Source: Desulfuromonadales bacterium (GTDB taxonomy: Bacteria > Desulfobacterota > Desulfuromonadia > Desulfuromonadales > Geopsychrobacteraceae). Taken from it: a DNA stretch of 64,000 nt. This document shows positions 1 to 64,000 of this stretch, piece after piece. The notes beneath the pieces were generated by a model, which did no database searches, was not told the origin of the DNA, and was given only the letters and a program-made list of their open reading frames with translations. The stretch lies in the NCBI GenBank assembly GCA_019429255.1, contig JAHYIY010000006.1, positions 56,042 through 120,041 of the forward strand, in the 5' to 3' direction. Position numbers and translations under genes: made by a program. The stretch's first letter is position 1, and each line of letters starts with the position of its first letter.

Positions 1-1038
1 GAGTGGGAACATCTTGACGGTTGGCAGGATGATTATCCGTTGCCGGCGCTGGAGGCCTTTCGTAACAGCTGCGTGTCCCTGAAATGGCGTGATCAATGGC
101 GCGAAGTTTGCTCTCTGGCCGCTCAGCTCGATGTGGTTGACGTGCTGACGGTGCGCCATTTTTTTGAGCAATATTTTACCCCCCATCAGGTACGTAACCT
201 CGATGGCAGCACCAGCGGCCTGATGACCGGCTATTATGGGCCCGAGTTGCTGGGCAGTCGCGTACCGACGGAGGAATATCGCTATCCACTGTATCGGCAA
301 CCCGATGATATGCTGATTATCGCCCTCGATTCGGTCTATCCTGAACTTGGCAATTACCGTTTGCGTGGGCGCCTGGAAGGCAACCGCGTGGTTCCCTATT
401 TTGACCGTGAACAGATTGATTTCGGCGAAGACCCGTTGGTTGGCCATGAACTCTTCTGGGTCAAAGATCCAGTTGATCTGTTTTTTCTGCATATTCAGGG
501 CTCCGGCAGTGTACGTCTGCCCGATGGCGAGCGGGTGATTGTTAATTATGCCAACCAGAATGGCCACCCTTATCGCTCCATCGGCCGCTTGCTTCTTGAT
601 CGCAACGAAATGACCCGTGACCAGATGTCGATGCAGAATATCAGGCGCTGGGTTGCCAACAACCCCGAGGCGGGGCAGAAACTGCTGGCGGAAAATCCCA
701 GCTATGTGTTTTTCCGGGAACTGCCGGCCGGCACGATTTCTCCGCCGGGTGCTATGGGGGTGCCTCTGACCCCGTTACGCAGTCTGGCGGTTGATCCGCG
801 TACCATTCCGCTGGGGGCGCCGGTTTTTTTGTCGACCATTTTCCCCGGCACCGAAGATCAGCCCTTGCGCCAACTGATGGTTGCCCAGGATACTGGTGGG
901 GCGATCAAGGGGCGGGTGCGTGGCGATTTCTTCTGGGGGATGGGCAACGAAGCCGGAGAATTCGCCGGGCGGATGCGTCATCCGGGAGAGCTTTGGGTGC
1001 TCTTGCCGCGAACGTTGGAGAATCCTCAAGTCAAATGA
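1..1038 (+). CDS. mltA: Membrane-bound lytic murein transglycosylase A (5' end outside window)
   Basis: Cleaves the glycan strands of peptidoglycan in the periplasm, forming 1,6-anhydro-muropeptides. The reading frame is open from base 1, and the first visible residues (EWEHLDGWQDD) already match the start of the MltA domain, so the signal peptide/lipobox and true start lie upstream. The C-terminal 3D domain is intact, with three Asp-containing stretches around VAQDTGGAIKG and RGDFFWGMG and the family ending LWVLLP. The middle carries GYYGPELLGS and IHIQGSGSVRLPDG-like segments typical of the family. 345 codons are visible. The stop is followed 10 bp later by a MITE (copy 1), which may end the transcript. 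The family call is secure; membrane anchoring is inferred. Confidence 0.93.
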   Translation, partial: EWEHLDGWQDDYPLPALEAFRNSCVSLKWRDQWREVCSLAAQLDVVDVLTVRHFFEQYFTPHQVRNLDGSTSGLMTGYYGPELLGSRVPTEEYRYPLYRQPDDMLIIALDSVYPELGNYRLRGRLEGNRVVPYFDREQIDFGEDPLVGHELFWVKDPVDLFFLHIQGSGSVRLPDGERVIVNYANQNGHPYRSIGRLLLDRNEMTRDQMSMQNIRRWVANNPEAGQKLLAENPSYVFFRELPAGTISPPGAMGVPLTPLRSLAVDPRTIPLGAPVFLSTIFPGTEDQPLRQLMVAQDTGGAIKGRVRGDFFWGMGNEAGEFAGRMRHPGELWVLLPRTLENPQVK

Positions 1039-1048
1039 TAGTCAAAAT

Positions 1049-1191
1049 GTAACTATTCACTGCTGACCTTGCGCAGGGTCGGGGCTCCTGTGGCAAGGGT
1101 GTTTGTCGCCATGGATGGCGACAACAAGCGGTCATGGATGACGAAAAGCGTCCCTTGAAATAGGATCCCCGAGCCGGTGCTGAACAGATAC
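1049..1191 (-). mobile_element. MITE copy 1, short subfamily, with 8-bp target duplication
   Basis: This 143-bp element starts GTAACTATTCA (right end) and closes TGAACAGATAC (left end), and is inverted relative to copy 3. It is flanked by perfect 8-bp direct repeats GTCAAAAT at 1041-1048 and 1192-1199. Inside are a hairpin with stem GTCGCCAT/ATGGCGAC and a second with stem GTCAT/ATGAC, framed by long complementary arms. It belongs to the short form, carrying TTTTC where other copies have about 16 bases. It lies between mltA and the Nudix gene. Mobility is inferred from the target duplication; there is no coding capacity. Confidence 0.85.
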
Positions 1192-1252
1192 GTCAAAATA
1201 TTTGAACTCAGGAACCTGACCCCCATCCCGGCGTAGTGACTGGAGCAGATTG

Positions 1253-1693
1253 ATGACGGAACAACCTAAACATGTTCTGGTGACCAGCGGATTAGTCCGT
1301 AACGATGAGGGTCAGTTACTGCTGGTCAAGCATCGTCTGCGGGGGTGGGAGCTGCCCCAGGGGCGGGTGGAAGAAGGGGAGGGGCTGGTTTTCGCCTTGA
1401 GTCGCGAAATTCTTGAAGAAACCGGGGTGACCGTGAGTCATGCGCGGCTGGCGGTTATCTGGTCGAAGGTGAGTCATCCTGCCGCTGTTATTTTCTGTTT
1501 TGTTGCCCGCTATGCTTCCGGTAGCCTGCAGCCGAGTGACGAGACCCCTGAGGTCATCTGGTGCAGCGATGCCGACGCAAAACGGCTGGTGAGCCATCCG
1601 GTCAACCGCGATCGGATGGCATCAGTCTTTACTTATGCCGGCACCCTGAGATTACATAGCTATGCGACGGGACCCTATCGGGTTTTGAGCTGA
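1253..1693 (+). CDS. Nudix hydrolase
   Basis: A 146-residue single-domain Nudix enzyme that hydrolyses a nucleoside diphosphate linked to another moiety; the substrate cannot be told from sequence. The Nudix box is complete at about residues 39-61: G, five residues, E, seven residues, then REILEETGV, so the Mg-binding glutamates are present. The ATG at 1253 is preferred over the TTG three bases upstream because GGAG sits 8 bases before it. It lies 44 bp upstream of aceE on the same strand and could be co-transcribed with it. A general house-cleaning or RppH-like role is possible but not shown. Confidence 0.85.
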   Translation: MTEQPKHVLVTSGLVRNDEGQLLLVKHRLRGWELPQGRVEEGEGLVFALSREILEETGVTVSHARLAVIWSKVSHPAAVIFCFVARYASGSLQPSDETPEVIWCSDADAKRLVSHPVNRDRMASVFTYAGTLRLHSYATGPYRVLS

Positions 1694-1737
1694 TAGATTG
1701 CTTTACCTGACAGGCTTGCGAAAGGAGTCAGCTGGTT

Positions 1738-4425
1738 ATGAATGACGATAAACCAAAGACATCATCACAACATGTGCAGGAAATCGAGAATCAGGAATGG
1801 CGGGAGTCCCTCGATTATGTGCTTAAGGAGCATGGGCCTGAGCGAGTGCAGCAGCTTCTGCGCCAATTACAGATTCGTGCCCAGGAACAGGGGGTCAGTG
1901 TTCCTTTTACCGCCAACACGCCCTATATCAACAGTATTCCCCGCGCCCAGCAGCCGATTCATCCGGGCAATCAGGAGCTGGAGCGGAGAATCAAGTCGAT
2001 TGTGCGCTGGAATGCCATGGCCATGGTGGTGCGCGCCAACCGCGAATCAAGTGGCATCGGTGGCCATATATCAACCTACGCCTCGGCGGCGACCCTGTGG
2101 GAGGTGGGTTTTAACCATTTCTGGCGCGGGCGCACCGACGATTTTATCGGCGACATGGTTTACTTTCAGGGGCATGCCGCACCGGGGGTCTACGCCCGGG
2201 CCTTTTTAGAGGGGCGCTTAAGTGAAGATGACCTGAAGAATTTCCGTCGGGAGCTGGACCCGAAGGGTGGTCTGTCGTCTTATCCTCATCCTTTTCTGAT
2301 GCCTGATTTTTGGGAGTTCCCTACCGTTTCCATGGGGTTGACCGCCTTAAGTGCGATCTATCAGGCGCGCTTTAATCATTATCTGGTTGACCGCGGGCTG
2401 CGCAAGTCAAGCGGGCGCAAAGTCTGGGCCATGCTTGGTGATGGTGAAATGGATGAGCCGGAATCTTTAGGTGCCATCACCCTGGCGTCACGGGAAAAGC
2501 TCGACAATCTGATCTTTGTCGTCAACTGCAATCTGCAGCGTCTTGATGGGCCGGTACGTGGCAACGGCAAGATCATGCAGGAACTGGAAGCGGCCTTCCG
2601 CGGTGCCGGCTGGAACGTTCTCAAGGTGGTCTGGGGGGGAGATTGGGATCCTTTGCTGGAGGCAGACCGCTCCGGTAAGCTGGTCAAACGTATGGACGAA
2701 GTTCTTGATGGCGAGATGCAGCGCTATACAGCCACCAACGGCGCCCATGTACGCAACGATTTCTTTGGTCGTTACCCCGAGCTGCTGGAGCTGGTGAAGG
2801 ATTTCACCGACGAGCAGCTCGGTGCTTTAAGAAGGGGAGGCCACGATCCGGTCAAGGTGCATGCAGCCTACAAGGCGGCGGTGGAGCACAAGGGTTCGCC
2901 AACAGTGATTCTCGCTCAAACGATTAAGGGCTATGGTTTGGGTGAGGCAGGAGAAGGGAAGAACATCACCCATTCCCAGAAAAAACTCAACGAGGATGAG
3001 CTCAAGGAATTTCGTACCCGGTTCAATATCCCGATCAGTGATGATCAGATCGCCGCTGCGCCCTTCTACAAACCGGCGGATGACAGCCCGGAGATGCAGT
3101 ATCTTAAACAACGGCGTAAAGAACTTGGTGGATCCCTGCCGAAGCGTTTTTCCGGCAGTCAGCCGATGGCCTGTCAGACTGACTGGCTGGTACAGGAGTA
3201 CCTCGGCGGTTCAGGTGAGCGTGAGTTGGCAACCACCATGGCATTTGTCCATCTGCTGGCCAAATTGTTGCGGGATGATGAGATCGGCAAGTTGATTGTT
3301 CCTATCGTGCCGGACGAGGCACGGACCTTCGGCATGGAGGGGCTGTTCCGGCAGGCGGGGATTTACAGTCATGCCGGCCAGCTCTATGAGCCGATCGACA
3401 AGGGTAGTTTGCTGTTCTACAACGAAAAAAAGACCGGCTCCATTCTTGAAGAGGGGTTAAGTGAAGCCGGTTCCATGGCTAGCTTTATCGCCGCCGGTAG
3501 CGCTTATTCCAATAATCAGGTGCAGACCATCCCCTTCTATACCTTCTACTCCATGTTCGGGTTCCAACGCGTTGGCGACCTGATCTGGCAAGCCTGTGAT
3601 AGCCGGGCCCGCGGTTTTCTGATCGGTGCGACCGCTGGCCGTACTACCCTGGCCGGCGAGGGGCTGCAGCATCAGGATGGTCACAGCCAGGTGCTGGCCC
3701 TGACGCCGACCAAGATCAAGGCCTATGATCCGGCCTTTGCCTACGAACTGGCCCTGATAATTCAGGATGGCCTGACCCGCATGTATTGCCATCAGGAGGA
3801 TCTGATCTACTACCTGACGGTCACCAACGAAACCTACCAGATGCCTGCCATGCCAAAGGAAAAGGGGGTGCGCGAGGGAGTGCTCAAGGGGCTCTACCGG
3901 TTCCGTGGGACCGGACTCAAAGGACAACAGGCCCGGGTTCACCTGTTCGGTAGCGGCGCGATTCTGAACGAGGTGATCAAGGCGCAGACATTGCTGGAGG
4001 AAAACTACGATGTGGCTGCCGATGTCTGGAGTGTGACCAGCTACAAAGAGTTGTATCAGGATGCCATCGAGGTTGAACGCTGGAATCTGCTGCATCCAGG
4101 CAAGAAACCGCGTAAACCCTACCTTGCCCAGGTGCTGGAGAAAGAGGAGGGGATCTTTGTTGCTGCCTCCGATTATATGAAGGTGCTGCCGGCCGTTCTG
4201 GCCAAGTGGCTGCCCGGACCTATCCATTGTCTTGGGACCGACGGATTCGGTCGCAGTGACAGTCGTGAGCGCCTGCGTGACTTCTTTGAGGTTGATCAGC
4301 GTTATATCGCCCTGGCGGCGCTGTACCAGTTGGCGGAACAGGAAGGCGGCTCGATGAAAACGGTGCAGCAGGCTCTCAAGGATTTCAATATTGATCCCGA
4401 TAAATTAAACCCGCATCAGGACTAG
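1738..4425 (+). CDS. aceE: Pyruvate dehydrogenase E1 component, homodimeric type
   Basis: ThDP-dependent E1 of the pyruvate dehydrogenase complex: it decarboxylates pyruvate and acetylates the lipoyl group of E2. At 895 residues it is close to the usual length of AceE (about 890), the fused homodimeric form rather than alpha/beta PdhAB. The ThDP/Mg motif is visible as GDGEMDEPES followed about 25 residues later by NCNLQRLDGPV. An AAGGAG ribosome-binding site precedes the ATG. It is the first gene of aceE-aceF-lpd, with 10 bp to aceF. In a largely anaerobic lineage, such a complex suggests at least some aerobic or microaerobic acetyl-CoA formation; this is inference. Confidence 0.96.
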   Translation: MNDDKPKTSSQHVQEIENQEWRESLDYVLKEHGPERVQQLLRQLQIRAQEQGVSVPFTANTPYINSIPRAQQPIHPGNQELERRIKSIVRWNAMAMVVRANRESSGIGGHISTYASAATLWEVGFNHFWRGRTDDFIGDMVYFQGHAAPGVYARAFLEGRLSEDDLKNFRRELDPKGGLSSYPHPFLMPDFWEFPTVSMGLTALSAIYQARFNHYLVDRGLRKSSGRKVWAMLGDGEMDEPESLGAITLASREKLDNLIFVVNCNLQRLDGPVRGNGKIMQELEAAFRGAGWNVLKVVWGGDWDPLLEADRSGKLVKRMDEVLDGEMQRYTATNGAHVRNDFFGRYPELLELVKDFTDEQLGALRRGGHDPVKVHAAYKAAVEHKGSPTVILAQTIKGYGLGEAGEGKNITHSQKKLNEDELKEFRTRFNIPISDDQIAAAPFYKPADDSPEMQYLKQRRKELGGSLPKRFSGSQPMACQTDWLVQEYLGGSGERELATTMAFVHLLAKLLRDDEIGKLIVPIVPDEARTFGMEGLFRQAGIYSHAGQLYEPIDKGSLLFYNEKKTGSILEEGLSEAGSMASFIAAGSAYSNNQVQTIPFYTFYSMFGFQRVGDLIWQACDSRARGFLIGATAGRTTLAGEGLQHQDGHSQVLALTPTKIKAYDPAFAYELALIIQDGLTRMYCHQEDLIYYLTVTNETYQMPAMPKEKGVREGVLKGLYRFRGTGLKGQQARVHLFGSGAILNEVIKAQTLLEENYDVAADVWSVTSYKELYQDAIEVERWNLLHPGKKPRKPYLAQVLEKEEGIFVAASDYMKVLPAVLAKWLPGPIHCLGTDGFGRSDSRERLRDFFEVDQRYIALAALYQLAEQEGGSMKTVQQALKDFNIDPDKLNPHQD

Positions 4426-4435
4426 AGGATAGGTT

Positions 4436-5755
4436 ATGGCGATTGAAATAGTTGTCCCGCAAGTCTCCGATGGTGTTACCTCCGGAACGGTAATTTCTCT
4501 GGCGGTGGCGGTCGGTGATGAGGTGACGGAAGATCAGACCCTGCTGGAACTTGAAACCGATAAAGCGGTCGTGGCGATCCCGTCGCCACAGGCCGGAAAA
4601 ATCAGCGAGATCCGGGTTGCGGAAGGCGACCAGGCCGAGGTCGGTGCGGTGATCATGTTGTTGGAAGCTGCCGGTAAAGAAGAAAAAACGCCTGAGGTTG
4701 ATCGTGAAAATGATGAGCCGCAGAAAGACGTCGCTGCACAACCAGCAACTGCGCAGCGTCCGAAACCGTCTTCTTCCACTGATGAAGAAGAACAATCAGC
4801 CGACCAGCCCCCTCTCGATCTGACAACGCGGCGTAGCGCCGATCTGGTGGCCCCGGCGGCACCCTCGGTGCGACGCATTGCGCGCGAACTGGGGGTTGAT
4901 ATTTATCAGGTGCAGGGCTCCGGTCCCGGTGGGCGGGTCAGTGAAAAGGATGTGCGCGAGTTTGTCCGCACAACCATGGAGCGGGTGACTGGTGGGGTTG
5001 CGGTCAGTACCGGTGAATTCCGTGGTCTTCATGCCCAGCGCCTGCTGCCCGATTTCAGTCAATGGGGCAAAATAGAACGCAAACCCCTGTCACGGGTGCG
5101 CCAGGTGACCGCTGATGCCATGGGCTATGCCTGGTCGACTATTCCGATGGTGACCCAGTATGACCGGGCGGCTGTGGGTGCGCTGGAATCCTATCGGCAG
5201 GAGTACAACAAGACCCATCCCGATCAAAAATTGACCATGACCGCTATCCTGCTGAAAATCTGTGCGGTGGCGTTAAAGCGCTTTCCACAATTTAACAGCA
5301 GCCTCGACCTGGCAGCGCGCGAATTGATCTACAAAGACTATGTGCACATCGGTGTCGCGGTTGATACCCCCGGTGGCTTGCTGGTACCGGTTGTGCGTGA
5401 TGCGGACAGCAAGGGGATTGTTGCTCTGGCGGCCGAGCTTAACGAACTGGCGGAAAAAACCCGTGAGCGCAAAATCAGTCCGGTGGAGCTGGAAGGGGGC
5501 ACCTTTACCATCAGTAACCTCGGCGGAATAGGAGGTAGCGCCTTTACCCCGATTGTCTACGCACCCCAGGTGGCGATCCTCGGCGTGTCGCGTACCGAAA
5601 CCCGGCCGGTCTGGAACGGTCAGGAGTTTGTACCGCAGCAGATGATGCCCTTGAGCTTGAGTTACGATCACCGGGTGATCGATGGTGCTGATGGCGCACG
5701 TTTTCTGCGCTGGATTTGCGAGGCACTGGAACAGCCGCTTAACCTGGTGATGTGA
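4436..5755 (+). CDS. aceF: Dihydrolipoamide acetyltransferase (E2 of pyruvate dehydrogenase)
   Basis: Forms the core of the complex and transfers acetyl from the lipoyl arm to CoA. The 439 residues hold one N-terminal lipoyl domain (lysine in ETDKAVVA, about residue 44), a charged Glu/Pro/Ala linker, a peripheral-subunit-binding domain (about 138-172, PSVRRIARELGVD), and the acyltransferase domain ending with the catalytic SYDHRVIDGADG near residue 410. Only one lipoyl domain is present, against three in E. coli AceF; a second near-copy is fused to the next gene, lpd. The 201 bp between aceF and lpd contain a divergent MITE (copy 2). Confidence 0.96.
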   Translation: MAIEIVVPQVSDGVTSGTVISLAVAVGDEVTEDQTLLELETDKAVVAIPSPQAGKISEIRVAEGDQAEVGAVIMLLEAAGKEEKTPEVDRENDEPQKDVAAQPATAQRPKPSSSTDEEEQSADQPPLDLTTRRSADLVAPAAPSVRRIARELGVDIYQVQGSGPGGRVSEKDVREFVRTTMERVTGGVAVSTGEFRGLHAQRLLPDFSQWGKIERKPLSRVRQVTADAMGYAWSTIPMVTQYDRAAVGALESYRQEYNKTHPDQKLTMTAILLKICAVALKRFPQFNSSLDLAARELIYKDYVHIGVAVDTPGGLLVPVVRDADSKGIVALAAELNELAEKTRERKISPVELEGGTFTISNLGGIGGSAFTPIVYAPQVAILGVSRTETRPVWNGQEFVPQQMMPLSLSYDHRVIDGADGARFLRWICEALEQPLNLVM

Positions 5756-5775
5756 GGAAATTGTTGGTGGGCGGG

Positions 5776-5895
5776 TGTGGCATCGGGACTCCCATGCCAA
5801 GGGACGCGATTGTTCCCCGTAGGGTCGTCCATGACCGCTTGACTGTCGCCGTCCATGGCGACAGATACCCTTGGCACGGGAGCCCCGACACCACA
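5776..5895 (+). mobile_element. MITE copy 2, divergent, inside the aceF-lpd gap
   Basis: The core of the element is clear: complementary arms running TGTGGCATCGGGA... and ...CCCCGACACCACA, the GTCGTCCATGACC hairpin and the GTCGCC/GGCGAC hairpin. The outer terminal repeats seen in other copies are missing or unrecognisable, and no target duplication is seen. The two arms differ only by transitions, so pairing is largely kept. It sits between two genes expected to be in one operon and could modulate the downstream lpd message. It is probably an old copy. Confidence 0.7.
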
Positions 5896-5956
5896 CCGAG
5901 GCAAAGTGGTGGAAGATCCATTAAGCTGACATTCCTGGAAAGATAGAGAGTTTTTT

Positions 5957-7723
5957 ATGAGTATTGATGTAGTAGTGCCGCAGGTTTCGGATGGTGTGAC
6001 ATCGGGTACGGTAATTTCCGTGGCGGTCAGTGTTGGTGATCAGGTTGAAGCGGATCAGACCCTGATCGAGCTGGAAACAGACAAGGCGGTGGTGGCAATT
6101 CCTTCGCCATCAGCAGGTCGTGTCCGTGATCTCAAGGTCGCGCAAGGAGATACGGTGGAGGTGGGGGCGGTAATTGCCGTGCTGGAGGAATCAGCAGCGG
6201 GCATTTCAGCAGTTAAAACTGATAAATCACAAGAGGCTGCTGCGGACGAAAAGCTTGAAGAGACTGACCGCGATGAAGCAGAAAAGCAACCATCTGGCGC
6301 GAAGCCTGCCGCACATTCAAAAGTGCCGGGCAAGGACCTGGTCGTTATCGGTGCCGGTCCCGGTGGTTACCATGCAGCTTTTAAGGCGGCGGAGTTAGGG
6401 CTCTCGGTAACCTTGATCGATCCCGAGGAAAATCCCGGCGGGGTCTGTCTGCACCGCGGCTGCATCCCTTCTAAAGCACTGTTGCATGTTGCCAAACTGA
6501 TTACCGAAACACAGGAGTCAGCAGCTATCGGCATCACATTTTCCAGACCGAAGATCGATGTCGACCGGGTCCGCGCATGGAAAAATGAAGTGGTCGAAAA
6601 GCTGACCGGTGGTCTGGGGGCAAAGGTCGAGAAGCAGAAATTGACCTATATCAGAGGGACGGCACGATTCCAGGATGCTCACCATCTCGAAGTAACGGAT
6701 ATGAACGGCAAAACCAGCGAGCTTGAATTTTCTCAGGCGCTTCTGGCGACCGGGTCGCGGCCGATCATGCTCCCCGGTATTGCCGCAGGCAGTCAACGGA
6801 TTATCGATTCGACCGGAGCCTTGAATCTGGTCGATGTCCCTGGTTCCCTCCTGGTGGTTGGTGGTGGTTACATCGGTCTTGAGCTTGGCAGTGCCTATGC
6901 GGCGCTGGGGAGCAAGGTCACCGTAGTGGAGATGACCGATGGTCTGCTCCCCGGTTGTGATCGCGATCTGGTGTCCTTGTTGAAACGGCGGTTGGATAAA
7001 ACGTTCGAAGAGATTCTGCTGAAAACCAAGGTTGTTGAATTGAAAGAACAGAAAAATGCGGTCGCTGTTACCCTGGAGGATAAAAAAGGGCAGTCGACTA
7101 GCCGGCGCTTCGACAAGGTCCTGATCGCCATTGGGCGTAAACCCAACACCGAACAGCTGGGTTTGGAAAAGACTCAGATTAAAAAGAATGAAAAAGGTTT
7201 TATTGACGTTGATGGTCAGCAGCGCACTGCTGAATCCCATATTTTTGCCATCGGCGATATCGCCGGTGAACCGATGCTTGCCCATAAAGCCTATGCTGAA
7301 GCCGAGGTTGCTGCAGCGGTTGCCGCCGGTGGCATGGCAGTTTACGAGCCGCGGGCAATTCCGGCGGTGGTATTTACCGATCCGGAAATCGCCTGGTGCG
7401 GGTTGACCGAAACGCAAGCGCGCGAGCAGAAGATCAAGGTCAAAACCGCCAAGCTGCCATGGCGGGGAAACGGCCGTTGCCTGACCCTGGGGCGTGATGA
7501 CGGGCTGACCAAGCTGATCGTTGATCCTGATACTGATCGTATTTTAGGTGTCGCTGTTGCCGGACCGGGTGCCGGCGAGCTGATCGCTGAAGGGGTGCTG
7601 GCGATGGAGATGGCGGCGCTTTCGGAAGATCTGCGCAAGACCATTCACCCTCATCCGACCCTGTCAGAAACGCTCTATGATGCAGCGAGGATGCTGTTTA
7701 AGGGGGAATCGGCTTCCCGCTAG
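5957..7723 (+). CDS. lpd: Dihydrolipoamide dehydrogenase with N-terminal lipoyl domain (E3)
   Basis: FAD enzyme that reoxidises dihydrolipoamide with NAD+. Residues 1-80 form a complete lipoyl domain (lysine in ETDKAVVA) nearly superimposable on that of AceF, joined by a charged linker to the E3 body from about residue 127 (DLVVIGAGPGGYHAA, FAD). The redox disulfide is in GGVCLHRGCIPSK, the NAD site in VVGGGYIGLELG, and the active-site tail HPHPTLSETL is near the C-terminus. At 588 residues it is about 115 longer than a plain E3. Lipoyl-fused E3 proteins are known, for example Neisseria P64k. It completes the aceE-aceF-lpd operon. Confidence 0.96.
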   Translation: MSIDVVVPQVSDGVTSGTVISVAVSVGDQVEADQTLIELETDKAVVAIPSPSAGRVRDLKVAQGDTVEVGAVIAVLEESAAGISAVKTDKSQEAAADEKLEETDRDEAEKQPSGAKPAAHSKVPGKDLVVIGAGPGGYHAAFKAAELGLSVTLIDPEENPGGVCLHRGCIPSKALLHVAKLITETQESAAIGITFSRPKIDVDRVRAWKNEVVEKLTGGLGAKVEKQKLTYIRGTARFQDAHHLEVTDMNGKTSELEFSQALLATGSRPIMLPGIAAGSQRIIDSTGALNLVDVPGSLLVVGGGYIGLELGSAYAALGSKVTVVEMTDGLLPGCDRDLVSLLKRRLDKTFEEILLKTKVVELKEQKNAVAVTLEDKKGQSTSRRFDKVLIAIGRKPNTEQLGLEKTQIKKNEKGFIDVDGQQRTAESHIFAIGDIAGEPMLAHKAYAEAEVAAAVAAGGMAVYEPRAIPAVVFTDPEIAWCGLTETQAREQKIKVKTAKLPWRGNGRCLTLGRDDGLTKLIVDPDTDRILGVAVAGPGAGELIAEGVLAMEMAALSEDLRKTIHPHPTLSETLYDAARMLFKGESASR

Positions 7724-7741
7724 CAGGCGAAATGATGGGAG

Positions 7742-8255
7742 TCAGCTTGTGAGCAGACTCAGGGTTTCCTGGGCGGCAGCTTCAAGGACCTGAGCGTGAG
7801 CCGCAAAGTCGAGAACGGTAATCCGTTCGCGGATGGTGCGGGCATTACGGGCGGCCAGAAGAAATTCTTCTTCCGTCAGGCGCAGTTCCGTCAAGGTAAA
7901 TCCGGCGCCTACGCGTCGGAACAGGTCGACAAAAAACTCCGGTGAACGTACTCCGGCAAAGAGTTGTTGTAACGCCGGCCACTGTTGGGGGAGTAAATCA
8001 TCGAACTGCAGCAGGGCTTTGCGCTTGTTGTTGAATTGCTGCTCAATTTCAGCCCGGTAACTGCCCCAGATAGCAGCAATGCGTCCGGCATCGGCGGCAA
8101 ATATCTGCGCCGCCCGACGCGGCAGTTCCGACCCTTCAAGCTTTGCCAGGCGGCGGTAGCAAGCGGCAGACAGCAGAATGCCCGCACCCACCTGCAGACC
8201 ATGGGTCGCGTTCTTGTTCCCACCCTGGAGGTCGCTGTGAATCGGACAAGTCAGA
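7742..8255 (-). pseudogene. Remnant of sn-glycerol-1-phosphate dehydrogenase (C-terminal part only)
   Basis: On the minus strand about 165 codons remain open and resemble the C-terminal helical half of the EgsA/AraM iron-alcohol-dehydrogenase family: THGLQVGAGILLSA (the metal-binding His region) and ARTIRERITVLDFAAHAQVL near the end, with a proper stop at 7742. Upstream of about 8255 the similarity stops, because the DNA is the 5' coding part of glpD on the other strand. The N-terminal NAD-binding half is therefore missing and no start signal is visible, so it is read as a decayed gene. Both proteins handle glycerol phosphates, so the junction may reflect rearrangement in a glycerol locus. 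The family call is moderate. Confidence 0.6.
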
Positions 8256-9856
8256 TCGAGATTCTGCGAAGTGGCCGGCAGTTTGACCTGCTGGTGATCG
8301 GCGGTGGCGCCACTGGTACCGGTATTGCTCTGGATGCCGCTTGCCGGGGTTTGAACGTTGCCCTGGTGGAAAAGAACGATTTCTCTGAAGGAACCAGCAG
8401 TCGCAGTACCAAGCTGGTTCATGGGGGGGTGCGCTATCTGGAGATGGCGGTCAAAAAACTTGATCGCGTGCAATACAACCTGGTCCGTGATGGTCTGCGT
8501 GAGCGGGGGCTGCTATTGAAAAACGCCCGTCATCTGTCCAACCGCCTGGCATTGGTGACCCCCTTATATCGCTGGATCGACATTCCCTATATTTTCAGCG
8601 GGCTGAAACTGTATGACATACTTGCGGGGCGACAGAATATTGGTCACAGCCGTCTGCTCAGTCGCAAGGAGGCTCTGCGGCGGTTCCCCGCTCTTAAGGC
8701 CGAGGGGCTGAAAGCCGGCGTCCTTTATTATGACGGCCAGTTTCATGATGCGCGGATGGCATTATCCCTGGCATTGACTGCTGCCCGGCAGGGGGCGGTG
8801 GTGGCCAACCACCTGGGAGTGACCGGGATGGTCAAAGATAAAGGCAAGATCTGCGGTGCTGAGGTGACCGATACCCTGTGCGGAGCTTCCTGGACGATCT
8901 CGGCCCGTGGCCTAATCAACGCCGCCGGGCCCTTTATTGACAGCATCCGTCAGCTCGATGATCCGGCTGCAACACCCATGCTCAAGGTCAGCAGCGGGAT
9001 TCATCTGATTCTTGACAAGCGCTTCGCACCGCCGGATACCGGGTTGATGATTCCGGCCACAGAGGACGGTCGGGTGCTTTTTATCCTTCCCTGGGAAGGG
9101 CATGCTCTGGTGGGAACAACCGATGAGCCGGCCGTGTTGTCAGAGCATCCGCCGGTGACGGATCGGGAAGTCGATTATCTATTGCGCCATGTCGGTCGTT
9201 ATTTCAACCTGAAAGTCGGTCGTGACGATATCAAGGCGGTATGGGCCGGTTTGCGCCCCCTGGTTTCCGACCCTGAAACCGTAGACACCGCTCACCTCGC
9301 ACGGGATTATGTTCTGGCCAAAAGTTCTTCCGGTTTATTAACCATCGCCGGCGGCAAGTGGACCACCTATCGTAAAATGGCTCAGGATACCGTCGATCAT
9401 GCCCTGAAGATGTTTGTGCTGAAGGCACCGCAACCACAATGTCGAACCGAACATTTGCCGTTGATCGGCAGTGCCGATTATGATGAGCAGGGGGGAGCAA
9501 ATAGATTAATGTCCGACTTTGGTTGTGACGCTGATATCGCAGCATATCTCCACCGGAATTACGGTGATCAGGCCGATCAGGTCGCGGTAATGGCGGCGGA
9601 ACAGGGCTTTGCGCGATTGGCGGCGGGGCATCCGGCTCTTGAAGCCGAAGTCGTTTATGCGGCCCGCTGCGAGTTTGCGGTACGGGCTATTGATGTCCTC
9701 GCACGGCGGACTCCGCTGGCACTGCTCGATCGCCGTGCCGCTGTCGCAGCCATGCCGCGTGTTCTTGAGTTGCTGGCGGCCGAATTAGGCTGGAGTCACC
9801 AGCGCTACGCTGAAGAACAGGCCTTGACTCGACAGCGTCTGGAAGAGGCTCTTTAG
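8237..9856 (+). CDS. glpD: Glycerol-3-phosphate dehydrogenase, FAD-dependent
   Basis: Oxidises glycerol-3-phosphate to dihydroxyacetone phosphate at the membrane and passes electrons to quinone. The N-terminus carries the FAD motif VIGGGATGTGIALDAACRG, followed by GTSSRSTKLVHGGVRYLE, a signature of the family; the C-terminal domain is present (539 residues). The frame is open far upstream, but homology begins only at FDLLVIGGG. The GTG at 8237, with GGAGG five bases before it, is therefore the likely start, giving MNRTSQIEIL. The ribosome-binding site and first codons overlap the egsA-like remnant on the opposite strand. The gene runs convergent to the efflux operon, 32 bp away. Confidence 0.92.
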   Translation: MNRTSQIEILRSGRQFDLLVIGGGATGTGIALDAACRGLNVALVEKNDFSEGTSSRSTKLVHGGVRYLEMAVKKLDRVQYNLVRDGLRERGLLLKNARHLSNRLALVTPLYRWIDIPYIFSGLKLYDILAGRQNIGHSRLLSRKEALRRFPALKAEGLKAGVLYYDGQFHDARMALSLALTAARQGAVVANHLGVTGMVKDKGKICGAEVTDTLCGASWTISARGLINAAGPFIDSIRQLDDPAATPMLKVSSGIHLILDKRFAPPDTGLMIPATEDGRVLFILPWEGHALVGTTDEPAVLSEHPPVTDREVDYLLRHVGRYFNLKVGRDDIKAVWAGLRPLVSDPETVDTAHLARDYVLAKSSSGLLTIAGGKWTTYRKMAQDTVDHALKMFVLKAPQPQCRTEHLPLIGSADYDEQGGANRLMSDFGCDADIAAYLHRNYGDQADQVAVMAAEQGFARLAAGHPALEAEVVYAARCEFAVRAIDVLARRTPLALLDRRAAVAAMPRVLELLAAELGWSHQRYAEEQALTRQRLEEAL

Positions 9857-9888
9857 CAACGGCTGACACTCCGACCTATACTCCGCGG

Positions 9889-11292
9889 TTACTCTGTCTG
9901 CCAGCCGCCGCCCAGGGTTTTGAACAGGGTGGTGGCGGCATTGAGGCGGTCACGGGTCGCTTCCGTCAGGGCCAGCTCGGCGCCCAGCAGCTGGCGCTGG
10001 GCGTCAAGAACCTCGATAAAACTGCTGTACCCCTCCTGATAGCGTAACTCAACCAGCTCCAGGGTCTTTTGCGCCGCTTCCTGCTGGCGGCGCAGGGCGG
10101 TCTCGCGCTCAGCAATAGTACTCGTCAACAGAAGTGCATCGCGTACTTCGCGAAAGGCGGTCTGGACGGTGATCCGATAGCTGGTCTCAGCCTGGTCGCG
10201 CAAGGCTTTGACCGTTTCGACGCGGGCACGGTTGCGGCCGAAATCGACCAGAGGTCCGAGAATCGCTCCGCTGATCCCCCAGGTTTCGGTCGAGCTCTTG
10301 AGCAGATCGTCAATATCACCGGCGACACTGCCAAGAAACAGGGCCAGGTTAAACCGTGGCAGGCGCTCAGCCATGGTTACTCCCAATTGGGCATTGGCCG
10401 CCATCAGGGTGGCCTCGGTCGCACGGATATCGGGGCGGCGTTCAAGCAGCTCTGAAGGGAGAAAGTCCGGGAGGGCTGGTTGTGGGGTTAACTGATCAAG
10501 CCGGCTATCACCAAAGTCGAGGGTTCCCATCAGTTCTGCCGGACTCATGCCGGTTAATACTGCCAGAGCACTCTCCAGACGGGTTACCTGCTCCTGACGC
10601 AGGGGGATCAACGCCCTCACCGCTTCCCATTCCGAGCGGGCCTGCTGCAGTCCTAGTTGGTCAATGATCCCGCCATCATAGCGGATTTGCTGTAATTCCA
10701 GGCTGTCTCGGCGCAGGCCCAGGGTGTGTTCGGTGATACGCAGCTGTTCCTGGGCTGCCCGCAGGTTGGTGTAGGTGCTGATCAGATCGCTGATCAGTTG
10801 CAGTTGGACGGCAGCGTGACTGTATTGTGAGGCTTCAAACTGGGCCAGGGCGCTTTCACGGCTACGCGCCAGCCGCCCCCAAATGTCGACCTCGTAACTG
10901 AGCATACCGGTGAGGGAAAAACTGTTGTTGATCGCTCCGTCAGAGACGGCGGCGGACTGCTGACTGCGTGCCGCTTCGGCTTGACCATCAAGGCTCGGCA
11001 TCCGTTGTGCGGCGGCAAATCCCAGCCGCGCATGGCTTTCACGGATGCGCTCCAGTTGCAGACGCAGGCTGAGATTGTCACTGAGAGCGCGCTCAATCAG
11101 CTGGGTCAAGAGCGGATCCTGGTAATAGTTCCACCAGTCGTCTTCAATCTCTGAGATGTGATGGTCAGCACTGGTTTCAGCCTGTTGCCATTGATCAGGC
11201 AGATCAACATCCGGGCGTTGATAATCGGGTCCGATGCTGCAACCACCGAGCAGCAGTGCACAAAGGGTAACTGACAGGATCAGAGTTTTCAT
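9889..11292 (-). CDS. RND efflux outer-membrane lipoprotein (NodT/OprM family)
   Basis: Outer-membrane channel of a tripartite drug/solvent pump. It has a lipoprotein signal peptide ending LLGGC at residue 18, then [11 protein letters not shown], the standard opening of the NodT family. Two OEP repeats with long helices fill the remaining 467 residues. It is the last gene of the operon adaptor-pump-channel, and its start overlaps the pump gene by 4 bp, indicating translational coupling. Specific substrates cannot be inferred. Confidence 0.93.
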
Positions 11293-14200
11293 GGATTGGC
11301 GGCCTTTCGTTTATTCAGGCGGTCCCGCCGCCGGGTCGCAATATCTTCAAGCAGTTTGTAAAACAAGGGAACAAAAAACAGCGCCAGTGAGCTGGCAGCG
11401 ACCATGCCACCGACCACCACCGTGCCGATTTCCTGGCGACTGGCAGCACCGGCACCGCTAGCAAAGACCAGGGGGAGGGTACCGATGATGAAGGTCAAGG
11501 CGGTCATCATGATCGCCCGGAAACGTTGTCTGGCTGCTTCGGTAGCGGCTTCCAGGGAGCTCATGCCGGCGCGGCGATTCTGGGCGGCGAATTCAACAAT
11601 GAGAATCGCATTTTTCGCCGCCAGGCCAATCAGCACCAGCAGTCCGACCTGAAAATAGATGTCACTGGGAAAACCCCGGGTCCAGGCGGCCAGGGCAGCA
11701 CCCAGAACGCCAAACGGGATGGCCGAGGCGACAGCCATGGGCAAGGTCCAGCGTTCGTATTGGGCAGCGAGAATCAGAAACACCATGAGCAGCCCTAAAC
11801 CAAAGGCCGCCGCTCCGGTGCCGGCGGCGGCATCGAGTTGATAGGCTTCGCCGATCCAGCCCAGCACCGTATTGTCGCGGCCGAGACTGTCAGCAACCTC
11901 TTCCATGGCAATTTTAGCCTGCCCACTGGTGAAACCCGGTGCCGGATCGGCCAGGAGTTTGGCTGAAGTATAAAGGTTGTAGCGATTAACAACATCAGCA
12001 CCGCTGATGCGTTCCATGTTGATCAAAGAGCTTAGCGGCAGCATTTCCCCTCGTTGTGAGCGGACAAAGACCTGATTTAAGTCTTCAGCGCGGCTGCGGA
12101 ATTCCCCTTCTGACTGCAGGCGGACCTGCCACAAACGACCAAAATAGGTAAAATCGTTAACGTATAATCCACCAAAGGTACTCTGCATGGCATCGTAGAT
12201 CTGGTTGATGGGTACCCCGGCGGCGCGCGCTTTTTCGCGATCAAGTACTGCGTTATAACGGGGAATAGTGGTGTTGAGTAAAGACCTGACGTTGGTCAGT
12301 TCCGGTCGCTGGTTGGCTTGAGCCACCAGATCGCGGGCGATTTCGTCGATTTCCTGGACGCTGACATCGCCCCGCACCTGCAGGTAGCCTTCAACCCCAC
12401 CGGTCAGGGACATCCCCATGATCGGTGGCGGGGTAAAGGCAAAGACATTAGCTTCCTGAATGCCCATGCCGATTCCCATGATCTTGCCGGTAATTGATGC
12501 AGCGTCCTGGCCAGGTCCGCGACGCTCATTCCAGTCGATGAGTTTGGCAAAACCGACGGTACTGTTGGACTTTAGCGAGGACGAGAAAATATCAAAGCCG
12601 GCAAAACTGGTGAACTGATCGACCTCGGGGAGATTGACAACCTGAGCCGAGAGACCAGCCAGGGTGTCCGCGCTACGCCCCAATGCCGCAGTTGGCGGCA
12701 GCTGTGCAACGACCAGGGCAACCCCCTGGTCTTCCTGGGGAACCAGGCCCGTAGGCAACTGCTCAAGCAACCAGAAAGTGCTGCCAATAACCACCACAAA
12801 GGCACTGATTCCGATCACCACATGGCGCAACAAAAAGGAAACACCACCAACAAATACCGTAGTGACTGCCTCAAAGGCGCGGTTGAAAAGGCGGAAAGGA
12901 GCTGCCAGTTTCTGCGGTTGGCGATCAAGGAGCAGGGCACACATGGCCGGGGTTAGAGTCACGGCAACGATCCCGGAGATCACCACCGAAACGGCGATGG
13001 TGACAGCAAACTGGCGGTAGAGTTCACCACTCAAGCCCCCGAGGAACGCCACCGGTGCAAAGACCGCAACCAGCACCAGGGTTGACGAAATCACCGCCCC
13101 GGAAACCTGCTTCATGGTTTCCACTGCGGCGTCCCGGGCACTGAGCTGTTGTTCGTGCATCAGCCGCTCGACGTTCTCCATGACGATAATGGCATTATCA
13201 ACGACGATGCCGATGGCCAGAACCAGGCCGAACAGGGTTAGCAGATTGACGGAAAAGCCGAGGGCCTGCATGCCGGCAAAGGTGCCGATCAGGGAGACCG
13301 GAATGGCGGCAATGGGGATCAGTGCCGCGCGCAGGTGTTGGAGAAAAGCAAAGGTGACCAGAACCACGAGGATGACCGCAATGATCAGGGTGATAAAGAC
13401 CTCGCGGATGGAAATTTCAACGAATTCTGTGGTGTCATAGGGGATCCGGTATTCCAGCCCGGCGGGGAAGCGTGCGGCCAGGTCACGAAACGCCTGATGT
13501 ACCAGTTGGGCGGTTTCCAGGGCATTGGCGCCCGGTTGCAGATAGACCCCCAGGGGAACCGCCGGTTGGCCGTTGTAGATGGCGTGGAAGCCGTAGTTCT
13601 GGGACCCCAGTTCGATCCGGGCAACATCGCGCAGACGTAAGGTGCTGCCATCGCTGTTGGAGCGCAGAATGATCTGTTCAAATTCTGCGGGTGACACCAG
13701 TTGTCCCTTGGTTGTGACGGTGAAGGTAAAGGCCTGATCATCAGGTGCCGGTTGATCACCCAAACGACCGGCAGCAAACTGGGCATTCTGCTCGCGGATT
13801 GCCTGGGCAACATCGGTGGGGGTCAACTGATACTGGGCGAGCTTGTCCGGGCGTAGCCAGACCCGCATGGAGTAATCCTGGGCGCCGAACAGGGAAGCCC
13901 CCCCAACTCCGGGAATCCGTACCAGTTCATCCAGTACATTGAGTAGTGCGTAATTGCTGATGAACAGGGTGTCATAGCGCCCTTCGGGGGAATTGAGGAC
14001 GGCGACCAGCAACAGGTTGGTGGAGCGTGACTGCACTCGCACGCCGGTATCCCGCACCTGCTGTGGCAAGCGTGCCAGTGCCGCCTGGACGCGATTGTTG
14101 ACGTTGATGGCATTCTGATCAGGGTCGGTGCCCAGTTCAAAGGATACGGTAATCTGCAAACTGCCGGCATCGGTGGCGGTCGATTCCAGATAGATCATGT

Positions 14201-14420
14201 TATCGACGCCGTTGATTTCCTGCTCAAGGGGGGCAGCAACCGAAGCGGCAACAACATCGGCGCTGGCACCGACATATTGGGCACTGACCACAACCTGGGG
14301 CGGAACGACATCGGGATACTGTTCAACCGGCAGGATGCGCAGGGCGGCCAGACCGATGATCACAATGATGATGGAGATAACCGAACTGAAGATCGGCCGA
14401 TCAATAAAAAATCTGAGCAT
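11289..14420 (-). CDS. RND multidrug efflux transporter, HAE1 (AcrB) type
   Basis: Inner-membrane proton-driven pump of 1043 residues, the usual length for AcrB-type proteins. It begins [24 protein letters not shown], as in the family, and has the two large periplasmic loops and twelve predicted membrane helices. TM4 contains [18 protein letters not shown], holding the proton-relay aspartates. It sits 6 bp after the adaptor gene and overlaps the channel gene by 4 bp. The divergent TetR gene and its operator probably control it. The export target is unknown; hydrophobic drugs, bile-like compounds or solvents are typical. Confidence 0.95.
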
Positions 14421-14426
14421 CAGCTG

Positions 14427-15560
14427 TTACTCCTTCAGGCCGGCGACAATGTTGACCGGGGCACCGGGGTAGAGGCTGACCTGACCGTTGACGACCACCA
14501 GATCCCCGGCGGATAGGCCATCAAAGACAACCTGACCGGCACCAGTCACCGGCCCTAAGCTGAGCGGACGAAACTGGGCACTGTTATCCTCTATGACGAA
14601 AACGCTGGGACCCTGTGGCCCCTGCACTACGGCGGTTTCAGGGATGACAATGGTGTCCTTAAAGGATTGCAGGAGCACCTGCACCCGGACAAACTGTCCG
14701 GGAACCAGCAGCTTGTCCGGATTAGGGAATATCGCGCGCGCTGCCACTGTCCCGGTCAACTGATCAACACTGCTGGCGGTGAAGTCAATTTCACCGGCGA
14801 GGGGATAGACACTCCCTGCCGCGGTCAGCAGACTGACCGGGTGATTGCTGATGTCGCCGTTTGTACCTGGATTCGCGTTACGGCGCAGGGTGGCGTCGGC
14901 TTCAGGCAGGGAAAAGCGCACATGCACCGGGTCGAGTTGAACCAGATTGGTGAGCAGGGTGCCGCGTTCAATCAGATTGCCTTCAGAGACCGTTTCAAGA
15001 CCGGTTACGCCGTTGACCGGTGCTTCGACCCGGGTATAGCTAAGTTCCAGTTGAGCTTTTGCCACCTGGGATTGGGCCAGGGCCTGATTGGCCTGGGTCA
15101 GTTCATAGGCTGAACGTGCGTTGTCATATTCGCGCTGACTGACGGCATTCTGTTCATACAGGCGTGAAGTGCGTCGCCACTCGCGTTCAGCCTGATTTAA
15201 CGTAGCGCTAGCGGTACGATGGTTGGCCTTCGCGGCATCCAGCGCCACCTGAAAGGGCTCAGGGTCGATCTGGAAGAGGATGGTGCCCTGTTTTACTTCT
15301 TCCCCCTCTTTGAACAGGCGTTGTTGCAGGATTCCCTGGACGCGGGACCGCACCTCCACTTCGCGGGCACCGTATACGCGACCGGCATATGTGCGAATCT
15401 GCTTGGTATCAGTCGGTTGAATCCTGCTGACCGTGACGGGAGATGGCGGACGTTGCATTCCTCCCTGATTCTGTCTCGATTCGCACGCAGTCAATCCAAA
15501 TGTCATGGCTATCAGGGCAGCACTAACAAAAATAAAGCGCTGAAAATTCAAAGTGGGCAT
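14427..15560 (-). CDS. RND efflux periplasmic adaptor (membrane fusion protein)
   Basis: Adaptor that joins the pump to the outer-membrane channel. The ATG at 15560 has GGAG eight bases upstream and gives a protein of 377 residues with an N-terminal hydrophobic stretch ending LTACES, a lipobox. It then shows the HlyD/AcrA pattern: barrel-sandwich segment (VRSRVQGILQQRLFKEGEEV), alpha-hairpin with VSQREYDNARSAYE, return strand (YTRVEAPVNGVTGL) and beta-barrel. An ATG six codons upstream is possible but lacks such spacing. It is the first gene of the operon, facing the TetR gene across 182 bp. Confidence 0.94.
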   Translation of the reverse strand: MPTLNFQRFIFVSAALIAMTFGLTACESRQNQGGMQRPPSPVTVSRIQPTDTKQIRTYAGRVYGAREVEVRSRVQGILQQRLFKEGEEVKQGTILFQIDPEPFQVALDAAKANHRTASATLNQAEREWRRTSRLYEQNAVSQREYDNARSAYELTQANQALAQSQVAKAQLELSYTRVEAPVNGVTGLETVSEGNLIERGTLLTNLVQLDPVHVRFSLPEADATLRRNANPGTNGDISNHPVSLLTAAGSVYPLAGEIDFTASSVDQLTGTVAARAIFPNPDKLLVPGQFVRVQVLLQSFKDTIVIPETAVVQGPQGPSVFVIEDNSAQFRPLSLGPVTGAGQVVFDGLSAGDLVVVNGQVSLYPGAPVNIVAGLKE

Positions 15561-15661
15561 GCTCAATCTCCAAATCAAAAAAAGCTAAAAGGTGTTGCTC
15601 CGATGATACGGGAATCCGGAGAGAAAAGAATCGTTGCTCGAAAAAAAATTCAATGCTAGCA

Positions 15662-15681
15662 TACATACATGGATGTTTGTA
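15662..15681. promoter_or_regulatory. AcrR/TtgR-like palindromic operator
   Basis: TACATACATGGATGTTTGTA reads as TACA-N-ACAT, two bases, then ATGT-N-TGTA: an inverted repeat lying between the divergent repressor and efflux genes. Its half-site matches the known E. coli AcrR operator half TACATACAT. A TTTACA hexamer of a possible minus-strand promoter overlaps it. Binding by the adjacent TetR protein, repressing both directions, is inference. Confidence 0.65.
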
Positions 15682-15742
15682 AAGAGAAAAACCGTTTTTT
15701 TCTTTGGTCCAAACATGTGATTTACTTTCAGGGAGAAGGCTA

Positions 15743-16351
15743 TTGAGGCGTTCGAAAGAAGATGCACAACAAACGCGAAAGAAGATTATTGAAGCCGCTG
15801 AAGAGGTTTTCTTTCACCAGGGAATTGCGCGTACGACCCTGGAACAGATCGCCCGTGCTGCCGGAGTGACGCGCGGTGCCATTTACTGGAATTTTGCCAA
15901 CAAGGTTGACCTGATCAACGCCGTTCACGCAGAAGTTCAGATGCCGGCTGAAGAAATTCTCAAACGGATACTGGCTGATGACACCTCTGAAGCCCTCGAC
16001 AAGCTGGAAAAACACTGCGTCGATACATTACTCCAGTTGTATATGGATGAACATATCAGGCGGGTCTATAGTATTTTACTGATTAAATGTGAACATTCCG
16101 AAGAAACTCGATTAGTCAACGAGCGTTTGCGTGAATCAAAACTCGAGATGACGCACAATCTGGAGCGCTTTTTCGCCCGCTTGCAGCAACATGGCCATAT
16201 GAGCCCCAGTGAAGAGCCGCGCCTTCTGGCACTTGGACTGTACAGCTTTATGCTCGGTCTATATAGCGATTATCTGCGTTACCCGGATTTTTATCAGATG
16301 CCGGGAGATGCGGGAAAAATGGTCCAAAGGTTCTTTGTGTCACTGCGCTAG
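15743..16351 (+). CDS. TetR/AcrR-family transcriptional repressor
   Basis: A 202-residue regulator with an N-terminal helix-turn-helix (EDAQQTRKKIIEAAEEVFF ... TLEQIARAAGVTRGAIYWNFANK) followed by an AcrR-type C-terminal ligand domain. No ATG fits: the TTG at 15743 has GGGAGAAGG 3-11 bases before it and gives MRRSKEDAQ, matching the usual MARKTKEDA-like opening. It is divergent from the RND operon, with a palindromic AcrR-like operator between them, so local repression relieved by pump substrates is likely. A strong terminator follows 33 bp after the stop. Confidence 0.9.
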   Translation: MRRSKEDAQQTRKKIIEAAEEVFFHQGIARTTLEQIARAAGVTRGAIYWNFANKVDLINAVHAEVQMPAEEILKRILADDTSEALDKLEKHCVDTLLQLYMDEHIRRVYSILLIKCEHSEETRLVNERLRESKLEMTHNLERFFARLQQHGHMSPSEEPRLLALGLYSFMLGLYSDYLRYPDFYQMPGDAGKMVQRFFVSLR

Positions 16352-16384
16352 CTTTGGCCGCTGACACAGGTGTTTTGCAATTTT

Positions 16385-16420
16385 AAAAGGGTGCCCTCGC
16401 AATGAGTGCACCCTTTTTAA
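16385..16420 (+). terminator. Intrinsic terminator after the TetR gene
   Basis: A 10-bp perfect stem AAAAGGGTGC / GCACCCTTTT with a 13-base loop, ending in five T residues. It follows the TetR stop by 33 bp. The A-rich left side lets it act on the opposite strand as well. Confidence 0.85.
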
Positions 16421-16686
16421 ATGTTGGGCTTTATAACTGTGGTCAGTTTAGCCGCAGGACTCCGGTTTCTGTTTCAGCGGATCGTCAGAATCGGAAGCAT
16501 GGCTGTGCAGGAACAGAAAAACGTGGTTGATGGTACGCTGATTTCAAACGAGAAGCCTAGCGCCGGCGTTAGGAAACTAAGGCAGCTCATCAGGAAAATG
16601 AACCTTTTCATCCTTTTAACTCACCTTTGTACTCTTTCAAATACATTGCTGAACATCTCGTTAACAGAATAAAAAGTCGTTTATTT

Positions 16687-16841
16687 GTATCTGTTCAGCA
16701 CCGGCTCTTCGGATCCTATATCAAGGGACGCGATTGTTTCCCGTTGGGTCATCCATGACCGCTTGTTGTCGCCATCCATGGCGACAAACACCCTTGCCAC
16801 AGGAACCCCGACCCTGCGCAAGGACAGTAGTGAATAGTTAC
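16687..16841 (+). mobile_element. MITE copy 3, long subfamily, with perfect 8-bp target duplication
   Basis: Reference copy, 155 bp, from GTATCTGTTCAGCACC to GTGAATAGTTAC. It is flanked by exact direct repeats GTTTATTT at 16679-16686 and 16842-16849. The right-hand duplication overlaps the last codon positions of the minus-strand cytochrome gene, so the element begins two bases beyond that stop codon and may form its transcript end. Internal hairpins: TTGTCGCCAT/ATGGCGACAA (10 bp, loop CC) and GGTCAT/ATGACC (loop CC). Confidence 0.88.
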
Positions 16842-16843
16842 GT

Positions 16844-17134
16844 TTATTTTACGTGACAGTCTTTGCAGCTGGTTGGCCCTTGTTGCTGTTCTTTGTGACA
16901 ACTGATGCACAAACCATGAAACGCGTCTTTTCTTTGCTTGTCCTCAATCCCTTGGACGGCGCTGTGACAACTTGCGCAATCCGTCCGGCTTTCATGGCTC
17001 AGGTGGTTAAAGGTGATCGTTCCAAGTTTCGTGGGGTACTGGATTTCAGCGGGGGCATTGCTGTCGGCAATAACCAGGGTTGCGACGGCAGAAACCAGAC
17101 TGACGGCGATGAGCAGGGCAAATAGTTTTTTCAT
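16844..17134 (-). CDS. Triheme c7-type periplasmic cytochrome
   Basis: A 96-residue exported cytochrome: signal peptide to about VIADS (residue 25), then three heme-binding CxxCH motifs, CASCH, CISCH and CKDCH. The phrase FNHLSH supplies the axial histidines as in cytochrome c3/c7 proteins. Size and three hemes match the PpcA-like family of metal- and electrode-reducing desulfuromonads, which carry electrons across the periplasm. A GGAGGAAA ribosome-binding site precedes the ATG. It is monocistronic: the 3' end abuts MITE copy 3 and no partner gene adjoins. Redox partners are unknown. Confidence 0.9.
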   Translation of the reverse strand: MKKLFALLIAVSLVSAVATLVIADSNAPAEIQYPTKLGTITFNHLSHESRTDCASCHSAVQGIEDKQRKDAFHGLCISCHKEQQQGPTSCKDCHVK

Positions 17135-17465
17135 GGTATTTCCTCCTTAAAGTTGTTGTGACCTTAGTGGTCTGTGTTGACTGAATTCTTTCACCTGGCA
17201 CGGATAATTTCATCAGATATCTGCCATCACATCGTCAGATGTCGGGTTGTTTACCCGCGATTCCAGTTGGTTATAGTTGTGTCAGAGGTGATTTTTTTTA
17301 CAGAAAGATCTATTTGATGCTTGTTGCGAGAGCATCAACTATCCGTGAGTAACATGATATGTTGAGGTTTCTATGAACCTGCGGAATTTTGTTTTTTACT
17401 CTTCAGGGTAGGCTATACTTAATGGTCCGGTGGTTCATTATTGAAAACTTATGGAGATATCAAAG
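17135..17465. other. 331-bp intergenic region between cytochrome and LapA genes
   Basis: A divergent promoter region by layout. A TATACT hexamer at 17414-17419 could be the -10 box for the LapA-like gene, but no good -35 box is seen. No repeat or RNA gene is recognised. Confidence 0.35.
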
Positions 17466-17696
17466 ATGCGCATCGTTAAGCAGGTATTGTTAGTGGTTGT
17501 CGGCATGTTTCTGGCTATTGTGATTTTACAGAATACCGCGCCGGTGCGGGTGCAGTTTTTATGGATGTCGGGGCAGATGGCGACGGTTTTGCTGCTTTTT
17601 TTGACCGCTGCCGCCGGCTTTACCATGGGCGTTATTGTTACCCTGCTGCTGCAGGGAAAAACACATCGTCCTCACGAGGAATCGGATGCGCCGTAG
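17466..17696 (+). CDS. LapA/DUF1049 small membrane protein
   Basis: A 76-residue protein with two membrane helices (about residues 3-20 and 36-58) separated by APVRVQFLWMSGQM, the typical LapA-domain (formerly DUF1049) arrangement with NTAPVxVxF. The ATG at 17466 has GGAG at suitable spacing, whereas the in-frame ATG five codons earlier does not. In other bacteria LapA works with LapB on LPS assembly control; no LapB is adjacent here, so that role is only inferred. Confidence 0.75.
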   Translation: MRIVKQVLLVVVGMFLAIVILQNTAPVRVQFLWMSGQMATVLLLFLTAAAGFTMGVIVTLLLQGKTHRPHEESDAP

Positions 17697-17816
17697 CTGT
17701 AGCCGTTTTTGCAAGTGTATAGTGGCACCCTGGAAATTCGGCGCACCGCCACTCCGAGTCTGCCTGAATAATTTGGATGGGATTTGAGGAACAGCCGCTG
17801 CCTGGTTATTTTTGGT

Positions 17817-18728
17817 CTAACCAAATACCGACCAGTCCATCCGTTGCGCCAGGGCCTGCACTGCTTCGGTGCCCAGCAGTGAGTTCCCTTGTGCGGTCAG
17901 CCCGGGTGACCAGACGGCAATGGCTGCTTTTCCCGGGACAATCACCAGAATCCCTCCACCGACCCCGCTTTTTCCGGGCAAGCCGACCTTGTAGGCAAAA
18001 TCCCCCGAAGCGTCATAGTGACCGCAGGTGATCATCAACGCATTGATGCGTCGCACCCGATCCGGGGAAATCAGCTGCGGCACGCCCGGAGCGTTGATTA
18101 AAAAACGCCCGGCCAAAGCCAGCTGACGACAACTCATTTCAATAGCACATTGATGAAAGTAGGTTCCCAGGGTCAGCTCCGGCTCATGGGTAAGATTATT
18201 AAAGCTGCGCAGAAAATGGGCCAGGGCAAAGTTGCGGTGGCCGGTTGTTTTTTCGGAAAGGGCTACCGCTTCGTTAATGTAGATATTACCATCATCGGCA
18301 GCGTACCTGATAAAATTGACCAATTCAGCCAGGGTTTCCGCCGGGGAGCTGCTCGCCAGAATTACATCAGTAACAACAATGGCGCCGGGATTGATGAAGG
18401 GATTACGCGGTATTCCCTGTTCCCGTTCAAGCTGCAGAATCGAGTTAAAGGCGTTGCCTGAAGGTTCTCTGCCGACACGTTCCCACAATTTATCGCCAAC
18501 CATGCCCAGAGCCAGGGCCAGGGTAAAGACTTTCGAGATGCTCTGAATCGAGAAGGGAATTTCTGCATCACCAACAGTGTAGTGCTTGCCATCGGCCAGA
18601 GCGACGGCCAGGCCAAAATGGCCGGGATCAACAGACGCCAGTTCGGGAATATAGGTAGCTACCTCACCGCGGTCGCTGCGGGCTGAAATGCTGGTGTGGA
18701 TCTGGTTGAGAATTTCCTGAACCGACAT
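17817..18728 (-). CDS. glsA: Glutaminase
   Basis: Hydrolyses glutamine to glutamate and ammonia. At 303 residues it matches the serine-dependent glutaminase family. The SxxK catalytic pair lies in [16 protein letters not shown] (about 61-70), followed by [20 protein letters not shown] and, near the C-terminus, the GKSGVGGGI oxyanion-type segment. It is transcribed away from nrdA and stands alone. The family is secure; its metabolic role (ammonia release, acid resistance or glutamate supply) is not shown. Confidence 0.94.
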
Positions 18729-18895
18729 GGATCAACCCTTTTTCTGTGCGAGGTCAATGGGGGTAGAAAGACAGCGAACTGTACTCTACGGGGCAAGAGG
18801 GTTTGAGGTCAATTGCAAGTTGATGTCTGTGAGTTCATGTTGCGCTATGGTTTGGCCGGCAAGGGAGGACTTCAGGAAATATAACAAATTTAGTC

Positions 18896-18952
18896 TTCAA
18901 GTATTGTCTATATTGTGTATAATTCAAAACCCAGCACCACAATATATTGTGT
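18896..18952 (+). promoter_or_regulatory. nrdAB promoter with NrdR boxes
   Basis: A perfect TATAAT -10 box lies at 18918-18923, with a weak TTCAAG -35 match at 18896-18901. Overlapping and flanking it are two NrdR-box-like 16-mers: 18937-18952 (CCACAATATATTGTGT, one mismatch from a perfect palindrome) and 18903-18918 (only its right half, TATATTGTGT, is good). Spacing is about 34 bp centre to centre, slightly longer than the usual 31-32. Repression of nrdAB by NrdR when dATP is plentiful is the expected logic. The nrdR gene is not in this window. Confidence 0.72.
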
Positions 18953-18981
18953 TTGTAGTCATTACAGGAGGTTCTACGCTT

Positions 18982-21261
18982 ATGGCAAAACGTTATCGAG
19001 TCATCAAGCGGGATGGCGAATCCGCCCCCCTTGATATCGCAAAAATCCGCAAGGTGATTCAGTGGGCTGCCGAAGGGCTGGATATCAATCCGATCAAACT
19101 CGAATCAAGTCTCGGACTGCATTTTCGCAACAATATGACCACGGGTGAAATTCACGAAACGGTGATCGAGACCTCCCTGCGGCTGACCTCCATCGAGGAA
19201 CCTGACTGGCGCATCCTGGCAGCGCGCCTGAAACTGGTGGATTTTTACAAGCGAGTTCATATTGCCCGTGGCATTCCCTACGAATACCGCTATCCAAGCT
19301 ATTGTGCGACGGTAAAAAACTTTGTCGACAAGGGGATCTATTCACCAGTGCTGCTGGAAAAATATTCCGACAAGGAGCTGCACAAGGCCGGTCAGTTTTT
19401 GAAGCAGGAATACGACTACGATTACGACTATGCCGGTATCAGCCTGCTGATCAAGCGCTATATGCTCGAATACGATAACCAGGTGATTGAAATGCCGCAG
19501 GAGGCATTACTGACCATCGCCCTGCTGATCGAGCAGAACCAGCCTTCGACGATCCGGTTACAGCGGGTGCGCGATACCTACACCATGCTCGCGCGCCGCA
19601 AGATTTCTCTGGCAACACCGATCCTCATCAATCTGCGCCGACCCAACGGCAATCTGTCCAGTTGCTTTATCACCGCTTTTGATGACGATACCAACAGCAT
19701 CTTTCACACCTTCGAACAGGTCGGTCAAATCAGTTCCGGCGGCGGCGGCGTCGGGGTGAGCATCAGCCGCATCCGCTCCCACGGGGCGCGGATCCGTAAT
19801 TCTCTGGGACGGGCCGGTGGGGTAGTGCCCAATATCCGGGTGGTCAATGACATCGCCCTGTATTTTAACCAGGGGGGCAAACGGGCTGGTGCCGTCACCG
19901 TAGCCCTGGATAGCTGGCATCTGGATATTGAGGATTTTCTTGAAATCCAGACTGAGAACGGTGATCAACGGCGCAAAGCTTATGATATTTTTCCGCAGGT
20001 CGTAGTTACTGATCGCTTTATGCGTGCGGTAGAACGCGGTGAGGACTGGTATCTGTTCGATCCCCATGAAATTCGCAGCAAGTATAGCATTGAGTTGGCT
20101 GATCTGTGGGGTGAAGAGTTTGAGACGGCTCTTGATCGTTTGTACCTGGAGGTAGAGGCCGGGCGTATTGAGCTGTTTGAAAAGGTTAACGCCAAATCTC
20201 TGTATAAACAGATCATGAAGGTGCAGATCGAAACCGGCATGCCCTATATTGCTTTTAAGGATACCATCAACCGCGCCAACCCCAATAAGCATGTCGGCAT
20301 CATCCCCTGTACCAATCTGTGTGTCGAATCCTATTCGGTTGTCAAGCCGTCGCTCATCGGGCCACAGCGCTTTGACGGCACAACCCTGTGCCGCGATGTC
20401 GAGCCGGGGCTGGTGCATACCTGCAATCTGGTGTCGATCAATATGGCCAATCTGGAGGACGATGAACTGTCAGCCATTTGTGAAACCTCGGTGCGGATCC
20501 TGGATAACTGTATCGATATTACCGATGTGCCCGTCGCCGAGGGGCAGCGGCATAATGAACTGCTGCGCACCGTCGGCGTCGGGATGATGGGGCTGGCCGA
20601 CTATCTGGCGCGGCGTAATATTCCCTATACTGCAGCGGCGGCGAAGGCGGGTGAAATCGGCGAGGCATTTGCTTATCATTGTACGGTGGCCAGTTGCCTT
20701 CTGGCCGAAGAGCGCGGCGCTTACCCTCTGTATGAGGGGAGTGAATGGGCGCAGGGAAAAATTATCTGTCGCGACCGGCAGTGGTTCAAAGAGCACGGCA
20801 AGCTGGATTGGGACGCCTTATTCGACCGGATTGCCGAACACGGCATCCGCAACAGCCATATCACCGCCATTGCTCCCAATACCAGCAGTTCGATCGTTCA
20901 GGGCTGTACCGCGAGCGTGTTGCCGATCTTCAGCAAGTTTTATATCGATAATAACAGTAACGGTACCGTGCCTATCGTTCCACCCTTTATCAAAGACAAA
21001 CTCTGGCACTATCAGGAGTCAAAACATATTGATCAGCGCGATGTCGTCAATCTGGTCGCCCAATTGCAAACCTGGGTGGACACGGGCATTTCCATGGAAC
21101 TGCTGTTCAACCTCAACAACAATCTGACCGCGAAAGATATTTATGAGACTCACCTGCTGGCCTGGAAAAAAGGGTGCAAGGCGATATACTATACGCGCAG
21201 TATTCAGAAAAACAGTAATCTGATGACAGACAAAGAGGAGTGTGCCTCCTGCGCGGGGTAA
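18982..21261 (+). CDS. nrdA: Ribonucleotide reductase class Ia, alpha subunit
   Basis: Reduces ribonucleoside diphosphates to deoxy forms together with NrdB. The frame is open upstream, but the ATG at 18982 follows AGGAGG and begins MAKRYRVIKRDGE, the start of the ATP-cone allosteric domain (residues 1-90). The catalytic barrel shows SSCFITAFDDD, GGGGVGVSISRIR, CNLVSINMANL and the NTSSSIVQGCTASVLP loop. The C-terminal tail ECASCAG supplies the thiol pair that is re-reduced by thioredoxin or glutaredoxin. 759 residues, full length. It is followed by nrdB after 26 bp, and NrdR-type boxes sit in its promoter. Confidence 0.96.
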   Translation: MAKRYRVIKRDGESAPLDIAKIRKVIQWAAEGLDINPIKLESSLGLHFRNNMTTGEIHETVIETSLRLTSIEEPDWRILAARLKLVDFYKRVHIARGIPYEYRYPSYCATVKNFVDKGIYSPVLLEKYSDKELHKAGQFLKQEYDYDYDYAGISLLIKRYMLEYDNQVIEMPQEALLTIALLIEQNQPSTIRLQRVRDTYTMLARRKISLATPILINLRRPNGNLSSCFITAFDDDTNSIFHTFEQVGQISSGGGGVGVSISRIRSHGARIRNSLGRAGGVVPNIRVVNDIALYFNQGGKRAGAVTVALDSWHLDIEDFLEIQTENGDQRRKAYDIFPQVVVTDRFMRAVERGEDWYLFDPHEIRSKYSIELADLWGEEFETALDRLYLEVEAGRIELFEKVNAKSLYKQIMKVQIETGMPYIAFKDTINRANPNKHVGIIPCTNLCVESYSVVKPSLIGPQRFDGTTLCRDVEPGLVHTCNLVSINMANLEDDELSAICETSVRILDNCIDITDVPVAEGQRHNELLRTVGVGMMGLADYLARRNIPYTAAAAKAGEIGEAFAYHCTVASCLLAEERGAYPLYEGSEWAQGKIICRDRQWFKEHGKLDWDALFDRIAEHGIRNSHITAIAPNTSSSIVQGCTASVLPIFSKFYIDNNSNGTVPIVPPFIKDKLWHYQESKHIDQRDVVNLVAQLQTWVDTGISMELLFNLNNNLTAKDIYETHLLAWKKGCKAIYYTRSIQKNSNLMTDKEECASCAG

Positions 21262-21287
21262 AAAAGTTATATCCAAGGAGAAAATGT

Positions 21288-22325
21288 ATGCAAGCGAAAA
21301 AACTGTTTAACCCGACCGGGGATGATTCCCTGGAGACCCGGCGCATCATCGGCGGTAACAGCACCAATATCTTCAATCTCAATAATGTCCGCTACCAGTG
21401 GGCCAACCGCATGTACCGCAACATGATGGCCAATTTCTGGATTCCGGAAAAAACCGACCTCTCAAGTGATCTTGAACCTTACAAGCATTTGACCGTCGAA
21501 GAGCGTCAGGCTTATGACGGGATACTGTCCTTTCTGATCTTCCTCGATAGTATCCAGACCAACAATCTCTCCAATATTAATGATTTTATCACCGCCCCGG
21601 AGATCAACCTGCTGCTCGCTATCCAGCAATACCAGGAGGCGATTCACAGTCAGAGTTATCAGTATACGGTCGAGTCGATCATCCCGGCAGATCGACGCAA
21701 TTCGATTTACGATAAGTGGCGCTCCGATAAGGTGCTGTTTGAGCGCAACAAATACATTGCCCAGATCTACCAGGATTTTATCGATGAACCGACGCAGGAG
21801 CACTTTTATCGGGCGATTATCGCCAATTACCTGCTTGAGGGGCTCTACTTTTATAACGGCTTCAATTTCTTCTACAATCTGGCCAGCCGCCACCTGATGC
21901 TCGGCACCTCGGAAATCATCCGTTACATCAATCGTGATGAATTGACCCACTGTGTTTTATTTGAGTTGATTGTGCGTGAGATCCGCGAACTGGAACCGGA
22001 GTTTTTCCCTGCCGCCGAGGTTGAAACCATGTTCCGTACCGCTGTTGAGCAGGAAATAGGCTGGACTCGTCACATCATCGGCGATGGTATCCTCGGCATC
22101 AGCGAGGAGACTACCGAGCTTTATACCAAGTGGCTGGCGAACGAACGTTGGACCAAGCTTGGGTTCAGCGGCACGCTATATGAAGGGTACGACAAAAACC
22201 CCTATCTCCATCTGGAAAAACTGGCCGACACGGAAGGGGAAGGGAGCGTCAAGAGCAACTTTTTTGAATCAACCGTCTCGGCCTACAATCAGTCGTCGGT
22301 GCTCGATGGTTGGGATGATTTTTAA
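21288..22325 (+). CDS. nrdB: Ribonucleotide reductase class Ia, beta subunit
   Basis: Makes and stores the tyrosyl radical used by NrdA. All metal ligands are visible: Asp in LIFLDSIQ, Glu and His in QEAIHSQSY, Glu in EGLYFYNGF, and Glu plus His in RDELTHCVLF. The tyrosine four residues after the first His (HSQSY) is the radical position, so this is a true tyrosyl (Ia) protein, not the Phe/Val-type Ic. The ATG at 21288 has AAGGAG upstream; 345 residues. A class Ia enzyme requires oxygen for activation, consistent with the AceE-type complex in suggesting aerobic capability. A strong terminator follows. Confidence 0.95.
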   Translation: MQAKKLFNPTGDDSLETRRIIGGNSTNIFNLNNVRYQWANRMYRNMMANFWIPEKTDLSSDLEPYKHLTVEERQAYDGILSFLIFLDSIQTNNLSNINDFITAPEINLLLAIQQYQEAIHSQSYQYTVESIIPADRRNSIYDKWRSDKVLFERNKYIAQIYQDFIDEPTQEHFYRAIIANYLLEGLYFYNGFNFFYNLASRHLMLGTSEIIRYINRDELTHCVLFELIVREIRELEPEFFPAAEVETMFRTAVEQEIGWTRHIIGDGILGISEETTELYTKWLANERWTKLGFSGTLYEGYDKNPYLHLEKLADTEGEGSVKSNFFESTVSAYNQSSVLDGWDDF

Positions 22326-22396
22326 CGCGGCGGTGCAAAAACTCGCCAACTGCTGAGGTGCAAAATTCAGGGCGCAATACATTGCACCTCGACGGA

Positions 22397-22445
22397 TAAC
22401 AAAGGGTCAGCACCGGTGCCGACCCTTTGTTATGTGCCTTTTTAT
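22397..22445 (+). terminator. Intrinsic terminator after nrdB, likely bidirectional
   Basis: Arms TAACAAAGGGTC and GACCCTTTGTTA pair perfectly over 12 bp and enclose a further self-complementary CACCGGTG core. The hairpin is followed by a T-rich tract (CTTTTTATT). It lies between the convergent nrdB and yceI-like genes and can serve both. Confidence 0.85.
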
Positions 22446-23026
22446 TGTTTTACTGCTGCGATTTCCAGGCCGATTTCTACCGTATCACCAACAACAACCC
22501 CACCGGTTTCCAGTGCGCGGTTCCAGTTAAGACCAAAATCCTTACGGTTTACCTCTCCTGTAGCAACAAAACCGGCGCGTTCGTTGCCCATATGATCCGT
22601 CATTGCTCCAACAAAAGATCCGTTCAGGGTGATTTCTTTGGTCACGCCGCGAATGGTGATATCACCGACAACCCTGATGTTGTCACCGGCGCCCGAGACC
22701 GTCTTGCTGGTAAAGCTGATAGTTGGGTGGTTGGCAACATCAAAAAAGTCATCGCTGCGCAAGTGTTCGTCGCGTTTTTCATCACGAGTGTTGACAGTTG
22801 CAGTGTTGATCGTGGCTGCTGCCGCAGTGAGTGTTTTGGCCACAGGATCAACATCCACACTGCCGGAAAACTCGTTGAATGTTCCGCGCACCTTGAAAAA
22901 CATCAGGTGGTTAACGCTGAAATGGATCTGGCTGTGGGTGGCATCAACCATGTAGGTGGTGGCCGCAACACTGTTGATGGCAAAAAACAAGAATATTGCA
23001 GGAATCAATATGAATATTTTAAACAT
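22442..23026 (-). CDS. YceI-family periplasmic lipid-binding protein
   Basis: A 194-residue secreted protein: signal peptide MFKIFILIPAIFLFFAINSV then AATTYMVDATHSQIHFSVNHL, the standard YceI opening with the lipocalin-like barrel following (VRGTFNEFSGSVDVD, HLRSDDFFDV, IRGVTKEITL). Family members bind isoprenoid or polyprenyl lipids in the periplasm. The ATG at 23026 has AAGGAGAT upstream; longer frames lack signals. Its role here is unassigned; in some bacteria YceI is induced by alkaline pH or osmotic stress. Confidence 0.9.
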   Translation of the reverse strand: MFKIFILIPAIFLFFAINSVAATTYMVDATHSQIHFSVNHLMFFKVRGTFNEFSGSVDVDPVAKTLTAAAATINTATVNTRDEKRDEHLRSDDFFDVANHPTISFTSKTVSGAGDNIRVVGDITIRGVTKEITLNGSFVGAMTDHMGNERAGFVATGEVNRKDFGLNWNRALETGGVVVGDTVEIGLEIAAVKQ

Positions 23027-23189
23027 GAGAATCTCCTTTTGGGGACAGGGCTTATTTATGACTATTATAGTTATGTTTTGGGTCTTTGTCTTCAGCGACC
23101 GGTAAAAATTATCAGTTTTTTTTGGATGACCCGGGAACATTGGTGGTGATTGAATGCGATTCCTCACAAAACCTGTTAGGATAGCTTAT

Positions 23190-23642
23190 ATGAAGACTGA
23201 TAACTTTGATGACATTTTGGAGCAGGTGGTTGACGCGGCGGAAAACGGCTCATTTCAACTTGCCATAACCTTCTTGAGTCAGGCTGGGGAATATGCCAAC
23301 AGTCCGTTGCTGCAAAGCTATCGGGCCTATTGTCTGGCTGGGCTCACGCGTGAGCGCCGGCAACAGCGCGAAGCCGTGATCCTCTGTCAGGAATCGATAA
23401 GGGCTGATTCTGCTAACTCGGTTCACTATCTGCTGCAGGGGCGGATTCTGCTGTTGATGGGGGATCGCAAAAATGCCATCAGGGTCTTCCAGGCAGGACT
23501 TAAGGTTGCGCCGAACCCTAAAATTATCGCTGAGATAAAACGCATCGGGATGCGCAAGACGGCGGTTTTTGAGAAGCTGGATCGCAATCATCCGTTGAAT
23601 GTTTACCTGGGGAAATTGTTCAGTCGCCTGGGATTCAGATGA
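23190..23642 (+). CDS. TPR-like protein, paralogue of the facing gene
   Basis: A 150-residue soluble protein with about three tetratricopeptide-like helical pairs (for example SVHYLLQGRILLLMGDRKNAIRVFQAGLKVAP). Its C-terminus is RNHPLNVYLGKLFSRLGFR. The protein read from the opposite strand just downstream ends RNHPLNRFLGKLLARLGLR and matches along the whole length, so the two are paralogues arranged tail to tail. The ATG at 23190 follows TTAGGA at 7-8 bases. Function unknown; TPR repeats suggest protein-protein contacts. The solitary end of a MITE lies three bases past the stop. Confidence 0.75.
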   Translation: MKTDNFDDILEQVVDAAENGSFQLAITFLSQAGEYANSPLLQSYRAYCLAGLTRERRQQREAVILCQESIRADSANSVHYLLQGRILLLMGDRKNAIRVFQAGLKVAPNPKIIAEIKRIGMRKTAVFEKLDRNHPLNVYLGKLFSRLGFR

Positions 23643-23645
23643 TTT

Positions 23646-23666
23646 GACCCGGTGCTGAACAGATAC
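23646..23666 (-). mobile_element. Solo MITE left end (remnant)
   Basis: On the minus strand it reads GTATCTGTTCAGCACCGGGT, identical to the left terminus of the full elements (closest to copy 4). Nothing else of the element remains. It sits in the 31-bp space between the two facing TPR paralogues, so a deletion involving a MITE probably shaped this junction. Confidence 0.75.
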
Positions 23667-23673
23667 CTGACGG

Positions 23674-24117
23674 CTAGCGCAGTCCGAGCCGAGCAAGGAG
23701 TTTTCCCAGAAAGCGGTTGAGGGGGTGGTTGCGTTTGAGACCAGTCATCACCGGGGGTTTGCGCAGCCCCATCTTGTTTATTTCGTTGAGAAGACGTGGA
23801 TCTTTATTGATTTTGGCCCCCTGGCGGAGAACCTGTACGGCCTTGTCCTTGTCGTCAGTGAGTAGATGGATGCGCCCAAGCAGCAGATAATGGGTGGGAT
23901 TGTCAGGCTCACGGCGGATTGATTCGATGCAGGTTTTAGCTGCAACCTGGGTTCGCCCCTGGCTTTTGGCCAGACAATAAGCAAGATAGCTGCGTACTTC
24001 CGGGATGTTGTGCTGCTCTGCAACCTGGCTGAAGAACACCTGGGCGGAAGGGATGTACCCCTTTTCCACCGCTTCCCTGCCTTTGTTGAGCAGATCATTG
24101 AGCTCATTCGGTTGCAT
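23674..24117 (-). CDS. TPR-like protein, paralogue of the facing gene
   Basis: 147 residues with TPR-type helix pairs: YIPSAQVFFSQVAEQHN, VRSYLAYCLAKSQG, THYLLLGRIHLLTDDKDKAVQVLRQGAKI. It aligns end to end with the plus-strand neighbour, including the YLLxGRIxLLxxDxxxAxxVxxxG block and the shared C-terminal tail RNHPLNxxLGKLxxRLGxR. The conserved basic tail is outside the TPR repeats and may be a docking or nucleic-acid-contacting element. Function unknown. It probably arose by inverted duplication of an ancestral gene. Confidence 0.75.
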   Translation of the reverse strand: MQPNELNDLLNKGREAVEKGYIPSAQVFFSQVAEQHNIPEVRSYLAYCLAKSQGRTQVAAKTCIESIRREPDNPTHYLLLGRIHLLTDDKDKAVQVLRQGAKINKDPRLLNEINKMGLRKPPVMTGLKRNHPLNRFLGKLLARLGLR

Positions 24118-24319
24118 CGGTTACAGAGTTCCTCTTTTTAACGATGTTGTCATTCGTCCATAAACGATCATACTAACTGAATCTGTTCGTTGATACCATT
24201 CTTTATGATAGCCTGGTACCATCAGCTATCTGATGTTTGTATGCGGCGGATTGCTCTTTGATTTTCCTTGGCAAGCCATTAAAATGACCAGATATTTGCC
24301 TTTAGCCTGGAGGAATAGC

Positions 24320-24757
24320 ATGAAAATCGTTAAGGATATTTTGGCTGAAAAAGGTAGCTGCGTGGTCACGATTCGTGAGGATCAAACCATCGAGGAAGCG
24401 TTGGCCTTGCTGGTTAATGTCGGTATCGGGGCGCTGGTGGTAGTCAATAGTGCAAATAAGGTGGCTGGGATTTTTTCCGAACGCGACTGCATCCGTAACC
24501 TGGTAATCCGCAAAGAAACGGTGTTGGGATTGCAGATGAAAGACGTCATGAGCTATCCAGTGCTCTATGTTGACCCTGAACGGACGGTCGATGAATGTAT
24601 GTCGCTGGTCACCGAAAAGCGCTGCCGACACTTACCGGTCATGGTCGATGATAAATTGGTGGGGCTGGTGTCCATCGGCGACCTGGTGAAGGCGACCATT
24701 TCGGAGAAGGAATTTTTGATTCAGCAGTTGACGCACTATATCCAGTCGGGCGGCTAA
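24320..24757 (+). CDS. CBS-domain-pair protein
   Basis: A 145-residue protein made almost entirely of two CBS motifs: VTIREDQTIEEALALLVNVGIGALVVV and SYPVLYVDPERTVDECMSLVTEKRCRHLPVM. The pair forms a Bateman module that binds adenosyl nucleotides such as AMP, ATP or NAD. GIFSERDCIRN is the usual linker signature. The ATG at 24320 follows TGGAGGA. No effector domain is attached, so it may act as a trans regulator; the target is unknown. Its last 4 bp overlap the convergent shikimate kinase gene. Confidence 0.85.
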   Translation: MKIVKDILAEKGSCVVTIREDQTIEEALALLVNVGIGALVVVNSANKVAGIFSERDCIRNLVIRKETVLGLQMKDVMSYPVLYVDPERTVDECMSLVTEKRCRHLPVMVDDKLVGLVSIGDLVKATISEKEFLIQQLTHYIQSGG

Positions 24758-25272
24758 TCGGCGCTGTAAAAATACCGATTCAGGGCTGCTTCCAGGGCTC
24801 CGGCCACCTGTTCGGCGTTGAGGTTGGTGCAATCCTGAGTCAACTGGGCGTACTTTTCGTAGAGGGGCACGCGCTGTTGGTAGAGATGGGCGAGGGTTTG
24901 CCCCTTGCGCATCACCAGGCCGCGCTGACCCATATCGGCCAGGCGTTGTTCAAGGTTGGTCAAAGGCACCTGCAGATAAACGAAAACCCCCTTGCCGGCC
25001 AGGGCCTCCATCCCTCTGGGGCAGTAAATCACCGAGCCACCGGTAGCAACGACGCTGTTTTGTACATCGAGATCGATTAGGGTCTGTTCTTCGATTTCGC
25101 GGAAGTGCGGCAGACCATGCGTATCGATGATCTGTTGCAGGCGTGCACCACAACGTGACTGAATCAGTAGGTCGGTGTCGACAAAATCAAAGCCGAGGCG
25201 TTTGGCGAGGATCACGCCGACGGTGCTTTTGCCGGCACCGGGCATGCCGATTAAAATAATATTATTGTTCAT
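24754..25272 (-). CDS. aroK: Shikimate kinase
   Basis: Phosphorylates shikimate at the 3-hydroxyl in aromatic amino-acid synthesis. The 172 residues show the Walker A loop GMPGAGKSTVG (9-19), the DTD shikimate/Mg site (32-34), HFREIEEQTL with the substrate-binding Arg, and VVATGGSVIY, the Walker-B-like shikimate loop (usually GGG; here GGS). An R-containing lid (LADMGQRGLVMRKGQ) follows. The length is normal. Its 3' end overlaps the CBS gene by 4 bp, and its start lies only 24 bp from the divergent flavoprotein gene, leaving little promoter space. Confidence 0.85.
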   Translation of the reverse strand: MNNNIILIGMPGAGKSTVGVILAKRLGFDFVDTDLLIQSRCGARLQQIIDTHGLPHFREIEEQTLIDLDVQNSVVATGGSVIYCPRGMEALAGKGVFVYLQVPLTNLEQRLADMGQRGLVMRKGQTLAHLYQQRVPLYEKYAQLTQDCTNLNAEQVAGALEAALNRYFYSAD

Positions 25273-25296
25273 CGTTTTTTACCTGAAGGAAAGTCA

Positions 25297-25872
25297 ATGA
25301 AAGTGATTGCCATTAATGGTAGTCCCCGCCCGCAGGGGAATACCAATCTGTTGCTGAAAACTGTCTGTGAGCCCCTTGAAGCGGCCGGGATCAGCACGGA
25401 AATTATTCAGCTGAGCGGAACCAATCTGCGTGGTTGCACCGCCTGTATGAAATGCGTGGAAAACAAGAACCGGCGCTGTATTATCGACTCAGACCCCCTC
25501 AACGACATCCTGCAGAAGATTTATCCTGCCGATGGTGTTGTGCTCGGTTCACCGACCTATTTTGCCGACGTTACCACGGAAATGAAAGCTTTTATCGACC
25601 GCAGCGGTTTCGTCTGCCGCGCTAATGGCCATCTCTTAAGACGCAAGGTTGCTGCCGGTGTGGTTGCCGTGCGCCGCGCAGGCTCCATGCACGCCTTGCA
25701 GACCCTGCAGAACTATTTTCTCATCAATGAGATGATTGTCCCCGGCTCAAGTTACTGGAATATTGCCTATGGACGTGCTCCCGGTGAGGTTGCTAATGAC
25801 ACGGAGGGTATGGATACCATGACCCGCCTCGGTGAAAATATGTCCTGGCTGATGAGCAAAGTTTGTGGTTAA
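25297..25872 (+). CDS. Iron-sulfur flavoprotein (NADPH-dependent FMN reductase fold)
   Basis: A 191-residue flavodoxin-fold protein: the phosphate loop is INGSPRPQGNTNLLL (5-19) and the second FMN segment is GSPTYFADVTTEMKAFIDR. Between them lies CTACMKCVENKNRRC, spaced Cx2Cx2Cx7C, the compact cluster motif of Isf-type iron-sulfur flavoproteins from anaerobes, which carry electrons and reduce oxygen or peroxide. An AAGGAAA site precedes the ATG. A CDGSH iron-sulfur protein follows after 20 bp in the same direction, so the two probably form a small redox operon. Partner and substrate are unknown. Confidence 0.82.
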   Translation: MKVIAINGSPRPQGNTNLLLKTVCEPLEAAGISTEIIQLSGTNLRGCTACMKCVENKNRRCIIDSDPLNDILQKIYPADGVVLGSPTYFADVTTEMKAFIDRSGFVCRANGHLLRRKVAAGVVAVRRAGSMHALQTLQNYFLINEMIVPGSSYWNIAYGRAPGEVANDTEGMDTMTRLGENMSWLMSKVCG

Positions 25873-25892
25873 AGAAAATAAGGAGGAATTGA

Positions 25893-26135
25893 ATGAGTAG
25901 AGCAGAAGACGATCAGTCCATGCCGATTGCTATCACCCTGGAGCCCGGCACCTATTTTCGCTGCACCTGCGGAAAATCTGACAGCCTGCCATTCTGCGAT
26001 GGTCACCATCAGGCGGGAGGGCAGGTACCGATTCGCTTCACCATTACCGAGCGGGAACGGGTGTACCTGTGTACCTGCTGGAAAACCGACAACCCGCCGC
26101 ATTGTGATGGGTCCTGCGGGGTGGCACTACCTTAA
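25893..26135 (+). CDS. Small double CDGSH-type iron-sulfur protein
   Basis: An 80-residue protein with two zinc-finger-like CDGSH modules. The first, CTCGKSDSLPFCDGHH, has the standard three Cys and one His for a 2Fe-2S cluster. The second, CTCWKTDNPPHCDGSC, has Cys where the His ligand belongs, so it may hold an all-Cys site with different redox behaviour. An AAGGAGGAA ribosome-binding site lies ahead. It follows the flavoprotein gene closely and may exchange electrons with it. MITE copy 4 starts 40 bp downstream. Confidence 0.85.
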   Translation: MSRAEDDQSMPIAITLEPGTYFRCTCGKSDSLPFCDGHHQAGGQVPIRFTITERERVYLCTCWKTDNPPHCDGSCGVALP

Positions 26136-26175
26136 TCGGGGGTTATTGCTTCGGCGACAAAACAGTTAAAAGTTA

Positions 26176-26318
26176 GTATCTGTTCAGCACCGGGTCGGGA
26201 ATCCTATGTCAAGGGACGCTTTTCGTCATCCATGACCGCTTTTTGTCGCCGTCCATGGCGACAAAAAACCTTGCCACAGGACCCCCGACCCGGCGCAAGG
26301 ATAGTGCTGAATAGCAAC
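26176..26318 (+). mobile_element. MITE copy 4, short subfamily
   Basis: A 143-bp element from GTATCTGTTCAGCACC to GCTGAATAGCAAC, carrying the short TTTTC variant like copy 1. Arms GGGTCGGG and CCCGACCC pair exactly, and the TTGTCGCC/GGCGACAA hairpin is intact. No 8-bp duplication is present: the left flank is AAAAGTTA and the right flank GCACGCCG, so one side was probably rearranged. Confidence 0.82.
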
Positions 26319-26397
26319 GCACGCCGCGCTGCGCCGTCTTGTCATAAAGCAACTTTTTTAAGTTACTCAGAAGAAGTTACAAAAGTTAAACTCTTAT

Positions 26398-26509
26398 CGT
26401 CATTCCCGCGAAGCCTGCACTCGAATGATTGTGTCGGGTGGCGGGAGTCCAGTGAGGTTTTAGGCTGTTAAAGACTGGATCCCCGACAAAAGCATTCGGG
26501 GATGACAGG
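26398..26509. repeat. Palindromic intergenic repeat, CGTCATTCCCG type
   Basis: About 112 bp beginning CGTCATTCCCGCG and ending CGGGGATGACAGG, with internal GGCGGGAGTCCAGTG and CTGGATCCCCG. The ends are inverted complements. Sequences of this style, with GTCATTCCCGC and GCGGGAATGAC ends, are widespread dispersed repeats in proteobacteria. No gene content. Confidence 0.6.
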
Positions 26510-26571
26510 TTATTTACTCACCGAAGCAATAATGCAGATACAGGTTATTTTTCGCTACGGCGCCGGCAATG

Positions 26572-27138
26572 TTACCGCTGTTCCCAGAACCAGTACATGG
26601 CGAACATCAAGCCCGGGGTCTTGGCTTTGCTTTCGTCATAGATGAAAGCGCGAGCGTCCTTGCAGGGAAGGTACTCGAGGATGATTTCCTCAGAGTGAAT
26701 CCCGCCACCGTTGTGAATTTTCATGGAATCGTCGATTTCAGCGTAAAACAGATGTTGTCTGTTGCCGCTGACGCCGACATTGGTGAAAAAAGAGCTGATT
26801 TTGCTGATATTCTCCACGGGAACAGCAAAGCCGCATTCCTCATCGATTTCTTCCCGGGCAATCTGCCCCAGGGACACATCCTTGTCGACCAATCCGGCAC
26901 AGAGTTCGTAAGTACATAAATGTACCGGGTGATTCATGTGTACCGCCGGGCGGAACTGCTTTACCAGCAAAAAAGCCTCCTTATCGCGATGATAGAGGAG
27001 GATGGCGACACTGTCGTGGCATTTGACGGCTTCCCAGGTGCAATCATTGCCATTCTGGCGGTAATGCAGGCGCACCGGTTTGACGAATTGCCCTTGATTC
27101 AAAGGGGCGGTATGAAAATCGCTGATGTTAAATGGCAT
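26572..27138 (-). CDS. Nudix hydrolase, NUDT14-like UDP-sugar diphosphatase
   Basis: 188 residues. The Nudix box is degenerate in the way seen in NUDT14-type enzymes: ELCAGLVDKDVSLGQIA then REEIDEECGF, keeping the metal-binding EExG glutamates but with Val in place of the early Glu. Downstream, NVGVSGNRQHLFYAEIDD and the KTPGLMFAMYWFWE tail also fit that family, which hydrolyses UDP-glucose or ADP-ribose to a sugar phosphate. It is separated from the upstream quinone oxidoreductase by 59 bp holding a perfect 28-bp palindrome. Substrate preference is inferred from family resemblance recalled, not tested. Confidence 0.78.
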   Translation of the reverse strand: MPFNISDFHTAPLNQGQFVKPVRLHYRQNGNDCTWEAVKCHDSVAILLYHRDKEAFLLVKQFRPAVHMNHPVHLCTYELCAGLVDKDVSLGQIAREEIDEECGFAVPVENISKISSFFTNVGVSGNRQHLFYAEIDDSMKIHNGGGIHSEEIILEYLPCKDARAFIYDESKAKTPGLMFAMYWFWEQR

Positions 27139-27156
27139 AATGGTTTCTTGTGTGAT

Positions 27157-27184
27157 GTCGGGGCACGGCGCGCCGTGCCCCGAC
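27157..27184. repeat. Perfect 28-bp GC palindrome
   Basis: Two 14-base halves, GTCGGGGCACGGCG and its exact complement, with no spacer. It lies between the quinone oxidoreductase stop and the Nudix start on the minus strand, so RNA from this operon would form a 12-bp hairpin with a CGCG loop. It may partially terminate transcription or protect the message. There is no T-tract. Confidence 0.7.
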
Positions 27185-27197
27185 GGAATTGTTGTTT

Positions 27198-28187
27198 TTA
27201 TCCGGCAATCTTCAGGACGATTTTGCCGAAGTGTTTGTCTTCTTCCATCATGGTATGGGCAGCGACAATTTCCTCCATGGGGAAGGCCTTTTCGATGATT
27301 GGCACAATGCTGCGGTCGGCAAACTTCGGCAGGGCGCGACGGGTGAATTCGGCGACAATCTCGCCTTTTTCGGCTACCGGCCGACTGCGCAGGACCGAAC
27401 CAATAATTTGCTGGCGTTTGACCATCATCAGAGCCAGATTGAGTTCCGCTTTGATACCGCTGATGACCCCGATAACGACCAGTCTGCCCTTGTAGGCCAG
27501 TGAGTTCATGTTGGGTTTAAGGTAGGCCGCGCCAACGTGATCGAGAATGACATCCACCCCCTTTTTGCCCGTGAATTCTTTGACAACATCAGTGAAGTCG
27601 GGATTCGTGGTGTAGTCGATCACCAGATCGGCACCAAGTTCCTTGACCCGCTCCAGCTTGGAAGGATGGGCAGTAACGATCAGTTTGGCATTGGGGGTGA
27701 GGGCTTTGGCGAGTTGGATGGCCGCCGTGTTAACGCCACCGCCGCCGCCATGAAGGATAGCTGTTTGACCATCTTCGAGTCCGCCGATCATAAAGACATT
27801 GAGAAAAGCCGTAATGTAGCTTTCACAGACGCAGGCGGCCTCTTCAAAACTCATGCTGTCGGGTATCGCCATCAGGTGGTCGGCGTAGGCCACGGCATAT
27901 TCGGCATAACCGCCGCCACCGACCAGACTCATCACCCGATCCCCGACCTTCCAGTTGGAAACGCCACTGCTGACGGCTTCAACGGTGCCGGCAACCTCAA
28001 GGCCAAGGATTTCTGAATCACCGGGAGGAGGTGGGTAATTGCCGACGCGTTGGACCAGATCCGGACGGTTGATGCTGGTGGCTGCCACCTTGATGAGAAC
28101 TTCATTTTCTTTGGGCTGGGGTTTTGTCACCTCGCCAACGGACATGACTGTCGGGGCGCCGAACTCTTTTATCACAACTGCCTTCAT
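27198..28187 (-). CDS. NADPH:quinone oxidoreductase, zeta-crystallin/PIG3 type
   Basis: A 329-residue medium-chain reductase without the zinc ligands of alcohol dehydrogenases. It starts MKAVVIKEFGAP and shows the substrate-entry segment NRPDLVQRVGNYPPPPGDSEILGLEVAG, characteristic of the PIG3 (TP53I3) branch, and a Rossmann loop HGGGGGVNTAAIQLA. It reduces quinones with NADPH. The ATG at 28187 has AAGGAGAG upstream, while the longer frame has no signal. It is probably co-transcribed with the Nudix gene. Confidence 0.88.
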   Translation of the reverse strand: MKAVVIKEFGAPTVMSVGEVTKPQPKENEVLIKVAATSINRPDLVQRVGNYPPPPGDSEILGLEVAGTVEAVSSGVSNWKVGDRVMSLVGGGGYAEYAVAYADHLMAIPDSMSFEEAACVCESYITAFLNVFMIGGLEDGQTAILHGGGGGVNTAAIQLAKALTPNAKLIVTAHPSKLERVKELGADLVIDYTTNPDFTDVVKEFTGKKGVDVILDHVGAAYLKPNMNSLAYKGRLVVIGVISGIKAELNLALMMVKRQQIIGSVLRSRPVAEKGEIVAEFTRRALPKFADRSIVPIIEKAFPMEEIVAAHTMMEEDKHFGKIVLKIAG

Positions 28188-28499
28188 GAATCTCTCCTTT
28201 GCTGATTGAAATAGATTGGCAATAAATATCGGTTTCAGACATAATGCGACCCTGATTGTCGAATCAGATGACCGAGCCTGCAGTATAGTCGGATTGTTTG
28301 CAGGATTCAAATTGCCAATCTGGTTTTTCGTCCGTAATACGGTTCTTTTGCACCGTGGCGATGTCAATCTGCGACCTTGTTTGTGAGGCGTACAAGCGGA
28401 CAACTGTAAGCCTTGATTTCAAGTCCTGGATTTTCCTGTCACCACGAAACAACTTTCCGTTTGCGCCGCAAAGACTGGATTCAGCCTAAATGGATTTTT

Positions 28500-29123
28500 G
28501 TGACAAAAACATGGCGCTGTACCGTTTGCGGCTATTTGCATGAAGGTGATTTTCCACCGGAATTTTGTCCTTTGTGTCATGCCGGTTCCGATAAGTTTGA
28601 ACTGATCGCGACTGTTCCTGCCGGCAGTTCCCTGGTTCACAAGCTCAGGGATGAGTTGCGCCAGATGCAAAAGACCTTTGCTCCGCACGCGGTTTCAGCG
28701 CATTTTCCGGCAGCATTGATCCCTACTTGTACCTTATTTTTGCTGCTCGCTGTGATCTGCGTTTATCCTCCCCTGGAATTTGCCGCATTTGCTCTACTGG
28801 TGATGATTGTGATCAGTGTCCCGCTGACGATGTTGACCGGCCTTTTCATTTGGCAGAAAAACTATCAGCAATCATTGAGTCCCCTTTTTGTGAAAAAAAT
28901 CAGCCTGGCCGTGGTTCTGTTACTGCTTGCCCTGGCGACCCTGGGATGGCGCTGGTTCAATCCCGACCCCCTGGCCGGTGGCACCGGAGCGATGTGGATT
29001 TACTCACTGCTCCATCTGCTGATGCTGATTTGTGTTACCCTTGTTGGCCACTATGGCGGGGTGCTGGTTTCGGCCAGGCGAAAGGAAGAAAAAGATGAGG
29101 GGCGTGGCAAGATTAAAAAATAA
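28500..29123 (+). CDS. Rubredoxin-like domain fused to a four-helix membrane domain
   Basis: The first 35 residues form a short rubredoxin-type iron site: WRCTVCGYLHEGDFPPEFCPLCHAG, with Cys at 7, 10, 23 and 26. The remaining residues (total 207) hold about four membrane helices (around 72-90, 95-118, 133-153, 165-188) with GHYGGVLV near the end, resembling the DUF2231 kind of membrane domain. No good ATG exists; GTG at 28500 is chosen because it begins just before the Cys motif. A quinone- or heme-linked electron carrier role is plausible. It lies 102 bp ahead of the secretion operon but is probably unrelated to it. Confidence 0.7.
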   Translation: MTKTWRCTVCGYLHEGDFPPEFCPLCHAGSDKFELIATVPAGSSLVHKLRDELRQMQKTFAPHAVSAHFPAALIPTCTLFLLLAVICVYPPLEFAAFALLVMIVISVPLTMLTGLFIWQKNYQQSLSPLFVKKISLAVVLLLLALATLGWRWFNPDPLAGGTGAMWIYSLLHLLMLICVTLVGHYGGVLVSARRKEEKDEGRGKIKK

Positions 29124-29225
29124 ATATTTTTTATTTGAGGAAATGATTGTAGAATCCCACCCCTCAATTTTTTTTCCACTCCTGCCCTGGTGGGTGGGAA
29201 CGTCAGCCTTCAAGTGAGCTAAAAA

Positions 29226-30131
29226 GTGCAGTTTAATTTGCAGATATATCTCAATTATGTCCTGGTGTTTTTGGTGCTGGTCGGTGGCCTGGTTGCCGGG
29301 ATGCTGGCGGGTCGTGTGATTCATTTGTCGTTCAGTGGCGAGCAGACCTTTCAGCCTGGGGCTGTAGTGCAGCCGCTGGCCGTGCGTCAGCTGGACCAGG
29401 ACGATCTGCAGGTGATTATCAATCGCAGCCTCTTTGACGTGGCTTCCATCGGCGCGGCTTTTGTCAGGCCTGATGTTGCTGATATGTCGCTGGACAGTGA
29501 AACCCTTCAGGCTTCTGCCCGGATCGAAAATCTGACGTTGATCGGAACTGTTGTTGCTGGTGAATATTCTCTGGCGCTGATCAATACAGGCAGTAAGGTG
29601 GAGGTTTTTGGTCTCGGCAGCGAAATCGCCGCCGGCGTGACCGTCGATGTCATTGAACGCAGAAAGGTTGTCGTGCTTGAGCGCGGCGAGCGTCGTGAAT
29701 TGCTTCTGCTTGAAGATCAGGTGGCGGCATCACTGCCGGCAACCCGACGGGCCGCAACCGCAGCGCCGGCAACGCCAACAGCCGCTCAGGGTGGTGTTGT
29801 CGACTTGGGCGAAGGGCGTTTTCGCGTTGACCGCGGAATGGTTGACAGTGCCCGCGCCAATATGGGCGCCCTGCTGCAATCGGCGCGGATGATCCCCCAT
29901 ATGGAAAACGGTCAGACCACCGGCTTTCGTCTGGTCGGTATGCAGCGCGGATCCCTACTCGAGCAACTGGGTTTGCGTCTTGGCGATGTTGTTGTCGAAA
30001 TCAATCAGGTTCGGCTCGACAGTCCGGAGAAGGCGCTGCAGGTGTTTCAACAGGTACGGGAAGCGAACAATATCAGCCTGGGACTGATCCGCAACGGACA
30101 GCCGCAGACATTTGCATACAGCCTTGATTAG
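29226..30131 (+). CDS. gspC: Type II secretion protein GspC
   Basis: Inner-membrane component linking the platform to the secretin. Residues 6-28 form the membrane anchor; the HR region follows (LFDVASIG ... LIGTVVAGEYSLALI), and the C-terminus (about 205-300) is a PDZ-like domain, MQRGSLLEQLGLRLGDVVVEIN. 301 residues. It starts with GTG and has only a weak ribosome-binding site. It is the first gene of gspC-N, with 10 bp to gspD. The HR and PDZ regions are known to contact the secretin and substrates. Confidence 0.9.
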   Translation: MQFNLQIYLNYVLVFLVLVGGLVAGMLAGRVIHLSFSGEQTFQPGAVVQPLAVRQLDQDDLQVIINRSLFDVASIGAAFVRPDVADMSLDSETLQASARIENLTLIGTVVAGEYSLALINTGSKVEVFGLGSEIAAGVTVDVIERRKVVVLERGERRELLLLEDQVAASLPATRRAATAAPATPTAAQGGVVDLGEGRFRVDRGMVDSARANMGALLQSARMIPHMENGQTTGFRLVGMQRGSLLEQLGLRLGDVVVEINQVRLDSPEKALQVFQQVREANNISLGLIRNGQPQTFAYSLD

Positions 30132-30141
30132 GAGCTGATAC

Positions 30142-32169
30142 GTGGAGAACAAAAGATATTTTCCGGCAAAATTGCTGGTTCTCTGGCTGGTGATCCTGCT
30201 GTTTTGTGTGCCCGGGCGCATCATTGCCACGGCTGCTGAGGAGATGCTGATCACCCTCGACTTTCAGAATGTCGAGCTGGTGGACATGATCAGCACGATC
30301 AGTGAACTGACTGGCAAAAACTTTCTCTATGATGAAACCGTGCGCGGCAAGGTCAGTATCCTGTCACCGCAGCCGGTATCCCTTGATGAAGCTTATCGGC
30401 TGTTTTTGACGGTGCTGCGGGTGAGGGGTTTTACTGTCGTTCCCGCCGGACAGGTCAACAAGATTGTTACTCTGGCTTCTGCCAAAGAAGAAACCCTCCC
30501 ATTTACTGCCCAGCGCGGACTGGGCGATCAGCATGTCACCCGGATCCTCGAATTGCGCCAGCTTGACGCTACCGTCGCGGTGGAAACCATTCTGCGACCG
30601 TTGATGCCAAAAACCAGTCACGTTGTCGCCCATCAGGCCACCAACACCATTGTGATTACCGATACGGCTCAGAACATCGAGCGTTTGAACCGGCTGCTGA
30701 ACACCCTGGATAAAAGCTGGGATCGTGAAAGCGTCGAACTCCTGCCCCTGCAGTACGCTGAAGCCGCTGACACAGCTGCTCTGGCGATGCAGATTCTTGA
30801 AGGGGGCGGTGGTGCCGCGCCGGCGACCCGTGCCGCACGTCAGGCCCAGTCAGGCGGAAAACGTGTTGCCGGCCAGATCATCCCCTACGAGCGTACCAAT
30901 ACCCTGGCCGTGCAAGGGGAGCCGGCTTTTATCGCCCAGGCCAAAAAGCTGATTGCCCAGCTTGATGTCGATGTGACCACCAGTTTTTCCGGGGTGCATG
31001 TCTATTATCTTGAGCATGCTGAAGCGGTACCGCTGGCCGAAACCATCAACCAGATTGTCGCCGGGGCGGCCAGAACGCCATCGGTGCCACGTACGGCAGA
31101 GGGGCAGCCGACAGCCGTACTGTTCAAGGATGTCAAGGTCACTGCCGACAAGCCGACCAACTCCCTGATTATCAACGCTTCCCAGGATGAACTCAGAAAT
31201 GTCATGGCGTTGATCGGCCAGCTCGATATCAAGCGCAAGCAGGTGTTTGTCGAGGCGCTGATTATGGATTTGTCGATGAGGGCGGTGTTGGAGTTGGGGA
31301 CTTCATTGCAGGGAGCTGTCGATCTGGGCAGTGACAGTATAATCAGTGCATCGACAGGTGGCATGCCTTTGGGTGGCCCCAATATTATTCCTAGTGGTGA
31401 TGACCCCGGCGTTCTTAAGCGTGCAGTTGAAGGAATTTTACTTGGTGGATTGTTTAATCCTATCTCTTATTCAGTAGGAGGTGTCGATTTCACAGTTCCT
31501 GCAGTTTCGGCATTGATTAATCTTTCAGAAAGTGATTCTGACGTTAATATTCTTTCCGCACCGCGCCTGTTGACCTCCGATAATGAAGAAGCTGAAATAA
31601 TTGTCGGTGAAAATGTGCCGATAATTACTTCGCGTGCAACAGCTTCCGGTGGTGGAGATAATATTATAAGTGCTGTTGAGCGTCAGGATGCGGCGTTGAT
31701 TTTACGTTTTACTCCTCAAATCACAGCCGGTGGTTTGGTGCGTATGAAAATCCATCAGGAAATCAGTGGAGTGAAACAGGAGGGTGGAGTTGGCGACGAA
31801 AATGATATTGGTCCAACTTTGACCAAAACGCTGCTGCGCAATTCCATTGTTGCTCGTGATGGCGAGACCGTAGTGCTTGGTGGATTGTTTAGAAATCAGG
31901 TAACTAAAACTGTCAGCAAGGTGCCATTGCTTGGTGACATTCCAATTCTTGGCTGGCTGTTCAAGTCGACCACAGATCGTGACGAAAAGCGCAGTCTGCT
32001 GATATTTATAACTCCGCGTGTCATAGCTGATACGGAAGATTTAAGTCGACTGACTACCGATACACACAGGGATCTGCAGCTCTTTCGTTCCGAAGGTGGT
32101 ACCCAGGAGTTTTTTGAACAGCAACGGATGAAAACTATCGGGGATTTTGCCGTACCTCTGGAGAACTAA
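30142..32169 (+). CDS. gspD: Type II secretion secretin GspD
   Basis: Outer-membrane pore through which folded proteins leave the cell. 675 residues: signal peptide to about 31, N0 domain (LITLDFQNVELVDMISTISELTGKNFLYD), N1-N3 KH-like domains to about 355, and the secretin core ending in VPLLGDIPILGWLF and LLIFITPRVI. It starts with GTG after AGGAG. From about 31,260 to 32,080 the codon choice turns AT-rich (many ATA, ATT, GGA, TTA codons), unlike the rest of the gene and its neighbours, suggesting this secretin segment was acquired by recombination. Confidence 0.95.
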   Translation: MENKRYFPAKLLVLWLVILLFCVPGRIIATAAEEMLITLDFQNVELVDMISTISELTGKNFLYDETVRGKVSILSPQPVSLDEAYRLFLTVLRVRGFTVVPAGQVNKIVTLASAKEETLPFTAQRGLGDQHVTRILELRQLDATVAVETILRPLMPKTSHVVAHQATNTIVITDTAQNIERLNRLLNTLDKSWDRESVELLPLQYAEAADTAALAMQILEGGGGAAPATRAARQAQSGGKRVAGQIIPYERTNTLAVQGEPAFIAQAKKLIAQLDVDVTTSFSGVHVYYLEHAEAVPLAETINQIVAGAARTPSVPRTAEGQPTAVLFKDVKVTADKPTNSLIINASQDELRNVMALIGQLDIKRKQVFVEALIMDLSMRAVLELGTSLQGAVDLGSDSIISASTGGMPLGGPNIIPSGDDPGVLKRAVEGILLGGLFNPISYSVGGVDFTVPAVSALINLSESDSDVNILSAPRLLTSDNEEAEIIVGENVPIITSRATASGGGDNIISAVERQDAALILRFTPQITAGGLVRMKIHQEISGVKQEGGVGDENDIGPTLTKTLLRNSIVARDGETVVLGGLFRNQVTKTVSKVPLLGDIPILGWLFKSTTDRDEKRSLLIFITPRVIADTEDLSRLTTDTHRDLQLFRSEGGTQEFFEQQRMKTIGDFAVPLEN

Positions 32170-32173
32170 ACCC

Positions 32174-33874
32174 ATGCGAGCAATGAAGTGGCGCAAACTT
32201 GGTGAAATCCTCATCAATGATCAGGGGATTCCCGAAGAAATTGTGCGCAAGGCGCTGCAGGAGCAGGAGGTCAGTCACGCGCGCCTGGGGGAAATTCTTA
32301 AAGCCAAGGGTGAGATGACCGATGCCACGCTGGCGGAGGCACTGGCCAGCCAAAGTGGTGTTGACTTTGTTGTCGAGCCGAACATTACCGCCACTGCCCT
32401 TGAACTCTTGACCAGCATTCCCATCGGTTACGCCAAAGAACATCTGGTTGTTCCCCTTGATATTCAAGGCCAAACGATCCGTCTGGCAGTAGCTGACCCG
32501 AGTAACAACCGGGTGCTGAATGATCTGTCGGTAATGACCGGTTGCCGGATTGTTCCAGTGATCGCTTCTGCTGAGCGGATCATGTACGCCATCAACCAGG
32601 GGTACGAAGCCCTGTCCGGCGGTAGCGGCATGATGGATGACATCAGCCACGGGGATATTGCCGTAGAAGACAAGCTGCAGGTTGACGACCTGCTGGATAC
32701 CAGCGATGAGGCGCCGGTGATTCGCTTTGTGAATGGGCTGCTGACCCAGGCCTATCGCCAGCGCGCCAGTGATATCCACATTGAGCCCTTTGAGTTCGAA
32801 GCGGTGATCCGCACCCGCATTGACGGTATTCTCTACGAGTCACAGCGCCCGCCTCATCGTGCTTTGGCGAATATTGTGTCGCGGATAAAGATCATGGCGA
32901 ACCTGGACATTGCCGAAAAACGGCTGCCTCAGGATGGTCGTTTGTCTGTGCGCATTGCCGGTAAAGATGTGGATATTCGTGTTTCAACCTTGCCGACCGC
33001 CTTTGGCGAGCGGGTGGTGTTGCGTCTCCTTGACAAAAGTTCAGGGGTGCTGGGGCTTGAGCAGATCGGTATTGATGCCCGGATGTTGCCGCAAATTCAG
33101 AAGATGATTCATAAAAGTCACGGCATTTTTCTGGTTACCGGTCCGACCGGTGCCGGTAAAACCACGACCCTTTATTCGGCTCTGTCGTCCATCAACTCGC
33201 GCGAACAGAATATTATTACCGTTGAAGATCCGATCGAGTACCAGTTGCCCGGGGTTGGACAGCTTCAGGTTAATCCCAAGATCAACCTGACCTTTGCGCA
33301 AGGGTTGCGCTCGATTCTGCGTCAGGATCCCGATGTCATTATGGTTGGCGAGATCCGTGACAGTGAAACGGCCAAGATTGCCGTTCAGGCAGCACTTACC
33401 GGACACCTGGTGTTTTCGACCCTGCACACCAACGATTCCGCCGGCGCTCTCGCGCGCTTGGTGGAGATGGGGGTTGAGCCGTTTCTGGCGGCTTCGGCTC
33501 TGTTGGGGGTGATGGCGCAGCGACTGGTGCGATCTATCTGCCCCCACTGCCGGGTAAGTTATCGCCCTGATGAAAAAGTTCTGGCGCAACTCTTTGAAGG
33601 GCAACCGGTTCCCAAAGATGCTGTGTTCTTCCACGGGCGCGGCTGCAGTCACTGTATGCAGATTGGTTATTTGGGGCGCACCGGGCTTTATGAGCTGCTC
33701 GAAGTATCGGACGCCATCCGCGGGCTGGTGACCACCAATGCTGACGCTGTCACCATCCGCAAACAGGCGCAAAGAGAGGGGATGCGCCCCTTACGCCTGG
33801 CCGGGATGGATAAGGTCCTGGCCGGTCAGACAACCATCGAAGAGGTGCTGCGTGTTACCCAGGAGGAGGTGTAG
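32174..33874 (+). CDS. gspE: Type II secretion ATPase GspE
   Basis: Cytoplasmic hexameric ATPase powering pseudopilus assembly. 566 residues: N1E domain (about 1-140), then the motor with Walker A GPTGAGKTTTLYSAL, the Asp box, Walker B RQDPDVIMVGEIRDSE and the His box TGHLVFSTLHTNDSAG. A zinc-binding CM domain has CPHC and CSHC pairs. The ATG at 32174 is favoured, with GGAG about ten bases before it. It is 4 bp after gspD and 3 bp before gspF. Bipartite cysteines are typical of GspE and PilB relatives. Confidence 0.96.
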   Translation: MRAMKWRKLGEILINDQGIPEEIVRKALQEQEVSHARLGEILKAKGEMTDATLAEALASQSGVDFVVEPNITATALELLTSIPIGYAKEHLVVPLDIQGQTIRLAVADPSNNRVLNDLSVMTGCRIVPVIASAERIMYAINQGYEALSGGSGMMDDISHGDIAVEDKLQVDDLLDTSDEAPVIRFVNGLLTQAYRQRASDIHIEPFEFEAVIRTRIDGILYESQRPPHRALANIVSRIKIMANLDIAEKRLPQDGRLSVRIAGKDVDIRVSTLPTAFGERVVLRLLDKSSGVLGLEQIGIDARMLPQIQKMIHKSHGIFLVTGPTGAGKTTTLYSALSSINSREQNIITVEDPIEYQLPGVGQLQVNPKINLTFAQGLRSILRQDPDVIMVGEIRDSETAKIAVQAALTGHLVFSTLHTNDSAGALARLVEMGVEPFLAASALLGVMAQRLVRSICPHCRVSYRPDEKVLAQLFEGQPVPKDAVFFHGRGCSHCMQIGYLGRTGLYELLEVSDAIRGLVTTNADAVTIRKQAQREGMRPLRLAGMDKVLAGQTTIEEVLRVTQEEV

Positions 33875-33877
33875 GTC

Positions 33878-35089
33878 GTGGCGCTCTTTGAATACAATGC
33901 TCTCGATGCCAATGGCAAAACCAGGCGCGGCGTTGTTGAGGCCTTGAGCGCCAATGCCGCCAGTCGCAAGCTGCGCGAACAGGGGTTGTTCCCAACCAAA
34001 CTCAAGGGGGTCCGTGAGGTTACTGCCGGCGATGCCCGTAGAAGTTTGTTTCGGCGTGTGACGGTCCTTGATCTTGGTGTCGCCACCCGTCAGTTGTCGG
34101 TTATGCTCAGCGCCGGCATGCCCCTGGCCGATGCCATGGCTGCGGTGGCCGAACAGCAGGGGCGAGGAGAGCTGGGTTCGGTGCTGTCGCGGGTGCGCGA
34201 TGATGTGCTCCAGGGTGGCTCGTTGCATCATGCTCTCGGGACCCATCCCCAGATTTTTCGGCCGTTGTATGTCAGTATGGTCCAGGTCGGGGAGGCGAGC
34301 GGCACCCTTGACAAGGTGCTGATGCAACTGGCCGACTTTATGGATGAGCAGTCGCGTTTTAATTCGCAGCTCAAGGCGGCCATGACCTATCCGATCCTGA
34401 TGTTTCTGGTTGGTACCGGGGTGCTGGTTTTTTTGATGACTTTTGTGGTGCCGAAAATCACCCGCATGCTCGAAGATCTGGAACAGGTGCTCCCCCTACC
34501 AACGCGGCTGCTGATGGGGTTTACCGAATTTTTAACCGGCTACTGGTGGATGCTGCTCCTTGGTATCGCGTTGATTGTCTTGGTTGGCCACCGTTATTCC
34601 CTGACCAACCGAGGGCGCCTGTGGTTTGGTCGTAAAAAATTTGATTTGCCACTAATCGGTTCTCTGGCGCTGCATAAGGCCACTGCCCGGTTTGCGCGGA
34701 CAACGGCCACATTATTGCAAAGCGGCGTTCCTTTGCTGACGACACTGCAGATTGTCGAGCGTTTGCTGGGGAACAACTTTTTACAGCAGGCGGTGGCCGA
34801 GGTGCGCGTAAAGGTGACCGAAGGTGCCGGCCTGGCGACACCGTTGCGGGAGACCGGAGCGTTTCCGCCGATGCTGGCACAAATGGCAGCAGTCGGGGAA
34901 CGCAGTGGCGAGCTGGAAGGGCTGCTGTTTCGCGTCGCCGATATCTACGAACATCAGGTTCAGACCAAGCTGAACGGTCTGATGGCATTACTTGAACCCT
35001 TGATGATTATTTTTATGGGAAGTGTTGTCGGTTTTATCGTCCTGGCCGTGTTGTTGCCGATTTTTCAGGCCAGCCAGGGAATGGGTTAA
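33878..35089 (+). CDS. gspF: Type II secretion inner-membrane platform GspF
   Basis: Polytopic platform protein that couples GspE to the pseudopilins. 403 residues with two repeated cytoplasmic domains (LSVMLSAGMPLADAM and ATLLQSGVPLLTTLQ) and three membrane helices at about 170-192, 218-240 and 373-395. It begins with GTG after AGGAGGTG, 3 bp after gspE, so coupling is tight. A clear member of the GspF/PilC family. Confidence 0.95.
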   Translation: MALFEYNALDANGKTRRGVVEALSANAASRKLREQGLFPTKLKGVREVTAGDARRSLFRRVTVLDLGVATRQLSVMLSAGMPLADAMAAVAEQQGRGELGSVLSRVRDDVLQGGSLHHALGTHPQIFRPLYVSMVQVGEASGTLDKVLMQLADFMDEQSRFNSQLKAAMTYPILMFLVGTGVLVFLMTFVVPKITRMLEDLEQVLPLPTRLLMGFTEFLTGYWWMLLLGIALIVLVGHRYSLTNRGRLWFGRKKFDLPLIGSLALHKATARFARTTATLLQSGVPLLTTLQIVERLLGNNFLQQAVAEVRVKVTEGAGLATPLRETGAFPPMLAQMAAVGERSGELEGLLFRVADIYEHQVQTKLNGLMALLEPLMIIFMGSVVGFIVLAVLLPIFQASQGMG

Positions 35090-35102
35090 TAAGGAGAGAA
35101 AA

Positions 35103-35540
35103 ATGAAAGATTACCGGCACAGTCAGCGGGGTTTTACCCTGATTGAAATTATGGTCGTAGTGGTTATCCTCGGCATCCTCGCGGCCATTGTTGTACCACG
35201 TTTGCTGGACGAACCGGAGCGGGCACGACGCACATCGGCGGCAACCCAGATTCGCAGTTTTGAAGAAGCGTTGGGAATGTTCCGCCTCGATAACGGTTTT
35301 TACCCATCGACGGAACAGGGACTGCAAGCCCTGGTGAATCAGCCGACCATCGGCCGTATTCCGACCCGCTATAAGGACGGTGGCTATATCCGCCGGATTC
35401 CCAATGATCCCTGGGGCAATCCTTACGTGTACCTGGCTCCCGGCGTTCACGGCGATTATGACCTGCTCTCTTATGGAGCCGATGGGCAACCAGGCGGAGA
35501 GGGCGACAATGCCGATATTGCGAACTGGAATCTCGAGTAG
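35103..35540 (+). CDS. gspG: Major pseudopilin GspG
   Basis: Main subunit of the secretion pseudopilus. 145 residues. The prepilin cleavage site is QRG/FTLIEIMVVVVILGIL with Glu at +5, followed by the N-terminal hydrophobic helix. The C-terminus has the GspG pattern GNPYVYLAPGVHGDYDLLSYGADGQPGGEG, whose acidic loop binds calcium. The ATG at 35103 has AAGGAGAG before it. The next gene starts inside its last 32 bases. It needs a prepilin peptidase, absent from this window. Confidence 0.96.
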   Translation: MKDYRHSQRGFTLIEIMVVVVILGILAAIVVPRLLDEPERARRTSAATQIRSFEEALGMFRLDNGFYPSTEQGLQALVNQPTIGRIPTRYKDGGYIRRIPNDPWGNPYVYLAPGVHGDYDLLSYGADGQPGGEGDNADIANWNLE

Positions 35541-36030
35541 GCACCAGGGCTTTACCCTGGTCGAGCTGATCGTCGTCATTGTTATTCTGGCGCTGATCGG
35601 GATGATCAGTGTCCCGCTGTTGTTTAATCGTCTCGGCAGCGATGAGCGCACTACCCTGCGCCGCATTGTTGGTACGGTAAAGGAGCTGTATAACGAAGCG
35701 ACCTTGACCAGGGACGAACATCAGCTGGAGTTTGATCTGGATCGCCATACCATCAAAGCCTTTCGGTTGCGCAGCGTTGCTGCTGATCGGGTGGAAAAGG
35801 AGCCATTTCGCCACGAGATCGTTTTAGCACCTTTAACCTTGCAGCAGATTGAGGTGGAGGGGCAGGGGAGTTTCCGTTCCGGTCAGGTCACTGTGCGGAT
35901 TTTTCCGTTAGGCTGGATGGAGCAGACCCGTTTGCATGTACGTCACGCCGACGGTAGTGATATACAGGTGATTTTTTCGCCTTTGACGGGAACGACACGG
36001 ATTGAAGAAGCACAGAACACAATGCGTTGA
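35509..36030 (+). CDS. gspH: Minor pseudopilin GspH
   Basis: 173-residue minor pseudopilin with cleavage site HQG/FTLVELIVVIVILALIG. The globular part is GspH-like, with LYNEATLTRDEHQLEFDLDRH. The ATG at 35509 has a GGCGGAGAGG ribosome-binding region inside the end of gspG, so the genes overlap by 32 bp in different frames. GspH links the pseudopilus tip to the GspG shaft in known systems. Identification follows its position after gspG and the pilin-type N-terminus. Confidence 0.88.
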   Translation: MPILRTGISSRHQGFTLVELIVVIVILALIGMISVPLLFNRLGSDERTTLRRIVGTVKELYNEATLTRDEHQLEFDLDRHTIKAFRLRSVAADRVEKEPFRHEIVLAPLTLQQIEVEGQGSFRSGQVTVRIFPLGWMEQTRLHVRHADGSDIQVIFSPLTGTTRIEEAQNTMR

Positions 36031-36394
36031 CGGATTTACCCTGCTTGAGGTGATGATCGCCCTGGCGATTGTGGCCATTGCCCTGGTCACCCTGCTTGGT
36101 CTGTCAAATCGAACCGTTCTGGTACATGAGCGGATTCAGAAGCTGACTCGGGCAACCTTGTTGGCACAACAGTTGATGGCCGAGCAGGAAGTTCAGCTCG
36201 CCGGTGTCGGCGTTGTTGATGAAGAGCGGGAAGGGGTTTTTGAGGAACCCTTTGCCGATTTCAGCTGGCGGATTTTCTACGAACATACCATGATCCCCCA
36301 GGTGCGACAGATCCATGTCCAGGTCAATTGGGGGCGCGCACAACATAACGAACAGGTTGAGTTGATCTCCTTTGTCGCTGCCGGGGGACGCTGA
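36002..36394 (+). CDS. gspI: Minor pseudopilin GspI
   Basis: 130 residues with cleavage site VDG/FTLLEVMIALAIVAIALVT, the usual GspI start, and QQLMAEQEVQL in the helix. The only workable start is TTG at 36002, overlapping gspH by 29 bp, and its ribosome-binding site is weak, so translation is probably coupled. In studied systems GspI nucleates the tip complex with J and K. Gene order confirms the call. Confidence 0.88.
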   Translation: MKKHRTQCVDGFTLLEVMIALAIVAIALVTLLGLSNRTVLVHERIQKLTRATLLAQQLMAEQEVQLAGVGVVDEEREGVFEEPFADFSWRIFYEHTMIPQVRQIHVQVNWGRAQHNEQVELISFVAAGGR

Positions 36395-36396
36395 CG

Positions 36397-36987
36397 ATGC
36401 GGAGGTCTGGCGGTTTTACCCTCATCGAGGTGATGCTTGCGGTTTTGATCGGCGGGTTGTTGCTCAGCAGTATTTACGGCGTCTTCGGTGCCGTTAGTGC
36501 GGCGCGAGATCGTCTCGAGGATGAGGGAATTCTCTACCATCAGGCGCGGATTTTTTTCGACCGGGTCGGTGGTGAGCTCAGCAGCATGCGGATGACCGCA
36601 TTGGGCGATCGGTCGGTACTTGAGGGTGGAACTACTGTTCAGGGTACGGTTTATCTTGAGTTCAATACCGAACTGGTGTCTCCACTGCAACGTCAACGGG
36701 GCGGATTGTCACGGGTGCGTTACGAATTGCGCCAGGAGGAGGGGAGTCTTACTCTTTATCGCAGCGAGGAAATGCTGCTGGCTAATCTGGCTGCTTCCGA
36801 ACCCCTGGTCTTCATCTCCGGATTGAAGACCTTCGGCATCCGTTATTATGCGGCGGGTCAATGGCACACCAGTTGGACAAGCAACCAGCCACCGCAGATG
36901 GTTGAATTCCAGTTTGAGGTTGATTCCGCCCACGATGGTTCAGTCCCTTTTCGCAGCAGCTTCGTGCTGACCGGAGGGCGCGGATGA
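36397..36987 (+). CDS. gspJ: Minor pseudopilin GspJ
   Basis: 196 residues; pilin-type start SGG/FTLIEVMLAVLIGGLLLSS and the GspJ body with YELRQEEGSLTLYRSEEMLL. It begins at ATG 36397, two bases after the gspI stop, and overlaps gspK by 4 bp. It forms the tip complex with GspI and GspK. Confidence 0.9.
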   Translation: MRRSGGFTLIEVMLAVLIGGLLLSSIYGVFGAVSAARDRLEDEGILYHQARIFFDRVGGELSSMRMTALGDRSVLEGGTTVQGTVYLEFNTELVSPLQRQRGGLSRVRYELRQEEGSLTLYRSEEMLLANLAASEPLVFISGLKTFGIRYYAAGQWHTSWTSNQPPQMVEFQFEVDSAHDGSVPFRSSFVLTGGRG

Positions 36988-37931
36988 GTCCGTTGACAAA
37001 TGAAAAAGGAATGGCCCTGCTCATTGTCCTGGCCGTCGTGGCACTGCTCAGTTCACTGTTGATTGAGTTTTCTTTTTCGACGCTGGTGGATTTGCGTTCG
37101 GTCGAAACCTTCAGAGATCGCTCGAAGGCCTACTATATTGCCCGGGGCGGGGTTGAAGCGGCGCGCATTATTCTGCAGGAAGATCGTAATCAGTTCGATC
37201 ATCCGTCCGAGTTTTGGGGGGAACTTCTTGCCGGCATCCCGGTGGGTGAAGGTGATGTCAGTCTCAAGATTGAGGACTTGAGCGGGCGGCTGAATATTAA
37301 TTTTGTTGGTGACGCGCGCGGCAATCCATTACCCGGTTATCATCGCTTCGTCGCCCTGTGTGAAGAGGTTCTGCAGGTCGATTCGGTGGCAGCGCGCGCT
37401 CTGGCCGATGCCTTGGTGAACTGGTTTCATGCTGATCTGGCGGTGATGACGGCAGACGATGCCTATTACAACCGCCAAACGCCACCCTATAGTCGCCGTG
37501 GTGCCAAGTTGACGGCTCTTGATGAGCTTCATCTGGTACGCGGCTTCGATGAGGAGGTGCTCACCGCCCTGCGCCCCTTTATCCGGGTTGTTGGCGCTGA
37601 GCCGATCAATGTCAATACGGCACCGGTGGAAGTGTTGCTGGCCTGGCAGCACTCGGCAGCAGCGGGTAATGTGGCGATTATTTTTGACCGGCCGGACATG
37701 GATGTACTGGTCCAATACCGTGAAACTACAGCTTTTAAAGAGCTGGCAGATCTGGCACTGGTTGAAGGAATAGGCCCGCGCTGGTCAACGGCCTGGAGCC
37801 AGGGGTCGGTAACCGTTCAGGGCGCGGTTTATCAGATTGAAAGTCTGGGGCGGGTTAATCAGGGCAGTCGGCGCGCTCAGGCCGTTGTCGCTAAACAGGG
37901 AAATATCCTGCTGAGTTTGAAGATGGAATAG
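36984..37931 (+). CDS. gspK: Minor pseudopilin GspK
   Basis: Large tip pseudopilin of 315 residues. It begins KGMALLIVLAVVALLSSLLIEFSF; as usual for GspK, the consensus Glu at +5 is absent. The GspK core is seen in EDLSGRLNIN and INVNTAPVEVLLAW, a SAM-like helical insertion typical of the family. The start overlaps gspJ by 4 bp (ATGA) and 3 bp separate it from gspL. GspK is thought to cap the pseudopilus. Confidence 0.92.
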   Translation: MSPLTNEKGMALLIVLAVVALLSSLLIEFSFSTLVDLRSVETFRDRSKAYYIARGGVEAARIILQEDRNQFDHPSEFWGELLAGIPVGEGDVSLKIEDLSGRLNINFVGDARGNPLPGYHRFVALCEEVLQVDSVAARALADALVNWFHADLAVMTADDAYYNRQTPPYSRRGAKLTALDELHLVRGFDEEVLTALRPFIRVVGAEPINVNTAPVEVLLAWQHSAAAGNVAIIFDRPDMDVLVQYRETTAFKELADLALVEGIGPRWSTAWSQGSVTVQGAVYQIESLGRVNQGSRRAQAVVAKQGNILLSLKME

Positions 37932-37934
37932 ACT

Positions 37935-39314
37935 ATGTCAAAACGCTTTATCGGTATTGATCTGGAGGGGGTTGAAGTGCGGGTTGCCCTGCTGCAGATG
38001 ACTGCGGGTAAGATCAAGATAGATCTTGAACGGCGTGCATACAGCTCACCTGAAGAATCCCGGGCGGCACTCGCGGAGATTCTTGCCGGCAAGACCGCCC
38101 TGACCGATCGGGTGGTTACCGCCCTGCCGGCACGGGTTGGTCTGTTTCGGCGCCTGCGCTTCCCTTTCCGTGAAAAACGTAAGATAGAAGCAGCATTGCC
38201 TCTGGCTTTGTCGGCGCAGTTGCCGGTTTCATTGGAAGAAAAGCTGGTTTCCTACCTGCCGCCGCGTCCCGGTGATAACGATTATGAAGTGGATGCGGTG
38301 GTTGTCAATAAACTGGAAATTACCGATCTCCTCGATCATTTTCCCGATCCTGAGCAAAATCCCGGGCGTGTAGATATGTTTCCCTTTGCTCTGTTGCCGG
38401 CGTTGGCAGAGCAGGATGGGGTGCTGATTTACTGTCGTCGGGTTGAGGTGGTTGTTGCCCTGATTGTCGGTGGCAGGTTGGAAGATTATCGTCTGCTACC
38501 CGGCACAACTGAGCTGGCTGATGAAGAGCTTTATGACTTTATCAGCCAGCAGGTCAGTCAGCTTGAATATGCCCTGGAGCAGGAAGAACTTCCACTTTGG
38601 ATTATGGGCGCCGGTGTAACTGATCAATTATATCAGTATCTTCAAGCCTCCGGACGGGAGATTCTGGCACCAGCAGCTGAGGTATTCGGAACCGACCTGC
38701 CGCGAGAAATGGCTCCAGCCGCGCTCCTGGCGCTGGCAGAGCTGCGCAGCAAAAAAAGCGGCCAGCTTAACTTTCGCCAGGGCGAATTTGCCGCCCGCGG
38801 GCAACTGCAGATGTTGCGGCCGAAGTTGATCGTTGCGGCGGTGTTGCTGATCCTGGTAATGCTTGGCGGAGCGCTAACCATGCATTTGAGTTATCTGCAG
38901 AGATCAGCCGAAGAGGCGGAACTGGCGGCGCAACTCAATCGCATCTTCAGGCAGGTGGTGCCTTCCGGCGCCATTGTTGATATTCCCTTGCAGATGGAGA
39001 GTCTACGCCAGCAATTGCTCACCGATGTGCAGATGCTTGGACTCGATGGCCGAGGTGCCGTTGCGGTGTTGCGCGAATTGTCTGATGCTATCAACGCTGA
39101 TTTACGCATTGAGCTGCAGGATTTCAATTACAGTGCCGACGAAACACGGATTGCCGGATCAGCTGAATCTTTTGATGCGGTCAATCAGATTGCTGAAGTA
39201 TTGGGTGCCCGACCCTTGTTTCGTGAGGTGACTATTACCAATGCACGACTGGCAACAGACAATGTTCGTGTTGATTTTGAAATGCGCCTGGCTATCGCAA
39301 CAGGGAGGCCGTGA
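37935..39314 (+). CDS. gspL: Type II secretion assembly protein GspL
   Basis: Bitopic protein that holds GspE at the membrane. 459 residues: an actin-like cytoplasmic domain opening SKRFIGIDLEGVEVRVALL, a single membrane helix at about 296-317 (LIVAAVLLILVMLGGALTM), and a periplasmic ferredoxin-like domain. Resemblance to PilM/PilN arrangements is general. The stop overlaps the gspM start by one base (TGATG), indicating coupled translation. Confidence 0.88.
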   Translation: MSKRFIGIDLEGVEVRVALLQMTAGKIKIDLERRAYSSPEESRAALAEILAGKTALTDRVVTALPARVGLFRRLRFPFREKRKIEAALPLALSAQLPVSLEEKLVSYLPPRPGDNDYEVDAVVVNKLEITDLLDHFPDPEQNPGRVDMFPFALLPALAEQDGVLIYCRRVEVVVALIVGGRLEDYRLLPGTTELADEELYDFISQQVSQLEYALEQEELPLWIMGAGVTDQLYQYLQASGREILAPAAEVFGTDLPREMAPAALLALAELRSKKSGQLNFRQGEFAARGQLQMLRPKLIVAAVLLILVMLGGALTMHLSYLQRSAEEAELAAQLNRIFRQVVPSGAIVDIPLQMESLRQQLLTDVQMLGLDGRGAVAVLRELSDAINADLRIELQDFNYSADETRIAGSAESFDAVNQIAEVLGARPLFREVTITNARLATDNVRVDFEMRLAIATGRP

Positions 39315-39832
39315 TGATCGTCAGACTCGACGAACGTGAACGCATCATCGTCCTGGCAGGGATGGTTATTCTGGCTGTCATCCTGATCTGGTTGGTGCTG
39401 CTTAATCCCTACATGAATGCCATGCAGAGCCTTGATCGGCGCATTGACGGGCAGCGACGCAATCTTGAGCGGGTGGCAATCCTGGGCCAGGAAATAGACC
39501 AGTTGCGCCAACAACTGGCGGGCATCGAGTCGCAGCAGCGCTCTGGCCGTCCCCTTTTTTCCCAGGTTGAAAATCTGACCAAACAGATCGGGGTGCGCGA
39601 ACAGTTGCTCTCCATGCGTCCGCAACCTGATGTGGTACAGGGTGGTTTTCGCCAGCAGACGGTGGAGATTCGTCTTGAACGGGTCACTTTAAGTCAACTG
39701 GTTGGCTTTCTGCATGCGGCAGAACACCGCAGCCACGGAATCCAGGTACGTTCCTTGCGGGTGCGCCCACGTTTTGATGATCGTTCGCGGCTGGATGTCA
39801 ATCTGGTGCTGATGTCTCTGGAGCGGGCATGA
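39314..39832 (+). CDS. gspM: Type II secretion assembly protein GspM
   Basis: 172-residue partner of GspL with a short cytoplasmic tail, one membrane helix (about 12-33, IIVLAGMVILAVILIWLVLLN), a coiled-coil stretch (LDRRIDGQRRNLERVAIL) and a small periplasmic domain. ATG 39314 lies five bases after GGGAGG; a GTG one codon earlier is possible. The 3' end overlaps gspN by 4 bp. The call leans on size, topology and position. Confidence 0.85.
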   Translation: MIVRLDERERIIVLAGMVILAVILIWLVLLNPYMNAMQSLDRRIDGQRRNLERVAILGQEIDQLRQQLAGIESQQRSGRPLFSQVENLTKQIGVREQLLSMRPQPDVVQGGFRQQTVEIRLERVTLSQLVGFLHAAEHRSHGIQVRSLRVRPRFDDRSRLDVNLVLMSLERA

Positions 39833-40707
39833 AAAATACTCTTGGCAACTTGTTATCAGGGCGCGGGCCGAACAGTAGCTTAAGGCTGTTTGGTATCTGT
39901 CTGGTGCTGTTCTGTGTTAGCAGCTTTTTCTCCTTCTGGGTGTTTTTTCCGGCAGAGGTGCTGCAGCAGCGACTGGTGCAGCAAATATCCCGGGAAACCG
40001 GACTGCGCATGCATGGCGAGCAGGCGACGATGCTGATGCCGTTGGGCATCAAATTTGACTTGACTATCTACCCGGATCAGCCCGGGATGATCCCGCTGGT
40101 AGTTGATGATTTGCGCCTGACTCCGCTGTGGACATCGCTGCTGACACTGAATCAGGCGGTTCACTTGAAAGGCTTTATAGCTCAAGGTGATGTCAGTGCC
40201 CGCGTGTGGCGTAACGGTAACGTTAATGTCAGTTTGCAGGATCTGAGCCTGCTCGATCTACAGGAGTCGGATCTGTCCTACCGTCTCGGTGGCGCGCTCA
40301 ACTTGCGCTTGATCGGGGAAGAACTATTATCACCGGGGGCGCAGGGTGGAGGACGTTTTAATGCCGACATCCGCGATGCCCTGGTGCTTGGTCTTGAGCG
40401 CATTGGTCTGCCGGCCGATGTTTCCCTGGGGCAGCTGCAGATCAATGGGCACTTCAGTGAGTCGCGGGTGAGTGTTGAACAGTTGGTAGCTAGCGGTGGG
40501 GTTCTTGAGCTGAGTGGAGGCGGCACCCTGCTCATTGGCGCAACGCCGGAACAGACACGAATCAATCTCAATGTGCGCTTGCATCCGACGCGTCAGACAC
40601 CGGAGAATATTCGTGATCTGCTGATGCTGACCGGCATACGTCCCGGCGCCGATGGCAGCTACACCCTGCAAATTGGCGGCACGGTAGCGCGCCCGTTGAT
40701 GCGCTGA
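39829..40707 (+). CDS. gspN: Type II secretion protein GspN
   Basis: 292-residue protein with an N-terminal membrane segment (LFGICLVLFCVSSFFSFWVFFP) and a periplasmic AsmA-like beta-rich domain; it ends GADGSYTLQIGGTVARP, usual for GspN. GspN is present in some T2SS operons and is not essential in all systems. It is the last gene of the operon, and the next genes run on the opposite strand. Confidence 0.85.
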   Translation: MKNTLGNLLSGRGPNSSLRLFGICLVLFCVSSFFSFWVFFPAEVLQQRLVQQISRETGLRMHGEQATMLMPLGIKFDLTIYPDQPGMIPLVVDDLRLTPLWTSLLTLNQAVHLKGFIAQGDVSARVWRNGNVNVSLQDLSLLDLQESDLSYRLGGALNLRLIGEELLSPGAQGGGRFNADIRDALVLGLERIGLPADVSLGQLQINGHFSESRVSVEQLVASGGVLELSGGGTLLIGATPEQTRINLNVRLHPTRQTPENIRDLLMLTGIRPGADGSYTLQIGGTVARPLMR

Positions 40708-40718
40708 CGGTTTCGTGG

Positions 40719-41423
40719 TCAGCGCGGATTTTTGACAAAACGGTAACCGCGCCCGCGCACGGTTTTAAAGTAGCGCGGATTGGCCGGGTCGGTTTCAAAA
40801 TATTTACGCAAGCGCACCACAAAGTTGTCCAGCGTCCGGGTTTCGGTTGTTGGCGAAAAACCCCACACCTGCTTGAGCAGTTCCGCCCGCGTCAACACCT
40901 TTCCCTCGTTGTTAATAAACAAGCGCAGCATTTTCAGCTCCAGCTCGGTCAGATCGATGGTTCCTTGCCCTGTTGTTGCCTGGTGCGTATCCAGGTCGAT
41001 GAGGTTGTCACCAAAGGAATAGCGGGGCAACTGCTTTTCTGCCGGCGGCCATTGCCCACGACGCAACAGACTGGCAACCCGCAGCAGAAATTCTTTGAGA
41101 TTGAACGGCTTGGTCAAGTAATCATCGGCACCGGTGCTCAGCCCGGCAATGCGGTCCTGCTGTGAATCGCGAGCTGTCAGCATCAAGATTGGTATTGTAT
41201 TCCCTTCTTCACGTAACTGATCACATACCTTCAGCCCGTCCATTCCCGGCAATGTCAGGTCGAGAATCACCAGGGCATAGGGTGTGTGCTGCAGGATGTT
41301 GAGTGCTTCCTCTCCGGTCGTTACATGGGTCACCAGATACCCTTCAGCTTCGAGGTTGTAGATCAGTCCATGGGCCAGATGGGGTTCATCTTCGACGAGG
41401 AGCACAGGGATAGAATCGGTCAT
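40719..41423 (-). CDS. OmpR-family response regulator
   Basis: 234 residues. The receiver domain has the acidic pair in VEDE, the phospho-acceptor Asp in LVILDLTLPGMDG (about residue 55) and Lys in YLTKPF. A winged-helix DNA-binding domain follows, ending RGRGYRFVKN. Its start overlaps the kinase gene by 4 bp on the minus strand. It ends 11 bp from gspN, tail to tail. The regulon is unknown; proximity to the secretion operon does not by itself imply control of it. Confidence 0.93.
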   Translation of the reverse strand: MTDSIPVLLVEDEPHLAHGLIYNLEAEGYLVTHVTTGEEALNILQHTPYALVILDLTLPGMDGLKVCDQLREEGNTIPILMLTARDSQQDRIAGLSTGADDYLTKPFNLKEFLLRVASLLRRGQWPPAEKQLPRYSFGDNLIDLDTHQATTGQGTIDLTELELKMLRLFINNEGKVLTRAELLKQVWGFSPTTETRTLDNFVVRLRKYFETDPANPRYFKTVRGRGYRFVKNPR

Positions 41424-42373
41424 TCCGGTTGCCTTGTGCAGATAAGGGGGAATAGCAGATGAAAGGTGCTCCCCTGTTGTGGTGTCGAGGTGTCCAGCCA
41501 GATGCGGCCATTATGCAGTTTGACGATATTATAAACAATGAAAAGCCCAAGACCGCTGCCGTGAATGCTTTTCCCCGGATAGCGAATTCGATAAAACATC
41601 TTGAAAACCTTCTTGCGCAACGGATGTGGGATTCCATAGCCGGAATCACTGAAAATCAGATGAGCCATGCTGGCGTTACGTCTCATTTCAACGCGAATGC
41701 GTGCCGGCCCTTCGCTATAGAGAACAGCATTTTCAATCAGGTTGCGCAATACGGTTTCCAGGGCATCGGCATCAAAGCGGGCAACCAGCCCCGGTTCAAT
41801 TGTCCAGTCAATATCGGTGCCGGCGGGAAGCAGCGAGCGTTTACTGCGCAGATAGGTTTCGATCATGCTTGATAGGTTGCCGCGCTGAAGGTTGAGCAGT
41901 GAATCCTTGTGCTGGATACTGTTGGCGTTAAGCAGGTTGTTGACCATGCCTTCGAGCCGGATGCAGTCTTTTTTCATCAACGTGACAAACTGGTTGAGCT
42001 GGTCATGGGTGGGGGGGCGCATCTGGATCGTATCGAGGTGAAGTTGCAGCGATGCCAGGGGTGATTTGAGTTCGTGAGTCACCTGACTGATAAAGCGTTG
42101 TTGCGCCTTGTAAAGGGCGCTCTGCTTGCGCCAGTAGATAAAAATAACATAAATACCAACCAGAATAGCGACCAGCAGCGCAATCCCTTCGGCCAGAATC
42201 AGCCAGTCGGTCTTTTGCGATAACCACTCGGCCTGAAACTCGGCAGCCAGTTCTTTTAGTTGACGATGCCGTCCGAGAAACCAGTAGATCCAGAAAACCA
42301 GCACCATGATCCAGAGAATCTGAATACCGATGAAGGTGAAAAGTGGATGAAACAAGCGGCGAAACAGCTTCAT
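41420..42373 (-). CDS. Membrane sensor histidine kinase
   Basis: 317 residues with two membrane helices (about 10-32 and 57-79) enclosing only about 25 residues outside, so it probably senses within the membrane or through a partner. HisKA motif QVTHELKSPLASLQ (phospho-His), N box RNLIENAVLYS, and ATP lid motifs DSGYGI and GSGLGLFIVYN are all present. It is co-transcribed with the response regulator downstream. The signal is unknown. Confidence 0.93.
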   Translation of the reverse strand: MKLFRRLFHPLFTFIGIQILWIMVLVFWIYWFLGRHRQLKELAAEFQAEWLSQKTDWLILAEGIALLVAILVGIYVIFIYWRKQSALYKAQQRFISQVTHELKSPLASLQLHLDTIQMRPPTHDQLNQFVTLMKKDCIRLEGMVNNLLNANSIQHKDSLLNLQRGNLSSMIETYLRSKRSLLPAGTDIDWTIEPGLVARFDADALETVLRNLIENAVLYSEGPARIRVEMRRNASMAHLIFSDSGYGIPHPLRKKVFKMFYRIRYPGKSIHGSGLGLFIVYNIVKLHNGRIWLDTSTPQQGSTFHLLFPLICTRQPE

Positions 42374-42521
42374 GGAATTATCCGAACCTTTGTCCTGTTA
42401 CACAATGACGACCTATCCATCAGTTTTTACACAAGTATTACATTTATTGCGAGGTGTTTGCGATACTATCCTCAGCGCGGGTCGATAAGGATCTATACTA
42501 GCACAGGGAGTAACAAACTCT

Positions 42522-43595
42522 ATGGTTAAAGGATTGACTATCGGTAAACACAGCGTACCATATCCTCTGATACAGGGCGGCATGGGAGTGCGGGTATCCG
42601 GTTATCGTTTGGCCGGTCATGTTGCCCTGAATGGCGGCATTGGCGTCATCGCAACTCCCGGCCTGGCCTTGGGGAGTGACACGGCGACCGGTGAAAACTA
42701 TTTTGCCGATGATCGCCAGGCGTTGCTCGACGAACTGCGCAAGGCCTACGAGATAGCTCCCAATGGTGTTATCGGGGTTAATTGTATGGTGGCGGTGAGC
42801 AACTATGATGATGCGGTCAGGGCGTCGTGTGAAGGGGGGGCGAAGCTGATCATCAGTGGTGCTGGTTTGCCCTTGAGTCTGCCCGGGTTGACCGTTGATT
42901 ATCCCGATGTGGCGCTGGTTCCTATCGTTTCCTCATTGAAGGCAGCGCAGCTGATCGCACGCAAATGGCACAAAGGTTACGGACGATTGCCCGATGCTGT
43001 TGTGGTGGAAGATCCCGATACCGCCGGGGGTCATCTGGGCGAAAAACCGGAAAAAATCGGCTCGGGCGAGTACGACCAGTATGCCACGGTGCGTGCCGTC
43101 AAGGAGTACTTCAGCAGCGAGTGGAATCTGCATATCCCGATTATTGCTGCCGGGGGTGTCTGGGATCGTGAAGATCTCGAACATGCTCTTGCTGAAGGGG
43201 CGGATGCCGTGCAGATGGCTTCGCGCTTTGTTGTCACGCAAGAGTGTGACGCCGATGATGCCTTTAAGCAGGCTTATCTTGACTGCACCCCTTCCGATAT
43301 TGGCCTGATGATGAGCCCCGCCGGCCTGCCGGGACGTGCCCTGATCGGCAATGTCGCGGCGATTCGGCAGCGCGATCTGGATGAAGATCTTCACTGTCCG
43401 GTGGGCTGTCTGAAAAAATGTGCCTACCGTGATCATCAGGAACGTTTCTGTATTGTCCAGGCCCTGGATCGGGCACAAAAAGGGGATCGCGAAACGGGGT
43501 TGATATTCTGTGGTACCAACGCCTGGAAAGCTGATCGCATTTCAACGGTGAAAGAAGTTTTTGCCGAACTGTTTCCACCGAACCAGACGGATTGA
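42522..43595 (+). CDS. Nitronate monooxygenase / FabK-like FMN protein
   Basis: 357-residue TIM-barrel flavoprotein of the 2-nitropropane dioxygenase family: YPLIQGGMGVRVSGYRLA at the start, GVNCMVAVSNYDD, SGAGLPLSL, and the phosphate-binding PIIAAGGVWDREDLEHAL ... GADAVQMASRFV. The C-terminal region has a Cys-rich run, CPVGCLKKCAYRDHQERFC, which could bind a metal or cluster. Enoyl-ACP reductase FabK is a relative, so the reaction is open. It stands 137 bp before the heme cluster. Confidence 0.85.
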   Translation: MVKGLTIGKHSVPYPLIQGGMGVRVSGYRLAGHVALNGGIGVIATPGLALGSDTATGENYFADDRQALLDELRKAYEIAPNGVIGVNCMVAVSNYDDAVRASCEGGAKLIISGAGLPLSLPGLTVDYPDVALVPIVSSLKAAQLIARKWHKGYGRLPDAVVVEDPDTAGGHLGEKPEKIGSGEYDQYATVRAVKEYFSSEWNLHIPIIAAGGVWDREDLEHALAEGADAVQMASRFVVTQECDADDAFKQAYLDCTPSDIGLMMSPAGLPGRALIGNVAAIRQRDLDEDLHCPVGCLKKCAYRDHQERFCIVQALDRAQKGDRETGLIFCGTNAWKADRISTVKEVFAELFPPNQTD

Positions 43596-43732
43596 CTTTC
43601 CTCGCAGTGAGTTCCACCACTCCTTTGCCGAGTTCAATGCGAAATGATCTGTACGGATCTGCACGAGAATGATTGAACTGGAAGACATTCGGTAGTAAAG
43701 TCATGCGTCCGAATCAACTTCAAGGAGACGAT

Positions 43733-44842
43733 ATGGCAAAACACAAAGAATATATTCCCAAATGGATTGCCTGGGAGAGCACCCAACGCTGCAATTTAAG
43801 TTGCGTTCATTGTCGCTGTTCCTCCGAATTAACATCCTCAGCTGGTGACTTTACTACCCAGGAAGCGTTCAAGCTGATTGATGATATTTGTGAGGTGAGT
43901 AAGCCGGTGATGGTGTTGTCCGGTGGTGAGCCGCTGATGCGTGACGATATCTTCGAGATCGCCCGCTACGGCACATCCAAAGGCTTACGCATGTGCATGG
44001 CGACCAATGGCACCCTGATTACCGATGCGGTGTGTGCTGAGATGAAGAGTGCCGATATCAAGATGGTCTCTCTTTCGCTGGACGGTTCGACGGTGGCAAT
44101 TCACGATAACTTCCGTAGCTCTCCCGGCGCCTTCGCAGGCGTTGTGCGCGGAGCAGAAACCTTAAAGCGTAACGGCATCCCTTTTCTGATCAATTCTTCC
44201 TTTACCAAGCGCAACCAACATGATATCGCTGCCACCTTCCGGGTGGCCAAGGAGCTGGGAGCAACCGCCTGGTATATGTTCATGATTGTGCCGACCGGGC
44301 GCGGCGAAGAGATTATGAGCGAGCTGATTTCCCCGGAAGACTACGAGGAAATCCTCACCTGGCACTATGAGCAGGAGAAGAACGAGGAAGATATTTTGAT
44401 GCGGCCGACCTGTGCGCCGCACTACTATCGCATTGTTCCACAAAAAGCCAAGGAAGAGGGGATCGACTTCAAACGCCGGAGCCTGACCTTTTCGACCGGA
44501 GGCGGGAAGGGGTGTATCGCTGCCCAGTCAATCTGCCTGATCGATTGCTTCGGCAACCTCAAGCCCTGCTCCTATTTCCATTCGTCCGTCGGCAATGTCA
44601 AGCAGATTCCCTTCAAGGAGCTGTGGTTCAACTCCAAGGTTTTTAACGATCTGCGTGATTCCAGTAAATACACCGGCAAGTGCGGCGAGTGTGAATATGT
44701 CAATGTCTGTGGCGGTTGCCGCGCCCGCGCCGATGCTGTCTACGGTGATTATATGGCCGAAGAACCCTTCTGCAATTACATCCCGCCAAAAACCCGCAAA
44801 CGGCTGGCGGAAGAAGCAAACACGAGTGAAATAAAGACGTAG
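43733..44842 (+). CDS. Radical SAM/SPASM protein of the AhbC/AhbD/NirJ group
   Basis: 369 residues. The radical SAM cluster motif is [14 protein letters not shown] near the N-terminus, with SGGEPL for SAM binding. A SPASM C-terminal part carries the auxiliary cysteines ([19 protein letters not shown], then [13 protein letters not shown] and a final EPFC). Relatives modify heme side chains: AhbC deacetylates didecarboxysiroheme, AhbD decarboxylates coproheme to heme, NirJ acts in heme d1 synthesis. Immediate linkage to hemE and hemH supports a heme role. ATG 43733 has AAGGAG upstream. Which of the three it is cannot be settled by eye. Confidence 0.8.
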
Positions 44843-44905
44843 TGGCGGGTCGTGTGCCCGCCCGGTGTTTTCTGCTCGGGTCCCGACAAGAGGGGCCCTT
44901 ACTAC
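44839..44905. repeat. Inverted-repeat segment between radical SAM gene and hemE
   Basis: The 67 bp run from GTAGT to ACTAC, with an inner hairpin GGCGGG/CCCGCC (7-base loop) followed by CGGTGTTTTC. It may reduce read-through into hemE or be a decayed palindromic repeat. It overlaps the radical SAM stop codon. Confidence 0.4.
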
Positions 44906-44950
44906 AAAAACTTCAATATTCAGCTAGCGAAATTATAAGGAGAACGCTCT

Positions 44951-45988
44951 ATGACCAGCGACTACAATTTTATCAAAGCCTGCCGGCGTCAGCCGGTTGA
45001 CCGGGTACCGGTCTGGCTGATGCGCCAGGCCGGGCGTTATTTATCCCAGTACAAGGAAGTGCGCGCGCAAGGGGGTGGTACCTTCCTTGATCTGTGCAAA
45101 GATCCGGCGCGGGCCGCGGAAGTGTCCATTCAGCCGATCGATATTCTTGATGCCGATGCCGCTATCCTATTTTCCGACATCCTGACACCGCTGGAGCCAA
45201 TGGGCCTGAAACTTGATTTTGTGCCGGGCCCGGTGTTTGCCAACCCGGTGCGTACCAAAGCAGATGTCGATGCCCTGGTGGTGCCGGAGGATATGGCCAC
45301 GGCGGTGCCCTATGTGCCCGAGATCCTCCAGCGTTTGCGTGTTGCTTTTGCCGGGCGCGTTCCCCTCATCGGTTTTGGTGGTGCCCCTTTTACCCTGGCA
45401 TGCTACATGGTTGAAGGACAGGGAAGTAAAGATTTCGCCAGCCTCAAGCAGATGATGTACAGCGACTTTCCCCTCTATGACGAGCTGATGAAAAAGGTTA
45501 CGGAGATGGATCGCCGCTATCTGAATATGCAGATTGCCGCCGGTGCCCAGGCGATACAGATTTTTGATACCTGGGGTGGCCTGCTGGCTCCCCATGATTT
45601 TGAGCGTTACAATCTGCCCTACGTGAAGAATTTGATTGACGGACTTGATCGTAAGGACATTCCGATTATCTACTTCGTCAAAAACGGCGGTACCATGCTC
45701 GAACTGGTCAAGGCTGCCGGTAGTGATGTCATCGGCCTTGACTGGCATGTTAACCTTGATAAAGCTCGGGCGATCCTCGGTGACGACGTGGCGGTGCAGG
45801 GTAACCTTGATCCGACCGTACTCTATGCACCGAAAGATTATATCGAGCAAGAAGTCCAGCGGATTTTGAATGAAAATGCTGGTCGCCCCGGTTTTATCTT
45901 TAACCTGGGTCACGGTATTCTGCCGACGGTACCAGCGGAGAACGCGATTCATCTGGTCGAGTGTGTGCATCGGTTGAGTCAGAAATAG
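44951..45988 (+). CDS. hemE: Uroporphyrinogen decarboxylase
   Basis: Removes four carboxyl groups from uroporphyrinogen III to give coproporphyrinogen III. 345 residues, full length. The family signature is near the start, RVPVWLMRQAGRYL, and GFGGAPFTLACYMVEGQG follows; WHVNLDKARAIL and VQGNLDPTVLY lie near the C-terminus. AAGGAGAACGC precedes the ATG. It sits 16 bp before hemH in one operon. Confidence 0.96.
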   Translation: MTSDYNFIKACRRQPVDRVPVWLMRQAGRYLSQYKEVRAQGGGTFLDLCKDPARAAEVSIQPIDILDADAAILFSDILTPLEPMGLKLDFVPGPVFANPVRTKADVDALVVPEDMATAVPYVPEILQRLRVAFAGRVPLIGFGGAPFTLACYMVEGQGSKDFASLKQMMYSDFPLYDELMKKVTEMDRRYLNMQIAAGAQAIQIFDTWGGLLAPHDFERYNLPYVKNLIDGLDRKDIPIIYFVKNGGTMLELVKAAGSDVIGLDWHVNLDKARAILGDDVAVQGNLDPTVLYAPKDYIEQEVQRILNENAGRPGFIFNLGHGILPTVPAENAIHLVECVHRLSQK

Positions 45989-46004
45989 ATCATTGGAGAT
46001 TCGA

Positions 46005-46973
46005 ATGTCTGTGGAATCGAAACATGCCCTGATCCTGCTCAACATGGGCGGCCCCGATTCTCTGGAGGCGGTGCGGCCGTTTCTCTACAATCTGTTCTGT
46101 GATCGTGAACTGATCCAGTTGCCTGCCGGTGCTGTACTGCAGAAGCCTTTTGCGCGGCTGATTTCCTACTTTCGGGCGAAAAAAGTGGTGGAAAACTACC
46201 GTGCCATCGGCGGCAAATCACCATTGCTCGAGTGGACGCAGAAACAGGCCAGGGGAATTGCCGAAAGGCTGGGAGAAGAGGTTGTCCCTTACGTGGTGAT
46301 GCGTTACTGGCACCCCTTCGCTACAGAGGTCCTTGCGCAGCTCAAAGCTGAGGGTGTCACCCGCGCTACCGTGCTTTCCATGTATCCTCACTATACCGGT
46401 GCCACCACCGGTAGCAGCGTTAACGATTTCAAGCGTACCGTTGCCCAAATATATCCGGAGCTGGAATATCGGGTCATTGAACAGTGGCACGACTGGCCGT
46501 TGTATCTTGATTCCCTGGCCAATCGCGTACGCGAGGGGCTGGAGACCTTTCACGAGCTGATGCGTGACGATGTGCAGATTCTTTTTTCCGCCCACGCCCT
46601 GCCGCAGAAATTTATTGATCGTGGTGATCCCTACCAGCAACAGGTGGAGGAAACGGCAAAGGGAGTGATGGAGCGGGTCGGCAATTACGCCTGGTCCATC
46701 GCCTACCAGAGCCGCAGCGGCCCGGTTAAATGGATGGAGCCGGGCACCGAGGAGGAAATCACCCGTATTGCTGCCGCCGGTCATCAGTCCCTGTTGATGG
46801 TGCCCATTTCTTTTGTCTCCGACCATATCGAAACCCTCGAAGAGATCGACATGGAGTACCGTGAACTGGCGGTCAGCGCCGGTGTCGTCAACTTCTGCCG
46901 TGCTCCTTCCCTGAATGACAATGATGATTTCCTCGATGCCATGGCCGCATTGGTTCAGTCTAGCCGCGCATGA
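46005..46973 (+). CDS. hemH: Ferrochelatase
   Basis: Inserts ferrous iron into protoporphyrin IX or, in some lineages, coproporphyrin III. 322 residues, starting at ATG 46005 with GGAG seven bases ahead. The active-site His is in FSAHALPQKFIDRGDPY, followed by YQSRSGPVKWMEPGTEE and VPISFVSDHIETLEEID (iron ligand Glu region). It follows hemE and overlaps the small CxxC gene by 4 bp. Which porphyrin is used cannot be read from sequence by eye. Confidence 0.95.
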   Translation: MSVESKHALILLNMGGPDSLEAVRPFLYNLFCDRELIQLPAGAVLQKPFARLISYFRAKKVVENYRAIGGKSPLLEWTQKQARGIAERLGEEVVPYVVMRYWHPFATEVLAQLKAEGVTRATVLSMYPHYTGATTGSSVNDFKRTVAQIYPELEYRVIEQWHDWPLYLDSLANRVREGLETFHELMRDDVQILFSAHALPQKFIDRGDPYQQQVEETAKGVMERVGNYAWSIAYQSRSGPVKWMEPGTEEEITRIAAAGHQSLLMVPISFVSDHIETLEEIDMEYRELAVSAGVVNFCRAPSLNDNDDFLDAMAALVQSSRA

Positions 46974-47158
46974 AACAGCAACAATGCCTTTTGTGCAATC
47001 ACCTGTTTGATCCCGATCAGCCCTTGACTGAGCCGGCCGAAATCGCCGGGCTGCACCTGGCAAGGCAGGAGTATGGTGATGCCGGCAGGGTTTGTCCTGT
47101 TTGCCTTGCCGGTCGTGGCCGTCTGGCGATGATGTACCGCAGCGATTGTTTTAACTGA
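46970..47158 (+). CDS. Small double-CxxC protein coupled to hemH
   Basis: 62 residues with CLLC near the N-terminus and CPVC in the middle, spaced as in a zinc ribbon. The start codon overlaps the hemH stop (ATGA), so it is translated together with the ferrochelatase. No known family is recognised. It may bind zinc or iron and assist porphyrin metallation, but that is only suggested by position. Confidence 0.6.
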   Translation: MKQQQCLLCNHLFDPDQPLTEPAEIAGLHLARQEYGDAGRVCPVCLAGRGRLAMMYRSDCFN

Positions 47159-47240
47159 TGCCGGCCTTTAAGTGTTTCATTAACACTTGTCCTTCACTTG
47201 TCTTATCGCCACAGCCAACTAATTAAAAATCAACAGCTAT

Positions 47241-47269
47241 TTGATTTTTCAACGATATTCCATTATAGT
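47241..47269 (+). promoter_or_regulatory. Sigma70-type promoter
   Basis: TTGATT at 47241-47246 and TATAGT at 47264-47269 are separated by exactly 17 bp. Predicted transcription start is about 47276, at the edge of a foldable sequence. It lies about 500 bp upstream of proV in the same direction. Confidence 0.6.
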
Positions 47270-47275
47270 ACATGG

Positions 47276-47450
47276 TTTACAGGCAGCGCCTCGCCAGGGT
47301 GTTTCGCCTGATCCCGCATGAAAATCGTTGAGGATGCTGCCCCGCGTGGTATTTCCGAAGATTTTCATCCCAAATAAGAGTAGCGCCTGGTTTGTGTCGT
47401 TCGATCAAACCGGGTCGCGGGTTGCTCTACCTCTTTATAAAAAAACAAAG
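47276..47450 (+). ncRNA. Candidate structured RNA, unknown type
   Basis: Starting at the predicted transcription start, GGCAGC-G-CCTC (47282-47292) pairs with GAGG-AT-GCTGCC (47330-47341), enclosing a CAGG/CCTG hairpin. ATGAAAATC (47318-47326) pairs with GATTTTCAT (47360-47368). The two helices interleave, so they form either a pseudoknot or alternative folds. A third hairpin, CCTGGTTTG/CAAACCGGG, follows at 47386-47415. No known riboswitch or RNA family is recognised. It could be a small RNA or the proVWX leader later split by MITE insertion. The end point is arbitrary. Confidence 0.4.
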
Positions 47451-47606
47451 TAACTATTCAGCACTATCCTTGCGCAGGGCCTTTGGCTCCTGTGGCAAGG
47501 GTGTTTGTCGCCATGGACGGCGACAACAAGCGGTCAGGGATGACCCAACAGGAAACAATCGCGTCTCTTGACATAGGATCCGAAGATCCGGTGCTGAACA
47601 GATACA
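47451..47606 (-). mobile_element. MITE copy 5, long subfamily, with perfect 8-bp target duplication
   Basis: A 156-bp element from GTAACTATTCAGCAC to GTGCTGAACAGATAC, in the opposite orientation to copy 3. It is flanked by exact repeats AAAACAAA at 47443-47450 and 47607-47614. Arm sequences GGGCCTTTGG and GGATCTTCGG replace the GGGTCGGG seen in other copies. It lies in the proVWX leader region and may separate the upstream promoter from the genes. Confidence 0.88.
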
Positions 47607-47774
47607 AAACAAATAAGTTAGTTCCTGCCGCTGCAGGCGATTTCTTTTCGGGGTCTGTTATACCCGCAAAAAAATTCCGTCAGAAATTTCTGTTTCGTCA
47701 GGAATTGTTACGGACGTCCCCTTTTTTCAAGGGAAACGTCCTGTAGACATTGCATTCCCATGACAGGAGCACAG

Positions 47775-49022
47775 ATGGATCAGGACATCAAAATCAGTGT
47801 TAACAATTTGTACAAGGTGTTTGGTACCAACATCAAGCAGGCGATGAAAATGCTTGATGAAGGGCACGAGAAGGAACATATCCACGAAAAAACAGGGGCA
47901 ACAGTTGGTGTCCAGTCTGCCGGCTTTGACATTCGTACCGGAGAGATATTTGTCATCATGGGGTTATCCGGTTCCGGCAAGTCGACCATGGTGCGCATGC
48001 TGAACCGCCTGATTGAACCGACTTCCGGGCAGGTTCTTATTGACGGCGAGGATATCACCGCCATGAGTGACGATCAGCTGGTCAAGATGCGGCGTAAGAA
48101 AATGAGCATGGTCTTCCAGTCATTTGCCCTGATGCCGCATCTGACGGTATTGCAGAATGCCGCATTTGGTCTGGAGCTGGACGGCGCGGATAAAAAAGCT
48201 CGTGAAGAGCGCGCCCTCGAAGCCCTTGACCAGGTAGGTCTGGCCCCCTACGCCCAATCATTTCCCAAGGAACTATCAGGCGGTATGCAGCAGCGTGTCG
48301 GCCTGGCACGGGGATTGGCAGTTGATCCTGACATTTTATTGATGGATGAGGCCTTTTCTGCCCTTGATCCGTTGATTCGTACCGAAATGCAGGATGAATT
48401 GCTTAAGCTCCAGGCCAAGGTTAAAAGAACCGTGGTTTTTATCTCCCACGATCTTGACGAGGCGATGCGGATTGGTGACCGGATTGCCATCATGGAAGGT
48501 GGGCGCGTCGTGCAGGTCGGCACCCCGGAAGAAATACTGCAGAACCCTGCCGATGACTATGTCCGGGCCTTCTTTCGCGGCGTTGACCCTACCAATATCC
48601 TCACTGCCGGTGATATCGCCACCGATAGTCAGGTGACCATTATCGCTACCGATGGCAAAAACCCCCGCGCTGCCTTGCAGCGTCTGATCAAAAATGACCG
48701 GGAATACGGTTACGTTATCGATAGTGAACGTAAATATCTCGGGCTGGTGTCGGCCGATGGATTGCGTGACCTGATTGATCAATCTGATCGCGAACCCCGA
48801 CTGACAGATGCCTATATCAAGGAGGTTGTCCCAGCGCCGGCTACCGCCTCAATGCAGGATATTCTTCCGGAAGTTGCTGCCCATCCGTCAGCTTTGCCGA
48901 TTATCGATGAGAACGGCAAGTATCTGGGGGCCATTTCCAAAAACCTGTTTTTGAAAACCCTGCACCGTAATCAACCGGAAGAAACGGCGGATACGGATCA
49001 GGCAGCAATAGAAGGGGTTTAA
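47775..49022 (+). CDS. proV: Glycine betaine/proline ABC transporter ATPase
   Basis: Energises uptake of osmoprotectants. 415 residues: [10 protein letters not shown] (Walker A), [16 protein letters not shown] (signature), [15 protein letters not shown] (Walker B), HDLDEAMR (H loop), then two C-terminal CBS domains ([18 protein letters not shown] and [12 protein letters not shown]) that sense ionic strength in known ProV/OpuA proteins. The N-terminus [17 protein letters not shown] is standard. ATG 47775 is chosen for CAGGAG seven bases before it. The gene is followed by proW after 3 bp. Confidence 0.95.
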
Positions 49023-49025
49023 CCG

Positions 49026-49865
49026 ATGAAATTTTTTACTTTTGAAGAACAGTTGATTCCTCTTGATAGCTGGATCCAGACTTTTGTCACCTGGCTGGTC
49101 ATGAATTATCGCGATTTTTTCCAGGGAATCAAGATCCCGATCGAGCTGAGTCTGCAAGGACTTGAATGGTTTTTTACCACCTTGCCCCCGGTGGTCATTA
49201 TCCTCCTGTTCACCGTTGCTGCCTGGCGTTTTGGCGGTAAACGGGTGGCACTTTTCACGGTATTGTCCTTTTTCCTGGTGGGCTATCTGGGCTTGTGGCG
49301 TGACACCATGATTACTATTTCGATGGTCATCAGCTCGGTGTTTTTCTGCGCCCTGATCGGAATTCCATTGGGGATCATGTCGGGTCGCAGTGATCGCTTC
49401 CAGACATTTTTACGCCCCTGTCTCGACGCCATGCAGACAGTCCCGTCCTTTGTCTATTTGGTGCCGGTGGTTATGCTGTTCAGTATCGGCACCGTTTCCG
49501 GAATTCTGGCGACGATTGTTTTTGCCTTGCCGCCCATCGTGCGACTGACCAGTCTCGGCATTCGTCAGGTGCACCCCGAGCTGATCGAAGCGGCACTGGC
49601 TTTTGGCGCTACGTCCGGTCAGGTGCTGCGCAAGGTCCAGGTCCCCCTGGCGATGCCATCGATTATGGCCGGTTTGAATCAGACCCTGATGATGGCCTTG
49701 TCGATGGTGGTTATCGCCGCTTTGATCGGTGCCGGTGGTCTCGGCAACCCGGTTGTGCAGGGGTTGAATTCATTACAAATTGGTCTGGCATCCATTGGCG
49801 GTTTGGCTATCGTGCTGCTGGCGATGGTGCTGGATCGAATTACCCAGGGGATGGCTAATAGATGA
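49026..49865 (+). CDS. proW: Glycine betaine/proline ABC transporter permease
   Basis: Membrane channel partner of ProV: 279 residues with about six membrane helices and the coupling motif EAALAFGATSGQVLRKVQVPLAMPSIMAGLNQ. FQTFLRPCLDAMQTVPSFVYLVPVVMLF is typical of ProW. It is 3 bp after proV. The N-terminal extracytoplasmic extension of E. coli ProW is shorter here. Confidence 0.94.
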   Translation: MKFFTFEEQLIPLDSWIQTFVTWLVMNYRDFFQGIKIPIELSLQGLEWFFTTLPPVVIILLFTVAAWRFGGKRVALFTVLSFFLVGYLGLWRDTMITISMVISSVFFCALIGIPLGIMSGRSDRFQTFLRPCLDAMQTVPSFVYLVPVVMLFSIGTVSGILATIVFALPPIVRLTSLGIRQVHPELIEAALAFGATSGQVLRKVQVPLAMPSIMAGLNQTLMMALSMVVIAALIGAGGLGNPVVQGLNSLQIGLASIGGLAIVLLAMVLDRITQGMANR

Positions 49866-49898
49866 TCCCCGTTAAATCACATCAAAAAGGAGAAAAGA

Positions 49899-50918
49899 AT
49901 GAAGAAATTATTGTTGTTTTTGCTGATGGTGCTGCTTGCAGCGCCGGTTTTTGCCGGAGGGCACAAGCCGGGGCAGGGAGTCACGGTTAAACCCTCCCGG
50001 GCAACCTGGGATACCGGTTATTTTCAAGAGGCTCTGGTGCGCGCCGGGCTGACGGAATTGGGTTATAATGTCAGGCAACCGACGGAATTAACCAATCCGC
50101 TATTTTATCAGTCGGTGTTCCTCGGGGATGTCGATTACTGGACTAACGGCTGGTTCCCCAACCATGTCGGTCAGATGCCGGCCGGATGGGAGCGTAATGT
50201 CGAAATTGTCGGTTACGTAGCCAAGGCTGGTGGCCTGCAGGGTTACCTGGTGTCCAAGAAGCACGTAGAGCAATTCAACATTAAGTCCCTGGATGATTTC
50301 AAGCGCCCTGAAGTAAAGAAAGCCTTTGATGACAATGGTGACGGCAAGGCTGATCTGACGGCCTGTCCTCCCGGCTGGGGATGTGAACAGGTCATTACTC
50401 ACCACTTTGACGTATACGATCTGGACGATCATATCAATCCGATCAAGGCCGGTTACTCTGCCAGCATGGCAGATGTTCTGGCCCGCTATCAGGCCGGCAA
50501 GCCGGTTTTCTTTTATACCTGGGCTCCCAACTGGACCATTTTCAAGTTGAAGCCGGGTGTCGATGTCATGTGGATCAACGTTCCGGAAATTATTCCTCGT
50601 GAAGTCCAGATGACAGGCGTCGATCGCATGACCGTCAGTGGTGTTGAAGGAGCCGTGACCGATCCGCTAAAAGCCGGTTTTGTCGTCAGTGATATTCAGG
50701 TTGTTGCCAATAAGAAATTCCTTGAGAAAAATCCGGCTGCCAAAAGGTTTTTCGAGGTGTTCAATTTGCCGCTGATCGACATCAACGAGCAGAATACCAA
50801 AATGAATGAAGGCGAGAACAGTCAGCGTGATGTTGAGCGTCACGCCCAGGAGTGGATCGAAAAGAATCGCTCACAGTGGGACGGGTGGCTGGCCGAAGCA
50901 CGTAACGCCGCCAAGTAG
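49899..50918 (+). CDS. proX: Glycine betaine-binding periplasmic protein
   Basis: Captures betaine and delivers it to ProW. 339 residues with signal peptide MKKLLLFLLMVLLAAPVFA, then mature protein GGHKPGQGVTVKPSRATWD. Tryptophans of the aromatic cage are present (DVDYWTNGWFPNH, KPVFFYTWAPNWTIFKL). AAAAGGAG precedes the ATG. It ends the proVWX operon, and a long hairpin follows. Confidence 0.94.
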   Translation: MKKLLLFLLMVLLAAPVFAGGHKPGQGVTVKPSRATWDTGYFQEALVRAGLTELGYNVRQPTELTNPLFYQSVFLGDVDYWTNGWFPNHVGQMPAGWERNVEIVGYVAKAGGLQGYLVSKKHVEQFNIKSLDDFKRPEVKKAFDDNGDGKADLTACPPGWGCEQVITHHFDVYDLDDHINPIKAGYSASMADVLARYQAGKPVFFYTWAPNWTIFKLKPGVDVMWINVPEIIPREVQMTGVDRMTVSGVEGAVTDPLKAGFVVSDIQVVANKKFLEKNPAAKRFFEVFNLPLIDINEQNTKMNEGENSQRDVERHAQEWIEKNRSQWDGWLAEARNAAK

Positions 50919-50928
50919 CGACAGCTAG

Positions 50929-50970
50929 ACCACCACCAGGCCGGCACATATTAGCCGGTCTGGTGGTGGT
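50929..50970 (+). terminator. Long hairpin after proX
   Basis: ACCACCACCAG plus CCGGC pairs with GCCGG plus CTGGTGGTGGT around an 8-base loop, giving a 16-bp stem with one G/T pair. It begins ten bases after the proX stop. It is followed by A residues, not T residues, so it may stabilise the message rather than act as a classical terminator. Confidence 0.55.
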
Positions 50971-50980
50971 AAAAAATTTC

Positions 50981-51006
50981 GTATCTGTTCAACCCCCGAT
51001 CCTGGG
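50981..51006 (+). mobile_element. MITE left-end remnant
   Basis: GTATCTGTTCA matches the left terminus of the full MITEs, followed by a CCCCCGATCCTGGGG stretch that may derive from the arm. The rest of the element is missing. It lies between proX and the photolyase gene. Confidence 0.45.
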
Positions 51007-51125
51007 GTGAGGACGACAGGTGAATGGTTGCGTGTGGAGAAATTTTGTTTTATGTTTGTTATTCGAACATCTTGATATTCAAGCAGTTGAATGACAGCCG
51101 CTTTGTTGAGGTACTGGAATCATAA

Positions 51126-52568
51126 ATGATTGATACCCCGGTGATTTTCTGGTTCCGTCAGGATTTGCGTCTGGCTGATAATCCGGGTCTGACAGCAGCC
51201 GCTCAGCAGGGTGCGGTCATACCGGTCTATATTCTTGACGACGAAGAATCAGGTCATTGGCGCATGGGTAGTGCCAGTCGTTGGTGGGCACACCGTTCGT
51301 TGCACCAGCTTGAACAGCAGTTACAGGGGCGCCTGCTTTTTTTTTCCGGGAAGGCCGAGGACATCCTGCAGCGGTTGACCAGGGCGGTCGGCGCAGAAAA
51401 GGTTTTCTGGAATCGCTGCTATGAACCCTGGCGGATTGCACGCGATCGGCGGATCAAGGAGACCCTGAACCAAACGGGCATTGGCGTTCAGAGTTTTAAT
51501 GCATCCTTATTATGGGAACCCTGGGAAGTGCTCAAAGGGGACGCTACTCCCTACAAGGTCTTTACCCCTTACTACCGTAAAGGCTGTCTCGGTCGCACTG
51601 TTCCGAGACCACCTCTCGAGCAGGCACCGGCGCTGCATTTTTATTCCGCAACAAATATATCAGGCGGCTGCCCTCTTGCTGCGTTGGCATTGTTGCCTTC
51701 TCAGCCTTGGCATAAAAAACTGGAGCAACACTGGCAACCAGGGGAAAAAGGAGCGCACCAGCGGCTCAATGACTTTATCGCCGGCGGACTCGACGGTTAT
51801 CGTCAGGGGCGTGACTTTCCAGCGTTGGAGCAGACTTCAAGGTTATCGCCCCATCTGCACTTTGGTGAAATTTCCCCCCATCAGATCCGTCAGGCTCTAT
51901 TGACGGCGGCAGCCACGGAAAATATTCCGGAGGCTGATCTGGACCATTTTTTCAGTGAACTGGCATGGCGTGAATTTTCCTATTATCAGCTTTACCATAA
52001 CCCGCACCTGCCGGAATCGCCGTTGCGTGCCGAGTTCCAGCGCTTTCCCTGGCTTAAGGATGAAGGGGGTTTACGCTCCTGGCAGGGTGGGCTGACCGGT
52101 TATCCGCTGGTCGACGCGGGGATGCGCGAGCTGTGGCAGACCGGCTTTATGCACAACCGGGTACGGATGGTGGTGGGTTCTTTTCTGGTGAAAAACCTGA
52201 TGCTCCCCTGGCAGCAGGGGGAAAGCTGGTTCTGGGACTGTCTGGTGGATGCCGACCTGGCCAGCAATGCGGCGAGCTGGCAATGGGTTGCCGGTTGCGG
52301 TGCCGATGCCGCCCCCTATTTCCGCATTTTTAATCCGGTAACCCAGGGGCAAAAGTTTGATTCGCACGGCGACTATGTCCGGCGCTATATTCCGGAGATT
52401 GCCGCACTGCCTGACAAATACCTGCATGCCCCCTGGACTGCCCCCATCGCGCTGCTGGAACAGGCGAATATTGTACTGGGGCGGGATTATCCGCTGCCGC
52501 TAGTCGACCTGAAAGCGTCACGGCAGCGGGCGCTGGACGCTTATCAGCAGATGCGCCACAGTGGTTAA
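51126..52568 (+). CDS. phrB: Deoxyribodipyrimidine photolyase
   Basis: Repairs UV-induced cyclobutane pyrimidine dimers with blue light. 480 residues: the N-terminal antenna domain opens VIFWFRQDLRLADNPGL; the C-terminal FAD domain has LSPHLHFGEISP, EFSYYQLYHNPHLPESPLR and TGYPLVDAGMRELWQTGFMHNRVRM, then DGDLASN-like DADLASNAASWQWVAGCGADA. It is class I, probably with a folate-type antenna. A photolyase implies exposure to light, so a strictly dark subsurface habitat is unlikely. No partner genes. Confidence 0.95.
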   Translation: MIDTPVIFWFRQDLRLADNPGLTAAAQQGAVIPVYILDDEESGHWRMGSASRWWAHRSLHQLEQQLQGRLLFFSGKAEDILQRLTRAVGAEKVFWNRCYEPWRIARDRRIKETLNQTGIGVQSFNASLLWEPWEVLKGDATPYKVFTPYYRKGCLGRTVPRPPLEQAPALHFYSATNISGGCPLAALALLPSQPWHKKLEQHWQPGEKGAHQRLNDFIAGGLDGYRQGRDFPALEQTSRLSPHLHFGEISPHQIRQALLTAAATENIPEADLDHFFSELAWREFSYYQLYHNPHLPESPLRAEFQRFPWLKDEGGLRSWQGGLTGYPLVDAGMRELWQTGFMHNRVRMVVGSFLVKNLMLPWQQGESWFWDCLVDADLASNAASWQWVAGCGADAAPYFRIFNPVTQGQKFDSHGDYVRRYIPEIAALPDKYLHAPWTAPIALLEQANIVLGRDYPLPLVDLKASRQRALDAYQQMRHSG

Positions 52569-52589
52569 TATGTACCTGTAAAAACCAAC

Positions 52590-52678
52590 CTCACACGAAG
52601 CCACGAAGATCACAGAGAAAATCTGAGGAAGTTTTTTTACTGATCAACCCTCTTTGTGCCTTCGTGACTTTGTGTGAG
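52590..52678. repeat. Inverted repeat between convergent genes, CTCACACGAAG type
   Basis: 89 bp with ends CTCACACGAAGCCACGAAG and CTTCGTGACTTTGTGTGAG, complementary at 17 of 19 positions. It lies between the convergent photolyase and DUF3482 genes, where it could act as a bidirectional terminator. Similar CACGAAG-rich repeats are widespread in bacterial intergenic DNA. Confidence 0.6.
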
Positions 52679-52692
52679 AAAAGTGCATCTAT

Positions 52693-54126
52693 CTAATATT
52701 TCTGGAATTGCCTATCTTCAGACAGCTGTTGCAGTTGCCGGACGATCATTTCATAAAGACGAGCACTGGTTTTTCCCAGAATGTCGGCATCCTGTTTTTG
52801 CAGAGCATGAAAAAGCTGGCTGCAGACCTTGCGATCGTCATTGCTCCAGTTGCTGGTAAAGCCTTTTTTGTCGTCATCCTGCTCTCTAAGCAGGACGGCC
52901 TGGTCGTAGTCGCGGCGCCCATGGGCCCAGTTGATGACATGAGAGGTGAACAGCAGACAGCGATCCAGCAGAATGAACAGCAGCTGGATGTTGCGCGCCG
53001 GACCAACCTGGATCGATTCGCCTCCAACCTTGAAGCCAAGTAACTCAAAACCGTCAATCAGATCCTTCCCCTTAAACAGGGTGCCGGCGGCACCGAGAAA
53101 TCCTCCCAATGCTGAAAACACCCCGAAGCTGACGCCGGCGGCGGCCAAGTCGATACCGGCACCGATAGTCGCGCCACTGATGGCGCCGGCGAGAACCAGC
53201 TGTTTGTTGGTCAATCCCAGAAATTCCCAGGTTTTGTCGCTGAACAGGTCCTCCTGGAGGATCGAATGCGGAGGCAACTCAAGATCAAAGATGTTGTGTT
53301 TATAAAGGGTGCGGATGGCCTTGCGGGTCTGTTGCTCTTTGCGACTGACGTAGTCCCGATAATCTTGTGTCAGTTTCTTTTTGATCGAGGTTTCATCGTC
53401 CTTTGTACCGCAGGTTGCCGTGGTACGGTAATCAAGGACATCACGCAGCAGTTCAACAATCAGCTCGGCGCTACGCTGATTGCGTGCTTGCCAGTCCCTT
53501 TGAAAGGTGGTGATGACTTTTTTCAGCAGCGGTTCCAGTTGCTGATCGATGGCTTTGAGACTTTCCAACAGCTCAATCCGCTGGACGTAGTTGGCGCGAC
53601 ATGAATTAAAAACCCGGATGGCATTGAAGTGCTTGCGAAACTCGGCATGCCAACTGTCAAGATAGCTGCTGTCCTCTCCCTTGCTGTTGATCACCGCCAA
53701 ACGTGGCGCCCCGGTCAGGCGCAGAATCTCCATCTCCGCTTTATCCATGTTGCGCAACGGCCGTGAACCGTCAACCACAAAAATGACCCCGGCTCCAGCT
53801 GCCACCGGGGCCAGCAGAGCGCAGTCATCATGAAATTCGGGGTTTTCACGATGCGCATCAATAAAGGTTGGCAGCAGTTGGTCGGTCGGCCCCTGATAGG
53901 ACTGCATCCAGGTCAGGGTCTGGCGCGGGTTCTGAAAACCCGGCGTATCGACAAAGCGGATAAGCTCCTGCCCATCAATGATCACCGGAAAACTTTGAAT
54001 GTCGGTGGTTTCACCGGGAACAGGACTGATCCTGACCGAATCATCTTCGGCCAGGGTGGATAGAACGGAGGATTTTCCCTCGTTAGGGTGGCCGATAACG
54101 GCGAATATGGGAATAGCGGTTGTCAT
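52693..54126 (-). CDS. GTPase with DUF3482 domain
   Basis: 477 residues. The Era/YihA-like GTPase domain has the P-loop GHPNEGKSSVLSTLA (12-26), the switch II motif VDTPGFQNP and a G4-like NSKGED. The C-terminal half is the DUF3482 region, with a glycine/alanine-rich segment (LVLAGAISGATIGAGIDLAAAGVSFGVFSALGGFLGAAG) that may insert in or lie on a membrane. The neighbouring DUF2868 membrane protein overlaps its start by one base; the two families are repeatedly paired. Function unknown; a membrane-stress or transport-regulating GTPase is possible. Confidence 0.85.
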   Translation of the reverse strand: MTTAIPIFAVIGHPNEGKSSVLSTLAEDDSVRISPVPGETTDIQSFPVIIDGQELIRFVDTPGFQNPRQTLTWMQSYQGPTDQLLPTFIDAHRENPEFHDDCALLAPVAAGAGVIFVVDGSRPLRNMDKAEMEILRLTGAPRLAVINSKGEDSSYLDSWHAEFRKHFNAIRVFNSCRANYVQRIELLESLKAIDQQLEPLLKKVITTFQRDWQARNQRSAELIVELLRDVLDYRTTATCGTKDDETSIKKKLTQDYRDYVSRKEQQTRKAIRTLYKHNIFDLELPPHSILQEDLFSDKTWEFLGLTNKQLVLAGAISGATIGAGIDLAAAGVSFGVFSALGGFLGAAGTLFKGKDLIDGFELLGFKVGGESIQVGPARNIQLLFILLDRCLLFTSHVINWAHGRRDYDQAVLLREQDDDKKGFTSNWSNDDRKVCSQLFHALQKQDADILGKTSARLYEMIVRQLQQLSEDRQFQKY

Positions 54127-55694
54127 CAGTTACGCACCAGGGGGAAAACATCCAGATAGGGATCTGCCAGGGCTTTAGTGGTCTTCAGCCAGATAGTCAG
54201 GTCCTGTGATTGAACCGGGGTCAATGGTTTGTCCGCAGCCGGCTTGCCGATCAACGCGATCGAAAGGGGCGATGAACTGCCAATAATCCAGCGCAGGTGC
54301 CTGAGCAGGGTGGTGATCTCACGGATCGGTGGTTGCCAGGCTTCCTGCAATACAACAATGCCGGCGAGGTCGTGTGCTTTTAGTGTGTTGCTGACCTGAT
54401 CGAGAAAAGCCCCGGAAGATTCCATGATGGCACCGTGACGGAGCGGTATCAGCGGGCTGTTTTTGTCAAGTTCAGCCAGATGGGGAGCCAGAAGATCAAC
54501 AGGACAAAGGTCCCACAACTCGTCAGGGATGATCAGCAGATGCCCGCTACCGGTCAGTGCTGTCTGTCGCAGCCCTGGCGCCGGAGTCGGCTGTTGGCGC
54601 GCCGCCGGCGGAGGGATCTGCTGCTGCGCTTCTGTTTGTACCAGCGGCGTCAGCATGCGCCGGCGCAACTGGCGGAAGGCGGCGCTGTCGCAGGGAAGCT
54701 GTTTCAGTCCGGCGCGCAGCCGGTAACTCCCCCAACCCAGCAGCAACAAGCGCGGCAGTAGCCCGTAAATCAGTACGCCACACAACAGAAACGGCCACCA
54801 GGAGGTAAGCCCCGCGCTGGTAAGGCGCCAATAGCCTTCAATCAGGACAATCTTGCTGCCGATAATCTGCTCAAGCCCGGGATAGGCCCACTCTGCCGGC
54901 AGCAGCCAGGCCCAGGGCAGGGCGATCCAGCGTACCAGTTCGGCGAGAAAAAGATCGGTCAACGGCAGGGTCGACTGCCAACCGAAGGCGATATCAGTGA
55001 AACTGATTTTGGCCAGCAGAGTCAGCAGCACCCCAAGATTAAAGCCGCTGCCGGCCAGCTGTAGCAGGATAAAGGCCGGCCACAACAACAGATTGCCGTA
55101 GATCTGGCGGAGTTGCTGCAAACTACCTGATGCGGCCTGCAGGTCAAGTCGTCGCGTAGCGGGCAGGTGTTTCTGTGAACGTCTGAAAAGAGAGGTAAAG
55201 AGTCTGGCCAGGGCGCGGGTGAGCAGGGTATAGAGGACGGATTTTGGGCCTTTCCCCTGGCGCAGCAAGCGATAACCGAAGAGCCCGAGGTTGAGGATGA
55301 CCAGCAGCAGTTGCACGAGGATAAAGATGGCAAAAAAACCGGATACATTGACCGGCGTGGTGCCGTCATAACGGAGAAAGGATGCCGCCAGGCCGCTACC
55401 CGCCAGCAGACTGAGCAACAACAGCAGTCCAGCACTCAGGGAGGTGGCTTCCTGCCAGATCTGCCCCGGTAGAGGCAGTTGCTGCCGCTGATATTCCTGA
55501 CGACGGGCACAAAGCCAATGGCCGGCCAGCGTGGGCGTGGAAGGTTCAGCGCTCACATCAAGCCCGGTGGCAATATAAATGGCACGGTCGCGCCGGCGCA
55601 GTTCAGTATCATCGCCCTGTTCAAGACGTGGTTCATCACGCTTGAACAGAAATTCAAGGTCAAGGATATCAGGCAGAGAAAATAATGGTTTCAT
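54126..55694 (-). CDS. DUF2868 membrane protein
   Basis: 522 residues with several hydrophobic segments in the N-terminal half (SAGLLLLLSLLAGSGLAASF, FFAIFILVQLLLVILNLGLFGY, LLLWPAFILLQLAGSGFNLGVLLTLL and others) and a soluble C-terminal part. It is translationally coupled to the DUF3482 GTPase downstream (one-base overlap). The pair probably forms a membrane-bound GTPase unit. No enzymatic motif is recognised. MITE copy 6 lies 40 bp upstream of its start, in the promoter region shared with the divergent hydrolase gene. Confidence 0.8.
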   Translation of the reverse strand: MKPLFSLPDILDLEFLFKRDEPRLEQGDDTELRRRDRAIYIATGLDVSAEPSTPTLAGHWLCARRQEYQRQQLPLPGQIWQEATSLSAGLLLLLSLLAGSGLAASFLRYDGTTPVNVSGFFAIFILVQLLLVILNLGLFGYRLLRQGKGPKSVLYTLLTRALARLFTSLFRRSQKHLPATRRLDLQAASGSLQQLRQIYGNLLLWPAFILLQLAGSGFNLGVLLTLLAKISFTDIAFGWQSTLPLTDLFLAELVRWIALPWAWLLPAEWAYPGLEQIIGSKIVLIEGYWRLTSAGLTSWWPFLLCGVLIYGLLPRLLLLGWGSYRLRAGLKQLPCDSAAFRQLRRRMLTPLVQTEAQQQIPPPAARQQPTPAPGLRQTALTGSGHLLIIPDELWDLCPVDLLAPHLAELDKNSPLIPLRHGAIMESSGAFLDQVSNTLKAHDLAGIVVLQEAWQPPIREITTLLRHLRWIIGSSSPLSIALIGKPAADKPLTPVQSQDLTIWLKTTKALADPYLDVFPLVRN

Positions 55695-55734
55695 TGACGG
55701 CGGCGCTATCGGATTGAGATACTGTTAATTGAGT

Positions 55735-55889
55735 GTGTCTGTTCTTACACCGGATTGGGAATCCTATGTCAAGGGACGCGATTGTTTCCCGCCGGGTCAT
55801 CCATGACCGCTTGCTGTCGCCGTCCATGGCGACAAACACCCTTGCCACAGGATCCCCGACCCTGCGCAAGGGCAGAGCTGAATAGTTAC
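55735..55889 (+). mobile_element. MITE copy 6, long subfamily
   Basis: 155 bp from GTGTCTGTTC to GAATAGTTAC with the full hairpin set. The left end has drifted (TTCTTACACC for TTCAGCACC). Flanks AATTGAGT and AATACATT match at only five of eight positions, so a target duplication is uncertain. It occupies the divergent promoter region between the DUF2868 and hydrolase genes. Confidence 0.82.
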
Positions 55890-55976
55890 AATACATTTTC
55901 ATTGTGCCGGAATCATAACAAAAAACCGCCGGTTGCGACAGCCTGTTGCTGCAACGTCTTACCCGGGAGGTTCATC

Positions 55977-56726
55977 ATGCATGATCTGCTCAACCATCCG
56001 TTAATCTCGCAACGTTATTTTTTTCCGCGCCGGGGATTTTTGTCTGAGCCTTTTATGGTGGAGGTCGAAGGGGCACAACTCGGCTGTTATTACCATGAGG
56101 TTGATCCGCAGGCCAAAACCCTGGTGCATTTTCACGGTAATGGCGAAATTGTCGATGACTGGCTGGATGGCTTCGTCGAGGCCATCGCTCATGCGGGACT
56201 TAACTGCTTTCTGGCAGAGTACCGTGGTTACGGTAGGTCAACCGGCGAACCGCAGCTGGGAAAGATGCTGGAGGATGTCAAGGCAACAATTGCCGCTTTG
56301 CCGCTTCCGCCCGAGCAGTTGCTTATTTTCGGACGCAGCGTCGGTGCTATTTTCGCTCTGGAGGCGGTCCGACTCTTTCCGGATGTGGCCGGACTGGTGA
56401 TCGAGAGTGGTATCGCCGATGTGCGCGAACGTCTGCTGTTACGGGTGCACCCGCAGGAGCTGGGAGTCAGTTTGCCGGAATTTGATCGAGCCGTCGATGC
56501 TCATCTCAATCATCAGCGCAAAATCGCTGTTTACCCGGGCCCGCTGTTGGTGATGCATACGCGCAACGACGGGCTGGTAAGTGCCCGGCACGCTGAAAAG
56601 CTTTATCAGTGGGCTCCCGGACGCAAGGAATTGAAGATTTTCCCCCACGGTAATCATAACGACATCATGTCCGTTAACACCCGCGAGTATTTTTCAACCC
56701 TTCAGGGTTTTATCGCCACCTTGTGA
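55977..56726 (+). CDS. Alpha/beta hydrolase
   Basis: 249 residues. The catalytic serine is in FGRSVGAIF (GxSxG form GRSVG), the acid in HTRNDGLVS and the His in PHGNHNDIM; the oxyanion HGNGE lies at about residue 51, with EYRGYGRSTG following. Such proteins are often esterases or acyl-peptide-type hydrolases; the substrate is unknown. The ATG at 55977 has GGGAGG ahead of it; the frame continues upstream only through MITE copy 6. It is monocistronic. Confidence 0.87.
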   Translation: MHDLLNHPLISQRYFFPRRGFLSEPFMVEVEGAQLGCYYHEVDPQAKTLVHFHGNGEIVDDWLDGFVEAIAHAGLNCFLAEYRGYGRSTGEPQLGKMLEDVKATIAALPLPPEQLLIFGRSVGAIFALEAVRLFPDVAGLVIESGIADVRERLLLRVHPQELGVSLPEFDRAVDAHLNHQRKIAVYPGPLLVMHTRNDGLVSARHAEKLYQWAPGRKELKIFPHGNHNDIMSVNTREYFSTLQGFIATL

Positions 56727-56781
56727 CAGGATTTTTATGGGGCTGATAAAGGGTATTTGCTCGGCGTCGGGTCGGGGTGGC

Positions 56782-56794
56782 GCTGAATAATTAC
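56782..56794 (+). mobile_element. MITE right-end remnant at the kinase stop codon
   Basis: GCTGAATAATTAC matches the right terminus GCTGAATAGTTAC with one change. Read on the minus strand it is GTAATTATTCAGC, and its TAA (56791-56793) is the stop codon of the sensor kinase gene. The GTCGGGTCGGGG just outside resembles arm sequence. The short length makes this tentative. Confidence 0.45.
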
Positions 56795-59775
56795 GATGAA
56801 CGCAGGGTTAATGCCGCGCTGAGTTCGTTGAGATCAAAAGGTTTAGCCAGCACCGCACAAAATCCGTGTTGCCGATAATTAGCCATAATCGGATCCTGAG
56901 AGTAACCGCTTGACACAACAATGCGGGCGTCAGGGTCTAGGGCAAGAATTTCCTGTGCTGCTTCTTTGCCGCCTTTGCCACCGGGGACGGTGAGGTCAAG
57001 AATTGTCAAACAGATGGGAGGTTCTTTGTCTAGATATTCCCGATACAGACGAACGGCCTCTTCTCCGTCAGCCGCCGCCAGCGATTCCAAACCGAATTCC
57101 TCGAGCATCAGACAGATGGTCTGGCACACCGGTTCCTCATCATCCATCACCAGCACCTTGCCCTGAAGTCTGTTGTTCGCAAGCTTTTCAGCTTGGACTT
57201 TGAGCTCCTGTCGTTTTTTCGCTGAGGCTGGCAGGAAAATGCCGAAGCTGGTGCCTTGTCCAGGTGATGAGTCAACCTGAATGTGGCCTTCATGTTTACT
57301 GATAATTGAGTGAACGATAGACAACCCCAGGCCGCTGCCCTGAGGTTTGGTGGAAAAGTAGGGGTCAAAGACCTTGTCGATGATTTCAGCGGGGATCCCC
57401 TCACCCTGATCGCTGATGCTCACCCGTATGTATTGTCTGGCGGGATCAAGAGGTGTGCCGACTATTTCATCCGCATCAGCAACAGCGCAGGAGACGGCAA
57501 CAACCCCTCCTTTCGGCATTGACTGTACGGCATTAAGGATCAGGTTCTGAATCACCTGACTGATCTGATTGATATCGACATCCACCAGCGGCAGTGCATC
57601 GGCAAAATCGTATCGGCAGGATACTTCTGCCCCATGGAGAATGAAATCTGTTGAATCCTTGATAATTTCCAGCAGAGAGGCTGTTTGTCTGATCGGTTGC
57701 CCCCCCTTGGCGAAAGTCAGGAGTTGTCTGGTCAGATCGCGGGCACGCAGGGACGCTTTGGTCGCATCTTCGAGGCGTTTACGGGTTTTTTCCGCGAGAT
57801 TGGAATCCAGTAAAGACAGATCGATATTACCAAGAATCGCGGAAAGCATATTGTTGAAATCGTGGGCTATACCGCCGGCCAATAAACCGAGGGACTCAAT
57901 TTTTCTGACCTTCTCGAGTTCACGTTCGAGGCGATATTGATCGGTGACATCACGGAATACCAGTACCACGCCGATGGTTTCCCCACTACTGGTGATAATG
58001 GGTGCACCACTGTCAGCGATACTGCGCTTTTCTCCATCGCGGGATATAAGCGCAGTATGGTTCGCCAGGCCAACTGTCTGCCCCGAGGCAAGCACTTTTT
58101 TCACCGGATTTTCGCAGGGTGCGCCGCTCAGCTCATTGATGATGTTGAAAATCTCATCAAGGGAACGACCTGTTGCTTCGTTGTTGTTCCAGCCGGTGAG
58201 TTGTTCGGCAATTGGATTCATCCGCATTACTCGACCATTGGTGTCGGTGGTGATGACCGCGTCCCCAATGCTGTCGAGGGTGACGGCGAGTTGCTCTTTT
58301 TCGGCGGCAAGGGCCCGCTCGGCTTCTTTTTTGTCAGTGATGTCGGTCGCTATTTCAAGCCGTACCGTTCGCCCGTCGACCCAATTGATGGCTCGATCTA
58401 TGATGTAGTACCAAAGCTGGTTTCTGGTGTTATGAAATTCCCAGGTATGGATGCCGGCAGGTTGTCCTTGCGCGTCAATCAATAAATGGTTCGTACAAAA
58501 AGGGCATGGCCCTGATTGATCCGATTGAATTGCCCGCCAGCAGACCTGGCCGGTGACATCACCAAAAATCTTTCTGCCATGGCGGTTAATAAAAAGAACT
58601 TCGTAGGTCTGCATGTCGGCGACGTAGACCAGCGCATCAAGGCTGTCCATAATCAGGCGAACGCGCGCTTCACTCTCCCTTAAGTTGTTGTGGTTGGCCT
58701 TGATCTTGGTTGCCATTTCGTAAAAGACATCGGTCAGTGTTGCTATTTCCCTTGGGGCAACACGAATAGATGGCCGCTCGGGGAGGGCTCCGGATGCTAG
58801 ATCGCGGCTGAACTCGGCAAGGGTTGTTATCGGCTTGACCAGGGTGACACGGCTCATGCGCCAGGCCAGGAACAAGGTTGCAATCATGGCGGCGGCCAAG
58901 AGCAACAGATTGCGTGTCAGAATGGAGTTGGCGGATTGGAGAATTTCCTGCTCGGAGATGCCTGCCCATACGTAGGCATAGGCAGGTGTGTCTGGATTCA
59001 GACTGATGGGTTCAAAAGCGATGACACGTTGCGTGCCATCCGACCCGCGGCTTTTGAATAATCCTGTTTCCATCGCCGCTTGGGCCTTATTCCAGGCTTC
59101 TTGTGAAACGGGTTGTCCGATCGGGTTAGTGTCCGGGCGTGTGGGGGCATAAAAAAGCCGGATACCCTGATGATCTGTAATCGCAATTAGGGATTGATCG
59201 GAGAGTTGAGGAATATCCTGCAAAGTCGAAAAGCGTGAGAGATTAACGGCGGCGGTTAATACTCCACGGACTTTCCCGTCGACAGTTCTGACCGGGTAAG
59301 CAAATGCTAAAGCGGGTTCAATGATACCGACTCGTGCGATGATGTATTCACCAACAGCAAAATCATTGCCGGCAATGGCTTCGTTAAAGTGCTTGCGATC
59401 CGCCAGGTTGATGCTTTCAAAGGGAAAGGCAGCAGCTAACACATCACCGCTTAAGTCAGTCAGGGTGAAGTTCTGAAAATCGGGATTCTGTTTGATCAGA
59501 GATTGAAATATCTTTTCGCCGGCAGCGAGGTCAAAGGCCTGGATTTCCGGCAGCAGCGCGAGGGTAGAAAGGATGCTACGGCTGGTATTGACAAGATCCA
59601 GCTGTGCTTGTGCCATACTGTGGGTGAGGAGTTGAACGTTTTTTTCAGCAGCTTTAATGGCGATTTGCCGTTGTTCAAAACCGCTAAAGAGCAAAATGCT
59701 GAAGGCGGGAATCAATGCGATAATCAGCAATAGAGCAAGATTTCTGCCGATGGATCCCTCGAGCCAACACTTCAT
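56791..59775 (-). CDS. Hybrid sensor histidine kinase with dCache, HAMP, two PAS and receiver domains
   Basis: 994 residues. An N-terminal helix (about 10-32), an extracytoplasmic double-Cache sensor (to about 285), a second helix and HAMP follow. The first PAS domain has VCWRAIQSDQSGPCPFC, a Cys pair often seen in deltaproteobacterial sensors; the second PAS (LDSIGDAVITTDTNG) precedes HisKA (GGIAHDFNNMLSAI), a HATPase (GSGLGLSIVHSI) and a receiver (Asp in LTILDLTVPGG, Lys in LAKPFD). No HPt or output domain is present, so a partner is needed. The ATG at 59775 is preferred over longer frames. The signal is probably a small organic molecule. Confidence 0.9.
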   Translation of the reverse strand: MKCWLEGSIGRNLALLLIIALIPAFSILLFSGFEQRQIAIKAAEKNVQLLTHSMAQAQLDLVNTSRSILSTLALLPEIQAFDLAAGEKIFQSLIKQNPDFQNFTLTDLSGDVLAAAFPFESINLADRKHFNEAIAGNDFAVGEYIIARVGIIEPALAFAYPVRTVDGKVRGVLTAAVNLSRFSTLQDIPQLSDQSLIAITDHQGIRLFYAPTRPDTNPIGQPVSQEAWNKAQAAMETGLFKSRGSDGTQRVIAFEPISLNPDTPAYAYVWAGISEQEILQSANSILTRNLLLLAAAMIATLFLAWRMSRVTLVKPITTLAEFSRDLASGALPERPSIRVAPREIATLTDVFYEMATKIKANHNNLRESEARVRLIMDSLDALVYVADMQTYEVLFINRHGRKIFGDVTGQVCWRAIQSDQSGPCPFCTNHLLIDAQGQPAGIHTWEFHNTRNQLWYYIIDRAINWVDGRTVRLEIATDITDKKEAERALAAEKEQLAVTLDSIGDAVITTDTNGRVMRMNPIAEQLTGWNNNEATGRSLDEIFNIINELSGAPCENPVKKVLASGQTVGLANHTALISRDGEKRSIADSGAPIITSSGETIGVVLVFRDVTDQYRLERELEKVRKIESLGLLAGGIAHDFNNMLSAILGNIDLSLLDSNLAEKTRKRLEDATKASLRARDLTRQLLTFAKGGQPIRQTASLLEIIKDSTDFILHGAEVSCRYDFADALPLVDVDINQISQVIQNLILNAVQSMPKGGVVAVSCAVADADEIVGTPLDPARQYIRVSISDQGEGIPAEIIDKVFDPYFSTKPQGSGLGLSIVHSIISKHEGHIQVDSSPGQGTSFGIFLPASAKKRQELKVQAEKLANNRLQGKVLVMDDEEPVCQTICLMLEEFGLESLAAADGEEAVRLYREYLDKEPPICLTILDLTVPGGKGGKEAAQEILALDPDARIVVSSGYSQDPIMANYRQHGFCAVLAKPFDLNELSAALTLRSS

Positions 59776-59950
59776 GCAAAAGCCCCCGGCGTGGTTTATG
59801 GTGCGCAAACTTTTTATATAAAACGATTTTTCGCATACTAGCATCTGTTTAACGCAACTCCAAATATTTATTGTAGTCACTTAATGCTTGCCGTGCCATG
59901 GGTAGCGTGGCTATACTTATAAAACTAAACTAATGTTGTGGTCGGGTCGT

Positions 59951-61969
59951 ATGTCCCAGGATTCATTTCTTATTGTTAAGCAATATCCGCAGCCGCCGGA
60001 GCGGTTTGAGGATTTTCTGCGTCTGCTGTTCGAACGTCACCAGCTCGACATGTTTCAGGGTCGTCAGCGGCTGCTTGGCCACAGCCTGGCCCAGCTGGCA
60101 CAGGGGGCGCGCAACGAGCTGGAACAGATCTCGGCATCCCTGTCCGAAGCAGGTCATGTTCATTGGCTGATAGACCCGGTACCGCCTGCTTTTGCCCCCC
60201 GACGAATCTATGGACTCGAAACCTCCAGCAGCGGGGTGGTGTTTGCCTGCCGGGATGAAGAGATCGAGTTTGCTCAAGGTACAAGTGTTCTGGCGGTGCT
60301 GGCTGATGTCTCTGGGGGGCTGGCGGACAAGCTCATGGCACGTATACTGGCCGGCAACGCCTACCGTGGACGTGAGGCGATGCAAGCTGAAGGCCCGCAG
60401 CAACTGTTCAGCATGATTCTCCAGGGACAACCTGTTCTTGATTTCTATCGCCTCGACGAAAACAAAAAAATAACTGCAGCGGTGCGGGTCTTCCCCGGGC
60501 GCTTCAACCCCCAGGGGCTGGGCGAAGCCGCCACCTTGAGCAGTCGCAAAAATCTTGAAGCGCTGCTTACATTGATGGAGGAACAATCCGCCGCTTTTCA
60601 ACTCCATGTCGATCTCGGGGTGGCCCTGTTGCCGGGTTGTCAGTTGCGCCGCGCGGATAAAAATGATCAGGATGCCCTGCGCCATAACCTCAATCGCATG
60701 ACCCGCTATGGCTGGTTGATGGCCGATCTGTGGCGCCATGGTTCACTGCCGCGCCGGACCGGCGGCAACCTGAATCAAAATGTAGGACCAGGCGGGTTGG
60801 GAACCCTGCTGGCGGCCCCACTAATGGCCAGCGGAGAAATAGACCGGGAAGCAACTGTGGGGGCGCATCCCCTGATGGATGAATTGAGGGATGACATTAC
60901 CGCCGCTACGGGTGATCCTGACAAAACCGGATCGAACAACCGGCAGAACCTTGCGCGGCGGTCAACGATCCCGATGTTGCCGGCGCCTCCGCCAAATTCC
61001 CCCGTGGCCTGGACCGCACAACGCATCTGGACACTGATCTTAGTTGCTGGTGGTTTTATTGTCTTCTTCCTGCTGCTACTGGCTGATCGCAGTGATCTGA
61101 TTGACCAGATCGCTTACCACAGTATTGCTTCCGGTGCGGTGCCCTTTGTTCTGGCTGTTTTGTCTTCTGGTTATGGATTTTACCATCTGCGCATCAAACG
61201 CAAGATCGAGAATACCCCCACCAGCCGGATCCGCTCCGTTGCCATGGGAATGGTAGAGGTCAAGGGCAAAGCCCTGCGCAAGTATGCCCTGGTGGCCCCC
61301 ATGTCGCATACGCCCTGTGTGTACTATCGCCTGACCCGCTATCGCAAGGACAAAAATAACCGGTGGCAGGCGATCAGTGTCACCTCCAGCGATAGCGCTT
61401 GTTTTTTTCTTGAAGATGGCACCGGTCGCATCGAAATCAATCCTGCCGGTGGTCGGGTACGTGCCGGAACCCGGCAGGAAGGTTTCCCCGGTCAGGTCGG
61501 CCTGACCCGTTTTGATTCCGATCAGACGGAAAAATGGCAAGAAGAGATTATTGTTGAAGGGACCCTGCTCTATGTCCTCGGTTTCGCATCTAACAAGCCT
61601 GCAGAAGGTGAATCTTTGCGTGAAGAGGTGCAGAAATCGCTCCGTGATCTCAAACAGGATCCATCACGTTTAAAGCAGTTTGATCTTGACGGTGACGGAA
61701 AAATCTGTGTTGATGAATGGGATGCGGCGCGGGCCCAGATGGAAGAAGAGATCTACCATCAGCGGTTGATCCAGCACAGTCAGCAGCGCCGCCGCCAGGA
61801 AGATCATATCGTCATCGGGCGCCAGCCCGGGCGGCCGCTGATTATCGCTGAAACCCACTGCGAGACCCATTTGACTGGAAAATATCGCAACACGGCAATT
61901 GGTTTATTATTGTTAAGCACCCTCTTGACCGGGGGATCCATCTATTTACTGCTAAATTACATACAATAA
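59951..61969 (+). CDS. GIDE-domain membrane protein with EF-hand and unknown N-terminal half
   Basis: 672 residues. Residues 1 to about 340 match nothing I recognise; a Pro-rich linker follows, then two membrane helices (about 359-378 and 392-412), a GIDE domain (about 420-560, TSRIRSVAMGMVEVKGKAL), an EF-hand loop FDLDGDGKICVDEWDAA (about 576-590) and a final helix (647-670). GIDE domains occur in mitochondrial E3 ligase MUL1 but bacterial ones lack the RING, so a ligase activity is not implied. It is followed by lemA after 33 bp, a frequent pairing. The start codon is uncertain (59933 or 59951). Confidence 0.75.
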   Translation: MSQDSFLIVKQYPQPPERFEDFLRLLFERHQLDMFQGRQRLLGHSLAQLAQGARNELEQISASLSEAGHVHWLIDPVPPAFAPRRIYGLETSSSGVVFACRDEEIEFAQGTSVLAVLADVSGGLADKLMARILAGNAYRGREAMQAEGPQQLFSMILQGQPVLDFYRLDENKKITAAVRVFPGRFNPQGLGEAATLSSRKNLEALLTLMEEQSAAFQLHVDLGVALLPGCQLRRADKNDQDALRHNLNRMTRYGWLMADLWRHGSLPRRTGGNLNQNVGPGGLGTLLAAPLMASGEIDREATVGAHPLMDELRDDITAATGDPDKTGSNNRQNLARRSTIPMLPAPPPNSPVAWTAQRIWTLILVAGGFIVFFLLLLADRSDLIDQIAYHSIASGAVPFVLAVLSSGYGFYHLRIKRKIENTPTSRIRSVAMGMVEVKGKALRKYALVAPMSHTPCVYYRLTRYRKDKNNRWQAISVTSSDSACFFLEDGTGRIEINPAGGRVRAGTRQEGFPGQVGLTRFDSDQTEKWQEEIIVEGTLLYVLGFASNKPAEGESLREEVQKSLRDLKQDPSRLKQFDLDGDGKICVDEWDAARAQMEEEIYHQRLIQHSQQRRRQEDHIVIGRQPGRPLIIAETHCETHLTGKYRNTAIGLLLLSTLLTGGSIYLLLNYIQ

Positions 61970-62002
61970 TCTTCCCATCTTACCTGAAAAAGGAGTTTAG
62001 TT

Positions 62003-62572
62003 ATGACTGGTTGGATTACATTGGGGGTGTTGTTGCTGCTGTTGGTTGCAGTGATTGTTTACACCATCATCATCTACAATGGCTTTATCGCCCTGAAAAA
62101 CACCATCAGCCAGGATTGGAGCAATATCGACGTGCTGTTAAAACAGCGCTACGATGAATTGCCCAAGTTGATCAAGGTCTGTGAAGGCTATATGCAGCAC
62201 GAGCAGCGAACCCTTGAAGCGGTGGTCAAGGCGCGCTCCATGGTCAATTCGGCACGCACCGACGAGCAGCAGCTGCAGGCGCAGAACATGCTGACCGATA
62301 CCCTGAAATCCCTGTTCATGGTGGTGGAACGCTACCCCGAGCTCAAGGCCGATGCGGGTTTTCGCCAGCTTAGCTACCGGATCACCGAAATCGAAGATCA
62401 GATCGCTGACCGGCGCGAACTCTACAATGCCTCGGTAACCATCTACAACACCCGGCTCGGACAATTTCCCGATCTGGTGGTTGCCAACATGTTCAAGTTT
62501 CAACCGCGCACTCTGTGGATTATTGATCCCGAACATCGTCAGGATGTCAGCGTGAGCTTTGCTGCCGGTTAA
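62003..62572 (+). CDS. lemA: LemA family protein
   Basis: 189 residues: one N-terminal membrane helix (about 4-26) and a long coiled-coil/helical domain with YNGFIALKNTISQDWSNIDVLLKQRYDELPKLI split across the family pattern and LGQFPDLVVANMFKF near the end. The function of LemA is not established; it often sits beside TPM- or GIDE-domain proteins, as here. AAAAAGGAG precedes the ATG. A hairpin terminator follows. Confidence 0.92.
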   Translation: MTGWITLGVLLLLLVAVIVYTIIIYNGFIALKNTISQDWSNIDVLLKQRYDELPKLIKVCEGYMQHEQRTLEAVVKARSMVNSARTDEQQLQAQNMLTDTLKSLFMVVERYPELKADAGFRQLSYRITEIEDQIADRRELYNASVTIYNTRLGQFPDLVVANMFKFQPRTLWIIDPEHRQDVSVSFAAG

Positions 62573-62590
62573 AGTTTTTGCGCGATGCAG

Positions 62591-62637
62591 CCGACAAGTA
62601 CAAGGACGACCGGGTTTTGACCCTGGCTTGTCGGTTT
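62591..62637 (+). terminator. Hairpin terminator after lemA
   Basis: CCGACAAG (62591-62598) pairs with CTTGTCGG (62627-62634), enclosing an inner GGGT-tttg-ACCC hairpin, followed by TTTGT. It is placed 19 bp after the lemA stop. The T-tract is short, so efficiency may be moderate. Confidence 0.5.
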
Positions 62638-62671
62638 GTATGGTTCATTGGGCAGGGCTCAGGGCATTGTT

Positions 62672-63166
62672 ATGGCATTAGACTATTACAGATTACTGGG
62701 GATTCCGCCTGACGCGGATCAGCAGCGGATCAGAAGTGCCTACCGCAGTCTGGCCAAGCGTTGTCACCCTGATACCAATCGCGGCTCGGAAGCGGCAGCT
62801 GAACTCTTCCGTCAGGTCAACAACGCCTATCGGATTCTTTCCGACCCGGCGCGGCGGGTGCGTTACGATGAAGAACTGGCCAAACGCAACCAGCGTCAAG
62901 CCGCTGCCACTGCGGTTAAACCAGCGTCGAGCCTTGATCCGGCACAAAAGTTCAGCCGCTTTGTCAATTCGCTGCTTGATGCTATCTTTGCTCCGGACGC
63001 GGTTCCGGTGGCACCAACACCAGTTCGTCCGGTAGTTGCCAAACCGAATAAAACCCCCTCGTTTAATTTTTTCTATCACCGTGCTCTGGAAAAAGAAAAA
63101 CCCCAATATCGCCGCGGCAGCGATGGAGTTTTTCGCAAAGTACCGCGCAAGAAACCACCTGCTTAG
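62672..63166 (+). CDS. J-domain (DnaJ-like) protein
   Basis: 164 residues. The N-terminal J domain (about 1-68) has DYYRLLGIPPDADQQRIRSAYRSLAKRCHPDTN, with the HPD triad that activates DnaK. The rest lacks the Gly/Phe region, zinc fingers and client-binding domains of true DnaJ, so it is a short co-chaperone with an unknown adaptor tail. ATG 62672 gives the conserved start; its ribosome-binding site is weak. The target is unknown. Confidence 0.88.
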   Translation: MALDYYRLLGIPPDADQQRIRSAYRSLAKRCHPDTNRGSEAAAELFRQVNNAYRILSDPARRVRYDEELAKRNQRQAAATAVKPASSLDPAQKFSRFVNSLLDAIFAPDAVPVAPTPVRPVVAKPNKTPSFNFFYHRALEKEKPQYRRGSDGVFRKVPRKKPPA

Positions 63167-63263
63167 TTTCCTTTCACGTCAATCCGCCGCCTCGATTTGC
63201 GCTCCAGCCCCCAATGCGGCTATGATTCCCTTCTAAAATGACCAAATCTCAACAGGAGTTTTT

Positions 63264-63452
63264 ATGGAAGATGAATGGGCGCAATTAAAAATGTGTGAAC
63301 TAAAGGCCAAGGGTCTGATGGAAGAGATCGATCGCCGCTCAAATAAACCGACGGTTGTCTGTGGTAAATGCGGTGCCAAAGCCAATGAGGCAGAGCATCT
63401 GCATAACCCGCGCCCCATGGCAAAAAAGTTTTCCGACAATTTATGGGGGTGA
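63264..63452 (+). CDS. Small protein with CxxC/His cluster
   Basis: 62 residues, mostly helical and charged in the first half, then VVCGKCGAKANEAEHLHNP, a Cys pair followed by a His pair, suggesting one bound zinc. CAGGAG precedes the ATG, so it is probably real. Its stop codon overlaps the thioesterase start (TGATG), so translation is coupled. Function unknown. Confidence 0.65.
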   Translation: MEDEWAQLKMCELKAKGLMEEIDRRSNKPTVVCGKCGAKANEAEHLHNPRPMAKKFSDNLWG

Positions 63453-63871
63453 TGGTGCAGGAATATCTTGATTTTTTTCGCGCTAACGATCATTTTGCCC
63501 GGCATTGCGGGTTTGAACTGCTCGAAGTAAAGCCCGGTTTTGCCACCGCGAAGATGCTGATCCAGCCATTTCACTTTAATGGCGCTAATACCGTTCACGG
63601 TGGTGCTCTGTTTGCCCTGGCCGATTTTGTTTTTGCGGCGGCGGTGAACAGCCGCGGGCAACTGGCACTGGCAATCAATACCAGCATGGCGTTTATTAAC
63701 GCCGCTTTTGCTGGAACCCTTATCGCTACGGCACGGGAGGTTTCCTGCAATCGGCGGCTCGGCGTGTACCAGGTTGATATTCATGATGAACAGGGGCAAT
63801 TGATTGCCCAGTTTCAGGGAACGGCGTATCGCAAAAACGAGTCGCTGCTGTCGGAGGTTGAGGAAGGGTAG
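63452..63871 (+). CDS. Hotdog-fold thioesterase, PaaI type
   Basis: 139 residues (or 142 from an ATG at 63443). The HGGALFALADFVFAAA segment is the catalytic helix of PaaI-like acyl-CoA thioesterases, with Asp as the likely catalytic residue, and GxxxTAKMLIQPFHFN precedes it. Coupled to the small zinc protein upstream by TGATG. Its stop codon TAG falls within the start of MITE copy 7 (GTAG). The acyl-CoA substrate is unknown. Confidence 0.85.
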   Translation: MVQEYLDFFRANDHFARHCGFELLEVKPGFATAKMLIQPFHFNGANTVHGGALFALADFVFAAAVNSRGQLALAINTSMAFINAAFAGTLIATAREVSCNRRLGVYQVDIHDEQGQLIAQFQGTAYRKNESLLSEVEEG

Positions 63872-64000
63872 TGGTTCAGCACCGGGCCTTTGAATCCTAT
63901 GTCAAGGGACGCGATTGTTTCCCGTTGGGTCATCCATGACCGCTTTTTGTCGCCGTCCATGGCGACAAAAACCCTTGCCACAGGATCCAAAGGCCCTGCG
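63868..64000 (+). mobile_element. MITE copy 7, long subfamily, cut by window end
   Basis: The left end reads GTAGTGGTTCAGCACC (reference GTATCTGTTCAGCACC). Arms GGGCCTTTGAATCC and GGATCCAAAGGCCC are fully complementary apart from one base, and the TTTTGTCGCC/GGCGACAAAA hairpin is intact. The element continues past base 64000. It adjoins and includes the thioesterase stop codon. Confidence 0.82.

Follow-up and report, generated by a model that had tools for sequence, protein, structure and literature searches.

A MITE family with ISBst12-type ends and a conserved two-hairpin core in the order of Pelovirga

MITEs are usually seen as passive deletion products. Autonomous elements with ends comparable to those treated here belong to the ISBst12 group of the IS66 family, of which ISDge4 has been reported as a member seen to transpose, with ends GTGACTACTCAGCA and GTAACTGCTCAGCA and an 8-bp repeat (PMC12898284). 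Concerning the interior of the elements, two kinds of RNA are of interest. The TwoAYGGAY RNA is a published candidate CsrA-binding RNA, and its listed occurrences are human gut, gamma-proteobacteria and Clostridiales (PMC2864571). GGA hairpins of the CsrB, CsrC and RsmZ type are described as binding CsrA (PMC4333381, PMC11934962). Predicted CsrB/C-type RNAs of the Geobacter group are mentioned (PMC11934962, PMC5568370), and one account of G. sulfurreducens gives no CsrB/C-type RNA as characterised and has FliW proposed instead (PMC13407953).

The window (the whole 64-kb stretch of DNA analysed) comes from a 2.74-Mb draft genome of the same genus as Pelovirga terrestris. A preliminary description had reported seven related palindromic elements in it. 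All seven are real and were recovered by a covariance model, five of them having also served to build it; the model places them at the coordinates tabulated here, and the element given as 47451-47606 was one base off and spans 47450-47605. The perfect 8-bp duplications described at three copies (1049, 16687 and 47450) were found again. The features are as follows; the strand is the one with the GGA loops.

1049..1191, plus: MITE copy, 143-bp type; duplications gtcaaaat at 1041-1048 and 1192-1199
1094..1099, plus: 5' side of the core stem (CAAGGG), partner 1152-1157 (CCCTTG); from sequence and alignments
1103..1124, plus: core hairpin 1, predicted from the between-genome consensus; 8-bp stem, loop ATGGAT, GGA at 1113-1115
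1131..1142, plus: core hairpin 2, predicted from the between-genome consensus; loop GGA at 1136-1138
1152..1157, plus: 3' side of the core stem (CCCTTG); from alignments
5775..5906, minus: old MITE remnant, terminal repeats lost; from the covariance model
16687..16841, minus: MITE copy of the 155-bp type, flanked by gtttattt duplications (16679-16686 and 16842-16849)
23612..23666, plus: weak remnant, or a short form, of 55 bp that lacks a duplication and has an intact end, GTATCTGTTCAGCAC, on the minus strand at 23666
26176..26318, minus: MITE copy, 143-bp type; flanks differ at 6 of 8 bases
47450..47605, plus: MITE copy of 156 bp, flanked by aaaacaaa duplications (47442-47449 and 47606-47613); the congener G002 has this site empty
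55735..55889, minus: MITE copy, 155-bp type; decayed duplication, flanks differ at 3 of 8 bases
63868..64000, minus: MITE copy truncated at the end of the contig; same place occupied in P. terrestris (G003)

A second repeat (starting GCACGCCG) adjoins the right side of the copy at 26176 and also follows two other copies.

Target duplications, empty sites and spread

The whole-genome search suggested in the preliminary description brought up many further copies with direct repeats. With up to one mismatch, the end GTAACTATTCAGC gave 137 matches in the host genome and its reversed control none, while GTATCTGTTCAGC gave 139 and its control one. Among the matches listed (100 of the 137, 100 of the 139 and 44 DNA matches) 139 clusters were formed, of which the edge cluster C8:18940 was partly covered (L059) and the others were fetched. 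From 186 candidate pairs, 125 were non-overlapping. The end filter left 119 of them, and the counts cover the 102 that fall into three size classes, 17 pairs of other sizes being excluded. At least 102 paired copies are present in the genome, with lengths of 141-158 or 55-60 bp. With seven copies in 64 kb the window is denser than the genome overall (at least 102 paired copies, or at least 139 end-match clusters, in 2.74 Mb).

Perfect 8-bp duplications flank 49 of the 102 paired copies, against 0.06% with randomly re-paired flanks. A further 21 have exactly one mismatch (0.49% by random re-pairing), which gives 70 of 102 with at most one mismatch (0.55%). Identical flank pairs are concentrated at this length: 49 at 8 bp, two each at 7 and 9 bp, and none at 4-6 or 10-12 bp. 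The second base outside the duplication is A or T in 91% of the copies. Empty targets in relatives, a check also proposed beforehand, were found in the congener G002 for the copies at 47450 and 55735, and the latter is absent from G001 as well. At the 55735 site P. terrestris has a 143-type copy where the host genome has the 155 type. The terminal inverted repeats, target duplications and insertion polymorphism, together with the short length and lack of coding capacity, are those of a MITE, and the duplications and empty sites bear out this earlier reading. The copies are palindromic and fold strongly (one of them at z -5.4), as REP- or ERIC-like repeats or terminators would be; such a non-transposon origin is hardly conceivable and is refuted by the exact 8-bp duplications, besides which stand the empty sites.

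A coding role of the core was rejected because none of the six frames showed a codon-position signature in the 143-, 155- and 156-bp copies (57 copies). The element model R1 matched 44 of the 136 genomes of the order; up to 23 places were scored per genome, so that copy numbers from this search are lower bounds. Plasmids and phages searched with one 155-bp copy gave no match, and the core pattern was not found in viral contigs.

Source of mobility

An IS66 origin had been suggested from the sequence. The ends and the duplication length fit this family, yet the ends of classical IS66 elements differ, and the origin could be narrowed to the single-gene ISBst12 group. The search for a tnpABC element with matching ends had a similar outcome: the classical IS66 elements in G019, G008, G012 and G001 end in GTAAGCG, unlike the MITE, and were rejected as drivers, whereas single-gene IS66 elements share the MITE ends. 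The latter consist of one TnpC gene in 1.57-1.83 kb, with ends GTAACTATTC[AT][GC]C. MITE termini were located on both sides of the single-gene transposase (PF03050, NCBIfam transpos_IS66) in 12 of 15 places in the order and the phylum, and on one side in the remaining three. A perfect 8-bp duplication was present in six of the 15 (L085, L087, L172, L173, L175 and L177); the flanks of the G008 element match at just 6 of 8 bases. Most of the ISBst12-group elements examined, whether from this phylum or from Geobacillus, Deinococcus and Chloroflexota, have GTAACTATTCAGC-like ends, several with 8-bp duplications. ISGst1, ISGka4 and the elements of D. wulumuqiensis and Chlorohelix end like the MITE, according to a repeat-plus-duplication search that was independent of the MITE letters and gave a pair in four of six plasmid records. 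The ISBst12 group thereby gains a terminal signature.

Since a PF03050 search of the host genome returned no IS66 transposase, we infer mobilisation in trans by a driver not seen there. TnpC of the single-gene type was found in none of the four genomes of the genus and in five of the 136 genomes of the order, four of which carry the MITE. The IS66 gene of P. terrestris (G003:C17) was rejected: a reading of its ORFs, without a family search, suggests a classical TnpC with an adjacent TnpB-like ORF and no clear ends. None of the phylum's autonomous elements matched the model of the MITE interior.

The MITEs inserted with 8-bp target duplications, and the enzyme that mobilised them in trans was very probably an IS66 transposase of the ISBst12 group. 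TnpC of this group would bind the shared ends of 13-15 bp and insert the MITE at A/T-rich sites, and the driver element may have been lost or may visit only transiently. The absence of an IS66 transposase from the host genome by PF03050, as well as the presence of at least 23 copies beside just a short IS66 fragment in G049, a genome in a single contig, would suit another transposase family that also makes 8-bp duplications. We consider this very improbable, as the ends and duplication length are those of ISBst12-group elements of this phylum, Bacillota, Deinococcota and Chloroflexota, and an unsystematic look noticed no other transposon with these ends.

The two-hairpin core

The conserved two-hairpin core is an addition to the earlier observation. 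When 18 copies, each from a different genome, were given a consensus fold, 18 of its 35 pairs had double changes. Double-change cells numbered 92, whereas shuffling gave 26.4, with none of 500 shuffles reaching that number, and sliding the structure gave 0-16; the fold was derived from the same alignment on which its covariation was counted. Another structure, which had been drawn in advance from a single window copy, had 68 such cells against 19.9. The alignments lean towards the model because the best model match per genome was chosen, and three of the 18 copies also served in model building. Structure was apparent only between genomes, as the copies of the host genome alone (57 plus 29) showed no covariation excess.

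All 30 best copies have GGA at both loop positions, and the neighbouring loop letters vary. A simple stem search found two or more GGA hairpins on the GGA strand of 28 of the 30 copies and on the opposite strand of none. Among 86 host-genome copies under the strict pattern, 61 have both GGA loops, 23 have one and two have none. When sequences were folded singly, 22 of the 30 copies had both GGA free; in the window copy at 1049 and in those of G001, G002 and G003 the two hairpins merge when folded singly, and freeing them costs 3.3-4.9 kcal/mol. The GC content of the copies scored was 0.46-0.69. Within the host genome the first hairpin is the most conserved of the regions measured, its stem diverging by 1.5-1.9%, the ends by 3.7-5.0% and the whole element by 7.8% (86 of the 93 longer copies, seven outliers dropped).

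Recurrent forms of 57 and 69 bp without the core carry 8-bp duplications. The 57-bp form has the same internal junction at three sites of the host genome and one of P. terrestris, and the 69-bp form at three sites of G022, so that these forms have most likely moved as such. The core accordingly seems dispensable for movement. Its conservation over the order inside a mobile element could also mean that it forms part of the transposition machinery, as a site for binding or pairing of TnpC or a host factor. We regard this as unlikely, given that short forms lacking it have 8-bp duplications and recur at several sites, and that the core model is unmatched in autonomous elements.

A covarying core with conserved loops, kept across the order although core-less forms also spread, hints at selection on the MITE cargo. 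The core may have been retained for some service of its RNA to the element or the host, and we put the chance of an RNA role, predicted from the conserved pairing and the two GGA hairpin loops, at about even. Slightly short of even is the chance that a plain IS66-type MITE, with the same driver and differing from our best explanation in the core alone, carries it as a by-product: hairpin behaviour at the DNA level (template switching, conversion) would keep the palindromes, with no RNA function. The missing within-genome covariation excess and codon signature agree with a by-product, as does the pair of 155 and 143 types at the one site shared with P. terrestris, which inter-copy conversion would give. 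Repair of palindromes should however keep stems and not loop letters, yet GGA is retained in both loops throughout the 30 best copies, and the first hairpin exceeds the other measured regions in conservation within the genome.

If the core does have an RNA role, the most plausible one would be the offer of paired GGA loops to the dimeric regulator CsrA. Paired GGA hairpin loops, as predicted on one strand, would suit a CsrA-binding RNA, and csrA is present in the host genome. CsrA was found in 11 of 17 MITE-positive and four of eight MITE-negative genomes tested and did not track the element, a point in favour of a by-product. So is the orientation of neighbouring genes: with rough ORF-based gene calls and flanks of up to 700 bp, the GGA strand was the same as that of the gene in 68 cases and opposite in 75 (four of 93 copies without a strand call were left out). 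A cis-regulatory role, judged by this lack of bias, was rejected.

Comparison with known systems

No Rfam family was found in the window at gathering thresholds. TwoAYGGAY (RF01731) matched the GGA strand in eight of 19 loci with 26-36 bits (E 0.045-9.2). A search of 136 genomes returned it in 10, all of them MITE-positive, and in none of 14 control genomes. Scores in this search were 31-39 bits for a cut-off of 43, except a doubtful copy in G095 with 50.9 bits and mirror-image flanks. Other Rfam families match single copies weakly, namely SR1 on L221 (E 0.0047, a better value) and F6 on L223. By its gathering cut-off the family does not include the MITE copies, the doubtful one aside; by architecture, two AYGGAY hairpins within an outer stem, they resemble it.

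A bolder and rather improbable reading makes the family a transposable CsrA sponge, in which a MITE lineage moved by ISBst12-group elements would have carried a TwoAYGGAY-type pair of CsrA-binding hairpins through the order. Its copies, up to a hundred or so in a genome, would titrate CsrA or provide new transcripts with CsrA sites. Were the core to bind CsrA, a mobile element would be titrating a global regulator; there would then be a setting for the orphan TwoAYGGAY RNA and a testable candidate for the CsrA antagonists of the Geobacter group. The sponge reading, if true, would account for the orphan TwoAYGGAY of Rfam and likewise for the Geobacter group's uncharacterised CsrB-type RNAs.

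The elements share with TwoAYGGAY the outer stem around two AYGGAY-loop hairpins, with model matches running end to end. They differ in score (26-39 bits against the cut-off of 43, the doubtful copy aside) and in being carried by a mobile element, within the order of Pelovirga. With the sponge RNAs CsrB, CsrC and RsmZ they share GGA-loop hairpins on one strand, whereas the MITE core has two loops only, occurs in many dispersed copies and is predicted from sequence. The ISBst12 group (ISDge4, ISGst1, ISGka4) likewise has GTAACTATTCAGC-like terminal repeats and 8-bp duplications, but the MITE is geneless and has only about the terminal 13-15 bp in common with it, its core model being unmatched in the autonomous elements of the phylum. 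Finally, type II prokaryotic MITEs such as Chunjie of Geobacter uraniireducens and the QMITEs are described as having less than 500 bp, terminal repeats, direct repeats, an A/T-rich target, IS similarity confined to the ends and size variants, all as here; the term IS66 is absent from the text of that review (PMC10969869). Unlike those, the elements of this family have a structured core and a GC content of 0.46-0.69, and are conserved over an order.

MITE copies and their target sites

The preliminary description had claimed seven related elements in the window (G000:C43:56042-120041, G000 being the own genome), and all seven were found there. Throughout the 2.74 Mb of the same genome (61 contigs), the 13-base ends of the MITE gave 137 and 139 matches when one mismatch was tolerated; the reversed patterns gave 0 and 1. 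Pairing of ends within the retrieved stretches left at least 102 copies, in three size classes. The termini are GTATCTGTTCAGCAC, the most frequent left end (53/102 oriented copies), and GTAACTATTCAGCAC, the most frequent right end (20/102).

Size classes of the 102 MITE copies in the own genome
141-148 bp: 32 copies
150-158 bp: 61 copies
55-60 bp: 9 copies

The 8-mers flanking these copies were identical in 49 cases and differed by one mismatch in 21, whereas random re-pairing of flanks gave 0.06% and 0.49%, respectively. Since the 49 perfect duplications have 47 distinct sequences, nearly all of these 49 copies are independent insertions. Target sites are A/T-rich (A/T content 73% within the duplication, 54% in its flanks), and the second base outside the duplication is A or T in 91% of the copies. 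The family proposed in the preliminary description is therefore borne out, and empty targets were found in congeners, as it had suggested looking for. At the 47450 site the MITE flanks are joined in congener G002, with a 7-base overlap between BLAST matches and one 8-mer that agrees with the duplication at 7/8 bases (judged by eye; the right flank is misplaced in the MAFFT alignment). G002, where 8 bases separate the two flank matches, and congener G001 both lack the 55735 copy. This same site holds a 155-bp type in the window (55735-55889) and a 143-bp type in congener G003, most probably Pelovirga terrestris M08fum (G003:C33:250144-250287). Such a difference would fit either gene-conversion-like exchange between copies or an internal alteration at the site.

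Three other arrangements were observed. Three distinct copies (154, 143 and 155 bp) lie in tandem at G000:C13:2781-3248, each preceded by the 8-mer aaataatg, either through repeated insertion at one target or through recombination between copies. An Rfam tRNA match (G000:C20:47298-47369; 1396-1467 of locus L016) is separated from a MITE copy by some 30 bases. Finally, a second repeat (GCACGCCGCGCTGCGCCGTCTTGTCATAAA...) adjoins three copies with a GTTGC-type right end, the two repeats apparently forming a composite:

Positions of the GCACGCCGCGCTGCGCCGTCTTGTCATAAA... repeat beside MITE copies
Window 26319-26350
G000:C11, after 45181
G000:C50, after 34938

A conserved core and forms that lack it

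The inner part of the MITE, with two predicted GGA hairpins, is shared with variation across distant genera as CAAGGG...TGTCGCC-ATGGAY-GGCGACA...CC-ATGGAY-GG...CCCTTG. A covariance model built from 26 copies, used at E 0.001 or better, matched 44 of 136 genomes of the order, in 16 of 53 genera and seven families ("order" follows the grouping of the genome set searched; NCBI taxonomy places Pelovirga in Geobacterales, Geobacteraceae). The best match per genome entered alignment A4 (18 copies, 18 genomes), in which 18 of the 35 pairs of the consensus fold predicted from it changed on both sides. This fold gave 92 double-change cells against 26.4 in shuffles that ignore kinship (0/500 as high) and 0-16 with partners slid. 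With a structure fixed in advance from the copy at 1049 in the window, the count was 68 cells on A4 (19.9 shuffled, 1-15 slid) and 78 on a first alignment, A2 (31.8 shuffled, 5-21 slid); three of the 18 A4 copies, the one at 1049 and one each from G049 and G022, were also in A2.

GGA occupied both loop positions in all 30 best copies, one per genome; in 19 of these the two flanking 8-mers differed at no more than one base. Among 86 unselected own-genome copies, a strict loop pattern was present in both loops of 61, in one loop of 23 and in neither of 2. The first hairpin was the most conserved region measured in this genome (divergence of 1.5-1.9% in the stem and 2.3% in the loop), compared with 3.2-4.7% for the second hairpin, 3.7-5.0% for the ends and 7.8% for the whole element. 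We consider the order-wide conservation of core pairing and GGA loops to be real; the core is predicted to act as an RNA.

Forms of 36-78 bp without the core also occur, several with 8-bp duplications. Single ones may have arisen by deletion in place. The recurrent ones most likely moved already short: 69-bp forms with a common internal junction are present at three G022 sites, all with perfect duplications, and 57-bp forms, likewise sharing a junction, at one site in P. terrestris and three in the own genome. The core thus seems unnecessary for movement.

57-bp forms in the own genome
C5:6922, two mismatches in the duplication
C14:5917, no mismatches
C23:26138, no mismatches

Resemblance to TwoAYGGAY RNA

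On the strand with GGA loops, MITEs at 8 of 19 loci matched the Rfam TwoAYGGAY RNA end to end with 26-36 bits (E 0.045-9.2), below the 43-bit cut-off. Whole-genome searches at E 0.01 or better matched 10 of the 136 genomes, all among the 44 MITE-positive ones, and none of 14 control genomes. The only copy above the cut-off (50.9 bits; G095:C170:91-223) has mirror-image flanks and may be a palindromic assembly artefact. Because single copies also match other Rfam families weakly (SR1, F6, mir-642), the likeness rests on recurrence and loops, not on any single score.

TwoAYGGAY was reported in 2010 from human gut, gamma-proteobacteria and Clostridiales (PMC2864571) and proposed in 2014 as a CsrA-binding RNA on two CsrA-motif matches (PMC4333381). 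CsrA affects biofilm and electron transfer in Geobacter sulfurreducens; three CsrB/C-type RNAs are predicted for it, none is described as characterised, and the antagonist proposed is FliW (PMC11934962, PMC13407953, PMC5568370). A single csrA match is present in the own genome. The boldest reading, that the core would serve as a CsrA sponge, appears unlikely. Several results speak against a regulatory role. The GGA strand showed no bias relative to neighbouring genes in the own genome (68 same, 75 opposite), and copies within one genome showed no covariation excess. CsrA was found in 11/17 MITE-positive against 4/8 MITE-negative genomes (25 of the 136 searched, several incomplete). In single-sequence folds both GGA were free in 22 of the 30 best copies, and the two hairpins merge in the copy at 1049 and those of its three congeners.

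The ISBst12 group as candidate driver

The IS66-type driver claimed in the preliminary description finds support in a narrower form: MITE ends and the 8-bp duplication fit the single-gene ISBst12 branch, whereas classical IS66, with GTAAGCG ends in four related genomes, differs from the MITE and was rejected. A search of the own genome for IS66 transposases (PF03050) found none. G008, a genome from the same family, has a 1,723-bp element with GTAACTATTCAG at both ends and flanks agreeing at 6/8 bases; most of it is taken up by an IS66 transposase ORF of 472 aa (Pfam DDE_Tnp_IS66, 3.9e-46; NCBIfam transpos_IS66, 1.5e-85). Relatives of this transposase occur at 6 places within the order (5 of 136 genomes) and at 9 places in a phylum sample (5 of 395 genomes). 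Both MITE-like ends were located at 12 of these 15 places (order 6/6, phylum 6/9) and one end at the other three; perfect 8-bp duplications surround six. One such element (L177 1147-2979, in G295) has its left end twice, 75 bp apart, with a perfect 8-bp duplication fitting the outer one.

Within the order, 44 genomes carry the MITE model, 5 the transposase and 4 both. Assembly gaps fail to account for all driver absences, because the single-contig genome G049 has at least 23 MITE copies, yet an IS66 gene only as a short fragment; probably the driver was lost or is an intermittent visitor. As the MITE model had no match in the autonomous-element loci (15, with 4 classical ones), the family counts as type II under the MITE classification of a review (PMC10969869). 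A typical copy also lies at 4695-4848 of locus L024, on a contig whose record assigns it to an Anaerolineaceae MAG, through contamination or horizontal transfer. Anaerolineaceae belongs to Chloroflexota.

Among the literature matches listed (titles and abstract starts of open-licence papers), no MITE family was tied to IS66, and the MITEs of PMC3189936 and PMC9769881 are there attributed to other families. Relatives of the MITE may stand in Geobacter/Pelobacter repeat tables, which belong to the supplements of PMC2700814, PMC2996986 and PMC3543383.

The ends and the duplication point to the ISBst12 group as the driver group, whose TnpC transposase would act on the MITE. According to a 2026 paper (PMC12898284), ISDge4 of Deinococcus geothermalis is a single-ORF member of this group that was seen to transpose; its ends are GTGACTACTCAGCA and GTAACTGCTCAGCA, and its repeat is 8 bp long. 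Six named plasmid records were scanned for inverted repeats accompanied by 8-bp duplications, and four had such a pair: ISGst1, ISGka4, a Deinococcus wulumuqiensis element and a Chlorohelix element, all with GTAAC- or GTATC-type ends like those of the MITE.
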